A stretch of 49,972 nt of DNA from an uncultured Verrucomicrobiales bacterium (lineage in GTDB: Bacteria; Verrucomicrobiota; Verrucomicrobiia; Verrucomicrobiales; Akkermansiaceae), in NCBI GenBank assembly GCA_937128235.1, contig CAKZMG010000286.1, positions 1 through 49,972 on the forward strand. The letters run 5' to 3'. The number at the start of each line of letters is the position of its first letter. Within the stretch, counting starts at the first letter, position 1. The notes beneath the pieces were generated by a model that worked only from the letters and a program-made list of their open reading frames with translations, did not search any database and was not told the DNA's origin. Shown piece after piece: positions 1 through 49,972 of this stretch. The position numbers and the translations under genes are program-made.

Positions 1-803
1 CAGCGTATGATGATGTATTCCAGTTTTTTAGGGACGTTCGCTTTGGCGAGTGGTTGAAATTTCCCACGCGGCGTGACACCCATGAGCATCTCGTAGAGTA
101 GCACGCCTACGCTGTAGAGGTCAGATCGCGGCGAGAGTTCTTCGTTTCTAGTCTGCTCTGGGGACATGTAGTCCGCAGTGCCTACCATGGTGCCCGTCAT
201 GGTGAGTGAGGTGTTTTGCTCCTTATCGCGCATGTTCTTGGAGATGCCGAAGTCTGTGACTTTCACCGAGCCATTACTGCCTAGGAGAACGTTCGCGGGT
301 TTGATATCTCGGTGGATAATCCCCAGCTGATGCACAGCAGAAAGTGCCTCGCAGATCTTGATGGCTATTCGCACAGCGGTGCGCTGGTTTAGGGTGAATT
401 CATTGTGCAGCTTCTGCTGGAGATCCTCGCCTTTTACATACTCTAACACGAGATAAGGAGTGCCATCTTCCATAACAGCAGCATCGTGAATGGCCAGCAC
501 ATTAGGGTGCTTGAGCTGTGCCATGAGCTTGCCTTCGCGCTTCAGGCGCTCTACGAAGATGTCTCTGTCCTTTTCCTTTGGTGAGAAAATTTTAAGAGCC
601 ACGGTGCGGTTCAGCTCGGTGTGGATAGCGCGGTAAACGGTGCCCATTCCGCCTTTGCCGAGCTTCTCTTCGATCCTGTAACCCGGCAGCACGATGGTGT
701 CTTCCTGGCGTGGTGCCTCGAGCTTTTCAGTGAGCGCCCATGCCAGCATCTTCTTCGCTTTTTCAGCGGTTTGATTGGCGTTATGAGCTTTCTCGGTGGG
801 CAT
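1..803 (-). CDS. Hanks-type serine/threonine protein kinase (partial, C-terminus beyond left edge)
   Basis: Only the first 267 residues are in the window; the reading frame stays open through base 1. The kinase domain starts near residue 42. Visible are the glycine loop GKGGMG (49-54), the ATP-binding lysine in VALK (K71), the catalytic loop HRDIKPAN (164-171), DFG (184-186) and MSPE in place of APE (213-216), so the catalytic residues are complete. A 40-residue Lys/Glu-rich segment precedes the domain. In planctomycetes and verrucomicrobia such kinases usually carry a membrane segment and sensory repeats after the kinase domain; that part is not visible here. The ATG at 803 lies 39 bases after the stop of the ECF sigma gene on the same strand, so the two probably form one operon in which kinase and sigma factor work in one signalling route (inference). 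Confidence 0.95.
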   Translation of the reverse strand, partial: MPTEKAHNANQTAEKAKKMLAWALTEKLEAPRQEDTIVLPGYRIEEKLGKGGMGTVYRAIHTELNRTVALKIFSPKEKDRDIFVERLKREGKLMAQLKHPNVLAIHDAAVMEDGTPYLVLEYVKGEDLQQKLHNEFTLNQRTAVRIAIKICEALSAVHQLGIIHRDIKPANVLLGSNGSVKVTDFGISKNMRDKEQNTSLTMTGTMVGTADYMSPEQTRNEELSPRSDLYSVGVLLYEMLMGVTPRGKFQPLAKANVPKKLEYIIIR

Positions 804-842
804 GGATCACTAGAGGTAAGTTTTTCTGTTAGAGGTAAGGTT

Positions 843-1550
843 TTACTCAGATAAGATAGCAATAAGATAGCGGAGTTCATCATCTGGGTCTTCGTTTTCA
901 GTGATGGTTTCTACGATTTCGGCACGGAGCATTTCTCCATAGCGCTTGCGCATCCGGTGGACGCCTACCTTTACCGCAGATAGCGAGATGTGGAGATCAT
1001 CTGCTATGTCTTGATAGCCAGCGGTGAGTTCTCCGCTGAGGCTCGGGATGAGTGCGTTGTAGAGTTTTATTTTCCCTTCCTCTTTGTATTTCTGGCGCAG
1101 TTGCTCACCAGCTGCTTCCACGATGATGAGTGCCCAGCGCTTATCGAAACTGACGGTGGGATCGATGGCTTTTTCATCGCCCCAGCGTTCCTCCTCGGCT
1201 GCGATGTCTGTGACCTCTACCTTCCCAGATCCACGCTTGATGGTCACTTCCTTTGCATGCTCGTCTCTTAAGTAGCGTTTAAATGAAGTCAGCAAAAACG
1301 TGCGCATTTTACCTTTTTCTTTATTAGCGGCAGAGAAGAGCGCCTTTTCTATACCCTTCGCCATGAAGCCCTGCACCACATCCTCAGAGTCCTCCATGGA
1401 TCTGCCGAAGCTCCGCGCGTAGGCATAAAGCGGGCGCCAATACATGGAGCAAAGCTCATTGAGAGCCTGAGTGGCATCGGTAGCGTTTCCCTTGACCTGC
1501 TGGACCAGCGTCCAGCGTGTGGGTTGAAATGATGAGCTGCTTTGAGACAT
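843..1550 (-). CDS. ECF-family RNA polymerase sigma factor
   Basis: About 235 residues. Region 2 is recognisable around the segment RPLYAYARSFG to FLLTSFKRYLRDE, and region 4 with its helix-turn-helix around YQDIADDLHISLSAVKVGVHRMRKRY. An unusually long linker with a charged stretch (VEVTDIAAEEERWGDEKAIDP) separates them. The pattern fits the large ECF groups of planctomycetes and verrucomicrobia that are encoded next to Ser/Thr kinases instead of anti-sigma factors. I chose the ATG at 1550; an upstream in-frame TTG at 1568 would add six residues but has no ribosome binding site. The kinase gene follows 39 bases downstream, and that gap holds both over-represented DNA words found in this window. 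Confidence 0.9.
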   Translation of the reverse strand: MSQSSSSFQPTRWTLVQQVKGNATDATQALNELCSMYWRPLYAYARSFGRSMEDSEDVVQGFMAKGIEKALFSAANKEKGKMRTFLLTSFKRYLRDEHAKEVTIKRGSGKVEVTDIAAEEERWGDEKAIDPTVSFDKRWALIIVEAAGEQLRQKYKEEGKIKLYNALIPSLSGELTAGYQDIADDLHISLSAVKVGVHRMRKRYGEMLRAEIVETITENEDPDDELRYLIAILSE

Positions 1551-1611
1551 AGTTCTACTAGCTATCAAAGCCTTGATTTCCCAATACGCAAAGAAAAATC
1601 TGACTTGAATA

Positions 1612-2289
1612 ATGTCTAAAAGAGGTCAAATTAAAGTTATGTCCGACATTTGGAATTTTCTTCAACCAGCAATCAGTAAGTTTTTCCCGCTAGTAATCCT
1701 ACTAAGCGGAATGAGCAACACAGTCTATGCGCAAGGAAAAGACATGGCTGAGGGGGCTAAAGCCAAGGCAATGGTGGACGAAGCAAGGAAAGAGGAGCGT
1801 GAGATGCGAGCTAAGAGTAAAGAAGAACTCAACGAAAAACGCCAGAGAGCCATCCAAGATCTAGAAAAAGTGCTCAAGAAGTATCAGTCTCCTAGTGACA
1901 AAGAAATGGCAGATCTGATCACAAAGGAAATCAATTTGCTCAAAGAGAAAATAGGTATCCCAGTGGGAGAGGAGAATGACATCAGAGAAGCCTCTAACAA
2001 TCTATTTTTTAACTATAGGACAGAGTATTTTTTCGATGAAAAAGGCATTATCAAAGGGAAATTTATCTTCATGCCAAATGAGAAAGTTCGTGTGATTTAT
2101 AGTTACAAAGATAAGCAAGAAAGTAAATTCTGGGACTGGAAAGACATGGGTGATCATATTCAGGTAAAAGCGGATGAATCGCTCGGAACAATCATTATCT
2201 CTGAGCAGCCTAATTCGAATCTAAAGTCATTACTCATACGCTGGGGCGGAGAGCTCATTCACAAACTAACAGACGCCCACTCTGACTAA
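1612..2289 (+). CDS. Secreted protein of unknown function, paralogue of the next gene
   Basis: 225 residues. A hydrophobic stretch (FFPLVILLSGM) followed by VYAQ looks like a signal peptide with cleavage after VYA. A second ATG at 1639 would give a more normal signal-peptide length (31 residues), so the true start is uncertain. After the signal comes a charged, probably coiled-coil region of about 85 residues, then a C-terminal beta-rich domain with a WDWKDMGDHI motif. The downstream gene has the same order: signal peptide, charged helix, and a domain with WDWEIKGGDI. The two are therefore tandem paralogues 18 bases apart in one transcript. I do not recognise the family; an envelope or periplasmic role is likely from the export signal. 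Confidence 0.75.
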   Translation: MSKRGQIKVMSDIWNFLQPAISKFFPLVILLSGMSNTVYAQGKDMAEGAKAKAMVDEARKEEREMRAKSKEELNEKRQRAIQDLEKVLKKYQSPSDKEMADLITKEINLLKEKIGIPVGEENDIREASNNLFFNYRTEYFFDEKGIIKGKFIFMPNEKVRVIYSYKDKQESKFWDWKDMGDHIQVKADESLGTIIISEQPNSNLKSLLIRWGGELIHKLTDAHSD

Positions 2290-2307
2290 AACGGAACTCA
2301 AACTATT

Positions 2308-2916
2308 ATGAAAATCTCTAATATATTTCTAATAATCACATTCCTAGGGATAAGTTTTTCTCTAGCTCAGGAAAATGAACTTCCCAGGGAGGCTCAAGAA
2401 ATCCTCAAAAAACTAGAACAGTTTGAAGAACGTGAACAGAAAAGTCTGGAGCGTGATGTGGTGAAGAAAAAGAAAGAGCTACTCAAGGCTGTGGAGAGAT
2501 CTGCTAGAAAGGTAGAAAGCAAAGGCATCCTGAAATTGTATAAAAAAGTGATGATAGACTTAGAGCGTGAAATAGCCACTTCTGAAGCGATCATTGAAGG
2601 CAAAGAAGTCGTGAATTTTATAGAGTATGACATTGCCTATCACTACGAGCATCCTGCCTCACATATCTTTCAGCAGCGAGGTGAGCTTACCTTTTATAGG
2701 AATGGCAAGGTCAAGATGCAGCATATCGATAAAAAGGATAATGTCGCATTTGATAAAACCTGGGATTGGGAAATTAAGGGTGGCGATATCATTATCCTTG
2801 ATGGCACTCATGGAAATATAGAGGTCAGCGCTTCACCTAGAAACGATAGCAAGCGAATCATTCTGAACTGGGTGAAGTTGGATAAAACGATCAAAGCGAG
2901 AGCTAAAAACAGGTAA
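2308..2916 (+). CDS. Secreted protein of unknown function, paralogue of the previous gene
   Basis: 202 residues with a clean signal peptide (MKISNIFLIITFLGISFSLA, then QE). Residues 25-95 are very rich in Glu and Lys and probably form a helical coil; residues 105-195 form a beta-rich domain containing GELTFYRNGKVKM and WDWEIKGGDIIIL. That pattern (a strand, then W-D-W, then G-D or G-G-D) matches the C-terminal domain of the gene before it. It vaguely resembles small domains that read out a formatted table or expression value in planctomycete and verrucomicrobial secreted proteins, but I cannot name it. No transmembrane segment follows the signal, so the product should be periplasmic or secreted. 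Confidence 0.75.
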   Translation: MKISNIFLIITFLGISFSLAQENELPREAQEILKKLEQFEEREQKSLERDVVKKKKELLKAVERSARKVESKGILKLYKKVMIDLEREIATSEAIIEGKEVVNFIEYDIAYHYEHPASHIFQQRGELTFYRNGKVKMQHIDKKDNVAFDKTWDWEIKGGDIIILDGTHGNIEVSASPRNDSKRIILNWVKLDKTIKARAKNR

Positions 2917-2961
2917 TAACGGCACCTTCACGATCTTTCAGTAGTTTCTGAAAATTCGATC

Positions 2962-2990
2962 TTGACAGTGGTTAGCTCCCTGCGTATTGA
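2962..2990 (+). promoter_or_regulatory. Sigma-70-type promoter, TTGACA-N17-TATTGA
   Basis: A perfect -35 (TTGACA, 2962-2967), a 17-base spacer and a -10 (TATTGA, 2985-2990). Transcription would begin close to 2997, which is the A of the start codon of the TetR-type gene, so the mRNA would be leaderless or nearly so. Confidence 0.65.
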
Positions 2991-2996
2991 TTTACC

Positions 2997-3674
2997 ATGT
3001 CAGCAACAGCGAAAATTGAGCTACAAGATAAGTATTGGAAACATCTCTTAATAGAAGGTGAGCGGCCTAAAAGTGTCTTCGCTCTCATGGATTCTCTCCA
3101 GCGTGATGAGGCAGAATTTTATCAGAGCTTCGCGAGTCTGGATGCGATAGAAGCTCATTATTGGCAATCTACTGTGGATGGAACCATCGAGGTTTTAGAG
3201 GCAGATGCGGACTATGCTGAGTATCCTGCAGATCAGAAGCTGCTCGCATTTTTCTTCACCTACATCACTCATATTCAGAGTAATAGATCACGCTTCGTGG
3301 GGTATTTTCCGAAACCCGGTTTAAGCATGAGTGATCGTCTGAAAGGAATGAGTAACAGCTTCAAAGCTTACGCGAAAGACATCGTCACTGAGGGAGTAGA
3401 GCAGGGGATTTTTGCTGATCGGAAAAAAATGTTAGATTACTATGATCGTCTTATCTGGATGCATTTTTTAGCGGTTATTCATTTTTATATCAAAGACAGT
3501 AGTGAGGATTTTCAAGACACAGATGCCTTCATTGAGAAAAGTACACATTTTGGAATTCAATCTGCCGCACATGGGGTGTTAGAGTCTGGTTTTGATTTTG
3601 TTAGATTCTTAGCAGGGAAAGATGACAGGCTAAAAGGGCTGAGTAAAATGATCAGTAAATTTATACCAGAATAG
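2997..3674 (+). CDS. TetR-family regulator-like protein
   Basis: 225 residues. The N-terminal 60 residues have the TetR-type helix-turn-helix layout (SVFALMDSLQRDEAEFYQSF, then the turn into the next helix at AIEAHYW). The rest is all-helical and resembles the C-terminal ligand or dimer domain found in TetR-like proteins of Bacteroidota and verrucomicrobia that are encoded beside ABC1 kinases. Here too the next gene, only 3 bases downstream, encodes an ABC1/UbiB-type kinase, so the pair is conserved as a functional unit (family knowledge). The helix-turn-helix is divergent and DNA binding is not certain. A strong promoter ends 6 bases before the ATG. Confidence 0.75.
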   Translation: MSATAKIELQDKYWKHLLIEGERPKSVFALMDSLQRDEAEFYQSFASLDAIEAHYWQSTVDGTIEVLEADADYAEYPADQKLLAFFFTYITHIQSNRSRFVGYFPKPGLSMSDRLKGMSNSFKAYAKDIVTEGVEQGIFADRKKMLDYYDRLIWMHFLAVIHFYIKDSSEDFQDTDAFIEKSTHFGIQSAAHGVLESGFDFVRFLAGKDDRLKGLSKMISKFIPE

Positions 3675-3677
3675 AGC

Positions 3678-4994
3678 ATGAAAGAGCAAACATCCATCCC
3701 TAAGCACAAGCTAGGAAGAGCCGCTTCACTAGCAGGAGCGGGTATGAAAGTGGGAGTGAACTACCTCCGCTACAAAGGCACTAAAGCACTCACGGGAAGA
3801 GACGAGAAAGATAAATTTCACGAGCGAACCGCTGCGGACACCTACAAAACATTCAGTAAGCTGAAGGGTGGACCGTTGAAGTTAGCCCAAGTTCTCAGTA
3901 TGGATAAGAACCTTATTCCTGAGCAGTATTCTGATGAGTTCTCCAAGGCACAATATTCCGCACCACCACTTTCTTATCCACTTGTCGTGAGAACATTTCA
4001 GCGTGAAGTAGGTAAATCACCTACTGAAATGTTTGATACATTCACCACTAAAGCCTCTGCGGGAGCATCCATAGGGCAGGTGCATAAGGCGACTATTGGA
4101 GATGATACTTACGCGGTGAAAGTGCAGTATCCTGGAGTGGCGGATAGCCTTCATAGTGACCTAGCCATCGTGAAACCCATTGCGATGAAGCTTTTTAAAC
4201 TCGATGCCAAGTCCATAGATCCCTACATGCAGGAAGTAGAGACGAGGCTGATAGAAGAGACTGATTATAAATTAGAGCTAAAGCGTTCAGTCGATCTAGC
4301 GGAAAAATCTAGTGATTTGAATATCACGAAATTTCCTAAGTACTATCCAGAGTTCTCTAGCCAAAAAATTCTCACGATGGAGTGGATAGATGGTCTCCAA
4401 CTAGATGACTATGCAGCAAGTGATGCTTCTCAAGCTGAAAAAAACAAGATAGCTCAAGCTCTCTGGGACTTCTACGCGCACCAGATACATTCACTGAGAG
4501 TCTTCCACGCGGATCCGCATCCGGGAAATTTCATCGTGAAAGACGGTGAGCTTTGGGTGCTAGATTTTGGCTGTGTGAAGGAGGTGAGTGATGAGTTTTA
4601 CGAAGGCTACTTCCGCTTGATGGAGCCAGAAGTGTTTCAAAATAAAGAGAAACTAAAGCCTGCGTTGTATGATGTTAGTTTACTGTTAGAGGAAGATGAT
4701 GAGGCTACAGTCGAGAAATTGTTAGGGATTTTCCAAGAGTCCATTTCATTGCTCAATAAACCTTATCTAGCGGGAATTTATGACTTCGGGGATAATGGAT
4801 TTTTTGAGGAACTTGCCGCATTTGGTGAGCGCACTCGCACAGATAAAGAACTGCAAGCCATCAATTCAGCCCGTGGCAAGGCAGATGCACTTTATCTAAA
4901 TCGCACATTTTTCGGAGTCTATAATCTGATGGGAATGCTCAAGGCAGAGGTGAATACTTCAAAAGAAGTTGAACACAGAATGCATAAAATGTGA
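3678..4994 (+). CDS. ABC1/AarF/UbiB-family atypical protein kinase
   Basis: 438 residues. The protein-kinase-like fold of the UbiB/ADCK family is seen from the invariant lysine in YAVKVQYPGV (K148), the EETDY motif that follows, the catalytic HADPHPGN (near 276-283) and the metal-binding DFG (near 296). The family's KxGQ loop near residue 68 reads KLAQ here, a Gly-to-Ala change in the motif that normally blocks kinase activity and favours ATP hydrolysis. Members support isoprenoid-quinone or membrane-lipid metabolism. No transmembrane helices are obvious at the C-terminus. Three bases separate it from the TetR-like gene and 12 from cinA, so the three are co-transcribed. Confidence 0.92.
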   Translation: MKEQTSIPKHKLGRAASLAGAGMKVGVNYLRYKGTKALTGRDEKDKFHERTAADTYKTFSKLKGGPLKLAQVLSMDKNLIPEQYSDEFSKAQYSAPPLSYPLVVRTFQREVGKSPTEMFDTFTTKASAGASIGQVHKATIGDDTYAVKVQYPGVADSLHSDLAIVKPIAMKLFKLDAKSIDPYMQEVETRLIEETDYKLELKRSVDLAEKSSDLNITKFPKYYPEFSSQKILTMEWIDGLQLDDYAASDASQAEKNKIAQALWDFYAHQIHSLRVFHADPHPGNFIVKDGELWVLDFGCVKEVSDEFYEGYFRLMEPEVFQNKEKLKPALYDVSLLLEEDDEATVEKLLGIFQESISLLNKPYLAGIYDFGDNGFFEELAAFGERTRTDKELQAINSARGKADALYLNRTFFGVYNLMGMLKAEVNTSKEVEHRMHKM

Positions 4995-5006
4995 TAAGAC
5001 CTACGC

Positions 5007-6248
5007 ATGAGAATAGAGATTATTAATACGGGTTCTGAACTTCTGTTAGGGAGCACTATCAATACGCACGGTGCTTGGCTGGGGCAGGAGTTGTTAGGTC
5101 TTGGACTGCGCGTGCAGCGACTCGTCACTGTGCCAGATGGTGACCCCATCCGCGATGCGCTTAAGGAAAGCATAGCGGTCAGTGATGCGGTGATCGTCAC
5201 TGGTGGGCTGGGTCCTACGAGCGATGACGTGACGCGTGAAGCGACAGCTGAGGCGCTAGGAGTAGAGCTGATAGAAGACGAACACGCAGTGCGCTCTCTG
5301 GAAGCCTTTTTTGCAAAATTAGGCAGACCAATGACACCCTCTAATCTCAAGCAAGCTCAGCATCCAGTGGGAGCGGACGTGCTTCCAAATCCGAATGGAA
5401 CTGCTCCGGGAGTCTATGTTCCACCGCGTCTGGGAGACTCTGCCTGTGCTATCTTCCTACTCCCTGGTCCACCGCATGAAATGCACGCCATGTATCACGC
5501 AGAAGTAGCACCTCGGCTCAAGGCACTCACAGAAATGCCAGCTGATCACGGAGTCACTAACATTAAATTTTCTGGTGTGGGCGAGAGTTCCTTCCAAGAT
5601 ATGTTAGACGCTAAACTCCACGAAGCTGGCGGATTAGAAGTCGGCTACTGTGCCAGACCTGGTGAGCTGGACCTACGTCTCATTGGCTCCGAGTCTGATA
5701 GAAAAACTGCCGCTAATCTCGCCATAAAAACTTACCCCCAGTGCTACGTGAATGATGATGGAAGATCACTCGAAGCAACCGTAGTCCACGCTCTAACAGA
5801 AAAAAATCTCAAGCTCGCACTAGCAGAGAGCTGCACGGGTGGTAGAATTTCTAGCCGCATCACAGATGTCTCCGGCTCATCCGCTGTCTTCACGCACGGC
5901 TACGTCACCTACGCGAATGAGGCGAAGGTAGCGATGCTAGGAGTGAACGAGGCTAGCCTAGAAAAAGAGGGTGCCGTCAGCGAAAAGGTAGCGCAAGAAA
6001 TGGCTGAGGGTGCGCTTAGAAATTCAGGTGCAGACATCGCTCTTTCAGTCACCGGCATTGCGGGACCTACTGGAGGTACAGATGAAAAGCCTGTAGGCAC
6101 AGTCTGGATAGGGATTTCTGTTAGAAAAGGTGATCAAATCCTTACATCTGCTGAGATGAAATTTTATCCAAATGGCAGAGAAGTGTTCAAGCGGCTAGTG
6201 AGCCAAGCTGTGCTGATGAATATCTTGAGATCCACTAAAGAGGTTTAA
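5007..6248 (+). CDS. cinA: CinA-family nicotinamide mononucleotide deamidase / pyrophosphatase
   Basis: 413 residues, the normal length. The N-terminal molybdopterin-binding-like domain shows GSELLLGSTINTHG, VTGGLGPTSDDVTREA and LLPGPPHEM. The C-terminal CinA domain (from about residue 255) shows LAESCTGGRISSRITDVSG and VTGIAGPTGGTDEKPVGTVW, the signature of the NMN deamidase. The enzyme recycles NMN to nicotinate mononucleotide in pyridine nucleotide salvage; the N-terminal domain is linked to ADP-ribose hydrolysis. It is the last gene of the TetR/ABC1/cinA operon and overlaps the convergent phosphatase gene by 14 bases, leaving no room for a bidirectional terminator between them. Confidence 0.96.
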   Translation: MRIEIINTGSELLLGSTINTHGAWLGQELLGLGLRVQRLVTVPDGDPIRDALKESIAVSDAVIVTGGLGPTSDDVTREATAEALGVELIEDEHAVRSLEAFFAKLGRPMTPSNLKQAQHPVGADVLPNPNGTAPGVYVPPRLGDSACAIFLLPGPPHEMHAMYHAEVAPRLKALTEMPADHGVTNIKFSGVGESSFQDMLDAKLHEAGGLEVGYCARPGELDLRLIGSESDRKTAANLAIKTYPQCYVNDDGRSLEATVVHALTEKNLKLALAESCTGGRISSRITDVSGSSAVFTHGYVTYANEAKVAMLGVNEASLEKEGAVSEKVAQEMAEGALRNSGADIALSVTGIAGPTGGTDEKPVGTVWIGISVRKGDQILTSAEMKFYPNGREVFKRLVSQAVLMNILRSTKEV

Positions 6249-7794
6249 CCGTAACCACTTTTTTATCTAAGAAATACTCTGCCAGAGCATCCCGAGTAGA
6301 TGTGTTCAGCATGGTTTTCTTCGCTGTTTTAGCTTGTCCTATTTTCCTGAGTGCCATCATTTTTTGACCGCCAGATTGCAAGTCATAACTGTTGAACATC
6401 ACTGTGATTCGCTGATCTAGTAATAGCAATTTCTCTCCCTTTTTGATCGCGACATATGTTTTGCCTTCTCTTACAGCGGTGAGTCCTAGCAGCTCTCTAT
6501 CAGACATTCTCGATAGCGCGGCTTCATTCATTACGGTCAGCATGTCTGCAACTGTCAGTTCGCATCTAGCTAGCATATTATCATACGGAATGAGCTTCCA
6601 CAGATCTCCCATGGTCACTTTTCCAGCCTTGAGCGTCCCTCCAAATGTTCCGTGGAAAATGGCATCTACTTTGATCTTTTGTTTCGCCGCGAGGTGATTA
6701 AACGCAGCAGCAAATAGCGGTAAGGTATTTTTGTTAGGTCCCTTCGCTTCAATATCTACCATGAGCTCTCCCACTTCTTTCTCAGTGTATTTAGTCGCAG
6801 TGTCCAAGTATGGCTGGGTATGCTGTAGCACAATGGGATCAAGCTCGAAACGATCATCCATCAGGTTACTCACGATGCGTTTCTTAAGAAGCTTACGAGA
6901 TTCTCTATCAAATGTGAGGTCCACTCTGCCGCATTGTATCCCATGATAACCAGCCTGAGTACAGATTACACCACCTACTTTAAAGTAAGACATATCCATA
7001 TGTGAATGCCCTCCGATGTAGAAATCCACTCCGCGCACCTTGCCTAAAATTTGATCCAGCGGGTTCGCGTAGTCGTATCTGAATTTGAAGCCCATGTGAC
7101 CTGTCACGATGATCGCATCAGCCTTCATCGCCTGTAGTTCATTGACGCTATTTTGCAAGCATTCCACCGGGTCTAGTGGCTTTACGCCCTTGAGTAAATC
7201 CGGGCTTAGCCAGTAGGGGAGGCCAGGAGTGACCAGCCCTACGATGCCTATTTTAAATCCATCCACCTCCTTCAGCATGAATGGAGCCACACGCTTCGCC
7301 AGCGGGTGATCTGCATTTCCCCATGCTCCAGGCTTTCGTCCTTTGTATTCGATGTTGGCAGTGAGGATAGGCATTTCAGAAAGATTCGCAGCCTCTTCCA
7401 CGGCCTCCAGCCCCCAGTCAAATTCATGATTCCCCAGCGTCCAAGAATCATAGCCAAGTTTGTTGATCAGCTCCACCATCACCTTGCCATTGCAAAGCTG
7501 GCTCACAGGCGTGCCTTGGTAGAGGTCTCCTACATCGACTAAAATGTTAGAAGGATTCATGTTTTGCCATGCGCGGATTTGCGTAGCGCATCTCGCTAAT
7601 CCACCGAGGCTCGTGTTCCCATCATAATCACTACTAGGGAGGATGTGACCATGCAGATCAGTGGTGTGAATAATTGAAATAGTTTTCACAGATGACCGCT
7701 GCACCGCAGCCTCCAGTGGGTCAAGCGGCATCGCTAATACTCCAGCCGCTGCTCCAGTCATCGTCTTAATTGCATTTCTTCTAGTATGATTCAT
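6235..7794 (-). CDS. Exported 5'-nucleotidase / cyclic-nucleotide phosphodiesterase-type metallophosphatase
   Basis: 519 residues. The N-terminus MNHTRRNAIK with a following small-residue stretch is a Tat-type export signal (twin Arg). The calcineurin-like metal-binding motifs are all present: TDLHGH, DVGDLYQG, GNHEFDWG, VTGHMG and GGHSHMD. A C-terminal 5'-nucleotidase domain covers about residues 330-500, with the substrate-stacking region around YDNMLARCE. The reaction is release of phosphate from nucleotides or UDP-sugars in the periplasm; exact specificity is not visible. Its 5' end and upstream DNA recur as a decayed copy at 40444-40600 (see repeats), so this gene was once part of a duplicated divergent module. 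Confidence 0.93.
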   Translation of the reverse strand: MNHTRRNAIKTMTGAAAGVLAMPLDPLEAAVQRSSVKTISIIHTTDLHGHILPSSDYDGNTSLGGLARCATQIRAWQNMNPSNILVDVGDLYQGTPVSQLCNGKVMVELINKLGYDSWTLGNHEFDWGLEAVEEAANLSEMPILTANIEYKGRKPGAWGNADHPLAKRVAPFMLKEVDGFKIGIVGLVTPGLPYWLSPDLLKGVKPLDPVECLQNSVNELQAMKADAIIVTGHMGFKFRYDYANPLDQILGKVRGVDFYIGGHSHMDMSYFKVGGVICTQAGYHGIQCGRVDLTFDRESRKLLKKRIVSNLMDDRFELDPIVLQHTQPYLDTATKYTEKEVGELMVDIEAKGPNKNTLPLFAAAFNHLAAKQKIKVDAIFHGTFGGTLKAGKVTMGDLWKLIPYDNMLARCELTVADMLTVMNEAALSRMSDRELLGLTAVREGKTYVAIKKGEKLLLLDQRITVMFNSYDLQSGGQKMMALRKIGQAKTAKKTMLNTSTRDALAEYFLDKKVVTVKPL

Positions 7795-7860
7795 CTAAAC
7801 AAAAGACACCTAATATCAACCGATTACAAGCGAAAAGATAAACCAATAGCGGATATTAAC
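7740..7860. repeat. Copy A of a duplicated divergent promoter module
   Basis: This stretch covers the first ~18 codons of the phosphatase gene (minus strand) and the DNA between it and the next plus-strand start. It matches the block at 40462-40580 closely, for example ATTGCATTTCTTCTAGTATG at both places and TAATATCA followed by GATTACA. The part from GATTACAAGC (7822) to ATATTA also matches 39550-39586. In all three copies GATTACA starts 77-78 bases before a plus-strand ATG that begins Met-Lys-Arg. Confidence 0.8.
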
Positions 7861-7898
7861 GTAAATGGAATCAACGTTATCTTGTTTCATCTCACAAC

Positions 7899-7994
7899 AT
7901 GAAGCGCACCATCATTTTCCTCACCCTTATCTACGTTGCTGGCGGACTTGCATATTCTTTTTCATTGCAAAGCTCGGCGATTCATTGCAAGTAA
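7899..7994 (+). CDS. 31-residue hydrophobic peptide; probable 5' remnant of a Wzz-like gene or a leader peptide
   Basis: ATG at 7899, TAA at 7992-7994. The product starts MKRTIIFLTLIYVAGGLAYS and is a basic N-end plus one membrane helix. It aligns with the starts of the two Wzz-like proteins encoded at 39627 (MKRICISLTIVALLGFLGY) and 40630 (MKRIFIFILVCFLGGVSY), and the shared upstream block lies at the same distance. The simplest reading is a paralogue cut short after its membrane helix. Because its stop is only 5 bases before the likely GTG start of the ABC-F gene, it could also now act as a translated leader that couples to that gene. Whether it is expressed is unknown. Confidence 0.55.
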   Translation: MKRTIIFLTLIYVAGGLAYSFSLQSSAIHCK

Positions 7995-7999
7995 CTGCC

Positions 8000-9607
8000 G
8001 TGCTTACTATTAGAAATCTTACCAAGACCGTGGGAGGAAGAACCCTCTTCGAAGAAGCGAAAATGACCATCAACTGGGGCGAACGTGTTGCCCTAGTGGG
8101 ACCAAATGGTGCTGGTAAATCCACGCTATTTAGAGTCATCCTCCAGCAAGAAGATCCAGATTCTGGGACGGCGGAAGTAGATGAATACGCGATCACAGGA
8201 TACCTCGCACAGGAGGCGGGAGACCCAGGAGAAGAGACGATTTTAGAAATCGCCATCGGCATCACACCAGAAGTAGCAAATGCCATCAAAGTGATGCGCG
8301 AATCAGAAAATAATGGCACCACAGACTCCAAGGAATACGCTGATGCACAAGACACATTTGACCTAGCAAATGGCTACTCGCTAGAACCAAAAGCTAAAAA
8401 AATTCTCGCTGGGCTAGGCTTCAAACAAGACCAAATGAACGAGCCAGCAAACACCTTCTCAGGAGGCTGGATCATGCGCGCTCACTTAGCCAGACTACTC
8501 GTCCAAGAGCCAGACCTCCTCATGCTTGATGAGCCTACAAACCACCTCGACCTCCTCTCACTACTATGGTTCCAGCGCTATCTCATGAACTACCCAGGAG
8601 CGCTTCTTATCATCTCGCACGATCGTGACTTTATGGATGAAATCATTGAGACCGTTTATGAGATCGATGAAACCAAACTCACTTCCTACACAGGAAATTA
8701 CAGCTCCTACCAAGAGCAGCGTGAGAAACGCTACGAGCAAAAAGTCCAGGCTTACCGCGCGGGTCAGAAGGAAATCGATCGCGTGCAAGAGTTCGTGGAC
8801 AAGTTCCGCGGAGTTGGCTCAAAGGCATCTCAGGTAAACGAGCGCATGAAGACCATCCAGAAGCTCAAGGACAAACTCGTGAAACCACTCGCTCCGCGCA
8901 AGGTTTTCAAATTCAACTTCCCGCAGCCGCCACGCTCAAACCAGATCGTAGCCGAGCTTTCCAAAGTCGACCAAGCTTATGGTGATAAAGTCATTTACAA
9001 AGGTCTAGACCTCACCATCGAGCGCGGCGACCGCATGGTGCTCGTAGGTCCGAATGGTGCTGGTAAATCCACGCTCATGAAAATCATCGCCGGTCACCTA
9101 GAGATCCAGGGTGGTAAAGTAGATGTAGGCTACGCGACTAAAATGGGATACTTTTCTCAGCACCGTGCGCTATCCATGAATGAGTCTAATACCGTCTTAG
9201 ACGAAGTCATGGCATCAAATGGCGAGCTCCGCGAAGACGAAGCCCGCTCGATCCTCGGTTCATTCTTGTTCCGCAAGAACGATGTCATGAAGCGCATCCG
9301 CGTTCTCTCTGGTGGTGAGAAATCTCGCCTCAATCTGGTGAAATTCCTAGTAGATCCACCTAACCTCCTCCTCATGGATGAGCCTACTACGCACCTCGAT
9401 ATTTTATCTATCGAAGCCCTAGTATCCGCCCTCAAGCAATACGCCGGAACGCTGGTCTTCATCTCGCACGATGTCCACTTCATCAGAAATCTCGCAGAAA
9501 CCACGCTCCACATCAACAACGGAACCGTCACCCGCTACACCGGCGGCTACGATTACTTCATCGAGAAAAGTGGCCTAGACGATGACCGCAGTGCAGTGAC
9601 GTCATAG
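8000..9607 (+). CDS. ABC-F family ATPase (ribosome-associated type)
   Basis: About 535 residues from the GTG at 8000. Two ABC domains without membrane segments: Walker A GPNGAGKST twice (8098-8124 and 9049-9075 region), signatures FSGGWIMR and LSGGEKSR, Walker B LLMLDEPTNHLD and LLLMDEPTTHLD, and a charged linker with EQREKRYEQKVQAYRAGQKE between them. That is the layout of ABC-F proteins, which act on the ribosomal E site in translation or antibiotic protection; the GGWIMR signature resembles the YheS/Uup side of the family. An in-frame ATG at 7865 would add 45 residues that look like random translation across the upstream ORF, so I prefer the GTG, which begins the conserved VLTIRNLTK. Position and phase relative to the small ORF suggest that its promoter came with the duplicated module. 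Confidence 0.93.
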   Translation: MLTIRNLTKTVGGRTLFEEAKMTINWGERVALVGPNGAGKSTLFRVILQQEDPDSGTAEVDEYAITGYLAQEAGDPGEETILEIAIGITPEVANAIKVMRESENNGTTDSKEYADAQDTFDLANGYSLEPKAKKILAGLGFKQDQMNEPANTFSGGWIMRAHLARLLVQEPDLLMLDEPTNHLDLLSLLWFQRYLMNYPGALLIISHDRDFMDEIIETVYEIDETKLTSYTGNYSSYQEQREKRYEQKVQAYRAGQKEIDRVQEFVDKFRGVGSKASQVNERMKTIQKLKDKLVKPLAPRKVFKFNFPQPPRSNQIVAELSKVDQAYGDKVIYKGLDLTIERGDRMVLVGPNGAGKSTLMKIIAGHLEIQGGKVDVGYATKMGYFSQHRALSMNESNTVLDEVMASNGELREDEARSILGSFLFRKNDVMKRIRVLSGGEKSRLNLVKFLVDPPNLLLMDEPTTHLDILSIEALVSALKQYAGTLVFISHDVHFIRNLAETTLHINNGTVTRYTGGYDYFIEKSGLDDDRSAVTS

Positions 9608-9623
9608 CCTAGATAACAACCTG

Positions 9624-12458
9624 CTACTGATCATCGACTTTTAGTCTATAGAAGCGGGATTTGAATCCGACCGTAGAATCAGAAAACAGGAACTCGCCAG
9701 GTGCTGTTTCAGAAATACTGGTGCCAGAGCTAACTCGCCATAAGCTCTCTCCACGGAGGCGGCTAGCTACGGTTTTCCAGTTTCCTGCCGCTAGATCTTC
9801 TGAAGCCTGAACGCATAATGAAAGACCAGATACATTTGCTCCTACAAAGAGCTCTCCTTGGAAAATAGCTCCATTTGGTGATGATGATAATGTGCCTAAG
9901 CTTAAGCCTGAGTATTCTAGCCCATTGCTCACACCGTCTCCGTCGAAGTCCTCGTCCACACCACTATTCGTTGAGCCAGGAACAATTCCTAGTGTCGATC
10001 TGACATAATTTTCATAGCTAGGCGCTAGCTGAGTAATCCAGTCACGAATGAGGGCTTGGTCAGCTAATGACAGAGCATCTGTAGGACGCATCCGTGCACC
10101 ATGTTGAGGATTAGGGCTATTTATTTTCTCGAATAAATAACTCCTAGAAGTGCTTCCAGGTTCAACGAGTTTCACCCCTACTGCGAAGATGCTAGGTTGA
10201 TTTACTAGTTCACCATAGCTATTCCCTGGGGTTAAATCTAGCCCACCATTATTCGTGGTGTTAGCCCGGTGGCAGCCAGTGCAGTTGGCACTGAAAATAT
10301 TTTGAATCACAGCATAATTCACGGCGGGAGTGTATGGCTGAGCAGAGAGATCATCGCCAGCTTGCGCTCCACCACCCCACTCAGATAGGACAACAGAAGC
10401 ATCGATATCCGCACCAGCTTGAGTCACTACTGACATAGTCCTAGTTGCGTAGCGGTCACGTCCGGTGTCCTCTGCAAATGTTAGCTCCAGAGTAGCTCCT
10501 ACACCCGTAGTGGGTATGGGGATGGAAAAGTAACCTAAGTCATCACTGGTGACACGATGGAGGATACCTGTAGCTGGTATTTTAGAAGAAAGAAGGTAGT
10601 CTCTGGCACCTGCAAACGGGAATGGTGACCCTGCTGAACTCACACCTACATCGACGACTGCGGGTGCTCCACGGTGTGATAGCACCTGCCCTGAAACCGA
10701 TGTGGTAGAAACATAAAATTCCTCGTGGACTACATTGATCGAACCAAGAGCAACCGTTACTCCACGAGTCACAGATTGGAAAACTGGGGGAGTAGCGTTA
10801 TCTGTTTTCATCACAAATCCTGCTGAGGTAAGTGGCAGTGAGACTGATCCAGTATAGGTTCCATCAGCCATTGTAGTTAGCTGATTCCCATTGGCTCCTG
10901 ATCCTCCTGAAAATGAAAGAGGCGTGGAGCCATCTGCCTGAAAAAAAGAAATAGTGAATGTGGATGTCACAGGAACAGGAGGTAAGGTTCTCCCATCATG
11001 GATTTCTAACATCAGAGAAACGGGCGTGCTGGTTGTGGCAGCTAAGGGTTGCTGGGCATCATCTGTCAGACCCACGCTGTCAGTCACCGTGAGGGTTACC
11101 GTGTATGCTCCTGGGGAACTATAGGTGTGACTCGGATTCTGAAGTGTAGAACTATTTCCATCACCAAAGTCCCAATGCCATGCTGTCAGGTTATTGGTGC
11201 CTTGAGTGGATGTGTCTGTAAAGGAGACTATAAAAGGAGTTTCCCCAGTTCCCGTAGCGGGATTAGTAGTGAATGATGCAACAGGCGGATTTCCAACTGC
11301 AAACCGATAGCGTCTCAGAGGAAACCAGCCTGCCAGAGAAGCGTCACCTTGTGTCTGAGCGTAGTAGAGATGACCATCCGCAGCTAAGTGTAAGTCCATA
11401 GCAGTCGCATCAGAATCCCAGTGACTAGCTCCGCCTCCAGAAGGAATAGCCGTCAGCGTATCCCAATTAGTGCCTTGGGGATTTGTGCTATCAGACAGAG
11501 TATAGCGGCTGATCCCGCTCAGCCAGTTAGCCACATAAAGTGTGGGATTAGCGTTGTGAGCAAATGGCCCGCTAGGCGCTATTTCTATGCCAACAAGTGA
11601 TGCTGACTCGGTATGTAACACTTTAAACAACGGGGTATTGACGGTTAAGAAACCACCATTGTCATTTCCATTCCATAGACCATTACCTCCCGCTCGCACC
11701 ACTGACACACGATCAGTAGAATCGCCATTCTCTGAGACGTAAAGTGTGTCTGCTCGTGTAGGGTGGAAGGCAAATCTGAATGGATTTCTCAGACCCGAAG
11801 CCCAGACTCTGGAGCGAACAGAATTTGGCACTGAATTGTAATGAGGATTATCTGCAAGCCCGAGCCCTGTAGAAGTGTCCACCCGCAGAATTTTCCCAAC
11901 ATAGCTATCTATATTCTGAGGCAGCATGTTATCTGGGTAGATCTGATCATCATCACCCAGCGAGATAAAAATAGCAAATGGATCTAGCGGGTTGATCCCA
12001 ATGTCACCAGCTTTATGAAATGTGACATTTCGCGGTAGTCCTGAGAGCAATACAGTTTCAGAGCCAGCTATGATGCCATTAAACGTGCCATTCATCGTAT
12101 AGCGAACCAGGCGCTGGTCCGTAGCCGTAGTGTAGAAAAGATAGATGAACCTATTATTAGCATGATCTGGATCTACTTCTAAACCTAGCAACCCAGCCTC
12201 AAGTGCTGAATCGACGTTTGAAGTAATATCTAACAGAACAGCAGGAGGCTGAAACCCGCCATTTCCGTCAGGCTCAAACAGCAACAAGCGACCTTGTTTT
12301 TCCGTTACATACATTCGCCCAGTTGAGTCAAATGCTACCTTCGTTTTGCCATTTCCAGATTGAAGATGATCCACTGCGAAATTACTATCCACTGGAGCAG
12401 CGAACGAGCATAAAATGAAAATGAGATAGAGTAAAATGCTAGATAATAATCGATTCAT
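9624..12458 (-). CDS. Secreted PQQ-type glucose/sorbosone dehydrogenase with PKD and haem-c domains
   Basis: 944 residues with an N-terminal signal peptide (LSSILLYLIFILCSFAAP). Residues ~25-390 form the six-bladed soluble sugar-dehydrogenase propeller (GLLGLEVDPDHANNRFIYLFY, VWASGLRNPFRFAFHP). Next comes a PKD domain at ~393-475 (WHWDFGDGNSSTLQNPSHTY), one or more Ig-like or carboxypeptidase-regulatory-like domains, and a cytochrome-c-like segment with CTGCH near residue 725. The C-terminus carries a DEDFDGDGVSNGLEYSGL element, common in verrucomicrobial exported proteins, and a short beta domain. The likely job is oxidation of sugars or aldehydes outside the cytoplasmic membrane, with electrons passed to the attached haem. 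Only one CxxCH is seen. No neighbour on the same strand shares a transcript with it. Confidence 0.9.
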   Translation of the reverse strand: MNRLLSSILLYLIFILCSFAAPVDSNFAVDHLQSGNGKTKVAFDSTGRMYVTEKQGRLLLFEPDGNGGFQPPAVLLDITSNVDSALEAGLLGLEVDPDHANNRFIYLFYTTATDQRLVRYTMNGTFNGIIAGSETVLLSGLPRNVTFHKAGDIGINPLDPFAIFISLGDDDQIYPDNMLPQNIDSYVGKILRVDTSTGLGLADNPHYNSVPNSVRSRVWASGLRNPFRFAFHPTRADTLYVSENGDSTDRVSVVRAGGNGLWNGNDNGGFLTVNTPLFKVLHTESASLVGIEIAPSGPFAHNANPTLYVANWLSGISRYTLSDSTNPQGTNWDTLTAIPSGGGASHWDSDATAMDLHLAADGHLYYAQTQGDASLAGWFPLRRYRFAVGNPPVASFTTNPATGTGETPFIVSFTDTSTQGTNNLTAWHWDFGDGNSSTLQNPSHTYSSPGAYTVTLTVTDSVGLTDDAQQPLAATTSTPVSLMLEIHDGRTLPPVPVTSTFTISFFQADGSTPLSFSGGSGANGNQLTTMADGTYTGSVSLPLTSAGFVMKTDNATPPVFQSVTRGVTVALGSINVVHEEFYVSTTSVSGQVLSHRGAPAVVDVGVSSAGSPFPFAGARDYLLSSKIPATGILHRVTSDDLGYFSIPIPTTGVGATLELTFAEDTGRDRYATRTMSVVTQAGADIDASVVLSEWGGGAQAGDDLSAQPYTPAVNYAVIQNIFSANCTGCHRANTTNNGGLDLTPGNSYGELVNQPSIFAVGVKLVEPGSTSRSYLFEKINSPNPQHGARMRPTDALSLADQALIRDWITQLAPSYENYVRSTLGIVPGSTNSGVDEDFDGDGVSNGLEYSGLSLGTLSSSPNGAIFQGELFVGANVSGLSLCVQASEDLAAGNWKTVASRLRGESLWRVSSGTSISETAPGEFLFSDSTVGFKSRFYRLKVDDQ

Positions 12459-12661
12459 AGGTTTGTTGTGCTTAGTTCAGAGAATGGCGTAAAAACAATA
12501 TTCCACTTTAGGTTACATTGTATATACAGATATTAAAGATGCTATACAACTCTTAATTTGATAAATTAATCATAAATAAGCTCTCGTAGAAGAGAAATCA
12601 CTTGACGAAACAACAAGAGTAAAGAATCTTCCTCATGCAGCTGAAAATTTCGGCAGCCCAG

Positions 12662-12667
12662 TATAAT
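12662..12667 (+). promoter_or_regulatory. Candidate -10 element (TATAAT) for rpoD
   Basis: A perfect TATAAT 46 bases before the chosen rpoD start; no convincing -35 lies 16-18 bases upstream. A TTGACG at 12602 is too far to pair with it. The 255-base gap from 12459 to 12713 shows nothing else beyond AT-rich sequence. Confidence 0.4.
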
Positions 12668-12713
12668 GGTAGAATTGTCTCTACGTCTAAACATCATCTC
12701 TAAAATCATTCTT

Positions 12714-14717
12714 ATGGCAGCAAAAAAATCGGCTAAAAAAACAGCCAAAAAAACGACTAGCAAGAAGGTAGCCAAAAAGGCGCCTGCAAAAAAAGCAGCC
12801 AAGAAAGCAGCAAAAAAAGCGGTCAAGAAGGTTGCCAAAAAAGCAGTAAAAAAAGCGGCTCCTAAAAAAGTTGCAAAGAAGGTGGCAAAGAAAGCGGCGA
12901 AAAAAACTCCTAAAAAAGTTGCAAAAAAAGCAGTAAAAAAAGCGGCTCCTAAAAAAGCAGCTAAGGTTGCTAAGAAAGCCGCGAAAAAAGCCGCACCAGC
13001 TAAGGCAACTAAGAAAAAGCCAGCCAAGAAACTTTCCAAACTAGAAGCCCTACTTGCTAAAGAGGCTGAGGAAAAAGCACAACGTGCTAGCAAAAAGAAA
13101 GCTCCTAAGAACCGCATCGACACTCCAGAAATGCAGGAGAAAGTGCGTGAGCTCATCAAGCTCGCTAAGGAACAAGACTACCTCACTTACGATGACATCA
13201 ACGAGATTCTACCGAATGACATGGTGGAGCCATCAGATGTGGAGGCCATCCTTGAGCGTCTTCGCTCTATGGAGTTTGACATCATCGATGCCTCAGAAGT
13301 GGATCGTTACCGCACCAACAAAAAAGAAGGCGTCGATGCCAACACGACCAAAACTGAGCAGAAGCTAGACATCCTAGATGATCCAGTCCGCATGTATCTC
13401 AAGCAGATGGGTCAGGTTCCACTCCTCACACGTGAGCAAGAAGTTGAAATTTCTAAGCGTATCGAGGATGCTGAACTCACTGTGCAGAAGCATCTTCACC
13501 GCTTTGGATTTGTTTCTCAATCATACCTCGATCTCGCTGATAGCTTGATGAAAGGTAAGGAGAGATTTGACCGAGTGATACTGGACAAGAAGATCGAGAG
13601 CCGTGAGCGCTACATGAAAATGCTCCCTAAACTCTGTGACCAACTACGCCAGTGCCACGAGGACACAGACCTCATTTTCCGTAAACTGCACGCCAAGACA
13701 CCTCGCGGCAAACTCAAACTAGAAGCTGAACTCGAAAAGCAACTCGCGTCTATCGCTAAAATTTATGGACGTTTCTATTACAAGCAAAAAGTTGTAGAGG
13801 ACTTCTGTGAAGTAGTGGAAGACTACCAGAAAAAGTTCTGGAAGTTTAACCGCAAGCTCACTGCCAACCCGAAGGATAAAGAATTTGAAACTAAGCTCCG
13901 CGAAGCTCAGCAGATCTCTTGGCACACCGCAGATAATTTCAACGCAAATAATAAAGATCTACGCAACTGGATCAAAAAAGCTTACGGAGCTAAGACTGAA
14001 ATGGTCGAGGCTAACCTCAGACTCGTTATCTCCATCGCTAAGAAATACACCAACCGTGGACTCTCATTCCTAGACCTCATTCAGGAAGGAAATATGGGTC
14101 TCATGAAGGCTGTGGAGAAGTTTGAATACCGCCGTGGTTATAAATTCTCAACTTACGCAACATGGTGGATTCGCCAGGCGATCACCCGCTCTATCGCGGA
14201 TCAGGCAAGAACGATCCGTATTCCAGTGCACATGATCGAGACCATTAACAAGCTCATGCGCGTGCAAAAGCAACTCGTCCAAGAGTATGGACGTGAGCCT
14301 ACTCCAGACGAGATCGCAGACGAGATTCACCTACCTGTAGAGCGTGTCCGTGCGGTTCTCAAGATGGCTCAGCAGCCAATCTCACTCCAGGCACCAGTCG
14401 GTGACTCAGATGACACCTCATTCGGTGACTTCATCGAGGATAAGGCAGCTGACAACCCGATGGAAGAAGCTGGATTCGCGATGCTTAAAGAAAAAATCGT
14501 TGATGTGCTAGACACTCTAACAGAACGCGAGCGCGAAGTGTTAGAGCAGCGTTTCGGACTCAAGGACGGCTACAGCAGAACGCTGGAAGAAGTGGGACGT
14601 CAGTTCCAAGTCACCCGTGAGCGTATCCGCCAGATCGAGGCCAAGGCACTCCGTAAGATGCGCCACCCGACCCGTATTAGAAAGCTCGAAGGCTTCATCG
14701 AGCTACCGAATATGTAA
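12714..14717 (+). CDS. rpoD: Housekeeping RNA polymerase sigma factor RpoD with Lys/Ala-rich N-terminal extension
   Basis: 667 residues from the ATG at 12714. The first ~110 residues are almost entirely Lys, Ala, Pro and Thr in KKAAKK/KKAVKK-type repeats, like the tails of bacterial histone-H1-like proteins. Then follow sigma region 1.1 ([18 protein letters not shown]), 1.2 ([21 protein letters not shown]), a long non-conserved insert, region 2 with the -10-reading helix ([19 protein letters not shown]), region 3 ([20 protein letters not shown]) and region 4 ([20 protein letters not shown]). This is the primary sigma factor. In-frame codons reach back to 12666, but the Lys-rich tail starts at MAAKKS and the TATAAT lies just upstream, so 12714 is preferred. 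A strong terminator follows. Confidence 0.96.
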
Positions 14718-14731
14718 TTATTCTTTCAACC

Positions 14732-14770
14732 AAGCCCTAGCTTCTGTGTAACGCAGACTAGGGCTTTTTT
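14732..14770 (+). terminator. Rho-independent terminator after rpoD
   Basis: AAGCCCTAG (14732-14740) pairs with CTAGGGCTT (14758-14766); the stem extends inward with TCTG/CAGA, and a run of six T closes it (14765-14770). Confidence 0.9.
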
Positions 14771-14792
14771 AGACTATGTAAGTTGAGCCAGA

Positions 14793-16004
14793 CTATTCTA
14801 TCAACCCACCTACTATTTCTAAAACTGCATCACTGGCATCACTCCAGCTGTAATCTGCTATCTCCGAAATCTGCTGGCGAGCTTGAACTTCTCTCGCATC
14901 CTCATTTTCTAAGAGGTTCACTAGATTTTCGATCCACTTCTCTGTGCTGTATAAATCTATCACCTGCGCTGACTTCAGCACCTCCGACACACCGCATCTA
15001 TCAGAAAGCATCACCGCTACTCCTGCTCTGGCTGCCTCCAGCGCGACCAGACCAAATGGCTCAGACACAGAGGGTAAAATCAACACGGAAGCTGGCTCAT
15101 AGACCGTATTCATATTCTGCTGAGGAACATTCCCCAGCACCTCTATCCGGTCACCCATTCCCTTAAATTTCACTAAACTGCGTATCGCCTCCAGCTTATC
15201 ACCTCCACCGGCTATCACTCCTCGGGCATTTTCTACTTTGGTGAGAGCTCCCGCCATTATCTCTACTGCCACTTCTGGATATTTCTGCCCCACTAGCCGC
15301 CCAGCAAACATCACGATTGGTTGTTTCTTAGCCAAGAGTTTTTCTGTTAGAAAAGGTTTCTCATCTCCTGCCCCCGCATTTCTCACTACCTGTATTTTAT
15401 CCTCTGAAATTTCATAATGCTCTATGATCACTCCCTTTGTGTAATCACTCACTGCTATGATTACGTCCGCCTGTTGCATCGCCCATTTCTCATGCTGATA
15501 AACTGCCCCTGTGGCATGCACACCTTCTCTATCTATCTGAGTAGAATGCACATGTAAAATAAGCGGGACTTCCTGTGCTCGCTGCACACTCACACCAGCA
15601 GCCGCGGTCATCCAGTCATGCGCATGAACCACTGCGTATTGAGGGTGAGCCGCCGCCTCAGCGGTCAGCTGAGCCACATGTACCTCCCTAGTGAAATCCG
15701 CCACCGCTCCTGTGATCCCTACCAGATCTTGCTGATCCTCTACGCTAGCCTGAAGCTTGAGCGCATTTTCTATATCTATATCGAGTTGGTATGAGTTGAG
15801 ATTAATAAAATTATCATTGATCCTAGAACTAGGTGAAATGATCTGCACAGAGATCCCATCATTCTCAGCCAAGGCATCACAAAGACCAGCGCCCGCCACA
15901 CCAAGACCTCCCACCACCTTAGAAGGATGCTCCCAGATGAGATGAAGCAATTTTCTCTCATCACGAGAAGTGCTTTCTTCAGGAGAGTGTGGAGTGTCAG
16001 ACAT
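14793..16004 (-). CDS. Glycosyltransferase, GT4 type (GT-B fold)
   Basis: 403 residues. The N-terminal half has the nucleotide-sugar synthase-like loop KVVGGLGVAGAGLCDALA and the mid-protein HAHDWMTAAAGV. The C-terminal half has VMFAGRLVGQKYPEVAVEIM and the GT4 E-x7-E signature EPFGLVALE. Such enzymes transfer sugars from NDP-sugar donors to build polysaccharides, trehalose- or glycogen-like products, or lipid-linked glycans; the acceptor is not visible. No signal or membrane segment. It converges with rpoD across the terminator, and the stretch 16005-16109 holds the promoter of the next plus-strand gene. The other transferase gene on this strand (16375-18528) could be part of the same pathway. 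Confidence 0.9.
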   Translation of the reverse strand: MSDTPHSPEESTSRDERKLLHLIWEHPSKVVGGLGVAGAGLCDALAENDGISVQIISPSSRINDNFINLNSYQLDIDIENALKLQASVEDQQDLVGITGAVADFTREVHVAQLTAEAAAHPQYAVVHAHDWMTAAAGVSVQRAQEVPLILHVHSTQIDREGVHATGAVYQHEKWAMQQADVIIAVSDYTKGVIIEHYEISEDKIQVVRNAGAGDEKPFLTEKLLAKKQPIVMFAGRLVGQKYPEVAVEIMAGALTKVENARGVIAGGGDKLEAIRSLVKFKGMGDRIEVLGNVPQQNMNTVYEPASVLILPSVSEPFGLVALEAARAGVAVMLSDRCGVSEVLKSAQVIDLYSTEKWIENLVNLLENEDAREVQARQQISEIADYSWSDASDAVLEIVGGLIE

Positions 16005-16071
16005 GTGACCTTATAACATGTCAAAATTTTTTCATTGTGCAATGCTCAAAAGACAAAAGCTAAAACAAGCA

Positions 16072-16100
16072 TTGCCCTCGAAAACTTTGCTCTCTAGCAT
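16072..16100 (+). promoter_or_regulatory. Promoter TTGCCC-N17-TAGCAT
   Basis: -35 TTGCCC (16072-16077), 17 bases, -10 TAGCAT (16095-16100). The predicted start of transcription (~16107) is 3 bases before the GTG at 16110, which supports that GTG as the start of a near-leaderless gene. Confidence 0.45.
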
Positions 16101-16109
16101 TTCACCACA

Positions 16110-16403
16110 GTGGCAGCAGATCAACCATTCATGAGCAAGTGGCTCACTCGATTACGTAAGGACTTACTTCGCAGTGGCAGCCTTACCGAATTGTCTCTGC
16201 ATCTGGAGAAGCACTCATCACCTAAGTTCAGCTCGGATGAATGGAAGCTATCCATCCGCTCTATTCTTAATGAGGAACAAAAGCCAGATAGCGACTTCGT
16301 CCTCGCGGTGGATCAATGGATCAGCCAGCGGAACCAAACATCTATTAAAAAATCATCCGCTGAGAAATCCCTCTCTAGCGATAATCAGCTAGATCTCTTA
16401 TAG
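16110..16403 (+). CDS. Small hydrophilic protein of unknown function
   Basis: 97 residues, GTG start; an ATG at 16131 would give 90. It is charged and probably helical, with FMSKWLTRLRKDLLRSGSLTELSLHLEKH followed by a segment with DEWKLSIRSILNEEQKPDSDFVLAVDQWI. No signal or membrane segment and no motif I recognise. The last 29 bases overlap the 3' end of the convergent glycosyltransferase gene. Its own promoter just upstream and the ordered composition argue for a real gene, not a chance frame. Confidence 0.6.
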   Translation: MAADQPFMSKWLTRLRKDLLRSGSLTELSLHLEKHSSPKFSSDEWKLSIRSILNEEQKPDSDFVLAVDQWISQRNQTSIKKSSAEKSLSSDNQLDLL

Positions 16404-18528
16404 CATCCAGCGTTGAAGAATTTCTATTCTTAGACTGAAGACGCACCTTCAGCCTCCAGTGCCTGTCACCTATCACCTCTTGCGCTATCAGAATTTTCTC
16501 ATCCGCTTTGACTAAATCCCACTCAGGAAAATCATGGTCATTACTCCATCCTTGAGAAATAAATTTATCTAACCATTCTAACCGAGCATTCGCACCTTCC
16601 ACATCCAGCGTGATTTCTTCTTCATGAACGTTCTGCTCACCACCACCACGTTTATCTGAAACCTTACCCTCAGCTTTCTCTATCTTCTTAGCCCACTCAC
16701 GACTATACCACCAGCGCGCCCACCGCCTAACCTTGGGTTGCAGCCATTCAGCTAAACGTAATTTCATCTTAGCTGACCAGCAGTTAAAAAGCGGGTTAAG
16801 AGTGCGTCTCGGCATCATCGATGTCACCACCTGCTGATACGCGCCACTCCCCATCATTCCATAGTAAATAAAACTCCCATCATGCGCACCCAGCGCGGCA
16901 CCTGTATAAACACAGCCTTTCCAGCTCGCTCCCATTCCCCGCTTAAATCTCTCTGGATGATCACGCATCAGCAATGCCTCCGCTTTTCCATAGCCCTTCT
17001 GCTGCTTAAAATATCTGTAAATCGATGTCCTTCGTCTGTGCCAGACAAACGCTGCACCATGAAACCCTATCTTGAATCCCGCGTTCTCAAGCCGCCAACA
17101 AAAATCCACATCATCCCCAGCCACACGGTAAACCTCACTAAATCCTCCGATAGCTTCAAACGCCTCACGAGTCACCGTCAGCGTGCATCCAGGGATATGC
17201 TCAGCCTGCCTATCGTTCAGCATCACATGCGATGGAGCACCCGGTGCAGCTGCCACCACTGCCTCATCTTCATCCAGCGGAGTCGGCGGAATGTTAGGAC
17301 CACCCATCGCATCCGCATCCTGTTCAGCGTATCCCTTCGCTAGCCAATACAGCCAGTCTGGGTCCACTTCACAGTCATCATCCGTGTAGGCAAAAATCTC
17401 TCCTCCAGAAGCAGCGGCGGCTTCCGCCCCCATGTTTCTCGCCTTACTCAGCCCTCCATGCTCAGCACAGATCAGCTTCACAAAATCATAGTTCCTCACC
17501 AGCTCCTGCGTCCCATCCGTAGATCCATCATCCACCACGATCACCTCATAATCAGGGTAACTCACCACAGCAGGATTCAGAGATTCTATCGCCTTCCACA
17601 CTCTATCCGCACCATTATAGACACAAATAATCACGCTCATCTTAGGCATAGGAAATTCACTCCGACCCAATTTCCCTAACTCACTGAGAGAAAATTTCTC
17701 TTCACCGTTTCGATCTGTTAGACCAAATTCCCATCCATCCACCTCGCGCTCTCCTACTCGCCATCGGTCACTCCACGCGAAAATAGTCATCCCTGCCAGC
17801 CCCGCATCCAGCATCTCCTGCCTAGCCCACAGCAGCGTCTCACGCTGCTTCTCCACTCCGTGAAATTTACTATCCATCCCAAACTCGGAGATCAGCACTG
17901 GCCGATCCCCAGCCAGATGATGCAGCCTCGCCAAATAATCAGAAAACTTACCTCTATCCTCCAAGTAAATATTGAACCCTGTGAAATCCGCATTCCCCGG
18001 CTCCAGATACTCACTACTAGGATAGTTAGAATACGCGATCAACACCTCTGGAGCGATCCCTCGGCAGAAATCGATCAACTCTTCGAGCGATTCCTTCACC
18101 CGCGTCGGACCTATCCACCTCGCGATGTCTGAAGGTATTTCATTTGCCACATAGCATCCCGCCAGAGCCTCATGCTCTCCCCATTTTTCTAACAGATCGC
18201 CTAACCTCAACTTCGCATCGTTAAAAAACCTCTCACACCCCACTCCACGAAACACCCGCGTCCACTCCCAGTGCACCCCCGCAAACACCATCAGACCATG
18301 CGCACTCGCGGCTGCCATTAGCTCTTCACTCGGCTCCTCATAGATACGGATGGCATTAAATCCAGCCTTCACAATCTGCTCAAACTCTGTATAGTGATCA
18401 GGCGTAGGAGCAGGAAAAGGTCCATAAGTCACCGCACTGATAGATACCACCGCTCCATCACGTATAAAAAACTTACCCCTAATTTCTAATTTCCCCAATC
18501 TAGTCTTCCGCTGTAATCTATCTGCCAT
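16375..18528 (-). CDS. Fusion of a clan-A glycoside-hydrolase-like TIM barrel and a GT2 glycosyltransferase
   Basis: 717 residues. Residues ~10-285 look like a GH2/GH5-type (beta/alpha)8 barrel: AGFNAIRIYEEP, then VANEIPSD with an Asn-Glu pair in the place of the acid/base (near 147), and LISEFGMDS in the place of the nucleophile (near 222). From ~293 a GT2 transferase of the GT-A fold follows (MSVIICVYNGADRVWKAIESL region, VDDGSTDGT, YTDDDCEVDPDW, GDDVDFCWRLENAGF). No membrane helices are obvious, unlike in most polysaccharide synthases. Joining a hydrolase-like barrel to a transferase suggests an enzyme that makes and trims or transglycosylates a glycan (inference). The last ~110 residues are charged and unassigned. 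Confidence 0.88.
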   Translation of the reverse strand: MADRLQRKTRLGKLEIRGKFFIRDGAVVSISAVTYGPFPAPTPDHYTEFEQIVKAGFNAIRIYEEPSEELMAAASAHGLMVFAGVHWEWTRVFRGVGCERFFNDAKLRLGDLLEKWGEHEALAGCYVANEIPSDIARWIGPTRVKESLEELIDFCRGIAPEVLIAYSNYPSSEYLEPGNADFTGFNIYLEDRGKFSDYLARLHHLAGDRPVLISEFGMDSKFHGVEKQRETLLWARQEMLDAGLAGMTIFAWSDRWRVGEREVDGWEFGLTDRNGEEKFSLSELGKLGRSEFPMPKMSVIICVYNGADRVWKAIESLNPAVVSYPDYEVIVVDDGSTDGTQELVRNYDFVKLICAEHGGLSKARNMGAEAAAASGGEIFAYTDDDCEVDPDWLYWLAKGYAEQDADAMGGPNIPPTPLDEDEAVVAAAPGAPSHVMLNDRQAEHIPGCTLTVTREAFEAIGGFSEVYRVAGDDVDFCWRLENAGFKIGFHGAAFVWHRRRTSIYRYFKQQKGYGKAEALLMRDHPERFKRGMGASWKGCVYTGAALGAHDGSFIYYGMMGSGAYQQVVTSMMPRRTLNPLFNCWSAKMKLRLAEWLQPKVRRWARWWYSREWAKKIEKAEGKVSDKRGGGEQNVHEEEITLDVEGANARLEWLDKFISQGWSNDHDFPEWDLVKADEKILIAQEVIGDRHWRLKVRLQSKNRNSSTLDAIRDLADYR

Positions 18529-18579
18529 GCTTTCCCCAGAAGCATAGACAACAGCCAGACTAACTCCAGTGAAATCACC

Positions 18580-19578
18580 ATGAAACCGCCATTTCTAAAC
18601 AGTCAGTCTCGCTCAAAAACGAAGACAGCATCTAAGGCTAAGGTTAAAGCTAGGACTAAAGCAAAGTCGAAGACTGCTAGAACTCGGCAGAGAAAAAAAA
18701 CGCGATCAAGAACAACGACTAAGCCTACCACTAAATCAAAAAGGCGAGTGCGTGCCAATACTGAGTCTGCCGCAAACAAGCCCGGCTTATTTCCCAGCCT
18801 TATCAAGTTCACCAGCATCATCCTCATCCTAGCACTCTGCACCGCCACACTACTCTACCTCAAGCGAGACCAGTGGGGCATTAGCGCAATGGTTGAAAAT
18901 TTTCTAACAGATGAAGCTGAACCTGTCCCTGATCCAGCTCAATACGCAGTTCTCACTTCTGAGCTAGAAGCGAATAGAAAGCTCCTCAACATGCGCTACC
19001 TCCGCGCCACCACAGAAACGCAACGATCAGAAATTCTCGCAGAAGCCCGCGATCTGTTAGAAGAAAATCTCCCAGCCATGATGCGCTGTTGGCTAGGGCA
19101 CCCGTGGGACTTCAACGGAACAGCCACCATCCCCGGCGAAGGAAAAATAGCCTGCGGATACTTCGTCTCCACCATCATGCGAGATGCTGGATTTAAAATA
19201 AACCGCATCCGCGTGGCTCAGCAGCCCTCACAAAACATCATCCGCACCTTTGTAGATCACAGTGAAAATTACGAAATCAAAACCAACACTCCCTACACAA
19301 ACTACGTCGATCACATCAACAAAAAATACGAAGGCATCCACATCATCGGTCTCGATAAACACGTCGCATTCATCGTCATCAAAGATGGTAAAATGCGCTT
19401 CATCCACTCAGGCGGACTCAAGCGACAAGTCGTAGATGAAGACAGAACCAATGCCTACTCACTAGAGCACTCAAACTACCGCGTCATCAGCAATATCTCC
19501 CGCAACAGAAACGTCCTTAGAAAATGGATCCTCGGAGAAGCCTTCCAGACCGGCGGCACCGCAGCCGCCAGAAGGTAA
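18580..19578 (+). CDS. Membrane-anchored protein with a cysteine-peptidase-like (NlpC/P60-type?) domain
   Basis: 332 residues. The first ~65 residues are a Lys/Arg/Thr-rich basic tail (many KTK and KAK units). A single membrane helix follows (FTSIILILALCTATLLYL, ~68-90), so the tail is cytoplasmic and the rest periplasmic. The outer domain has an ACGYFVSTIMRDAGF segment, with a cysteine at a helix start as in papain-like cell-wall peptidases, and later GLDKHVAFIVIKDGKMRFIHS, with a plausible catalytic His and strand pattern. I therefore suggest a papain-like amidase or peptidase fold, not proven. The Lys-rich tail recalls the rpoD tail at 12714 and may bind nucleic acid or acidic lipids. Confidence 0.75.
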   Translation: MKPPFLNSQSRSKTKTASKAKVKARTKAKSKTARTRQRKKTRSRTTTKPTTKSKRRVRANTESAANKPGLFPSLIKFTSIILILALCTATLLYLKRDQWGISAMVENFLTDEAEPVPDPAQYAVLTSELEANRKLLNMRYLRATTETQRSEILAEARDLLEENLPAMMRCWLGHPWDFNGTATIPGEGKIACGYFVSTIMRDAGFKINRIRVAQQPSQNIIRTFVDHSENYEIKTNTPYTNYVDHINKKYEGIHIIGLDKHVAFIVIKDGKMRFIHSGGLKRQVVDEDRTNAYSLEHSNYRVISNISRNRNVLRKWILGEAFQTGGTAAARR

Positions 19579-19591
19579 TCTAAAAGCTAAG

Positions 19592-21073
19592 CTACCAGCG
19601 GAAATTCTTTCCACCTTTGAAGTTTTCATTCTTAGTAGGCAACACCGCCTTAGTCTCCTCCATGTATTTTTCTAGGATTGTTAGCAGCTCCTGAGTCTTC
19701 GCTTTCTCAGTCATCGCGAGGTCATTTTTCTCGGATGGATCCTCCTTCAGATTGTAAAGCTCCACTCCCTTTTTATAGTAAAATTTGATCAGCTTCCAGT
19801 CTCCCACTCTAACAGCCGAGCTAGGAATCCCACCCTGATTTCCCCAGTGTGGGTAATGCCAGAACAGCGCTCTATCAGTCTGTGGAGTCTTCATTTGCGC
19901 GATGACACTCTTCCCATCGAGGTGATCCTTAGGCTGAACATTTTTCCCACAAGCCTCCAGAATTGTTGGGAAGAAGTCTGTGCTGGTGACTAACATTTCT
20001 GAACTCGTTCCCGGCTTCGTTACTCCAGGTACACGCAGTATCATCGGCTCTCTGATGCCGCCCTCATACATCCAGCCCTTACCAGCTCGCAGAGGAAAAT
20101 TAGACGTTGGTGAGCCTTCGGAAGTAGAGAGTCCACCATTATCTGAGAAGAAAATAATGATCGTGTCATCGTATTTACCAGAATCCTTCAAGCCTTGTAT
20201 TACCTTGCCCACAGCCTCATCCATCGCCTCTACCATCGCGCCATAAATAACATGGTTCTGCTTCGCTCTGACCTTTCTTGGGAACTCAGGTTGAAAAATT
20301 TTATTCTTCTTCAGGTTCAGATCTTTTGCCTTTTTCTTATATTTTTTTACCAAATCCTCTCTCCCTATCAGCGGAGTATGCACTGAGTAAAATGAGAGTA
20401 GCGCAAAGAACGGCTTATCCGTAGAGTTCATAAATTTAACCGTCTCCGTAGCCAGCCTATCTGGCAAATGCTCACCATCCGTACCATCCTTGAGGTAAGG
20501 ATTTCCATACGGTGAAAAATATTTTTTCCCACCATAAGGACCACCGCGATGAAAGCCTCCCTTATTAATATCAAATCCATGATCAGTCGGCAGCGAACCC
20601 TCACCACCAAGATGCCACTTTCCGGCAAAGAACGTTGCGTAACCATGTTTCTTCAGCGCCTCAGGCAGTGTCGTCAGAGCGGCTGGTAATCTGTCAATGT
20701 AGTGCGCCGGCACTAATGGCTTCTTCCATTTCTTAGGCACAGGCTTTCCAGGCTTGGGATTAAACGCTCCGAAGTAATCTGTGTTTTTCGTGCGAGCAGG
20801 ATACCGCCCAGTCATGAGCGATGACCTAGTCGGCGAGCACACCGGACACGCCGCGTAGGCATTGGTAAATTTTACTCCATCCTTAGCCAGAGCATCCAGG
20901 TGAGGAGTCTCATAAAAGCTAGAACCGAAGCATCCCAGATCCGTGTAACCCAGATCATCCGCAAAAATAAATAACACATTTTTCTCCTTAGCTTCCTGAC
21001 CAGAACTAACAGCAACACTCAGTGCACAGCTGAAAACCAACCCAAGAGAAAAAGACAGTTTTTTTAATTTCAT
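19592..21073 (-). CDS. Exported type I sulfatase
   Basis: 493 residues with a signal peptide (LSFSLGLVFSCALSVAVSSG). Metal-ligand motif ADDLG (D39, D40) and the formylglycine site CSPTR (C79) are intact, as are the FFSDNGG metal motif and the C-terminal KEDPSEKNDLA region. Such enzymes need a formylglycine-generating enzyme to oxidise the Cys; that gene is not in the window. The substrate is probably a sulfated polysaccharide (family knowledge; not visible from sequence). It shares strand and family with the sulfatase at 22018 but is separated from it by the rhomboid gene and a palindromic repeat. Confidence 0.95.
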   Translation of the reverse strand: MKLKKLSFSLGLVFSCALSVAVSSGQEAKEKNVLFIFADDLGYTDLGCFGSSFYETPHLDALAKDGVKFTNAYAACPVCSPTRSSLMTGRYPARTKNTDYFGAFNPKPGKPVPKKWKKPLVPAHYIDRLPAALTTLPEALKKHGYATFFAGKWHLGGEGSLPTDHGFDINKGGFHRGGPYGGKKYFSPYGNPYLKDGTDGEHLPDRLATETVKFMNSTDKPFFALLSFYSVHTPLIGREDLVKKYKKKAKDLNLKKNKIFQPEFPRKVRAKQNHVIYGAMVEAMDEAVGKVIQGLKDSGKYDDTIIIFFSDNGGLSTSEGSPTSNFPLRAGKGWMYEGGIREPMILRVPGVTKPGTSSEMLVTSTDFFPTILEACGKNVQPKDHLDGKSVIAQMKTPQTDRALFWHYPHWGNQGGIPSSAVRVGDWKLIKFYYKKGVELYNLKEDPSEKNDLAMTEKAKTQELLTILEKYMEETKAVLPTKNENFKGGKNFRW

Positions 21074-21152
21074 TTCTAAATTTTATCAGCACCCCACCTC
21101 AAATCAAGACGCTATATCTGAAGGGTGTAATTTTTTACCCTGTTTCTAGTAG

Positions 21153-21265
21153 CTGTGGCTTCCAACCGCAGTCCGTTCCTGCTGCATCTTGCAGCAGTAG
21201 GAAAGCAAGGGCAAAGTAAACTGCGGCTGGAAGCCACAGGAACGGACTGCTGCAAGATGCAGCAG
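21153..21265. repeat. Compound palindromic (REP-like) element
   Basis: Two arms, CTGTGGCTTCCAACCGCAG (21153-21171) and CTGCGGCTGGAAGCCACAG (21221-21239), are inverted copies with one mismatch in 19. Each is followed by a perfect small hairpin: CTGCTGCA-TCT-TGCAGCAG (21179-21197) and CTGCTGCA-AGA-TGCAGCAG (21247-21265). GAACGGA and its complement TCCGTTC also recur. It lies between the rhomboid stop codon and the sulfatase start. Confidence 0.85.
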
Positions 21266-21274
21266 ATACTATAC

Positions 21275-22018
21275 CTAAAACCAAGCGCTCAGCGGCTTGA
21301 AGGCACAGGCTATTCCGAAGAGTGTGAAGGCAACCGTAGCAGCCATCCACGGCTTACCATGCTTATTCCCCGCGCACGCCCATTTACCGATAAGTGCTCC
21401 GTAAATCATACCAGAAATATGCGCAACATTACCAATATTCATCGCTCCCGTGTAAGTCAGCACAAAACAAATCACCTGCCAGAAAAGCATCAGCTTCACC
21501 GTCTGACCGTTAAATTTCTCAAGGAACCCAGTCCATCTCGGCCATGCCGTCCACATGAATCCACAGAGCGCATAGACCACCCCAGACATGCCGATTCCTG
21601 GTCCCTCAATAGCTGTAGAAATAGTCGAACTAATAAATCCTGTAGCCACCACGAATAGCACAGTCTTAGCTGTACCGATCCCTCGTTCCATCAGCGGACC
21701 CAGCTGGAACAGCCACATCATGTTGAAGAGAATATGCATCAGCGTAGTAGGGTTGTGAATAAAACAACTACTCAAAAACTTCCACTTAGGTTCAGAATAC
21801 GGATAATTTACCATTCCTCCCAGCTTGCTGTACATGGTATTTATCTCCACTATATCTCCGCCTCTGATAGCCATGAAAATGAGGTAATGCACCACACAGC
21901 ACCACAGTATCATCAAGTAAGTGAACAGCGGGAAAACAATAGGGAATGCTTCGTACTGGCGAGAATTTCTCCACGCTCCCGCATCACTAGCATTATCTGG
22001 AGGAAAGGTGATTTTCAT
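21275..22018 (-). CDS. Rhomboid-family intramembrane serine protease
   Basis: 247 residues with about six hydrophobic helices. The catalytic serine lies in GIGMSGVVYALCGF (S145) and the catalytic histidine in NVAHISGMIYG (H200); the oxyanion HxxxN motif is in TLMHILFNMMWLF (H95, N99). This is the full active-site set. The enzyme cuts membrane-anchored substrates within or near the bilayer. The ATG overlaps the stop of the upstream sulfatase by one base (TAATG on the minus strand), which implies translational coupling. No rhombosortase-type C-terminal tag is obvious on either sulfatase, so a direct link to them is open. Confidence 0.93.
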   Translation of the reverse strand: MKITFPPDNASDAGAWRNSRQYEAFPIVFPLFTYLMILWCCVVHYLIFMAIRGGDIVEINTMYSKLGGMVNYPYSEPKWKFLSSCFIHNPTTLMHILFNMMWLFQLGPLMERGIGTAKTVLFVVATGFISSTISTAIEGPGIGMSGVVYALCGFMWTAWPRWTGFLEKFNGQTVKLMLFWQVICFVLTYTGAMNIGNVAHISGMIYGALIGKWACAGNKHGKPWMAATVAFTLFGIACAFKPLSAWF

Positions 22019-23457
22019 TATTTGAAAATAGGTGTCTTAGGAGTCGTCTCCTTTATCCAGTTCATAAGTAGCGTATCGAGCTCTGCTACCTTCTGGGCGT
22101 TTTGAAATGCCAAGTTGTTAGACTCGCCAGCATCTTCTAACAGATTATAAAGTTCATACTTAAGACCGCTCTCAAACTTGATTAACTTCCAGCCATCCTT
22201 ACGAATAGCGTGAGACGGACGATGCCCAGATCCATGATTATGAGGATAGGTCCAAGCGATGAATCTCTCAGCCAATCCCGCATTTTTTTCACCCAGCAGA
22301 GCTGGCTTTAGCGACTTCCCATCAAGATGATGATCCGCCTCAAGCGGCAGCCCTGCCACATCTAACAGAGTAGGGAAATGATCCATCGTGATAGCCGGCA
22401 CCTTGCTCTCACTAGGGGTAAGTTTTCCTTTCCAGTACACAATATGAGGCACACGGATACCACCTTCATACGTCCATCCTTTTCCAGATCTAAGCGGTCT
22501 ATTACTTGATATACCGGGTTTTTTTAGGTGGCAGTGCCCGCCGTTATCTGATGTGAAAATGATGATGGTATTCTCTAACAGATTATTTTTTTCCAGATGA
22601 TCCACCACGCGCCCCACGTTCATGTCCAAGTTCTCCATCATCGCAGCGTAGGCTACGTGGTCTTGCCTCTCACGAGTGTGTGTTCCGTATCTGTCTCTAT
22701 TTTTTGGAGTCTTAGTGTCACCATACATTTTCTTGCGCTTCGCCTTATACTTCTCCACTAAGTCCTTAGGTGGCTGGATTGGTGTGTGCACCGCGTAGTG
22801 CGCGAAGTTGAGATAAAACGGCTTATCTTTTCCCTTGTTGGCATCTATAAATTCTATCGCGAAATCTGTTAGCGAATCTGTTAGATAATCGCCTTTTTTC
22901 CCATCACCCAGATCTGGCACATCCCAGAATGCTCCCTTGCGTTTATTATTATAGGGGAAATAATAGGAAGCTGGCTGCCCAGCACGGTTAACTGCTTTCA
23001 TCCAGCTGAACCCCTGTGCAGATGGCATCTGGTCATCTTTCTCGCCGATGTGCCATTTGCCAATATAGCCAGTGACGTAGCCATGCTTCTGTAGCGATTC
23101 CGCGATGGTGACTTCCTCAGATTTTAAATGAATATGTGACGGCTGGTGCACCCACTGCGTGATACCCACTCGCTGCGGTGCCTTACCAGTCATCAGTGCC
23201 GCACGCGTGGGTGAGCAGACCGGATTAGCAGAATACGAGTGCGTGAAGTTCACTCCACCCTGCGCTAGTTTATCGATGTTCGGGGTCTCGTGAAATGGAG
23301 AACCATTCGCTCCAATGTCTGCCCAACCGAGATCATCTATGAAAAATAAAACAATATTCGGCTTCTGTGTTTTTTCCTGCGCCGTGCTAGTCAACGAGGT
23401 GCTCAGACTAGCAGCTACGGCAGCAGAGAAGGTAAGAGTTGCTAAGGATTTCATCAT
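22018..23457 (-). CDS. Exported type I sulfatase, coupled to rhomboid
   Basis: 479 residues; signal peptide with a double Met start (SLATLTFSAAVAASLSTSLTST). DDLGWADIG holds the metal ligands (D41, D42), NPVCSPTRAALMTG the formylglycine cysteine (C81), and FTSDNGG the second metal site; the C-terminus shows YELYNLLEDAGESNNLA. It is clearly of the same subfamily type as the sulfatase at 19592 but not a recent duplicate. Start at the first of two adjacent ATGs (23457). Its stop TAA overlaps the rhomboid start, so the two are translated together. Confidence 0.95.
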   Translation of the reverse strand: MMKSLATLTFSAAVAASLSTSLTSTAQEKTQKPNIVLFFIDDLGWADIGANGSPFHETPNIDKLAQGGVNFTHSYSANPVCSPTRAALMTGKAPQRVGITQWVHQPSHIHLKSEEVTIAESLQKHGYVTGYIGKWHIGEKDDQMPSAQGFSWMKAVNRAGQPASYYFPYNNKRKGAFWDVPDLGDGKKGDYLTDSLTDFAIEFIDANKGKDKPFYLNFAHYAVHTPIQPPKDLVEKYKAKRKKMYGDTKTPKNRDRYGTHTRERQDHVAYAAMMENLDMNVGRVVDHLEKNNLLENTIIIFTSDNGGHCHLKKPGISSNRPLRSGKGWTYEGGIRVPHIVYWKGKLTPSESKVPAITMDHFPTLLDVAGLPLEADHHLDGKSLKPALLGEKNAGLAERFIAWTYPHNHGSGHRPSHAIRKDGWKLIKFESGLKYELYNLLEDAGESNNLAFQNAQKVAELDTLLMNWIKETTPKTPIFK

Positions 23458-23550
23458 GAAGAAAACCTTACCTCTGCTAAGTAGTGGCGCAACAATAATA
23501 TGAGCGAAATCGAAACAGAGAGGGGAGAGGGTAGCCTAGGAGGCTGCTGA

Positions 23551-23667
23551 TATTGAGTGCTGGGAGAATCACAGCTTTTTAATTTTTTTGGGTAAGGTTT
23601 AAGGGTGACTGAGAGGGTGACTGAGTTTAGGGTGGATTAAAAGCGGCGATTCTCGCTGCACTCAATA
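23551..23667. repeat. Small inverted-repeat element (MITE-like or long hairpin)
   Basis: Arms 23551-23579 and 23639-23667 are inverted copies matching at 25 of 29 positions (they start TATTGAGTGC and end GCACTCAATA). The 59-base centre contains a tandem 12-mer, AGGGTGACTGAG twice (from about 23600), and GGGTAAGGTTT. The right arm covers the stop codon of the ATPase gene. No coding capacity. It fills most of the 204-base gap between sulfatase start and ATPase stop. Confidence 0.75.
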
Positions 23668-25107
23668 ATTGAGAAGCTGTTTAAAAGTGATCAAGTGGTC
23701 GAAATAATCTGAGTCTTTTAGGCTCGGTTCCAGCTCGCCTTGATAGACGAGTGCGGAGCGAACTGCTAGGCTTTTAGGGACTTTCAGACGGATGATCTTC
23801 TCACGCACTTCATCGATCACTGATGCGTCTATTTTCTCGCGCACCTTGGTTTCTACGATATAAAGTGCGGATTTTGTGCGGATGAGTAGATCTATCTGGC
23901 AGGCTTTTTTGCGCTGTGTGGCATTTTGGAAAAATGGGCTGTAATTCATGATCGTAGTGGAATCTAAGCCCAGCAGACTGAGGAGTTCATGCCGGCTATT
24001 ATAGACTAGGTTTTCAAACTGTAAGCCAATGATCGTGTGCCATGCTTCTAGCGAGGTCAGTGGTGAGAGCTGATAAATCCCCTTTTCTATTTGCAGCTTT
24101 TTAGGCTCCACATACTTGAGGTAAAATCGCAGATAATTATCACTGAGGCGAAAGCGCGCGGTGCGCTGGAGTGGCTTCGCTGATACAGGGCTAAATGACC
24201 TATCCTCAGTAAGAAAACCCGCCCCTGCTAACTCATATAATGCCTTGGAAAGCGTACCTCCAGAGTCCCTACCGAGAGCTTGCCCTATCTCCTTCAGCGT
24301 GCGCGGACCATCTACCAGAGTGCGCACTATTTTCCCATAAGTGGGTGCCTTTCGCATGAAGATGTCATGGAAAATCTGATCAAATTCTCGGAACAACAAA
24401 CTGCCAGGATGGAAACACAGCCGTGCTATATTTTGCTCAGCAGACTGCCCATGATTGATCTCTTCCAGATAGCGAGGCACCCCGCCTGTGATGCTTAGGA
24501 TGCGCAGTTTTTCGATCTCAGGAATGGTGCGTTTCTTCTTCTTTTCGTAGTCTTTCCAGAAGGCATTACAGTGATGCAGAGGTAATGGGTCAATACGGAA
24601 CTGCCAGCTCACCCTGCCAACAAAACCTGTGCTGTTGAGAATATTCTCATCGATCCACGATGACACAGAACCACACAGCACGAGAATGAGACGCGGGTGA
24701 TTCTTGAAATGTTCATCCCACGCGTTTTTGAGATAGCCAGCGAAGTTAGGGTCGCCTTTTGACATCCAAGAAATCTCATCTAGCAGGATCAAGGTACTAC
24801 CTGTTTTAGGGATCAAGCTGGAGAGATAATGAAAGGCAGTAGGCCAATCTAGGAGCGGGATTTTAGGACTAGAGAGCTGTTGGCTCAGAGCTATGGAGAA
24901 ATTTTCTAACTGATCTTGCTTACCTAACTCAGGCTGTGGAGCCAGCCCTGATATGGTGATGTAGTGGGTGGTGAAGCTGGCGCATTGTCTGATGAATGTG
25001 GACTTACCAATACGTCTTCTCCCCTGACAGGTAACGAGTTTAGCCCGCTTATCTAGCAGCAATTCCTTGAAGTTCTTGATGTATTCGTCTCGTCCGTGAA
25101 AGTCCAT
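23662..25107 (-). CDS. P-loop ATPase of the archaeal-ATPase/DUF234 type with nuclease-like C-terminus
   Basis: 481 residues. STAND-related ATPase: Walker A GRRRIGKST (29-37), Walker B LILLDEISWM (near 106), a sensor segment LILVLCGSVSSW, and a winged-helix stretch (TLKEIGQALGRDSGGTLSKALYELAGAGFL, ~270-310). The C-terminal part (RKACQIDLLIRTKSALYIVETKV) has the D-x(n)-E-x-K spacing of a PD-(D/E)XK-type nuclease fold, as in DUF234. The family is common in archaea and mobile regions of bacteria, and its role is unknown. The upstream region holds four copies of a 15-base site arranged as two hairpins, the nearest only 3 bases from the ATG, which suggests autoregulation by its own winged helix (inference). 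Confidence 0.88.
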   Translation of the reverse strand: MDFHGRDEYIKNFKELLLDKRAKLVTCQGRRRIGKSTFIRQCASFTTHYITISGLAPQPELGKQDQLENFSIALSQQLSSPKIPLLDWPTAFHYLSSLIPKTGSTLILLDEISWMSKGDPNFAGYLKNAWDEHFKNHPRLILVLCGSVSSWIDENILNSTGFVGRVSWQFRIDPLPLHHCNAFWKDYEKKKKRTIPEIEKLRILSITGGVPRYLEEINHGQSAEQNIARLCFHPGSLLFREFDQIFHDIFMRKAPTYGKIVRTLVDGPRTLKEIGQALGRDSGGTLSKALYELAGAGFLTEDRSFSPVSAKPLQRTARFRLSDNYLRFYLKYVEPKKLQIEKGIYQLSPLTSLEAWHTIIGLQFENLVYNSRHELLSLLGLDSTTIMNYSPFFQNATQRKKACQIDLLIRTKSALYIVETKVREKIDASVIDEVREKIIRLKVPKSLAVRSALVYQGELEPSLKDSDYFDHLITFKQLLNY

Positions 25108-25110
25108 AAT

Positions 25111-25267
25111 GTTATTTAGCCGCCCGTTTTATTTTCATTTTTTTAGGCGGTTAAATGACGTTTGTCAATTAAGATGTCTGATAAATAATTTTTTTAATAG
25201 GCTGAAAAAAGCCTGTATGTCATTTAACCGCCTGATAAAATAGAAATATTTCGGGCGGCTAAATGAC
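25111..25267. promoter_or_regulatory. Four 15-bp sites forming two equal hairpins (operator-like)
   Basis: Sites: GTTATTTAGCCGCCC (25111-25125), reverse of GTCATTTAACCGCCT (25145-25159), GTCATTTAACCGCCT (25219-25233), and reverse of GTCATTTAGCCGCCC (25253-25267). Pairs 1-2 and 3-4 are each inverted around a 19-base AT-rich loop, and the two hairpins are inverted copies of each other around a 59-base centre. They lie between the divergent ATPase and SGNH genes. Confidence 0.85.
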
Positions 25268-25324
25268 ATTAATGATGTTTTACCGATTGACTTGCATTAC
25301 CGCCTGACCGATTCTTCTTGCATC

Positions 25325-26260
25325 ATGACTAGGTATATTTTCATTTTATTGATCAGCATTTCAGCTCTTTACGCGAAGGAATCTGTGCCTACATTACGCT
25401 CGGCTGATGGCAAGAAAACCATCCAGGCTTCACCTATCGGAGTAGAAGGGAAGAAAGTCATTTTCAGAAAAAAGGACGGCTCAACATTTGGTAGCTCAAT
25501 ACAGAATTTCTCCCCACAGGATCAGGAGAAACTCAAGACGTGGATGAATGCCTTACAGACTGATCCGCACTATAAGCTGATAGATCGAGTCCAGAAATCA
25601 AAGCACCTCAGAGTATTATTTATCGGGAACAGCTATAGTTTTCATGTTCCGAAAGCATTTGAGAAAATAGCGGAGAAGAGGAAGAAAAAGATCACCGTAG
25701 AGCAGGTCACTTCTGGTGGCTGCACGCTGGCTAGACATGCGAAGTCGGAGAAATTGTTAGAGAAAATACAGAATGGAAAGTATGATGTGGTGGTGCTCCA
25801 AGAGCAGAGTATGCGCCCCTCATTCCCAGAAGCACAGCGGAGCAAGGAAATGGATGCCGCGGCGAACACACTTGTCACTAGCATCAAGAAATCTGGTGCC
25901 ATTCCTGTGTTTTTCCAGACCTGGGGCAGGAAGAATGGCGACCAGCAGAATAAGGCGGTGTTCCCGGATGACACCTTTGATAAGATGCAAGCTAGGCTGG
26001 TAACTGGATACGAGAATGTGGCGAAGGCATGTGGTGGTGACATTCACATCGTTCCAGTAGGAATGCTGTGGAAAAAAGGCATCGATCAAGATCAGAACTT
26101 AGCTGATAAGTTATTCAGCCCAGACGGCAGTCACCCGGCGAAAGAGGGCGTGCGCTTCACTGCCGCCGCCTTCTTCTCCGCCCTCTACGATGAGCCGCTG
26201 GATGACAAAGTGCAAAACCATACTGATGACGCTCAGCTTCTTCCCATTCCGTTCCAATAG
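25325..26260 (+). CDS. Exported SGNH-type (GDSL-like, DUF4886-type) hydrolase
   Basis: 311 residues from the ATG at 25325; signal peptide RYIFILLISISALYAKE. A short SHD1-like segment (VPTLRSADGKKTIQASPIGVEGK region, to ~70) comes before the catalytic domain. SGNH marks: LFIGNSYSFH (block I, Ser), SGGCTLARH (Gly block), VVLQEQS (block III) and PDGSHPAKEG (Asp and His). The enzyme should remove acyl or acetyl groups from carbohydrates or lipids in the periplasm. An upstream ORF extension begins at 25292, but the ATG starts a good signal peptide. A weak promoter, TTGACT (25287) with GATTCT (25310), would start transcription at the ATG. Confidence 0.87.
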   Translation: MTRYIFILLISISALYAKESVPTLRSADGKKTIQASPIGVEGKKVIFRKKDGSTFGSSIQNFSPQDQEKLKTWMNALQTDPHYKLIDRVQKSKHLRVLFIGNSYSFHVPKAFEKIAEKRKKKITVEQVTSGGCTLARHAKSEKLLEKIQNGKYDVVVLQEQSMRPSFPEAQRSKEMDAAANTLVTSIKKSGAIPVFFQTWGRKNGDQQNKAVFPDDTFDKMQARLVTGYENVAKACGGDIHIVPVGMLWKKGIDQDQNLADKLFSPDGSHPAKEGVRFTAAAFFSALYDEPLDDKVQNHTDDAQLLPIPFQ

Positions 26261-26285
26261 CAGTAAGCAGTGTAGTGAGTTTTAG

Positions 26286-26314
26286 TTGCATCTCACCCAG
26301 AATGTGTATATAAT
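26286..26314 (+). promoter_or_regulatory. Promoter TTGCAT-N17-TATAAT
   Basis: -35 TTGCAT (26286-26291), 17 bases, perfect -10 TATAAT (26309-26314). Predicted transcription start ~26321, leaving about 12 bases before the ATG at 26333 and no Shine-Dalgarno-like sequence. Confidence 0.65.
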
Positions 26315-26332
26315 GCACCTTCTTAGATATTT

Positions 26333-27346
26333 ATGACGACATTATTGATTGCAGCCTTCTTGGTGATTTTCATTTCAGCATTATGCTCAGGCACTGAGGC
26401 AGCATTATTTTCTACCCCCATCATGAAGATACGCCAGATGGCGGATGAGGAAAATAAGCCCAAACGAGGAACTAAAGCACTGCTCGCCATCCGTGAGAAG
26501 ATGAGCCGCCCTATCTCGATGATTGTCATCTTGAACAACATTGCCAACATCGGTGGCACCACGATCGTTACCTTACTGGCTAAAGAGATCTTTGATAGTT
26601 GGATAGTGGCTGCTATTTCTGGATCACTGACCTTCCTTGTCATTATCTTTGCAGAAATTATACCTAAGACGATCGGAGAAAAACACAATCTGAAAATAGC
26701 GCTCTTCATGGCGAAGCCTGTGCTGTTTCTGACAAAAATATTCACCCCGCTCATCTGGCTTGTAGAGTTCTTGACCAGCCCATTTACAGGCAAGGATAAG
26801 CAGGTCCTCAGCACAGACGAACGCGAGATCCGCTACATGGCTCAGCTTGGTGAGGAGGAAGGAGTCATCGAGGCAGACGAGCTAGAAATGCTCCACGGTG
26901 TGTTCCAGCTCAATGATATGGATGCAAGAGCACTGATGACGCCGCGCATCTCGCTCACCTGCATAGAGGGTGAAGCAGCTATCGAGTCCGTGATTGATGA
27001 GGTCATAGAGTCTCAGCATAGCCGCATCGTAGTCATCGGGGAATCCAGAGATGACGTGGTAGGTGTGGTGCTGAAATCCAGCCTACTCATTGCCATGATC
27101 AAGGGACAAGGTGCGGACAAAGTGAGGATGCACGGCTACGTACCAGTAGAGGTTTTACACTGCAATAAAGCAGATGACATCCTGCCTATCTTCCAGAAAA
27201 GCAGGCAGCACTTAGCCATTGTTAGAGATGAGTTCGGTGGCGTGGATGGAGTCGTCACCCTAGAAGACATCATCGAGGAACTTACAGGAGAAATCGTAGA
27301 TGAGACCGACACAGACGAAGACATGCGCGAGGCGGCTGTGAGCTAG
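26333..27346 (+). CDS. CNNM/CorC-type transporter with CBS pair
   Basis: 337 residues. The N-terminal DUF21/CNNM membrane domain has four hydrophobic helices (LLIAAFLVIFISALCSGTEAALFS and so on; a conserved GTEAA). A tandem CBS domain pair follows (ALMTPRISLTCIEGE, FGGVDGVVTLEDIIEEL at ~200-325). The usual C-terminal CorC_HlyC domain of about 80 residues is missing; the gene ends soon after the second CBS with EIVDETDTDEDM. Family members move or sense Mg2+/Co2+ or Na+. The TPR protein gene starts 10 bases downstream, probably in the same transcript. Confidence 0.9.
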   Translation: MTTLLIAAFLVIFISALCSGTEAALFSTPIMKIRQMADEENKPKRGTKALLAIREKMSRPISMIVILNNIANIGGTTIVTLLAKEIFDSWIVAAISGSLTFLVIIFAEIIPKTIGEKHNLKIALFMAKPVLFLTKIFTPLIWLVEFLTSPFTGKDKQVLSTDEREIRYMAQLGEEEGVIEADELEMLHGVFQLNDMDARALMTPRISLTCIEGEAAIESVIDEVIESQHSRIVVIGESRDDVVGVVLKSSLLIAMIKGQGADKVRMHGYVPVEVLHCNKADDILPIFQKSRQHLAIVRDEFGGVDGVVTLEDIIEELTGEIVDETDTDEDMREAAVS

Positions 27347-27356
27347 GGTAGAAATC

Positions 27357-29021
27357 ATGAATACAAAGCCCATCATTCTTACCAGCTGCTTGTTTCTGGC
27401 ATTGCCAGGGGTAAGTTTTTCGCAAGAGGTTTCGCAGGAAATAAAGAATGATTCTAAATGTCGCTGCTGTGAGGTGGGGAGGTTTTATGCGCCTTGGCTT
27501 AAAGATTTAGCGAAGCCTAAGATGCGTGAATTTCTGGGGAATGCAGAGCTAAAGATTACTACGAAGAGTGAAAAAGCTCAGGCGTATTTTAATCAGGGAT
27601 TGAATTGTCTGCATGGATTCTGGGAGGTGGAAGCTTACCGATATTTCCTAGCGGCTGTGGAGGAAGATCCAGACTGTGCGATGGCATACTGGGGCATCTG
27701 CATGTCTCTTCCTGGGAAAATAAATGAAGCTCAAGAGGAACGTGATGCAGCATTTAAGCAAGCTGTGGAACTATCTAAAGATGTTAGTGAGCATGAAAAA
27801 CTCTACATATCGATGCTTAGCTCACTCCTGACATCAGGCTCTAAAACAGCCTGTGTGAGTCTAGCAGAGATCATTGAAAAATTTCCTACTGATTTAAATG
27901 CAGTGGGTCTATACGCATACTGGAACCAGCGCGGATACACTACTAAGGGTGAGCCTAAAGAAAAGACTAAGGAGTCCATTAAGTTGTTAGAAAGTGGTCT
28001 AGAAAAGAGTCCTGACCATGTGGGGCTGATCCATTATTACGTGCATGTGTTAGAGCAAGGACCAGAATTTTTAAAGGCACTGCCACATGTGAAAAAACTT
28101 ACCTCTAAGGGCAAAGACATCAGCCATCTGCTCCACATGCCCGGGCATATCTACTTCCTAGCTGGCGACTATACCTCTGCGAGCACGGCATTTAAACAGT
28201 GCTATGACAGCGAGAGGAACTATTTCACCACAGAAAAACTTACCCCTAGCGACCTGCCAAACTATAGCCATAATCTGCACTTCTGGGCGAAAAATGAGGC
28301 TGAGCGCGGGAACTATACTGAGGCGCTACGCATCGCTCAGGTACTTAAGACTTCTCTAACAGAATCTAAGCGGGAAAATATCACCAATTCTCAGAACGAC
28401 TATATTTTAGCAACCCTCGAAGCCTATGTTCATATGAGATTCAGAGAATACTCGAAGGCTAGTAAGTTGTTAGATTTCACTCTGTATGGTGAAGAGACAT
28501 CGCTTAGATATTATGTGAAATTTCTAAGACACTACTGTGATCTGAAAGCTGAAATGAACGGGGCAGGGGACTGGAATAGAGTCTTTGAACTCAGTGAGGA
28601 AATGGAAGTGACGATGGAGAAATTCCAGAAGTCACGTGGCAAGATAAAGACCGCAGCTAGAGAAGATGTCCGTGCCGCGACCATCATGAACATCTATAAT
28701 GAAGCGGCTAAGGTGTGGATGTTTAATGTGGATAAGAAAGAGAAAATGGATCTAAGTTTAGCTGACATTCTGTTAGAAAAAGAAGCAGAGATGTTCTACA
28801 CAGAGCCGCCCATGCTAGTTAGCCCGATGGCAGAAGAACTCGGCTGGTTGTGCTTAAAATTTGGAGAAAATGAAAAAGCAATCAGCTACTTTGAGAAGGC
28901 ATTAAAAAAGCGCCCCAAGTCAGGACATATTTATTCCGGAATGCTGAAAGCTTATGAGAAATTAGGAAAGCCAGCAAAGATAGCAGAGTATCAAAAGTTA
29001 CTAGAAACAGCTTGGAAATAA
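27357..29021 (+). CDS. Exported TPR-repeat protein
   Basis: 554 residues; signal peptide IILTSCLFLALPGVSFSQ. A Cys-rich segment KCRCCEVGRFYAPWL follows, then tetratricopeptide-like helical repeats (AYFNQGLNCLHGFWEVEAYRYFLAAVEEDPDCAMAYWGICM; later AISYFEKALKKRPKSGHIYSG). The arrangement, a leading gapped repeat with G-L-x-x-x-H-x-F followed by E-A-x-x-x-F, is that of the TPR proteins found in many verrucomicrobia and Bacteroidota, role unknown. It contains two copies of the GGTAAGTTTT word in antisense. Probably co-transcribed with the CNNM gene. Confidence 0.85.
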   Translation: MNTKPIILTSCLFLALPGVSFSQEVSQEIKNDSKCRCCEVGRFYAPWLKDLAKPKMREFLGNAELKITTKSEKAQAYFNQGLNCLHGFWEVEAYRYFLAAVEEDPDCAMAYWGICMSLPGKINEAQEERDAAFKQAVELSKDVSEHEKLYISMLSSLLTSGSKTACVSLAEIIEKFPTDLNAVGLYAYWNQRGYTTKGEPKEKTKESIKLLESGLEKSPDHVGLIHYYVHVLEQGPEFLKALPHVKKLTSKGKDISHLLHMPGHIYFLAGDYTSASTAFKQCYDSERNYFTTEKLTPSDLPNYSHNLHFWAKNEAERGNYTEALRIAQVLKTSLTESKRENITNSQNDYILATLEAYVHMRFREYSKASKLLDFTLYGEETSLRYYVKFLRHYCDLKAEMNGAGDWNRVFELSEEMEVTMEKFQKSRGKIKTAAREDVRAATIMNIYNEAAKVWMFNVDKKEKMDLSLADILLEKEAEMFYTEPPMLVSPMAEELGWLCLKFGENEKAISYFEKALKKRPKSGHIYSGMLKAYEKLGKPAKIAEYQKLLETAWK

Positions 29022-29022
29022 T

Positions 29023-30486
29023 CTATAATCCAAGCTTAGCAGAGAGTGTGTCTGTGACCATCTTCGGGTTTGCTTTTCCTTTGGAGGCTTTCATGACTTG
29101 TCCAGTAAGCCAGTTTACCATCTTTGGGTTTCCGCCTGTGATCTCGGCTACTTTATCTGGATTTGCGGCGATGACTTCATCGATGATGGCTTCGATAGCA
29201 GAGTTATCCGCTGGCTCGAACCCCATGGACTTCGCGATGTCTGCGGGTGCTTTTCCTGGTGATTCCCAGAGTGCGCTGAAGACGTCTTTTGCCTGATTGT
29301 TAGAAATGGTTCCCGCTTCTACAAGATCTACTAGCTCACGTAACGAGTCAGCTTTCACCGGGTTATCAGTGATTTGGCTTTCGGTTTCATTCAGCTTTCC
29401 TAGGACAGTGTTGATGATCCAGTTGGCTACTTTTTTCGGTGCTTTAGAGCCTTTAGCTGCGGACTCAAAGTAGTCTGCGAGTGATCTGTCTGAGGTGAGA
29501 ACTCCGGCATCATATTCTGAGACTGCATATTCCTGCACGAAGCGATCTCGCTTCTGGTGTGGTAGCTCAGGCACTTGCGGCTGCATCTTCGCTACTAGGT
29601 CAGCCGTGCGCACTGGTAGCAGATCTGGCTCTGGGAAATATCTGTAATCCGCGGAGTCTTCTTTGATACGCATCACGACAGTTTCACCGATGGCATCATC
29701 CCAGCGGATGGTTGCTTGTTGTTGGGGAATGCCTTGATCATATTCATCACACTGACGCTGGATCTCGAACTCGATGGACTTTCTAACAGCGGTGATGGAG
29801 TTAAGGTTTTTGACTTCTAGCTTGGTGCCTAATTCTGTGGTTCCTTTTGGTCTAACAGAAATATTCACATCACAGCGCATCTGACCTTTATCCATATCTG
29901 CATCAGAGATTTTCCCGTAAACGAGGATCTGCTGGAGTGATTTCAAATACGCGTAGGCCTCATCCGCTGAGTCGATATCTGCCTCGGAAACAATTTCCAT
30001 CAGCGGTGTTCCCGCACGGTTGAAGTCGATCGTAGAGTGGTTTGCAAAGTGGGTGGATTTCGCCACATCTTCTTCTAGGTGAATGCGGTTCATCTTCACC
30101 ACTTTCCCAGGATTAGGAATTTTCTTCTGCACTTCCTTAGGATAAGCCAGATCATAAAGTGGCACACCCCCGCCAGAACAGAGTGGTAGGTCAAACTGGG
30201 TGAGCTGAAAGTTCTTGGGCATATCTGGATAGAAGTAATTTTTTCTATCCCACTTAGAAATCTCTGGGGTGCTACAATTTAACAACATCCCCGCAAGAAT
30301 CGTCTGCTCAATGGCGTGCTTATTCAGCACAGGAAGCGCGCCGGGAAGCCCGAGGCAGACGGGGCAAACATTGGTATTTGGCTCGTGCCCATATCCAGCA
30401 CGGCAACCGCAGAACATCTTGGAGTTAGCGGTGATCTGGCAGTGAACTTCTAGTCCGATAGTGGCAATGTAGTCTTCTCTAGGCAT
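29023..30486 (-). CDS. gatB: Aspartyl/glutamyl-tRNA amidotransferase subunit B
   Basis: 487 residues from the ATG at 30486 (a TTG eight codons upstream is less likely). Clear GatB: ATIGLEVHCQI, VCLGLPGALPVLN, HLEEDVAKS, DFNRAGTPLMEIV, RCDVNISVR, and the C-terminal tail domain (GNPKMVNWLTGQVMKASKG). With GatA and GatC it converts Glu-tRNA(Gln) or Asp-tRNA(Asn) into the amidated forms using glutamine; this implies the organism uses the indirect route. gatA and gatC are not nearby. The N-terminal zinc-type cysteines (CGCRAGYGHEPNTNVCPVC) are intact. Confidence 0.97.
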   Translation of the reverse strand: MPREDYIATIGLEVHCQITANSKMFCGCRAGYGHEPNTNVCPVCLGLPGALPVLNKHAIEQTILAGMLLNCSTPEISKWDRKNYFYPDMPKNFQLTQFDLPLCSGGGVPLYDLAYPKEVQKKIPNPGKVVKMNRIHLEEDVAKSTHFANHSTIDFNRAGTPLMEIVSEADIDSADEAYAYLKSLQQILVYGKISDADMDKGQMRCDVNISVRPKGTTELGTKLEVKNLNSITAVRKSIEFEIQRQCDEYDQGIPQQQATIRWDDAIGETVVMRIKEDSADYRYFPEPDLLPVRTADLVAKMQPQVPELPHQKRDRFVQEYAVSEYDAGVLTSDRSLADYFESAAKGSKAPKKVANWIINTVLGKLNETESQITDNPVKADSLRELVDLVEAGTISNNQAKDVFSALWESPGKAPADIAKSMGFEPADNSAIEAIIDEVIAANPDKVAEITGGNPKMVNWLTGQVMKASKGKANPKMVTDTLSAKLGL

Positions 30487-30582
30487 GATTGTGTAAGTGA
30501 TCTGCTCCAAAAGACCATGTTAGCCAATCATTGTCAATCTATGGGCTAGTCTTTTTCTGATAAAGTTTTTCTACTAAAATTT

Positions 30583-31155
30583 TCATACTAAAGTGATGCC
30601 CTCGTAGATGTCAGCCACGGGAAGCGAAGTTTCTATCTCTGGGAGATGGATGACCTCTTCCATGAGATTATAATGCTCGGGGATAAACGCTCCATGTGGT
30701 GCACGTCTGTCAACATCCACGCAGATCTTGCTAGGATCTATGATGATGAGAACCTTTAGTGATGGAACTAGCAAATACGCATCTCGTTTCTCCCCTCTGT
30801 CTGTGCGGCTCGTAGAATCACTCAGAACTTCTATGACGACTGTGGGTATATCAGTAAACAGGCTATCCTCATCTACTGGATCACAAATCACTTGAACATC
30901 TGGATAGTAAAACCGAACTTGATTTGGAAGGTGGATTCGAGTTTTTGTGTCACTATTAAATGGCTGACATGGTTTTCCTTTAAGCGAGTGGTGGAGTGAG
31001 CTGTAGGCATTTCCCGCTGCTTTATGGTGTCTCATTTTCCCACCAGCCATAGCGTGAATGACTCCACCTAAATACTCGTGCTTCACCTCGGAGACTAGCT
31101 CGCCTTCTAGGTAGTCATCTATGCTGACAAGTTCGCTTTTATTTTCCAGTGCCAT
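30583..31155 (-). CDS. Uma2-family (DUF820) restriction-endonuclease-like protein
   Basis: 190 residues from the ATG at 31155. The family layout is complete: an N-terminal VSEVKHEYLGGVIHAMAGG, then RFYYPDVQVICDP with the active-site Asp, and PTVVIEVLSDSTSRTDRGEK with the E-x-L that stands in for ExK in these PD-(D/E)XK proteins. The family is very widespread, often in many copies, with unknown biological role. An upstream in-frame ATG at 31185 would add 10 residues. It stands alone between gatB and a membrane protein gene. Confidence 0.88.
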   Translation of the reverse strand: MALENKSELVSIDDYLEGELVSEVKHEYLGGVIHAMAGGKMRHHKAAGNAYSSLHHSLKGKPCQPFNSDTKTRIHLPNQVRFYYPDVQVICDPVDEDSLFTDIPTVVIEVLSDSTSRTDRGEKRDAYLLVPSLKVLIIIDPSKICVDVDRRAPHGAFIPEHYNLMEEVIHLPEIETSLPVADIYEGITLV

Positions 31156-31226
31156 AAAATTAACGTAGCATGTTCCATAAAACATTCAAGATGATTAACA
31201 TCAGTAACCTTAGTAATAATAGGTCA

Positions 31227-32054
31227 TCACTTCAACTGCTCCGAACTAACAGAAATGAGGTCATTCATGAGTTGCTTGTCATTCAGTGCTTGTTTCAGAC
31301 GGGGATTAGAGAGTAGTCCGTGGACATCATTTTCTGAGATCTGTTTGCCGATGGATGGGTCATTCATGAGGTTTCTCACTTCTGGACTGAGTAGTATATT
31401 TCTCACGCGCTGATCTTGGGCGAGTTGGTTTATTTTATCCGCTGAGGTATTGGCAATGACGAGGAGCTTAGCCAGATTGTGCTTTTCGCTTTCGTGTATC
31501 TTGTAAATGCCTGCTATCTTTTTCCCTATGGTGGATGATTCAAACCTATGTTTGAGGTTGGCTAGAGTAGGGTATGTTTTGAGGCGGGTATCCGCATTGA
31601 TATTATCTTGCGATAGCCAGTATTTGATTTCACTCTCCGCACCTTTGCTTTTCAGGAAATTTAAACTCAACCAAACGAGTCCCGATGCGGCAATGAGACT
31701 GACTAGAGCTGCTGGAATACCGAATGCGAAGCGTGCGATGAAATTACTATTTTCAAATGGATCTGTGAAGAATCCGAAGATCTTAGATAACAAGTAAAAT
31801 ACCACGAGCCCGCAGATAATCGCAAAGACATTTCCTAGCTGCTCAGGTGCAGCTGGCCAAGATCTCTGAAGGTAGGTAAGCCCTTCCTCAGAGCCCCAAT
31901 ACGCAGCATAGCCAGCTCCAGCGATGGAGAATAACAGAAAGACGAGCTTCACCGCTCCCTTGATAAAACCGAGAAGCGTAAGCACGGCGATGACAGCGGT
32001 GATGACGCCGCTAGTGCCTAGTTCATTGAGGTTAAGTTCGCTAAGTATATTCAT
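31227..32054 (-). CDS. CvpA-like integral membrane protein
   Basis: 275 residues. Four hydrophobic helices in the first 150 residues (VITAVIAVLTLLGFIKGAVKLVFLL, YAAYWGSEEG and so on, LGNVFAIICGLVVFYLLSKIF, IPAALVSLIAASGLVWLSL) in the order seen in CvpA-type proteins. The C-terminal 120 residues are soluble, helical and polar (LLSPEVRNLMNDPSIGKQISENDVHGLL). Close homologues in verrucomicrobia are unnamed to my knowledge. Function is not known; an envelope or transport role is inferred from topology only. It is divergent from the M23 gene, with 179 bases between the two starts. Confidence 0.65.
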   Translation of the reverse strand: MNILSELNLNELGTSGVITAVIAVLTLLGFIKGAVKLVFLLFSIAGAGYAAYWGSEEGLTYLQRSWPAAPEQLGNVFAIICGLVVFYLLSKIFGFFTDPFENSNFIARFAFGIPAALVSLIAASGLVWLSLNFLKSKGAESEIKYWLSQDNINADTRLKTYPTLANLKHRFESSTIGKKIAGIYKIHESEKHNLAKLLVIANTSADKINQLAQDQRVRNILLSPEVRNLMNDPSIGKQISENDVHGLLSNPRLKQALNDKQLMNDLISVSSEQLK

Positions 32055-32233
32055 TTCATCTATGGCGGTGAGTGCCAGTTATGAAAACGAACTTAGTAAG
32101 AGTTTCGATTTATTCAACAAGGAACGTGATTAATTGTATGTCAGTTGAGCACTTGCCTTCACATTCTTTTCTGCTAACTAGTCACCGATTTTTTCATTGG
32201 AAGAAACTCAATAATTTCTATATACTATTTTTA

Positions 32234-32896
32234 ATGACGCGCATCTCAGCCATTTCAGCATATGGATCTATTGGTAAGTTAACCATTTTCCTACTATTTT
32301 CGCTGATCTCAAAAGCGGATCAGATCCGCGTGGAGCTGGCTGATGGGTTTGATTTCCCAGTGGGGAAGCCTAATGCGTATAAATATTACAAAGCCCGCGG
32401 GATGCGCTTGCGTAGTCCGGTGCATTTTGGCGAGGACTGGAATGGCACGGGCGGCGGAAATAGCGACCTGCATGATCCCATTTATGCCTGTGCGAATGGT
32501 GTGGTGACATTTGCCTATGATGTCAGAGGCGGCTGGGGACGGGTGATCATTCTCAGACATGCTTACCGAGATCCTAAGACTGGGAAAATAAAATACGTGG
32601 ACTCTCTCTACGGCCATAATCGAAAGATGCTAGTAAAAAAAGGTGACTACGTGACCCGCGGTCAGCAGATCGCTACGATGGGGAATAACCGTGGAATGTA
32701 TCCTGCACACTTGCATTTCGAGATTCGCCATAACATTAAGGTGGGAATGTACCGCACCAGCGTGAGTAAATCACTCACCAACTGGGCAGATCCGACGGCA
32801 TTTATCAAGAAGCACAGGAAGCTGAAAAAGGAGTGGCGTAAACAAGCGGTGCCTACCGGAACATACAAGGTTTACAAAGGCTTCTCTGGACTGTAG
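32234..32896 (+). CDS. M23/LytM-type metallopeptidase, exported
   Basis: 220 residues from the ATG at 32234 (an upstream ATG at 32072 gives an unlikely N-terminus). Signal peptide SIGKLTIFLLFSLISKA. The LytM domain has the zinc ligands in HFGEDW and HLHFEIR and a GG-containing core (VVTFAYDVRGGWGRVIILRH; KGDYVTRGQQIATMG). Members cut peptidoglycan cross-bridges or act as activators of amidases. The ligand pair H-x3-D and H-x-H is intact, so an active enzyme is likely. Next gene 17 bases downstream. Confidence 0.88.
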   Translation: MTRISAISAYGSIGKLTIFLLFSLISKADQIRVELADGFDFPVGKPNAYKYYKARGMRLRSPVHFGEDWNGTGGGNSDLHDPIYACANGVVTFAYDVRGGWGRVIILRHAYRDPKTGKIKYVDSLYGHNRKMLVKKGDYVTRGQQIATMGNNRGMYPAHLHFEIRHNIKVGMYRTSVSKSLTNWADPTAFIKKHRKLKKEWRKQAVPTGTYKVYKGFSGL

Positions 32897-32913
32897 AAGG
32901 CACTCATAATTTT

Positions 32914-33612
32914 ATGGCTAAGAAGAAAAAACAATCAACTCTCATGGTGGTGCTGACTCTCGTAGTGGCGTTAGTGGCATGGTATATTAAGAACAAAAAT
33001 CCTGATTTATTAGATAATCTCACCGGTGGAAACTCAGCCCCCGTGAGCATGGATGGGCTGAGTGAAGTCAAGGTAGTAGGTAATGATTATGAGGTTCTGG
33101 AAAACTGCACCTTGGTAGATCACAGACACAATGATGGTGATAGCTTTCATGTGAAACATCCCAAAGGTAAAGATGAGATAAGGCTCTACTATGCAGACAC
33201 CGCAGAGAGTGCCTACAAGACCTACGGTAGAGGTGAGAACAATGGCGATAGACTAGATAAGCAGGGTCAGTACTTCGGTGGACTCAACAGAAAACAAACT
33301 GCTGAACTTGGTAAGCTTGGAAAAAAACGGACAATGAGTCTCATTAAGGGTAAGAAATTTAAAATCATCACGAAGTGGGAGCCTGTTACGAATAGGCAGT
33401 CTGAAACCAGGAAGCATGCTTTCATCGTATTGGAAAAAGATGGCAAAGAGTATTACTTGCACGAGTTACTGGTGCAAGAAGGCTTAGTGCGTCTATCTAC
33501 CCGAGGCGGAAATTTACCAGATGGCACGAGCTGGAAAAAACAGAAGGATAGGCTAAAGGCGATGGAGAATGATGCCAAGAAACGAGAGGTCGGAGCTTGG
33601 GGTATGAAGTAA
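32914..33612 (+). CDS. Membrane-anchored staphylococcal-nuclease-like protein
   Basis: 232 residues. An N-terminal membrane helix ([19 protein letters not shown]) comes before a disordered stretch, then an SNase domain (~65-225): [28 protein letters not shown], where D-G-D-S-F and R-L-x-x-x-D-T-x-E match the OB-fold nuclease core, with a further basic R in [12 protein letters not shown]. The domain should face the periplasm and degrade DNA or RNA using Ca2+. It follows the M23 gene closely and precedes hisF by 16 bases, though no common function is evident. Confidence 0.85.
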
Positions 33613-33628
33613 TTTTAACAATTTTATT

Positions 33629-34399
33629 ATGCTAGCGAAAAGAATTATCCCCTGCCTCGATGTGACCAATGGCAGAGTGGTGAAAGGGACGAATTTTGTG
33701 GATCTGGTCGATGCGGGAGATCCAGTTGAGAGCGCGATTGCTTATAATGAGCAGGAAGCGGATGAGCTAGTATTTCTGGACATCACTGCCTCAAGTGACG
33801 GCAGAGAAACGATGGTGGATGTGGTGCGACGTACAGCCGAGAAATGCTTCATCCCGCTCACAGTCGGAGGTGGTATTCGCACGGTGGAGGACATGCGCAA
33901 GATGCTCCTAGCAGGTGCAGATAAAGTAGGAATGAACACCGCGGCGGTAGTGAATCCTTCAGTGATAGATGCTGGGGCGAAAGCGTTCGGTGATCAGTGC
34001 ATCGTGGTAGCTATCGATGCCAAGCGTGATGAAAATGGCAAATGGGGAGTCTTTACTCATGGTGGCAGAAAGCCCGTAGGACTGGATGCCGTGGAGTGGG
34101 CTAGAGAAGTTTACAACAGAGGTGCCGGAGAAATTTTACTAACAAGCATGGATGCAGATGGCACTAAGGATGGCTACGACATTGAGCTAACAGCAGCCGT
34201 GAGCGAGGCAGTAGGTATCCCTGTCATCGCCAGTGGAGGTGCTGGAAATCTTCAACACATGGTGGATGTCCTAGAACAAGGAAAAGCGGATGCAGTTTTG
34301 GCTGCCAGTATTTTCCATTTCGGTCAACATTCTGTGCGAGAAGCGAAAGAGTATTTTGCCGAAAAAGGCATACCAGTCCGCCCAATGTTTACTCATTAA
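33629..34399 (+). CDS. hisF: Imidazole glycerol phosphate synthase, cyclase subunit
   Basis: 256 residues, typical length. (beta/alpha)8 barrel with the HisF hallmarks: [18 protein letters not shown] (catalytic D11), [37 protein letters not shown] (catalytic Asp), [20 protein letters not shown] and [15 protein letters not shown]. With HisH it makes imidazole glycerol phosphate and AICAR in histidine synthesis. No other his gene lies in the window, so the pathway genes are dispersed. Confidence 0.97.
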
Positions 34400-34433
34400 C
34401 ATCCATAAGGAATTGATGTATTTGATAAAAGCA

Positions 34434-34461
34434 TTGATTTTCTGAAAACTGACTAAATAAT
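34434..34461 (+). promoter_or_regulatory. Promoter TTGATT-N16-AATAAT
   Basis: -35 TTGATT (34434-34439), 16 bases, -10 AATAAT (34456-34461). Transcription should start about 6 bases before the ATG at 34474, leaving almost no leader. Confidence 0.45.
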
Positions 34462-34473
34462 CACTCCATTCAT

Positions 34474-35601
34474 ATGGCTGAAGAACAAAGACATTTATAC
34501 CACTGCGACTGCTGTGGAGAGTTGTTTAAATCAAAACAACGTGCGATAGAAGACATCAAATGTGGATCATGCGGTGAGCATCCCGTGAAACCAAAATTTG
34601 CGGCAGTATCAGAAATGCCCGCCCTCGATAAACACGACAAGAAAAGCAAACATGGCGTTCCAGGCATGGATGAAGCGGATCTCTTCTCAATGAAGAAGAA
34701 GCAACAACGCAAAAACTGGACCATCATCTGTCTCATGTGGGTGGTAGGTCTTGCGGTAATCGCATTGATGGCAAACAGAATGAACAATAAGGCTAAGGCA
34801 GCTGCCATCGCTGACGTTGAATTAGATGATGCAGATAAAGCCTATGTTATTAGAAAAAATGACGCTTATCAAAAGTGTAAGTCACGCTTCGTAAGATTTG
34901 CCAGAGTGTCCGTTGTTCAATCTAAATCATCACATATTCTCAACGGTAGTGAACTGGTTCTAGACATTAATCGCTACTACCGAGGGAACTTGATGAGAAA
35001 TGATCTCGCTTCTTCAGAAATCATCAAATTTGACCTCATTGAATCGGGGGATCAGCCAAAAGCTGCCGCGCTTTTCCGCTACACACAAAGAGCTACCCAA
35101 ACAGCCAAACCATATGATTTTGAAGTTCTTTTCTGGAAAAAAGGTGATGACTGGTTTATTGACTGGCCTCATTTCGTAAGGCTTGGAGAGGTTAACTGGT
35201 TCAGATTTTGTGAGGATAAAAAGAAAAACTCACCGAAACGATTCAAACTCTATGCAAGAGAGAGGAGTGCCAATTCGCTCGATTTAAGCGGATACGATGA
35301 ATACAAACTTTCCGAAGCCTACAACAACAGTGTTCTGCCTAGTCAGCTATCGATATCCGTTTTTGTCAAACATCAGACGAAGCTCAAGACACAGCTTACC
35401 AATAAATTTAAAGAGCTACGTGAGCGCAGAGAGAAAAAAATAGTAACCGAAGAGGTTATAGGTTCCTTTGACCGTCCCAAAAATAGATTGCTCAGGCTCG
35501 ATGTCACCGTTGATTTCGAGGAAATCGAAGGTGAAACTCAACTAGTGCTCAAGGAAATTCACGGCTTCAACTGGGAAACCCCACCTGCGAAAGAGAACTA
35601 G
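34474..35601 (+). CDS. Zinc-ribbon membrane protein of unknown function
   Basis: 375 residues. Residues 9-35 hold a zinc ribbon (Cys at 11, 14, 30 and 33; CDCCGELF and CGSCGEHP). A basic Lys-rich segment follows, then one membrane helix (WTIICLMWVVGLAVIALMA, ~76-96). The C-terminal ~270 residues should face the periplasm and show an alpha/beta layout with YDFEVLFWKKGDDWFIDW. A cytoplasmic zinc ribbon joined to an outside domain is a common verrucomicrobial pattern. I do not recognise the outer domain. It converges with aroE over a short hairpin. Confidence 0.7.
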   Translation: MAEEQRHLYHCDCCGELFKSKQRAIEDIKCGSCGEHPVKPKFAAVSEMPALDKHDKKSKHGVPGMDEADLFSMKKKQQRKNWTIICLMWVVGLAVIALMANRMNNKAKAAAIADVELDDADKAYVIRKNDAYQKCKSRFVRFARVSVVQSKSSHILNGSELVLDINRYYRGNLMRNDLASSEIIKFDLIESGDQPKAAALFRYTQRATQTAKPYDFEVLFWKKGDDWFIDWPHFVRLGEVNWFRFCEDKKKNSPKRFKLYARERSANSLDLSGYDEYKLSEAYNNSVLPSQLSISVFVKHQTKLKTQLTNKFKELRERREKKIVTEEVIGSFDRPKNRLLRLDVTVDFEEIEGETQLVLKEIHGFNWETPPAKEN

Positions 35602-35624
35602 TGCATTTTAAATAAAAACGCACT
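35600..35624. terminator. Possible bidirectional terminator hairpin
   Basis: AGTGCATTTT pairs with AAAACGCACT around a short AT loop and covers both stop codons of the convergent genes. T-rich on both strands. The stem is short, so confidence is modest. Confidence 0.4.
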
Positions 35625-36510
35625 AAGAGATAGCCTCTCTCATTAGCTTGGTATCAGGTGCTACACCTGTCCATATTTCAAATGAAATCGCACCCTGGTG
35701 AACTAACATCGACAAGCCATTAGAGATAGCCGCACCGCGATCACTAGCTGACTCTAACAGCTTAGTGCATGGTGGACTATAAATCGCATCATACACTTTG
35801 TGTTTAGATGTTATTGACTCCACTGGAAATGGCAATTCATCCTCAGGCTTCATGCCCTGGGATGTCGCATTGATAATAATATCCACGTCATCGGCGATCA
35901 TTTTTAAGTCAGAAACACTATTACCCAGTGCCTTCAACCTAGTCTGATCTGATGCAGTATTTTCAATAAATTTCTCCACCAGTAACTCCGCCTTGCTGAC
36001 CGTTCTGTTAGATAAATATAATCTAGCGCAACCTTCACTATTTAGCTGCGTGGCAATCGCTTTTCCAGCTCCGCCACCTGCACCTAGAACGAGCACCCGT
36101 GCTCCCTTTACTCTGAGTTTTAGGTCCTCCTCAAGCGCCTTGACCAGACCTGGGCCATCTGAGTTATCACCCATGATCTTGCCTTCATGAAAATGGATCG
36201 TGTTCGCCACTCCGAGTAACCTCACTGAGTCAGATAAAGTATCACAGCACTCCATCGCCTCCAGCTTATGGGGGATAGTCACGTTACAGCCAATAAACCC
36301 TAATTTCTGCATCAGAGAAAATGACTCAGCCACACTACCCGGCTCTATTTCTAACCGAATATAAGTCACATCCAGACCCAGCGCATCCAGCGCAGCTTGG
36401 TGCATTTCTGGTGAGGCAGAATGAGCGACTGGATAGCCTAGAACTGCCAACTTCGCATTCTCAGGCAGCGATCTATCTCGCAGATCATCGATGGTATAAA
36501 CGTGCTTCAT
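35623..36510 (-). CDS. aroE: Shikimate dehydrogenase
   Basis: 295 residues. Shikimate-binding N-domain: AVLGYPVAHSASPEMHQAAL (Ser-x-Ser site) and NVTIPHKLEAME (catalytic Lys). Nicotinamide-binding domain: VLGAGGGAGKAIATQL and NRTVSKAELL, then NATSQGMKPED and GLSMLVHQGAISFEIWTG. It reduces 3-dehydroshikimate with NADPH in aromatic amino acid synthesis. Its start overlaps the gltX stop by four bases (ATGA), so the pair is one operon with coupled translation. Confidence 0.96.
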   Translation of the reverse strand: MKHVYTIDDLRDRSLPENAKLAVLGYPVAHSASPEMHQAALDALGLDVTYIRLEIEPGSVAESFSLMQKLGFIGCNVTIPHKLEAMECCDTLSDSVRLLGVANTIHFHEGKIMGDNSDGPGLVKALEEDLKLRVKGARVLVLGAGGGAGKAIATQLNSEGCARLYLSNRTVSKAELLVEKFIENTASDQTRLKALGNSVSDLKMIADDVDIIINATSQGMKPEDELPFPVESITSKHKVYDAIYSPPCTKLLESASDRGAAISNGLSMLVHQGAISFEIWTGVAPDTKLMREAIS

Positions 36511-37829
36511 GATAGCTCACTCACCGCTCTACGCACTCTGCGGACAGACTCCTCTTGTCCCAGTATTTCTAAAATTTCACCTAGATCAGGTCCGCCACCC
36601 ATCCCGCTCAATGCAACTCGTGTTGGGAACATTAGCTGACCGGGCTTAGCTCCATTTTCCTTAGCGGTAGCTCCGATGATTCCCTTCGCCTCAGACCAAT
36701 CTGTTAGACTAGAAAACGCCTCCGCTAATTTTTCTAACAACTCGCCAGCCTGAGCATTATTTTTCACCTTCTCCATCACCTCAGTATCAAACGGATAATC
36801 TGCATTGGTATAGAAAGAAATCATCTTAGGAACTTTAGTAAGCAGATCCACCTTCTCTTGCACCGATGCCGCTATCCTTTCATAGCTCCCATCCACAGGC
36901 ACGCCAGCCGCTTCCACATACGGAGCTGCTGCTGTCGCAAATTCCTGCCCACTAAGCTTCAGCAAATGCTGCTGATTCACCCAGGCACATTTTTTCTCAT
37001 CATACTTAGCTCCTGAGCGGTTCACAGCGGACAAATCAAACTTTTCCACCAATTCCTGCAGAGCAAAAATCTCCTCATCATCCTTAGGCGACCACCCTAA
37101 CAGGGCGATGTAATTATTCACCGCATCAGAAATAAATCCGTCCTCTTTATAACCATCAACACGCGCCCCAATATCACGCTTAGACATCTTAGAGCCATCC
37201 TTATTTAAGATCAGCGGAATGTGAGCAAACTTCGGCGGCTCCACACCAAATGCCTCAAATAACTGCAAATGCTTCGGAGTATTCATCAAGTGGTCTTCAC
37301 CACGGATCACATGCGTCATCCCCATCTCAATGTCATCCACCACATTCACAAAGTGGAACACAAACGTCCCATCAGAACGCCTCACCACCATGTCCGGATT
37401 ATTCGCCTTTCCAGTCTTAGGATTCACCGCCTGATCATTGTAATCGATCGTTACATCACCACAGACCAAGTCATGGACGGTGACCGCCTTACGCTCAAAT
37501 CTAAATTTCCAAGCCCCCTCATCCTCATACACGCGATCTGCCGCTACCAGCTTATCAAACCACTTCTCATAAATCGCCTGCCGCTGAGACTGATACACTG
37601 GCTCCTCATCAAAATCCATCCCCAGCCACTCCAAGCCACCAAAAATAGCCGCCCTAGCCTCCTCCGTATTCCGCGCCTCATCCGTATCCTCCACACGGAG
37701 AAAAAACTTACCCCCATGCTTGCGCGCAAACAGCCAGTTAAACAACGCAGTCCTCGCACCCCCAGTATGCAGATAACCAGTGGGCGATGGAGCGAAACGT
37801 GTACGGACAGATTTTTCAGAATGACTCAT
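36507..37829 (-). CDS. gltX: Glutamyl-tRNA synthetase
   Basis: 440 residues, slightly shorter than the usual ~470-500. Class I motifs are intact: FAPSPTGYLHTGGARTALFN (HIGH equivalent) and KDGSKMSKRDIG (KMSKS equivalent), plus RVEDTDEARN and HVIRGEDHLMNTPKHLQLFEA. Charges tRNA(Glu), and probably tRNA(Gln) as well, since gatB is present (non-discriminating form; inference). One of the over-represented DNA words (GGTAAGTTTT) falls in the codons for GGKFF. Upstream of aroE with a four-base overlap. Confidence 0.97.
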   Translation of the reverse strand: MSHSEKSVRTRFAPSPTGYLHTGGARTALFNWLFARKHGGKFFLRVEDTDEARNTEEARAAIFGGLEWLGMDFDEEPVYQSQRQAIYEKWFDKLVAADRVYEDEGAWKFRFERKAVTVHDLVCGDVTIDYNDQAVNPKTGKANNPDMVVRRSDGTFVFHFVNVVDDIEMGMTHVIRGEDHLMNTPKHLQLFEAFGVEPPKFAHIPLILNKDGSKMSKRDIGARVDGYKEDGFISDAVNNYIALLGWSPKDDEEIFALQELVEKFDLSAVNRSGAKYDEKKCAWVNQQHLLKLSGQEFATAAAPYVEAAGVPVDGSYERIAASVQEKVDLLTKVPKMISFYTNADYPFDTEVMEKVKNNAQAGELLEKLAEAFSSLTDWSEAKGIIGATAKENGAKPGQLMFPTRVALSGMGGGPDLGEILEILGQEESVRRVRRAVSELS

Positions 37830-37879
37830 GCCGCAAAGTCAATCTCACCACCTGTAAAAAGCAACGCGAAATTTAACTT

Positions 37880-37907
37880 TTTACACCCTCTCCCATATCT
37901 GTAGGAT
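37880..37907 (+). promoter_or_regulatory. Promoter TTTACA-N16-TAGGAT
   Basis: -35 TTTACA (37880-37885), 16 bases, -10 TAGGAT (37902-37907). The expected start of transcription is at or next to the ATG at 37914, so the mRNA would be leaderless. Confidence 0.5.
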
Positions 37908-37913
37908 GCCAGC

Positions 37914-39212
37914 ATGAAGAAAATAGCAGCCCATTGGCAAATCATCATCGCCCTCATAGCCGCAGTCATCATCGGCTCGCTACTCAAGAAATTCGATGAC
38001 GCACCATGGCTCCAATCCTTCCTCAAAATATGCGATCTTCTCGGTGACCTCTTCCTCCAGGCACTCAAAATGATCATCGTCCCACTCGTCGTCTCCTCCA
38101 TCATCGCCGGCCTAGCAAGCCTCGCCGGATTCGATGGCTTCAAGCGCATGGGTCTAAAAACCCTAGGCTTCTACCTCCTCACCACCCTCAGCGCAGTCGT
38201 CCTAGGGCTACTCATTGTCAACACCATCCAGCCCGGACTCAAAGACGGAAAGCCAAATGCAGAGCTCCGCCAAGTCTTCGATGAAGCACCCGCCCAAGCT
38301 GATGACTCCGCCAAGGAAAAATTTGCCCCAGACCGCCAAGCCAAAGCCAAAGACTGGACCGCTATCTTCAAGCGTATGCTCCCCTCAAACATCATCAAAG
38401 CCGGAGCAGAAGGTCAGCTGTTAGGTCTCCTCGTCTTCTCCCTCATGTTCGGCATCGCCATGACCCAGTTCCCGCCAGACCAGATGCAGCCCATGCGAGA
38501 TTTTTTCCAAACACTCAATGACGTGATGATCCGCATCACCCAGTGGATCATGGTTTGTGCACCACTCGGTATCTTCGGCATGATCACAGTCACCGTTTAC
38601 AAAAGCGGCGCAGAAGTCTTTCAGCAGCTTGCTCCCTACTTCTTCACCGTCCTCATCGCCCTCGCCCTCCACATGTTCCTCGTCCTTCCACTACTCTTAA
38701 AATTAGTAGCAGGCATTAATCCCATCAACCATTTCAAGGCGATGAAAACCGCACTCCTCACCGCCTTTTCCACCTCCAGCTCCTCCGCCACCCTCCCCGT
38801 CACCATGCGCTGCGTGCAGGACAATGCCGGCGTCAGCAAGAAAACCGCCAGCTTCACACTCCCACTCGGAGCCACCGTAAACATGGATGGCACCGCACTC
38901 TACGAATGCATCGCCGTCATCTTCGTCGCCCAGGTCATGGGACTAGAAATGGCTTTCGCCGCCCAGATGCTAGTTGTCATCTCTGCCCTACTCACCAGCA
39001 TCGGAGTAGCCGGAGTTCCCTCTGCCTCCATGGTCGCCATCCTCATCATCATGAACAACTCCGGCATCCCCGGAGCAGACAACGCCATCCTCGCACTCTT
39101 CGCAGTGGACCGCCTCCTAGACATGTCCCGCACCGCAGTAAACGTCTTCGGAGACTCCTGCGCAGCCGTAGTCATCGCCAAATCAGAAGGAGAAACTCTT
39201 TATCAGGAATAG
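37914..39212 (+). CDS. Dicarboxylate/amino acid:cation symporter (DAACS family)
   Basis: 432 residues, mostly membrane. The GltPh/GltP marks are all present: the re-entrant loop SSSSATLPVTMRC, the NMDGT motif in GATVNMDGTALYECIAVIF, and the second hairpin with the substrate-binding stretch DRLLDMSRTAVNVFGDSCAAVV (Asp, Arg, Asn). It couples uptake of glutamate, aspartate or C4-dicarboxylates to Na+ or H+. An insert of about 50 residues near residue 110-155, rich in charged residues, lies outside the membrane. The exact substrate is not readable. Confidence 0.94.
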   Translation: MKKIAAHWQIIIALIAAVIIGSLLKKFDDAPWLQSFLKICDLLGDLFLQALKMIIVPLVVSSIIAGLASLAGFDGFKRMGLKTLGFYLLTTLSAVVLGLLIVNTIQPGLKDGKPNAELRQVFDEAPAQADDSAKEKFAPDRQAKAKDWTAIFKRMLPSNIIKAGAEGQLLGLLVFSLMFGIAMTQFPPDQMQPMRDFFQTLNDVMIRITQWIMVCAPLGIFGMITVTVYKSGAEVFQQLAPYFFTVLIALALHMFLVLPLLLKLVAGINPINHFKAMKTALLTAFSTSSSSATLPVTMRCVQDNAGVSKKTASFTLPLGATVNMDGTALYECIAVIFVAQVMGLEMAFAAQMLVVISALLTSIGVAGVPSASMVAILIIMNNSGIPGADNAILALFAVDRLLDMSRTAVNVFGDSCAAVVIAKSEGETLYQE

Positions 39213-39309
39213 AGTTACCAGTTACCAGGTGCTCACCGAAAAAAGCCCCAAACGGCACACGCATCAACTTAGACATTTCGCATACATTGGTCCAATGTTA
39301 AGCGATCTT

Positions 39310-39514
39310 ATACCATGTAGTGATTGAAATCGGACAATAGCCAGAGTGAATCCTTTAAAAATCAAGACGCGATGAAGGAGTGATGCGGGCATCACGACTG
39401 AAGAGAAACGCAGATTTTTAGAGGATTCGCCTGGCACTCTATAAGAAATGCGAAGCACAATTTACCACACTCACTAAACAAATCTATTGTCCGATATCAA
39501 TTGCGGAATGGTAT
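39310..39514. repeat. Nested inverted-repeat element of 205 bp (MITE-like or structured RNA)
   Basis: Outer arms 39310-39340 and 39484-39514 match inverted at 25 of 31 bases (CTATTGTCCGAT core). Inner arms GAATCCTTTAAAAATC (39348-39363) and GATTTTTAGAGGATTC (39413-39428) match at 15 of 16, and a perfect central hairpin GTGATGC-GG-GCATCAC sits at 39380-39395. In the 414-base gap 39213-39626 this is flanked by a tandem TTACCAG (just after 39212) and a palindrome ACATTGG-T-CCAATGT (39284-39298). No ORF. Confidence 0.75.
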
Positions 39515-39532
39515 TATTCGTTTGTCGTAACA

Positions 39533-39626
39533 ACAATACCCGATCAAATGATTACAAGCACAAAGATGAACTGATAGAGAATATTAGGGTGAACGAAATT
39601 GAGTATGGATTGTCTGATTTAGCACG
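39533..39626. repeat. Copy B of the duplicated promoter module
   Basis: From GATTACAAGC (39550) to ATATTA (39586) this matches 7822-7858 at most positions, and the stretch around TGAACGAAAT (from 39591) is shared with 40593-40603. GATTACA is 77 bases before the Met-Lys-Arg start, as in copy A. Copy B lacks the phosphatase remnant that A and C have. Confidence 0.65.
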
Positions 39627-40432
39627 ATGAAGAGGATTTGTATTAGTTTGACTATTGTTGCATTACTCGGTTTTTTAGGGTACCGATTATTCTCGAAACC
39701 TTCCTACTCATGCATGTTCGTTATTGAACCGTATATACCTAAGAATGAGTTTTATGATGTAGATGATGTGGTCAAATACTCAATTGACGAGCATCAGAAT
39801 ATTATTAGTGGACGTGGAAATATTAGAAATGCGATTCACAGCTACAGCTTAGACAAACTTTATGGTGAAAATGCTATTGCTCTGCGTAATGAGATAGAAA
39901 AATCGATTGAGACTACTCAGCTTTCTAGAGGAAAAAAATAGCTGTTAAGGTATTTGCTGATTCAAAAGAAAAAGCACAACAAATTTGCTATGCTCTCTTG
40001 GATAGTTACAGGTGCATTTTACTTGATGAAAAAAAGCGACAAGCTAATCAATTGAAGAAAAAATTCGGGTCCAAGCGTGAATATCAAGAGCATGAAGTTG
40101 TTAAGGCGCGAAATAAATTAAAAGCACTGGCTTCTGAATTTGGTATGGATTTTGTAGATCCTAATCCAACTGTTCATTCGCGTTATTATTCTCATAGAGA
40201 ATTTAAGCGTGAAATTATAGAAGAACTCACGCCAGTGCAGATCACTCAGTATGAAACAGAGATTGATCTGTACTTAGCGGAAATTAAATTTTTAGATAAA
40301 ATTAAAGCAGCTGAGTTTAATCGTTGTCTCCATGAAGGATCTCTAGATCCTTTTGTTATTCATGGCAATGAAGTTCCCGGAGCGGTGTCTAAGTTAATGT
40401 GGAAAAGGAAAGAGTCTCTAAATGAAAAATAA
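39627..40432 (+). pseudogene. Wzz-like membrane protein, interrupted by a frameshift (pseudogene or programmed -1 shift)
   Basis: The first frame, 39627-39941, gives 104 residues (MKRICISLTIVALLGFLGY helix, then an outer domain ending SLDKLYGENAIALRNEIEKSI). It stops at TAG right after GGA AAA AAA. A -1 shift at A-AAA-AAA joins it to the frame that runs on to 40432 and gives 268 residues, matching the 271 of the paralogue at 40630. Without the shift the second frame would have to start at 39998. The joined product aligns with the paralogue along its length (KAQQICYALLDSYR against QAQKINYAIVQSYM), resembling the outer domain of polysaccharide chain-length (Wzz/BY-kinase) proteins: one membrane helix and a helical hairpin. 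The family assignment is tentative. Confidence 0.7.
39932..39938 (+). other. Slippery heptamer A-AAA-AAA before an in-frame TAG
   Basis: Zero-frame codons are AAA AAA TAG. A tandem -1 slip re-pairs both tRNAs without mismatch, and reading continues ATA GCT GTT. Seven A's could equally be a decay site or a polymerase-slippage site. No strong downstream hairpin is obvious by eye. Confidence 0.5.
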
Positions 40433-40443
40433 TGATTAGTTCT

Positions 40444-40524
40444 TTAATTGGTAACCGGCATCGGCCAAACACCAGCCGTCGCTACAGTTATCGTCTTCAT
40501 TGCATTTCTTCTAGTATGATTCAT
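40444..40524 (-). pseudogene. Remnant of the phosphatase gene 5' end
   Basis: Reading from ATG at 40524 on the minus strand gives MNHTRRNAMKTITVATAGV and then stops at codon 27. It matches the first 20 codons of the intact gene at 7794 (MNHTRRNAIKTMTGAAAGV) at most positions, including the twin-Arg. Everything downstream of the signal peptide is gone. With copy C below it shows that the phosphatase and its promoter were duplicated. Confidence 0.8.
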
Positions 40525-40629
40525 GCAAACAAAATCCACTTAATATCAGATGATTACAGTCGAAAAGATGGAGTTTTGCAGTAAAATCCTTTTGAACGAA
40601 ATGAGTAATAAATTGTCATAATCATGTAT
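40462..40629. repeat. Copy C of the duplicated promoter module
   Basis: Matches copy A from within the phosphatase codons through TAATATCA and GATTACA (40552) and on to GAAAAGATG. GATTACA lies 78 bases before the Met-Lys-Arg ATG at 40630. A TTGAAC (40592) with CATAAT (40617) could be a promoter whose transcript starts at that ATG. Confidence 0.75.
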
Positions 40630-41439
40630 ATGAAACGTATCTTCATTTTCATCCTAGTTTGCTTTCTTGGAGGGGTCTCTTATCTAAAATTTATCAACAA
40701 GCTGGAGTCATGTGAAACAGTAATCGAGATACCGGGAATGGGTTCTTCATCAGCTGATAAAAATAGAAATATTTTTTCAAGATCCTACATCAAGCCAGAA
40801 CAAGGATATGGATTTAGTAGTGATGCTACTATCAGTAGAGCCATTCAGGACTACAAGTTAGATAAGTTATTTAAAATTGAAGCTAAAGAGCTCAAAACGC
40901 AAATTTCCAACAGGATAGAAACCTCATTAGACGGAGATACAGATTTAATAAAAATCAAAACTTATGCGCTGACGAAAGATCAGGCTCAGAAAATAAATTA
41001 TGCGATTGTCCAAAGTTACATGAAACGTAAGGCAGAAAAGCATGTAAAAAGAAGGTTAGAATCCGTTAGAGCATTTAAGGATAAATTAAGAATCCAGGAA
41101 GACAAAGTGGAAGATCACAAAACAAGACTCTATGCTTTATCTAAGAAATTTGGAATCACATACACATCATCGACAGACTTAATAAGAAACAGAGAAGAAT
41201 CGCTTAAGAAATCAGCAGAAAGGGGTGATCTAATATTGCTTGCTGAGGAGAAGCCACGCATGATCAAGGTAGCAGAGGACTATGAAAGAGAATTAGCAAT
41301 ACTAAAAGCGATACATGCTGCTATGCGTGGTGAAATGTTCACAGAAAAATCATCAAAAAACAATAGCGTAAAAACACATGAAAAAGGTTGGACGCTAGAG
41401 ATTGAGGCTATGATGGAAACAAGAAGGATATGGAAATGA
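40630..41439 (+). CDS. Wzz-like membrane protein (intact paralogue)
   Basis: 269 residues from the ATG at 40630; a second ATG at 40624 adds two. The ATG at 40630 begins MKRIFIF as in the paralogues and sits at the conserved distance from the repeat. One N-terminal membrane helix (IFIFILVCFLGGVSYLKF), then SDATISRAIQDYKLDKLFKIEAKEL, DTDLIKIKTYALTKDQAQKINYAIV and a long charged coiled coil (KAEKHVKRRLESVRAFKDKLR to ~240). The order resembles the periplasmic part of Wzz-type chain-length regulators, but the usual second C-terminal helix and any kinase domain are absent. Role in polysaccharide assembly is therefore only suggested. Confidence 0.7.
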   Translation: MKRIFIFILVCFLGGVSYLKFINKLESCETVIEIPGMGSSSADKNRNIFSRSYIKPEQGYGFSSDATISRAIQDYKLDKLFKIEAKELKTQISNRIETSLDGDTDLIKIKTYALTKDQAQKINYAIVQSYMKRKAEKHVKRRLESVRAFKDKLRIQEDKVEDHKTRLYALSKKFGITYTSSTDLIRNREESLKKSAERGDLILLAEEKPRMIKVAEDYERELAILKAIHAAMRGEMFTEKSSKNNSVKTHEKGWTLEIEAMMETRRIWK

Positions 41440-41459
41440 TTTCCTGTATTCTATTTTAT

Positions 41460-42221
41460 TCAAAACTTCAGCATCTCTATCACCATCTTCAGCGGACGAT
41501 GATCTGAGACATTTTTTTCTTCTATTACTTCACAAGTCACTCCTGCCGTTTTCAGTCCTCGTAGGAGGAAATAATCAATTTCTCCCTTAGGAACATCCGC
41601 TGGCATGGTGAGTGGGTTGCCCACTTTAGGGACATTATACCACTCATCTTTGAAGAGCTTCATCGAGTCGCTCTTCGGTCTCGCGTTAAAATCTCCTAGT
41701 AAAACAACTGGATGTTTCACACTCTTTAACGCCTCTAACAGAAATTTAATTTGTGGCTGCCTCTTCTCCTCAGATCGGTAATCTAGATGGACACTAACAA
41801 ACGAAATTTTCTGCCCCTTCACCGGCTCTACCACCACTTCTAGCGCGATGCGTGGCTCGCCATCACCTGGTAGCTTATACACCTTTGTTTCTAAAATCGG
41901 GTATTTAGAGAGGATCGCCTGACCATATCCGCCACCTTGGAAATCCATCGCTTTGCCAAACACATGATGCATTTTCAGAGCCTTGCCTAAGAACTCAGTT
42001 TGGTTCACCTTGCCAGAACGTTTCGCATCATGATCCACTTCCTGAAGTGCGATGACATCCGCCTTCATCGCCTTAAGCACCTTTGCCGTGTCCTCTAGCT
42101 TCAGCTCACCCTGCATATTCACACCGTGCTTGATGTTATACGAAACGACTGTGAGCTTAGATTCTTTTGCTAGAACAATGTTCAAGCCTAACAGAGTGAG
42201 TAAAATAGTGATGAATTTCAT
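41460..42221 (-). CDS. Exported endonuclease/exonuclease/phosphatase (EEP) family protein
   Basis: 253 residues; signal peptide KFITILLTLLGLNIVLA. EEP motifs are complete: VVSYNIKHG, VIALQEVDHD (metal Glu), SVHLDYRSEEKRQPQ, VVLLGDFNARPKSD (Asp and Asn) and VSDHRPLKM (catalytic His). It could be a secreted nuclease or a phospholipase-like phosphodiesterase; the sequence alone does not decide. The GH16 gene lies 21 bases upstream on the same strand, so they form a two-gene unit. It converges with the Wzz-like gene 20 bases away. Confidence 0.88.
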   Translation of the reverse strand: MKFITILLTLLGLNIVLAKESKLTVVSYNIKHGVNMQGELKLEDTAKVLKAMKADVIALQEVDHDAKRSGKVNQTEFLGKALKMHHVFGKAMDFQGGGYGQAILSKYPILETKVYKLPGDGEPRIALEVVVEPVKGQKISFVSVHLDYRSEEKRQPQIKFLLEALKSVKHPVVLLGDFNARPKSDSMKLFKDEWYNVPKVGNPLTMPADVPKGEIDYFLLRGLKTAGVTCEVIEEKNVSDHRPLKMVIEMLKF

Positions 42222-42242
42222 AGGGTTTTATTGATTGGAAAT

Positions 42243-43088
42243 TTACTTTTTCTGCCAGACTCTAACCCAATCCACTTCCATCCAAGCTGGGTAGTCCTTC
42301 GGGTTTGCCTTGCCTACCCAGTTGCCCTCTATCTGCATTGTCAGTAGAATGTACATAGGATCATCAAATGGCCACTGGTACTTACCTCTATAGGTTTGCT
42401 TGGGATAAGTGAGTGTTGGTTTACCGTTGACGAGAAAAATGATTTTATCCTTATCCCACTCCATTCCATAGGTGTTGAATTTGGTATGGTCTATCTTGGT
42501 GGGCAAATGGCTTTGAGGCTTATTTTTACCTCCTTGTTTGACGGTGTAGTAGGAGTGAACGGTCTGGTAAACTTGGTTTTCATAGTTCAGATGCTCCATG
42601 AGATCTATCTCTCCGATGTAAGGCCAGCCGCCTTTTTTTCTATTGGTGCCGAGCATCCAAAGCGCTGGCCATGCTCCTTTGGCACTTTTGAATTTGGCTC
42701 GGATTTGAATTTTTCCGTACTTGAATGAGAATTTATCTTTGGTGATGAGTCCAGCTGTGAGGTACGCCGCTTTGTCTTTAGATTTATCCTTATTCACCAC
42801 ACCCATGAGCTTTATCGTGCCATTAGATACTTTATAGAGGCTACCTTTTCTGCTCATATAGTTATTCCAGTCTGATCCTCCTCTGCGAGCTGGCTGCCAT
42901 TTGTCAGTGTCTATTTTTCCTTTGAAGTTGTTGAACTCTTCTCTCCATATGAGTTTCCAGTTACTTGTAGCTGAATTAGTTTTAGGAGCCTGAGCCGTTA
43001 CATTCTGCATGGGGCTCACTACCCAGAAAACTCCCCAGAGGAGATAGGCAATGAGGCTCATTGGTTTATTCTGTAATCTGGATTTCAT
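42243..43088 (-). CDS. Exported GH16 endo-beta-glucanase (laminarinase-type)
   Basis: 281 residues; signal peptide PMSLIAYLLWGVFWVVSP. The GH16 active-site strand reads GEIDLMEHL, with Glu160 as nucleophile, Asp162, and Glu165 as acid/base. The extra Met between Leu and Glu marks the beta-bulge type typical of laminarinases and lichenases. Other conserved parts: KLIWREEFNNFKG, GKIQIRAKFKSAKGAWPALWMLG and TYGMEWDKDKIIFLVNGKP. It should cleave beta-1,3-(1,4)-glucans such as laminarin outside the cell. That fits the sulfatases and the marine-polysaccharide habit inferred for the organism. Confidence 0.93.
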   Translation of the reverse strand: MKSRLQNKPMSLIAYLLWGVFWVVSPMQNVTAQAPKTNSATSNWKLIWREEFNNFKGKIDTDKWQPARRGGSDWNNYMSRKGSLYKVSNGTIKLMGVVNKDKSKDKAAYLTAGLITKDKFSFKYGKIQIRAKFKSAKGAWPALWMLGTNRKKGGWPYIGEIDLMEHLNYENQVYQTVHSYYTVKQGGKNKPQSHLPTKIDHTKFNTYGMEWDKDKIIFLVNGKPTLTYPKQTYRGKYQWPFDDPMYILLTMQIEGNWVGKANPKDYPAWMEVDWVRVWQKK

Positions 43089-43189
43089 ACTAAAGAGATA
43101 CTAGGTGAAGATGCGGTATTTTACAGGTTATATAATTATTTTCTTAAATTATAATGGCAACTTGTGACTTTTTCCGCTGAGATGAGATC

Positions 43190-43915
43190 GTGAAAGAACT
43201 ATGGGAACAAGCTTTACAGATTTATAACTTACCACTAACGGTGGGTTTAATCATTTTCTGTCTTTACTGGCTAGTAAGCAGCATCGGAATATTTGATTTC
43301 GATACTGATGTGGACGTGGATCTAGATATAGATGCAGAAGCAGACGTGGATCTCAATGGGGGTATTTTTAGCTCTATTTTAAATTTCGTAAATGCAGCGG
43401 ATGTTCCTCTTATGTTAGTGTTGACCTTACTCAATGTCAGCACCTGGGTGATCTCGATGATCAGCAATGAGTTCTGGAACCCAGATCATCATCTCGGAAT
43501 AGCCGCTGGTCTTTTTGTAGTAAATTTCATCATTAGTGTGATCATAACTAGATATATGACTAAACCACTGGCTCCTCTATTTCATGCTATCAAAAATGAT
43601 GTAGAAGCAGCAGAGCCGCTCATAGGGCAGTCTGGAAAAGTGAAAAGCCGTGTGCTAGATCATCACTATGGACAGGTGCAGGTGAAGCGTGAGAAGACAT
43701 CTCCTGCTCTACTAAACTGCAAACTGAGTGAAACGGATAAACCTCTGGTAAGAGGAGATGAAGTACTGGTGGTGCGATACGATAAAGAATCTAAAAGATA
43801 CGTGGTCCGCTCGCTTATCACGAAGGAGTCGAAATCTAAGACAATCTCTTCAGATTTACCAGATCAAGAATATGATGCAGACAATCAATCAACTACTTTA
43901 ATAACAACAGAATAA
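43190..43915 (+). CDS. yqiJ: YqiJ-type membrane protein with OB-fold
   Basis: 241 residues, GTG start. Three membrane helices (about 15-34, 73-91 and 102-122). Between the first two is an acidic DVDVDLDIDAEADVDL stretch, probably metal-binding or outside-facing. The C-terminal OB-fold (about 143-215; IGQSGKVKSRVLDHHYGQVQV, GDEVLVVRYD) matches the NfeD-like domain of YqiJ/DUF1449 proteins, the usual partner of flotillin YqiK. The flotillin gene starts 4 bases downstream. A TATAAT lies at 43150 without a good -35. NfeD-type proteins anchor and regulate SPFH complexes. Confidence 0.85.
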   Translation: MKELWEQALQIYNLPLTVGLIIFCLYWLVSSIGIFDFDTDVDVDLDIDAEADVDLNGGIFSSILNFVNAADVPLMLVLTLLNVSTWVISMISNEFWNPDHHLGIAAGLFVVNFIISVIITRYMTKPLAPLFHAIKNDVEAAEPLIGQSGKVKSRVLDHHYGQVQVKREKTSPALLNCKLSETDKPLVRGDEVLVVRYDKESKRYVVRSLITKESKSKTISSDLPDQEYDADNQSTTLITTE

Positions 43916-43919
43916 AATT

Positions 43920-45992
43920 ATGAAATACGAAATACAAAACCAAGTCATATTAGCTGACTGGACAAATACACTACTGGTGGGAGGAGTGATCGCAGGATCT
44001 GTCATTCTACTCGTGATCTTTATCGCTCTGACATTTTACAGAAAGATAGAAAAAGGAACAGCCTTGGTCCGAACCGGGGTGGGGGGGACTAAAGTTTATT
44101 TTAATGGTGGACCTGTCATTCCAATACTTCATCGCTCAGACCTCATGGACATCTCGCTCAAGCGTGTGGAAATCGACAGAACCGGCAAAAACGGGCTTAT
44201 CTGTAAGGACAATATGCGAGCAGATATCAAGGTTGCGTTCTTCGTGCGCGTGAATAATGCGGATGAGGATGTACTCCAGGTTGCGGGTGCTATCGGTTGT
44301 GACCGCGCTTCGTCTGAGGCAGAAATCCGTAATCTCTTTGATGCTAAATTCTCAGAAGCGCTGAAGACAGTGGGTAAGCAGTTTGACTTTATTCAGCTCT
44401 ACGAACAGCGTGATCAGTTCCGTGATGAGATTCTAAAAGTCATCGGAACCGACCTCAATGGCTTCGTCCTCGATGACGCGGCGATTGACTACCTGGAGCA
44501 GACTCCACTCGAAATGATGGACCCTGATAACATTCTCGATGCAGAGGGTATTAAGAAAATTCACAATCTAACAGCTGAACAAGCAAAGCTCTCTAACAAT
44601 ATTCAGAGAGACAAGCAGAAGGTCATCAAACAACAGGATGTGGAAGCTCGTGAGGCAATCTTAGAGCTAGAACGTCAGCTCGCAGAAACTGAGTCTAAAC
44701 AGGCTCGTGAAGTAGAAATAGTCCAGCTCCGCGAACAGGCTGAAACAGACAAAGTCCGCGAGGAAGAGCACCAAAAAGCAGAGCGTGCGCGTATCACCGC
44801 TGAAGAAGAAATTGAAATAGCAGAAGAGAATAAGCAGCGTCAGGTTCTCGTAGCACTTCGTAATAAAGAGCGCACGGATGCGGTGGAGATCGAGCGTGTG
44901 GAGCGTGAGAGAATGCTGGAGGAGATTGAGCGTGAGCGTGTGACTGAACTCAAGGCGATCGAGAAAGAAAAGGCGATCGAAGTTGAAAAGAAGAATATTC
45001 AAGAAGTGATCAAAGACCGTGTGGCGCTGGAGAAAACAGTGGTCATCGAGCAAGAGAAGATCAAGGACACCGAGGCATTTGCAGGTGCGGATCGTCACAA
45101 GCAAGTCACCGTCACTACGGCTGAGGCTGAAGCGGCAGAAATTCTCATCCGTCAGGTGAAAGAAGCAGAAGCTCACAAGGAGTCTGCACAGCTCAAGGCA
45201 GATGAAGATGCTTATAAAGTAGAGAAAGCAGCAGAAGCTAGCAAGGCAGCGAGTGAGAAAGCCGCGGAAGAACGCATCATCATGGCAGAAGCAAATCTAA
45301 CCGCCTCTGAGAAAGATGCAGAAGGCAAGAAGATGATCGCGGAAGCAGTAGCTAAAGAAACCGCAGCTGAAGGACTCGGTGAAGTAGAGGTGAAACTCGC
45401 AGATGCAGAAGCGACTAAAGAACAAGGCTCAGCAGAAGCAGCTGTCCAGGCGCTCAAGTTCGAGGCAGAAGCTACGGGCATAGAGCAGAAGGCAGCAGCC
45501 ATGAAGCTCTTCGAGGAAGCAGGTCAGGAGCACGAGGAATTCAAACTCGAACTCGAAAAGGAAAAAGTCATCGAGCTCGCAGAGATCGATGTCCAACGCC
45601 AAGTTGCAGAACAGCAAGCTGTGGTCATCGGAGAAGCGCTTAAGCACTCTAAAATCGACATCGTCGGTGGTGAGACTGAGTTCTTCGACCGCATCACCAA
45701 CAGCATCATCAAAGGTAAGTCAGCGGATCGCTTAGTAGATAACTCTCATGTTCTAACAGACGTGAAAGACACCTTCTTCAACGGCAACCCAGACTACTTC
45801 AAAGGCAAGCTCAAGGAGTGGATCACTCAGTTCGGAGCCAACTCAGAAGACCTCAAGAACCTCAGCGTATCCGCAGCCCTCACCCAGCTTTTACCAATGG
45901 CAAAGGGCGATGCCAAAACGCAGATTAACAATCTGTTAGGTGCGGCAGAACGCTTCGGTTTCGGTGACAAACCGGCGAAGGACTTTTTGTAG
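43920..45992 (+). CDS. yqiK: Flotillin/SPFH-domain protein (YqiK type)
   Basis: 690 residues. N-terminal membrane helix (TLLVGGVIAGSVILLVIFIALTFY, ~17-40), then the SPFH/Band-7 domain (TALVRTGVGGTKVYFNGG to ~210; ISLKRVEIDRTGKNGLICKDNMRADIKVAFFVRV). A very long Glu/Ala/Lys-rich coiled coil (about 215-600) follows, with EAEAAEI repeats like those of eukaryotic flotillins, and a ~90-residue C-terminal region (NNSHVLTDV, LLPMAKGDAKTQINNLL). It should form large oligomeric rafts or cages in the membrane. In the usual order the AAA ATPase gene follows directly; here 843 bases and a GxxExxY gene intervene. Confidence 0.93.
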   Translation: MKYEIQNQVILADWTNTLLVGGVIAGSVILLVIFIALTFYRKIEKGTALVRTGVGGTKVYFNGGPVIPILHRSDLMDISLKRVEIDRTGKNGLICKDNMRADIKVAFFVRVNNADEDVLQVAGAIGCDRASSEAEIRNLFDAKFSEALKTVGKQFDFIQLYEQRDQFRDEILKVIGTDLNGFVLDDAAIDYLEQTPLEMMDPDNILDAEGIKKIHNLTAEQAKLSNNIQRDKQKVIKQQDVEAREAILELERQLAETESKQAREVEIVQLREQAETDKVREEEHQKAERARITAEEEIEIAEENKQRQVLVALRNKERTDAVEIERVERERMLEEIERERVTELKAIEKEKAIEVEKKNIQEVIKDRVALEKTVVIEQEKIKDTEAFAGADRHKQVTVTTAEAEAAEILIRQVKEAEAHKESAQLKADEDAYKVEKAAEASKAASEKAAEERIIMAEANLTASEKDAEGKKMIAEAVAKETAAEGLGEVEVKLADAEATKEQGSAEAAVQALKFEAEATGIEQKAAAMKLFEEAGQEHEEFKLELEKEKVIELAEIDVQRQVAEQQAVVIGEALKHSKIDIVGGETEFFDRITNSIIKGKSADRLVDNSHVLTDVKDTFFNGNPDYFKGKLKEWITQFGANSEDLKNLSVSAALTQLLPMAKGDAKTQINNLLGAAERFGFGDKPAKDFL

Positions 45993-46011
45993 CCAATGAA
46001 TAATCTTATTG

Positions 46012-46051
46012 TGCTGGGTGGATGATGAAGCCCAGCATGATGGATTTTTTT
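46012..46051 (+). terminator. Terminator-like hairpin after flotillin
   Basis: TGCTGGG (46012-46018) pairs with CCCAGCA (46031-46037) around a 12-base loop, and seven T's follow (46045-46051) after a 7-base gap. The gap weakens it. If it works it would reduce read-through from flotillin to the AAA gene. Confidence 0.45.
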
Positions 46052-46119
46052 GACCACGGAAAGCACGGAAAGCACGGAACCGGCATGATGAAATGGAACC
46101 AGGACGATGAAGCTTTTTT

Positions 46120-46636
46120 ACCACGAATCTACACTAATGTTCACGAATTGGTGCACGATGAAGCATAGGTAGACTTGAATTATGAAAATTATTTACAAAG
46201 AAGAATCATACAAAATTGTTGGAGCTTGTTTTGAAGTTTATAATGAATTTGGGAACGGGTTTGATGAGCCTATTTATCATGAATCCTTGATGAAAGAATT
46301 TAAATTTCAATCGCTACCAGTAGTTTCTGAGCCTCAAGTAAATGTGTTCTATAAAGGTGAATTATTATCCAAGTATTTCAAGCCCGATATGGTAGCTTAC
46401 GATAAAATCATTATCGAACTAAAAGCCGTCAAAGCCTTGAATGATTTTCATAGACAACAAGTTCTCAATTACCTCAAAGCCACAGGTTATAAACTAGGTA
46501 TCCTAGTAAATTTCGGAGCTGAACTCAAACTAGAATACGAAAGGATAGTTCTCTAATAAAATAGCCAATAACAAAAACACTCAACTCAAGCACCCAACCC
46601 CAGAAACATTCGTGAAGATTCGTGCCGATTCGTGGT
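46120..46636. mobile_element. GxxExxY cassette bounded by 29-bp imperfect inverted repeats
   Basis: Left arm 46120-46148 begins ACCACGAATC; right arm 46608-46636 ends GATTCGTGGT. They match inverted at 25 of 29 bases. The arms are built from ACGAAT/ATTCGT units. Left of it lie tandem AGCACGGAA units (46052-46080) and three GATGAAGC copies (46024, 46105, 46157). The cassette holds a single gene and no transposase. Such CACGAAT arrays beside GxxExxY genes are, to my knowledge, common in planctomycetes and verrucomicrobia. Confidence 0.6.
46182..46556 (+). CDS. GxxExxY-family protein (PDDEXK-like)
   Basis: 124 residues, the family's usual length. The name-giving motif is GFDEPIY, after GACFEVYNEFGNG. 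In the second half, KPDMVAYDKIIIELKAVK shows the PD-x(n)-E-x-K pattern of the PDDEXK_3 nuclease-like fold, and RQQVLNYLKATGYKLGILVNFG is the conserved family end. Biological role is unknown. It sits between flotillin and the AAA gene, in the same direction, with its own flanking inverted repeats, so it is probably an insertion and not a member of the operon. Codon use looks more AT-rich than in its neighbours. Confidence 0.92.
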   Translation: MKIIYKEESYKIVGACFEVYNEFGNGFDEPIYHESLMKEFKFQSLPVVSEPQVNVFYKGELLSKYFKPDMVAYDKIIIELKAVKALNDFHRQQVLNYLKATGYKLGILVNFGAELKLEYERIVL

Positions 46637-46773
46637 AAGCGCCGCAGGCAACAACTCAAGCATACAACCCAAGCAACCTAATTAAACAGCAAAGCACCAA
46701 GCACACAACCCAAGAAACATTCGTGAAGATTCGTGGTAAGCGCCGCAGGCAACAACTCAAGCATACAACCCAA
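46602..46773. repeat. Direct repeats (about 61-71 bp) right of the cassette
   Basis: Copy 1 (46602-46672) and copy 2 (46713-46773) are identical except that copy 1 has 10 extra bases (a third CGTG unit). They begin AGAAACATTCGTGAAGATTC and end CATACAACCCAA. A third partial copy begins AAACATCCGTGG near 46782, and AACTCAAG precedes copy 1 at 46583. The 279-base gap 46557-46835 consists almost wholly of these. Confidence 0.85.
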
Positions 46774-46835
46774 TCACCCAAAAAACATCCGTGGTTAAGT
46801 CCGCACCCTCCATAAAATTTCCGCAGTAAAAAACA

Positions 46836-49800
46836 ATGTCAGAAGAAAATAACAATCAGCAACTCGAAGGAGGCGCTTATGAGGTCATCCAGGCTCGGAT
46901 GCAGAAGCAGGCTCTGGATCTCCGTGGTCGCCTAGATACTCTCAATAGTGAGCGCAAGGACATCTTCGGTGCCGTAGAAGCGGCACTCGTTTCCACCGAG
47001 CGCGTCACCACTGAGCACAACTGTGTCCCGCGCGATCTCATTTCCATCGGGAACAACCGCTTCATCTTCGGCTACAATATTCAGTTCGGTCTCAAGACCA
47101 CCACTGACATCAAAGACGTGTTCGCCGCCTACGAATACGATCCCGTTTCACACACCTTCAGCCAGATTTCCATAGACTCCGTGCTATCAGATCCCGCCTT
47201 CACAGAAGACTTCGCCTACCTCTATAAATACTACCGCGAGACGGTCTTTGTGAAGATGATGGTCATCGGTCCTTACCTCTACATGGCATTAAAAATCGGT
47301 AAGGATTTCACCGACATCAAGACCTTTAAATGGTTGCTCAACGGTGACGGAACTCTCACCTACGAGGGCAACCGTTTCGACCATGAATACACATTCCCAC
47401 GTCAGCATGAGTTCGACTGGAAACGCTGTAATCGTGACATGCACCGCAGCGGTGAGCATCCACATATTTCTATCGATGACCGCGTTTTCGTGGAGACCAT
47501 CGGAGGCGATCTTACGATTAAAATAGAAGACAACACCGCTGACGGAGCTGGGGTTTATTCCGAAGCAGTAGAAGACCAGGACCAGACACTCGATGACTCT
47601 GAGATCTATTACGCCATCGTAGGTCCGCTCATCTTGCTAAAAATTCTGCCTTATCGTGAGGAAAATTATCGCTACTTTGTTTACAACGAAAAAAATCACA
47701 GCGTCGAGCGGATCGACTCCATCGGTCATTCTTGCGTTCTGCTTCCAGAGGATCACGGCATCATTTTTGCCAATGGATACTACCTTCTCAGCGGCGAGCT
47801 GAAGACCTTTGATCACGGTCTAACAGACATGCGTTTCGAGCGCAGAGTCAGCTCCGCAAATGGTGAAGACACGCTCTTCGCGTTCTACAATCGCGTCAGT
47901 GGCGACTACGCACTGCTCAGCTACAATCTCATCGAACAAGAGGTCTCCACCCCAGTTCTCTGTAATGGTTACTCCATTTTTGACAATGGCGAGCTCATCT
48001 ATTTCAAGACGGAAGATGAAGCTCAGAAACATCACACTTTACAAATTTGGCAGACGCCCATCCTCAGCCAAGAAGCGGTGGCAGCGCAACAGAAAGATGA
48101 GACATCCTATCTCTATAAAATCGGCAACGCAGAGATCGTAGCCGCCATGGCGGAGTGCCGGGAAATCTTAACACTACTCGCAAAAGATGACAACTACGGT
48201 GGACTCTACATCGACCTCGTAAAGAAAACCGCAGACATCCTCGATGGCTACTTCTGGATCAACCGTGAGGAAACCAAACACCTCGGTGAACCACTCAAGC
48301 TCATCAACCAAGCGGCAAACTCCGCGATCGAAGAATTTGATAAAGTCAAACGTCTCCGCAGCGCAGCTAAGGACAGACTAAAAGACATCACCGAGCGATC
48401 AGAACGCATCCTCCGCGATGCCGAGCATAGCCCGCCGGATGACATCGTTGGCTTTGTAAAACAACTCTCAGAACTCCGCACTATCCGTGGAGAAATCATC
48501 GGTCTCCGCGAACTCCGCTACATGGACATAGAGGCGACTGAGACACTGGAACAGCGCGTCATCGATGCCACAGCGAGCGTCTCAGACAAGACCGTAGCAT
48601 TTCTGTTAGAGCCTGCCGCGCTTGACCCCTATAAAAATAAAGTCAACGAGCACAAGAAAACTCTCACCAAACTCACGAAGGTCACCGAGGTCGATGAACT
48701 AGGCGAGCAACTCACGGAAGCTGGGCTAGAGTTAGAAATGCTCATCGATGTGGTTTCCAATCTCAAGATAGAAGACTCCACTCAGACGACCGCGATCATC
48801 GACTCCATCTCCTCTATTTATTCCATTTTAAATGGCGTCAAAGTAGAGCTGAAAAATAAGCGTAGAGACCTCTCTAAGACGGAAGGTGTGGCACAGTTTG
48901 GCTCACAGATGAAGCTTCTCAGCCAAGCCGTAGTGAGCTACCTAGACCTCTGCGACACACCAGAAAAGACCGAAGGCTACCTCACCAAAGTCATGGTGCA
49001 GATAGAGGAACTTGAAGGTAAGTTTTCTGAGTTCGATGACTACGTGGAAGAACTCACCGCCAAGCGCGAGGAAGTTTATAATGCATTCGAGAGCCGCAAG
49101 CAGCAGCTGTTAGAGAGAAAAAGTAAGCGAGCAAACACCCTCATCAAATCTGCCGAGCGCATCCTCAGCGGGATCAAAAACCGTGTGGCTGGCTTCAAAG
49201 AAATCAACGAGATCAATGGATACTTCGCTGGCGATCTCATGATAGAGAAAGTCCGCGACATCATCGACCAGCTCACCGAGCTAGGCGATAGCGTCAAGGC
49301 AGACGACATCCAGACCCGACTCAAGACCACACGCGAAGATGCTGTTAGACAGCTCAAGGATAGAAATGAACTCTTTGTGGATGGCAAAAACATCATCCAG
49401 TTCGGCAAGCATAAATTCAACGTCAACACCCAAGAGCTCCAGCTCACCGTCGTCCCACAAGATGATGAGATGTGCTTCCACCTCAGCGGCACAGACTTCT
49501 TCGAGCCGATCAAAGACGAAAACTTCCTAGCGACCCGCGCAGTCTGGGACCAAGAAGTAATTTCTGAGAATAAACAAGTTTACCGTGCAGAATGGCTAGT
49601 CTATCAGATGCTCCAATGTGCCAGAGACTTCCAGTCTCTGACCTCTCCATCTGATCTACTTGAAGAAGTCCAGAAATTCTCACAGCCACTGTACGCAGAA
49701 GCCTACACGAAAGGCGTGCATGATGAAGATGCTGCCAAACTGTTAGAAGCCATATTACCCATCCACCAAGAAATAGGATTGCTCCGCTATGATCCACGTG

Positions 49801-49972
49801 ACCGCGCACTCGCTATCCTCTTCTGGTATTCATGGCAATCCGCCGAGCGTGACACCCTAGCAATCAAGATCGCATCCCACGGAAAGCTATCTCAAATTTC
49901 TGATCACCAATCTCAAATTTCCCACCCCTACATAGCTCAGCTACAATCAGCACTAGACATTTGGCTTGCTGA
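46836..49972 (+). CDS. Large coiled-coil AAA-type ATPase of the flotillin operon (DUF3686 type; C-terminus beyond right edge)
   Basis: 1045 residues are visible and the frame is still open at 49972; it is not interrupted by any stop. An N-terminal coiled segment (ALDLRGRLDTLNSERKDIFG) is followed by a large beta-rich region (about 40-400; SIGNNRFIFGYNIQFG, GPYLYMALKIGKDF, YRYFVYNEKNHSVERIDSIG), then long helical coils (about 440-830; KRLRSAAKDRLKDITERSER and so on). This matches the giant 'DNA repair ATPase' family of ~1600-1700 residues that occurs beside YqiJ/YqiK. Its AAA domain lies near the C-terminus and is not seen here. Function is thought to be membrane remodelling with flotillin (inference). 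ATG at 46836. Confidence 0.85.
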   Translation, partial: MSEENNNQQLEGGAYEVIQARMQKQALDLRGRLDTLNSERKDIFGAVEAALVSTERVTTEHNCVPRDLISIGNNRFIFGYNIQFGLKTTTDIKDVFAAYEYDPVSHTFSQISIDSVLSDPAFTEDFAYLYKYYRETVFVKMMVIGPYLYMALKIGKDFTDIKTFKWLLNGDGTLTYEGNRFDHEYTFPRQHEFDWKRCNRDMHRSGEHPHISIDDRVFVETIGGDLTIKIEDNTADGAGVYSEAVEDQDQTLDDSEIYYAIVGPLILLKILPYREENYRYFVYNEKNHSVERIDSIGHSCVLLPEDHGIIFANGYYLLSGELKTFDHGLTDMRFERRVSSANGEDTLFAFYNRVSGDYALLSYNLIEQEVSTPVLCNGYSIFDNGELIYFKTEDEAQKHHTLQIWQTPILSQEAVAAQQKDETSYLYKIGNAEIVAAMAECREILTLLAKDDNYGGLYIDLVKKTADILDGYFWINREETKHLGEPLKLINQAANSAIEEFDKVKRLRSAAKDRLKDITERSERILRDAEHSPPDDIVGFVKQLSELRTIRGEIIGLRELRYMDIEATETLEQRVIDATASVSDKTVAFLLEPAALDPYKNKVNEHKKTLTKLTKVTEVDELGEQLTEAGLELEMLIDVVSNLKIEDSTQTTAIIDSISSIYSILNGVKVELKNKRRDLSKTEGVAQFGSQMKLLSQAVVSYLDLCDTPEKTEGYLTKVMVQIEELEGKFSEFDDYVEELTAKREEVYNAFESRKQQLLERKSKRANTLIKSAERILSGIKNRVAGFKEINEINGYFAGDLMIEKVRDIIDQLTELGDSVKADDIQTRLKTTREDAVRQLKDRNELFVDGKNIIQFGKHKFNVNTQELQLTVVPQDDEMCFHLSGTDFFEPIKDENFLATRAVWDQEVISENKQVYRAEWLVYQMLQCARDFQSLTSPSDLLEEVQKFSQPLYAEAYTKGVHDEDAAKLLEAILPIHQEIGLLRYDPRDRALAILFWYSWQSAERDTLAIKIASHGKLSQISDHQSQISHPYIAQLQSALDIWLA

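Follow-up and report, generated by a model that had tools for sequence, protein, structure and literature searches.

About a quarter of the unit-heading ATG-start genes in a Rubritalea-like Verrucomicrobiota genome probably carry a promoter whose −10 box ends ~6 nt before the ATG, and would be transcribed into mRNA without a 5′ leader. We give this reading a probability of about 0.87. In the mechanism we propose, the −10 box of a sigma-70-type promoter would end ~6 nt before the start codon, RNA polymerase would begin at the A of the ATG, so that the mRNA would have no leader, and the ribosome would start on the 5′-terminal AUG without Shine-Dalgarno (SD) pairing. The RNA 5′ ends and the ribosome starts on them are what we infer from the DNA.

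The window (the whole 49,972-nt stretch of DNA analysed) comes from a 3.86 Mb MAG, here labeled G000, whose kin are Rubritalea. Gene starts were set by a home-made ORF caller, which ignores upstream sequence. A genome sample of 799 kb of the MAG contained 238 ATG-start genes that each have an upstream region to themselves, the unit-heading genes. To these we fitted a mixture model of a two-box promoter with a weight for each gap between the −10 end and the ATG; gaps of 4–9 nt form the leaderless bin. The controls were shuffles, E. coli (57 genes) and 152 genes lying within operons or close behind a neighbour. As a positive control we used 250 kb of Deinococcus deserti plasmid 2, its first 50 kb (19 genes) being too small. 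Predicted leader lengths assume a 6-nt discriminator, the classical length, and mRNAs with a predicted leader of <8 nt are called leaderless. PWMs learned freely let the none-weight drop to 0.00–0.01 and support no claim made here.

The promoter signal in the genome sample is positional. TTGACA-like boxes at −36 to −34 numbered 25 in the 238 genes, where the median 3-nt bin held 5; the 57 E. coli genes had 1. The mixture weight at gaps of 4–9 nt was 0.256 (bootstrap 0.20–0.34), with its maximum exactly at gap 6. The same bin received 0.026 ± 0.010 in shuffles, 0.037 in E. coli and 0.068 in the operon and mid genes (n = 152). The motif TANNNT also showed bumps at −42 to −40 and −6 to −4 (32 each), the latter common to operon genes. 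An initiator test found a pyrimidine at −1 in 42 of 53 predicted leaderless genes, which is not significantly different from 77 of 117 (Fisher p = 0.10). Across 58 genomes, the pattern TTGACA-N17-TANNNT-N4-8-ATG matched 104 times, versus 38 with the ATG 20 nt further and 40 with the pattern reversed; the corresponding counts in G000 were 8, 0 and 1. For D. deserti the two-box model gave a weight of just 0.065 (0.041–0.164), because the signal there is the −10 box alone: TANNNT occurred 10 times at −12 to −10 against a median of 2.

The original prediction had suggested from five promoters in the window, all on the plus strand, that leaderless translation is common in this DNA. The positional test on the genome sample is independent of those five examples and points to the same conclusion. 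All five hexamer pairs were found where they had been placed (Table 1), with consensus scores of 8–9 of 12. By themselves the five sites prove little, and it is position that matters. Sigma-70-like sites in 40 of the 50 kb of the window equalled shuffles (26 vs 23.3; 24 vs 29.8); since raw consensus counts were no higher than in shuffles, positional tests were used instead. Among 27 unit-heading genes of the window (16110 excluded), 11 had a site scoring at least 8 at a gap of 4–18, compared with 6.4 ± 2.8 in shuffles and 7.8 in shifted windows, and 4 had one scoring at least 9 at a gap of 5–8, compared with 0.4 ± 0.6. A search with Rfam at gathering thresholds gave no match across the window.

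Table 1. Promoters and genes in the window. Genes are named by the first position of their start codon; gap, −10 end to start codon; posterior, mixture-model support at gap 4–9.
Feature	Coordinates	Strand	Gap (nt)	Start codon	Predicted leader (nt)	Posterior	Remarks
Promoter TTGACA-N17-TATTGA	2962..2990	+	6	ATG 2997	0	0.93	
Gene with TetR_C_23 domain	2997..3674	+					Predicted leaderless mRNA
Promoter TTGCCC-N17-TAGCAT	16072..16100	+	9	GTG 16110	~3		Outside mixture-model gene set
97-aa gene, function unknown	16110..16403	+					Conserved GTG start; no Pfam match
Candidate promoter TTGATT-N16-TAAAAT	21080..21107	-	6	ATG 21073		0.95	Sulfatase
Candidate promoter TTGACT-N17-GATTCT	25287..25315	+	9	ATG 25325		0.69	
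Promoter TTGCAT-N17-TATAAT	26286..26314	+	18	ATG 26333	~12	0.00	
CNNM/CBS membrane protein gene	26333..27346	+					
Candidate promoter TTGGAA-N18-TATACT	32197..32226	+	7	ATG 32234		0.90	Peptidase_M23
Promoter TTGATT-N16-AATAAT	34434..34461	+	12	ATG 34474	~6	0.02	
Hypothetical protein gene	34474..35601	+					No Pfam match
Promoter TTTACA-N16-TAGGAT	37880..37907	+	6	ATG 37914	0	0.98	
Sodium:dicarboxylate symporter gene	37914..39212	+					
Candidate promoter TTGGTG-N16-TAGACT	46148..46175	+	6	ATG 46182		0.93	PDDEXK_3 protein

Transcription had been predicted to start 0–12 bases from all five start codons. The predicted leaders lie in that range and four of the five genes would be leaderless; 26333 would have a short leader instead, because its predicted leader is ~12 nt, and the model supports its gap-18 site. 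Two of the five, 2997 and 37914, are individually supported at gap 4–9. For 34474, whose gap of 12 exceeds the bin's upper limit, the model ranked a different site highest (p = 0.16). The model adds four window genes as candidates: 21073 on the minus strand, 25325, 32234 and 46182.

In relatives of 2997 the ATG moves by up to 42 nt, yet the distance from the −35 box to the ATG is 33–36 nt in 8 of the 13 loci examined: promoter and start codon move together. The same co-movement is seen at 21073 in one relative. Its layout is retained in one of four relatives examined, the closest relative G005 (not in G006, G004 or G009), whose ortholog has TTGATT-N17-TATGGT at gap 6 despite an ATG 21 nt further downstream. 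At 37914, TTTACA-N16-TA occurs at gap 6–7 in 5 of 12 tabulated loci, and at 34474 boxes and gap are identical in 3 of 6 (G000, G005 and G008). The counterpart of the 16110 promoter in G005 is TTGCCC-N17-TATAAT at gap 10, and the 26333 promoter can be aligned by eye in G005 and G008. The 32234 promoter at gap 7 was retained in none of eight relatives. Conservation covers part of the tabulated relatives, the boxes before 37914, 34474 and 16110 being kept in part of the genus.

No SD sequence had been noticed before the five genes. By eye this held for four of them; the fifth, 37914, has AGGA at 37903–37906, 7 nt before the ATG and within the −10 box TAGGAT. The close relatives G008 and G009 have TAACAT there; the AGGA is replaced in these two and in G005, and retained in G002. 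Counted as tetramers, a measure unlike the published energy measure, SD sequences are scarce whether or not a gene heads a unit. They preceded 18 of the 238 unit-heading ATG genes, below the 26.9 seen in 16-nt windows elsewhere, and 24 of the 152 ATG-start genes that do not head a unit, again below the 31.9 of such windows; in E. coli they preceded 36 of 57. Four of 53 predicted leaderless genes, 37914 among them, had an SD tetramer at −20 to −5. A 16S rRNA search for the anti-SD gave no match in G000 or in five of the six relatives searched, and none within the genus; the order-level relative G023 has GGATCACCTCCTTT.

We considered whether the promoters are real while the transcript begins slightly away from the ATG, leaving very short leaders of 3–12 nt on which initiation would depend on protein S1 or on an unstructured, A/U-rich context and not on a 5′-terminal AUG. 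Such short leaders would suit 26333, 34474 and 16110 with their larger gaps; part of the model weight falls on gaps of 9 nt (0.044) and 14 nt (0.027), and SD scarcity is not limited to unit-heading genes. Against this stands the sharp one-base maximum at gap 6 (0.159), the distance at which transcription is expected to begin on the A of the ATG. Moreover, a box at −34 to −37 precedes 30 of 238 ATG starts but 1 of 29 GTG and 0 of 15 TTG starts, although these numbers are small. As a general account we regard short leaders as unlikely.

The other two explanations we hold to be far less probable still. That the sites are chance matches within AT-rich upstream DNA would fit the shuffle-like number of sites across those 40 kb of the window and the ease with which 8-of-12 matches near starts arise at random. 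Yet neither shuffles nor E. coli show the positional peak, operon genes show it weakly, the weight persists at 0.237 (216 genes) without the window, and sites are retained in some relatives; chance is thus a very improbable source of the signal. Mis-called start codons, with genes beginning downstream behind ordinary leaders, might be suspected of a home-made caller, and 16110 does have an ATG 21 nt downstream. However, four alternative start tolerances still gave weights of 0.213–0.279, several relatives have proteins whose N-termini match those of 37914, 34474 and 26333 from the first residue onward, and the GTG position of 16110 is identical in all five tabulated loci, one of them a paralog in the same genome. 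Wrong starts therefore seem a highly implausible explanation.

Leaderless initiation is best known from Actinobacteria, Deinococcus and archaea. The genes described here would belong to this known bacterial kind, already measured in Akkermansia, with the Rubritalea-like genome as a probable addition. Akkermansia muciniphila shares the order Verrucomicrobiales, and some of its transcripts are reported to begin at annotated start codons; by Cappable-seq, 10% of its start sites were leaderless (886 high-confidence positions), compared with 0.4% in E. coli (PMC4782308). That 10% is RNA-measured, while the ~0.26 of ATG-start unit-heading genes given here is sequence-based, and the two cannot be directly ranked because their denominators differ. 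Akkermansia has also been classed as SD-scarce (PMC10783764). In leaderless genes of Deinococcus-Thermus and Actinobacteria the −10 box is reported to adjoin the start codon, as here (PMC3160421, PMC12340547). The pattern reported for them is TANNNT (PMC3160421), whereas here a TTGACA-like −35 box is positioned too. Section 7 of that source does not name Verrucomicrobia among the phyla with leaderless genes. On the D. deserti plasmid (250 kb) SD sequences are widespread (36 of 75), in contrast to their scarcity here in all classes counted.

Leaderless weights were lower in congeners: 0.113 in R. profundi (0.101 in another bin), 0.079 in G006 and, from 34 genes, 0.131 in G005, where the next two bins were higher (0.165 and 0.139). 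The weight drops with rising G+C, from 0.26 at 0.44 in G000 to 0.13 at 0.45 in G005, 0.11 at 0.46 in R. profundi and 0.08 at 0.53 in G006; on bootstrapping, G005 and R. profundi have intervals that overlap with the one for G000, and G006 has one that does not. It is possible, though we hold this tentatively, that the leaderless share varies 2–3-fold within one SD-scarce genus and falls with G+C, and that start codons follow the promoter when N-termini change. If true, the genus would be a natural experiment on leader loss and regain once SD pairing ceases to matter, and the set of relatives allows leader loss to be traced gene by gene. Gene calling is affected as well: in genomes of this sort, start finders built around an SD sequence or a leader may put start codons in the wrong place. 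Frequent leaderless initiation in this Rubritalea-like genome, beside the Akkermansia data, would broaden the range over which it occurs.

All five hexamer pairs of the original prediction were found at the positions it gave in the window, which is the entire contig C286 (49,972 bases) of a 3.86-Mb metagenome-assembled genome (G000) in 347 contigs. Subtracting a 6-nt discriminator from the gap between the -10 end and the start codon gave approximate leader lengths for the five genes, each named here by its start coordinate. Four were predicted to carry leaders of about 0–6 nt. The fifth, 26333, is better described as short-leadered than leaderless, because its predicted leader exceeds the definition of under 8 nt quoted in PMC10783764. 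Nor was the absence of Shine-Dalgarno (SD) sequences complete: AGGA lies at 37903–37906, 7 nt before the ATG of 37914 (a symporter gene), yet within the -10 hexamer TAGGAT, of which it is part. In relatives, this hexamer reads TAACAT (G008 and G009) or TAAGCT (G005, gap kept); G002 keeps TAGGAT at gap 7.

Start codons with their promoter gaps, and other features, in the window
Feature	Position	Strand	Remarks
Gene 2997 (TetR_C_23)	2997	plus	gap 6 nt; predicted leader ~0 nt
Gene 16110	16110	plus	gap 9 nt; predicted leader ~3 nt
Gene 26333 (CNNM/CBS)	26333	plus	gap 18 nt; predicted leader ~12 nt
Gene 34474	34474	plus	gap 12 nt; predicted leader ~6 nt
Gene 37914 (sodium:dicarboxylate symporter)	37914	plus	gap 6 nt; predicted leader ~0 nt
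Inverted repeat TTTCAG-N6-CTGAAA	2936-2953		a short way upstream of 2997 promoter
Sigma-70 factor, regions 1.1 to 4	12666-14717		
DUF3686/DUF7902 protein	46836-49970		cut by contig end
Serine/threonine-kinase-like ORF	3-803	minus	by eye
Sigma-like regulator ORF (by resemblance)	843-1568	minus	by eye; adjoins kinase-like ORF

The sample from G000 comprised 798,863 bases, made up of the window plus 79 further pieces, in which 520 genes were called. Because the ORF caller relied solely on codon bias and the start codon, its choice of start could not be swayed by upstream motifs. Genes were considered unit-heading when a same-strand neighbor lay at least 60 nt away or an opposite-strand neighbor at least 40 nt away. 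Of 461 classable genes, 282 headed a unit; the main counts use the 238 with ATG and exclude 44 with GTG/TTG. Among these 238, TTGACA (at most one mismatch) occurred 25 times at -36..-34; the median 3-nt bin held 5 and the next-highest, at -60..-58, 11. TANNNT reached 34 at -15..-13 and 37 at -12..-10 versus 17.5, with further bumps of 32 at both -42..-40 and -6..-4. E. coli (200 kb, 57 genes) had one TTGACA-like site at -36..-34 and showed an SD peak instead.

A mixture model allowing zero or one promoter per upstream region (spacer 15–19, gap 0–50, position-specific background, fixed promoter matrices) placed a weight of 0.256 (bootstrap 0.205–0.344) at gap 4–9 in G000, compared with 0.026 ± 0.010 in shuffles, 0.068 in operon/mid genes (n = 152) and 0.037 in E. 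coli. Gap 6 by itself took 0.159. The weight was 0.237 without the window (216 genes), 0.213–0.279 under four alternative start tolerances and 0.149 for the GTG/TTG genes. Among relatives, Rubritalea profundi gave 0.113 (0.070–0.225; shuffles 0.042 ± 0.013), with gap 28–33 reaching 0.101; G006 gave 0.079 (0.037–0.166; shuffles 0.038 ± 0.016); and G005, with 34 genes and no shuffle control, gave 0.131 (0.050–0.248), below its next two bins. An initiator test for pyrimidine at -1 was not significant (42/53 versus 77/117, p = 0.10). D. deserti is known for leaderless mRNAs; its two-box weight was just 0.065 because the signal there is the -10 alone, with TANNNT counted 10 times at -12..-10 versus a median of 2, and 0 times there in operon genes.

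SD tetramers in -20..-5 (mean of other windows in brackets) preceded 18/238 unit-heading ATG genes in G000 (26.9), 5/127 in R. profundi (15.3) and 11/132 in G006 (17.4), compared with 36/57 in E. coli (4.7) and 36/75 on a D. deserti plasmid (10.1). For other genes the counts were 24/152 (31.9), 8/68 (11.8), 11/88 (15.7), 36/51 (4.7) and 24/42 (6.4), respectively.

Within the window, sigma-70-like sites were no commoner than in shuffles (40 of its 50 kb). Among its 27 called unit-heading genes, 11 had a pair scoring at least 8 at gap 4–18, versus 6.4 ± 2.8 in shuffles, and four had a pair scoring at least 9 at gap 5–8, versus 0.4 ± 0.6. The list of five genes, taken alone, is suggestive and no proof. 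The mixture model backed gap 4–9 for 2997 (0.93) and 37914 (0.98) and gave no support there for 34474 (0.02) or 26333 (0.00); 16110, which the caller did not call, was outside its scoring.

Across 58 genomes, TTGACA-N17-TANNNT-N4-8-ATG had 104 matches in 39, versus 40 for a backwards control. An N24-28 version had 38 matches in 19 genomes, several being the same promoters as in the N4-8 set; G000 had 8 matches at N4-8 versus 0 at N24-28. The most matches were in G013 (2.4 Mb, grouped in the same family), with 20 and 12.

Among orthologs of 2997 and of 21073, a minus-strand sulfatase gene, promoter and start codon shift jointly, as leaderless initiation predicts. We found 17 loci for 2997 and examined 13, leaving out two fragments and two distant loci. 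In eight (G000, G001, G005, G009, G002, G011, G006 and G004) a TTGA/TTGC core lies 33–36 nt before an ATG, even though the stretch from that ATG to the shared YW codons varies between 27 and 69 nt; two additional ATGs in G001 do not fit. In G016, one of the two ATGs has a core 34 nt upstream, and the examined loci of G007, G010, G023 and G026 do not match the layout. For 21073 we found five other loci, of which one is a fragment. In G005, TTGATT-N17-TATGGT stands at gap 6 and the ATG is 90, not 111, nt before shared codons; G006, G004 and G009 had no score-8 pair at gap 4–18. The gap-4–9 pair of 32234 (Peptidase_M23) was kept in 0/8 relatives. The GTG of 16110 is identically placed in 5/5 tabulated loci, one a G000 paralog; the G005 locus carries TTGCCC-N17-TATAAT at gap 10. 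No start occurs at that position in a sixth locus, from G017. Boxes and gap of 34474 are identical in 3/6 tabulated loci (11 found), and the 37914 promoter is kept in 5/12 (26 found), beyond which G007 has TTGACC-N18-CATACT at gap 5. The boxes of 26333 were aligned by eye in G005 and G008, of seven loci tabulated.

The inverted repeat beside 2997 is kept in G001, G005, G009 and G011 and is likely an operator, perhaps serving the TetR_C_23 protein of 2997 itself. The Sigma-70 factor has a Lys/Ala-rich N-terminal extension of ~100 residues (78% K+A over residues 17–117), and its true start may be the second ATG at 12714. The sigma-like ORF had no Pfam match at 1e-5.

In the NCBI taxonomy, Verrucomicrobiales includes both Rubritaleaceae, the family of Rubritalea, and Akkermansiaceae, that of Akkermansia. 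None of the titles listed by literature searches dealt with leaderless genes in Rubritalea, and 'Verrucomicrobi' was not found in the available text of PMC5397173. Leaderless genes were reported in 207 of 953 bacterial genomes (PMC3160421), in a main text that does not name Verrucomicrobia or contain the string 'Verrucomicrobi'. Leaderless genes are already known as a kind, and the present genome adds a further, predicted case.

Follow-up and report, generated by a model that had tools for sequence, protein, structure and literature searches.

The question raised by this locus is how three short blocks of DNA, here termed A, B and C, have come to resemble one another within one window, i.e. 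the whole 49,972-nt stretch that was analysed, which is contig C286 of a 3.86-Mb assembly (347 contigs, 94.6% complete). In the original prediction they were taken for three decayed copies of one divergent module, each made up of the 5' end of a phosphatase gene on the minus strand, a shared promoter and a Wzz-like gene on the plus strand, and this observation has been partly confirmed. GATTACA does stand 77-78 bases ahead of a plus-strand Met-Lys-Arg start at every block, the distance to the ATG being 77 nt at A (7822/7899), 77 nt at B (39550/39627) and 78 nt at C (40552/40630). Judged by alignment, the blocks are nevertheless a mosaic and not three copies of one module. The favoured reading, to which a probability of about 0.55 is given, is that old tandem paralogues encoding Wzz-fold proteins had a common ECF-like promoter and that one recombination moved a phosphatase flank between their leaders. 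Of its parts, sequence homology, the mosaic pattern, the predicted fold and the enrichment of the motif are shown, and the route of recombination, the sigma factor and what the proteins do are inferred. The genus set used for comparison comprised 12 genomes, 11 besides the assembly itself, which are denoted by G-numbers (G022, G058, G066 and so on).

Blocks A and C, which bear most directly on the question, contain the following features.

6235-7794, minus strand: intact gene of the metallophosphatase/5'-nucleotidase family, 519 aa (PF00149, E 2.7e-11; PF02872, E 1.5e-5)
7723-7839, no strand assigned: segment of A in common with C, 82% identical, with the GATTACA...AAAGAT block at 7822-7839
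7862-7886, plus strand: altered promoter-like counterpart at A, TAAAT-N17-GTT, from ungapped alignment to B
7899-7954, plus strand: Wzz-like stub of A, about 18 codons, MKRTIIFLTLIYVAGGLA, with 19 of its first 24 nt as in C (assessed with shuffles)
7955-7999, plus strand: leader native to the ABC-F gene, almost identical in three relatives of the genus and weaker in two
8000-9607, plus strand: ABC-F ATPase gene with a GTG start, orthologues 91-96% identical in G022, G087, G050, G058 and G066
40447-40524, minus strand: 5' stub of the phosphatase gene at C, from alignment to A
40552-40629, plus strand: leader of C, with the GATTACA block at 40552-40569 and a promoter-like TGAACG-N15-TGTC at 40593-40617
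40624-41439, plus strand: intact stand-alone gene of C for a predicted Wzz-fold protein of 271 aa, with the Met-Lys-Arg ATG at 40630
41460-42221, minus strand: Exo_endo_phos gene, convergent neighbour of C, also the neighbour in G058

Base-by-base alignment, the check that had been proposed, gave an A-C identity above chance outside the start codons: 7723-7839 of A aligns with 40453-40569 of C over 117 ungapped nt, of which 96 are identical (82%, E 5.8e-27), spanning phosphatase codons 1 to about 24, a gap, and the GATTACA...AAAGAT block. The description of C holds for its intact Wzz-like gene and for 26 phosphatase codons that can be read, with similarity extending over only about 24 of them. 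Across the 26 codons compared, A and C differ 5, 4 and 7 times at codon positions 1, 2 and 3, respectively, a pattern that is not a strong sign of protein constraint. The further copies expected elsewhere in the genome did not appear, as a search of the own assembly with 40500-40700 returned no copy besides A (next match E 0.675). Among 145 family genomes, three were matched by the A/C block at E≤0.01: the assembly itself and two others, in which the matches span 34 and 46 nt.

Block B is of a different composition.

39311-39513, no strand assigned: MITE-like element of 203 bp upstream of B, TACC...GGTA
39550-39626, plus strand: leader of B, with the GATTACA block at 39550-39567 and a promoter-like TGAACG-N15-TGTC at 39590-39614
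39627-40432, plus strand: Wzz-like gene of B in two open pieces, with the frame break at an A7 run, 39932-39938

The notion of one block recurring three times stands for the 117 nt of A and C, whereas B has only the leader of about 77 nt. Nor is the phosphatase 5' end present at every copy: a phosphatase remnant was sought in the upstream flank of B, with the MITE-like element removed, and rejected, since its similarity was reached by 488/500 shuffles against A and 481/500 against C. The element itself has 31-bp inverted repeats that are 81% complementary and TTA on each side. The gene of B is indeed a frameshifted Wzz-like gene, with a single break at the A7 run and homology carried onward by the open frame from 39938 to 40432. 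The proteins of B and C are 26% and 28% identical over two aligned stretches, by which B and C are old paralogues and not recent copies.

The leaders, from the GATTACA block to the start codon, relate the three blocks in another order. A-B (39/64 columns identical) and B-C (40/65) were each reached by 0/1000 shuffles, and A-C (37/72) is at chance, with 676/1000; local alignments of the same leaders agree (0, 1 and 863 of 1000 shuffles, respectively). The coding starts of A-B and B-C are at chance (848/1000 and 228/1000 shuffles), and those of A and C are identical at 19 of the first 24 nt, a score reached by 0/1000 shuffles, or by 1/1000 when the query is begun one base later. Similarity was also seen between the stub of A and the first part of a short gene in G058 (8/1000 shuffles), and the whole leaders of A, B and C gave no match above shuffles to the leader of that gene.

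One account of these resemblances is that regulation alone was conserved, ancient leaders having been kept alike by selection for a common regulator and the Wzz-like genes not having been copied recently from one another. A promoter-like element common to distant paralogues and kinases, described below, agrees with this account, and for B versus A and C it is possible; the 82% identity over phosphatase codons that are dispensable in C has no place in it, so that it is insufficient for A-C and, taken as a whole, quite improbable. Copying between A and C is supported by the alignments. A single event with its breakpoint in or beside the common block is suggested by the contrast between the dispensable stub of C, which is 82% identical to A, and the leader next to it, which is at chance. 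This breakpoint model is not proven: the agreement of the A-C coding starts counts against it, being what a single intact duplication predicts, and the alignments are short, which limits how precisely a breakpoint can be placed. Under the favoured recombination reading, about 100 bp of phosphatase 5' flank would have moved between two Wzz-like leaders, recombination running into the common GATTACA...AAAGAT block; B and C would be old tandem paralogues with the same TGAAC-N17-GTC as a third paralogue, which lies on contig C40, and the kinase, the Wzz-like gene at A would have been lost but for about 18 codons and joined to the ABC-F leader, and the phosphatase stub at C would be all that remains, or all that was ever present.

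The same data can be set against the explanation contained in the original prediction, in which a divergent phosphatase/Wzz-like unit was duplicated repeatedly, A then losing the Wzz-like body, C the phosphatase body, and B being a third copy. A and C do each hold one whole gene plus the 5' end of the other, and their coding starts (19/24) are in line with such a history. The A-C leader is at chance, however, even though the dispensable stub next to it is 82% identical, and whole-unit duplication therefore does not fit unless the leader of C changed much faster than its stub; in addition, the phosphatase end is not found at B. The ancestral divergent pair was also looked for in relatives. None of the 11 other genus genomes yielded the phosphatase at E≤1e-60, and it is present in 60 of 145 family genomes, own included; 80 named contigs with a phosphatase match are mostly from Verrucomicrobiota or a subgroup of it, several being Akkermansiaceae or Roseibacillus. 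From these, 110 loci were assembled (the own locus, 29 family loci and the 80 named contigs, 12 of which duplicate family loci, leaving 98 distinct), many of them distant relatives with identity down to 26%. The fetched flanks measured some 1.5 kb or as much as 6 kb, 100 of the 110 loci having more than 1 kb upstream, and no locus (0/110, 98 distinct) carried within these flanks a Wzz-like ORF of at least 60 aa at a profile E≤0.01 beside the phosphatase. With the gene at C's place in G058 also standing without a phosphatase, repeated duplication with complementary loss is not supported and is considered unlikely, though it ranks above conserved regulation on its own.

In G058, the same row of genes stands beside the Exo_endo_phos gene as at C, and the place of C is taken by a short gene that starts MKRTLITLTIATLIAIAGYY, is truncated at 120 aa, converges on the Exo_endo_phos gene and lacks the phosphatase. 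It is matched by the profile of the Wzz-like family (E 8.1e-5). Since a Wzz-like gene occurs there without a phosphatase, the phosphatase stub is probably younger than the presence of a Wzz-like gene at this place.

For A, the original prediction was right about the intact phosphatase of 519 aa and overestimated the Wzz-like remnant at 31 codons. Upstream regions were aligned from nine genus relatives with an ABC-F orthologue, and the final 45 nt ahead of the ABC-F start are almost identical in G022, G087 and G050, less so in G058 and G066, and not evident in G009, G073, G032 and G041; beyond these 45 nt no similarity was evident further upstream in this alignment. The retention of this leader in relatives indicates that the foreign block ends at about 7954, leaving a stub of about 18 codons, and that the remainder of the presumed 31 is ABC-F leader. 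Capture of the Wzz-like promoter by the ABC-F gene had been proposed as well, and the block does lie directly upstream, the stub ORF ending 5 nt before the ABC-F start. As the gene has a leader of its own, which is present in relatives that lack the block, it needs no new promoter, and the letters at A that match the TGAAC and GTC positions of the promoter-like element are changed to TAAAT and GTT; of all the alternatives, capture is by far the least credible. As a candidate for a conserved peptide upstream of the ABC-F gene, a 9-codon TTG frame with the same terminal TAA was seen in G000, G022, G087 and G050, whereas G058 and G066 lack it. The possibility of a structured RNA at A was considered and rejected, since the one Rfam match in 7600-8100 scored 13.7 bits where the gathering score is 76.

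What the Wzz-like proteins are can be gauged mainly from predicted structure and from their own kinase relatives. The structure of C, predicted from an 8-sequence alignment (mean pLDDT 78.5, pTM 0.64), gave 23 Foldseek matches in the PDB at E≤0.001, all of them Wzc, Wzz, WzzE or KpsMT-KpsE entries (best E 1.7e-7; TM-scores by query length 0.32-0.60). C is thus predicted to have the co-polymerase fold, a periplasmic domain with a long helical hairpin, and the label 'Wzz-like' proves apt by fold. By sequence, C is also a homologue of the genome's own kinase, a protein of 726 aa with Wzz (PF02706) and AAA_31 domains, whose N-terminal part it matches (E 6.6e-21). By Pfam, C has no PF02706 hit and no C-terminal P-loop kinase domain (AAA_31), the first piece of B reaches E 0.067 for PF02706, short of the cut-off, and Wzz is absent from the families matched by eight short proteins; a sequence-profile search against the PDB gave five matches at E 0.21 or worse. 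Ten unbroken short proteins were compared, i.e. C, C40 and eight from G066. Hydrophobicity predicts one membrane segment in nine of them (C, C40 and seven of the eight from G066, G066_212b having none above threshold) and one in the first piece of B, as against two in every one of the 10 kinases scanned, which were all of the 11 but that of G087. In eight of the ten (C, C40, G066_212a, 212b, 212c, 35a, 35b and 164), a short charged tail comes after a tryptophan close to the C-terminus, and at the same place in nine of the 10 kinases shown a tryptophan leads into the second helix; G066_212d and 229 lack this end, and that of B is different.

Compared with Wzc-type bacterial tyrosine kinases, the polysaccharide co-polymerases of class PCP-2a, the Wzz-like proteins would have the same anchor helix, periplasmic domain and helical hairpin, without the second membrane helix or the kinase domain, the short charged tail of eight out of ten standing where the second helix of the kinase begins. 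The O-antigen chain-length regulators Wzz, WzzE and FepE (PCP-1) and KpsE are two-helix proteins; they are likewise kinase-free and alike in predicted fold, whereas in the Wzz-like proteins a single helix is predicted and Pfam detects no significant Wzz match. On the favoured reading, the Wzz-like proteins stand alone and are related to the N-terminal half, the periplasmic one, of a tyrosine kinase of the Wzz type; they keep the membrane anchor and the periplasmic helical hairpin and have neither the second membrane helix nor the kinase domain. From the predicted fold and general knowledge of co-polymerases, such proteins may modulate the chain length or export of surface polysaccharide, and they would be expected to lie next to the full-length kinase in the inner membrane. 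Among the literature matches listed, none evidently deals with short Wzz-like genes, which is no proof of their absence from print.

The promoter-like element emerged from comparison of leaders, with TGAAC-N17-GTC found in B, C, C40 and G058. TGAACG-N15-TGTC occurs nine times in the 3.86-Mb genome, against four for a reversed control, and four of the nine sites precede B, C, the C40 paralogue and the kinase; of the other five, one is inside an ORF and one 284 nt ahead of a 93-aa ORF. At C40 the motif falls inside the longest ORF (TTG at 880) and is upstream only if the start is the ATG at 943. Within the window alone, the two exact matches are those of B and C, and the four matches obtained with one mismatch allowed are not above chance (36/100 shuffles). 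The motif was derived from the leaders of B, C, C40 and G058, which leaves the kinases and G066 as its independent cases. Strict TGAAC-N16-18-GTC stands at most 200 nt upstream of nine of the 11 genus kinases, the exceptions being G073 and G032, and of three of the nine stand-alone genes of G058 and G066 (212a, 35b and the G058 gene), the upstream regions of 212a and 35b being almost identical; of the six without it, 212b, 212c, 35a and perhaps 212d lie inside arrays. A sample of 188 genes, each 150 aa or longer, was taken from the fetched genus loci. The strict motif precedes 12 of them, of which 11 belong to this Wzz-like/kinase family and one does not; the sample is enriched for the family because the loci were fetched around it. 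The kinase motif overlaps a hairpin of the preceding gene, which can be read as terminator-like, and may therefore partly be a terminator feature. GATTACA does not behave as a family-wide motif, being absent on the same strand from the 150 nt upstream of all 10 other stand-alone genes (C40, G058 and eight of G066); one opposite-strand GATTACA was noted 79 nt before G066_212d.

One review describes ECF sigma factors with AAC at -35 and CGT at -10, and alginate as being controlled by the ECF factor AlgU (PMC4153023). Measured against that description, the element likewise has AAC in its putative -35 position and a conserved trinucleotide about 17 nt later, which here is GTC and not CGT (PMC4153023). 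TGAAC-N17-GTC is most simply seen as an ECF-sigma-type promoter. The leaders of B, C, the C40 paralogue and the kinase have it in common, which suggests that these genes are probably switched on together. A wider model, put forward tentatively and held to be about as doubtful as the duplication of a divergent unit, is a small regulon of Wzz-fold subunits, single-anchored, kinase-free and diversified, that would have an ECF-type promoter in common with the full-length Wzc-like kinase, take part in its ring as exchangeable modulators of surface polysaccharide and have their leaders shuffled by recombination at the blocks common to them. If the favoured reading is true, a one-anchor Wzz-like subunit with a charged tail would be added to the known two-helix co-polymerases, and the promoter-like sequence would allow genes co-expressed with surface-polysaccharide kinases to be predicted in this group of Verrucomicrobiota. 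The favoured recombination reading has a bearing of its own, since recombination in a common control region, by swapping flanks, could make two genes mimic decayed copies of a module.

Within the genus set, matches of other than kinase length occur in G000, G058 and G066, and G066 holds stand-alone Wzz-like genes in tandem. Its contigs C212 and C35 are 95% identical over 300 nt and then divergent, the common stretch comprising the end of an upstream gene, read as nadA-like, a terminator-like hairpin, a leader and the gene start. As the two contigs may be strain variants at one locus, they were left out as an independent duplication. The first 77 nt of the stretch are identical in both and equal the last 77 nt of contig C129, an overlap that reads as a branch in the assembly graph. 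Further matches in the genus include one with a stop on contig C75 of G066 and a 775-aa frame in G009, and some shorter Wzz-like frames are present in other genera of the family too.

The Wzz-like gene at window positions 39627-40432 (+), which is present as two open pieces, lies downstream of a MITE-like element, and its sole frame break is at a run of seven A residues (39932-39938). Variation in the length of this run could act as an on/off switch of the gene, or the break may mark a pseudogene or an assembly error. The upstream element is as follows:

Window 39311-39513: MITE-like element, 203 bp, 31-bp inverted repeats, TTA flanking each end.

It was matched at 17 further places in its own genome, the weakest match spanning 26 bp. 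Recent movement of the element is suggested by three nearly full-length copies elsewhere in this genome, which match at 99-100% identity. Among the copies inspected, most carried TTA or TAA at both ends; duplication of TNA points to a possible IS5-type transposase.

Stand-alone Wzz-like genes, relatives of the N-terminal half of the Wzc-like kinase, form tandem arrays in the related genome G066:

G066 contigs C212, C35 and C129 (loci L092, L093 and L219): tandem stand-alone Wzz-like arrays and the shared upstream contig.

There, one upstream contig end precedes two different arrays, as if these represented a strain difference at one locus, and the array genes diverge strongly past approximately 15 codons.

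The periplasmic hairpin of the window genome's own 726-aa Wzc-like kinase is 79% identical to 239 residues inside another protein of the same genome:

Locus L098, 4981-8631 (contig C106): vWA/YfbK-type protein, 1216 aa.

The same vWA/hairpin chimera was found in the G095 homologue, the sequence of which is partial at a contig edge; in the G009 vWA homologue, the hairpin segment had no match at the corresponding place.

The conserved leader (7955-7999) of the ABC-F gene (8000-9607, +) contains TTCATTGCAA twice, with a distance of approximately 22 nt between the copies. A TTG frame of 9 codons, common to four genomes, also lies in this leader and ends immediately before the ABC-F start.
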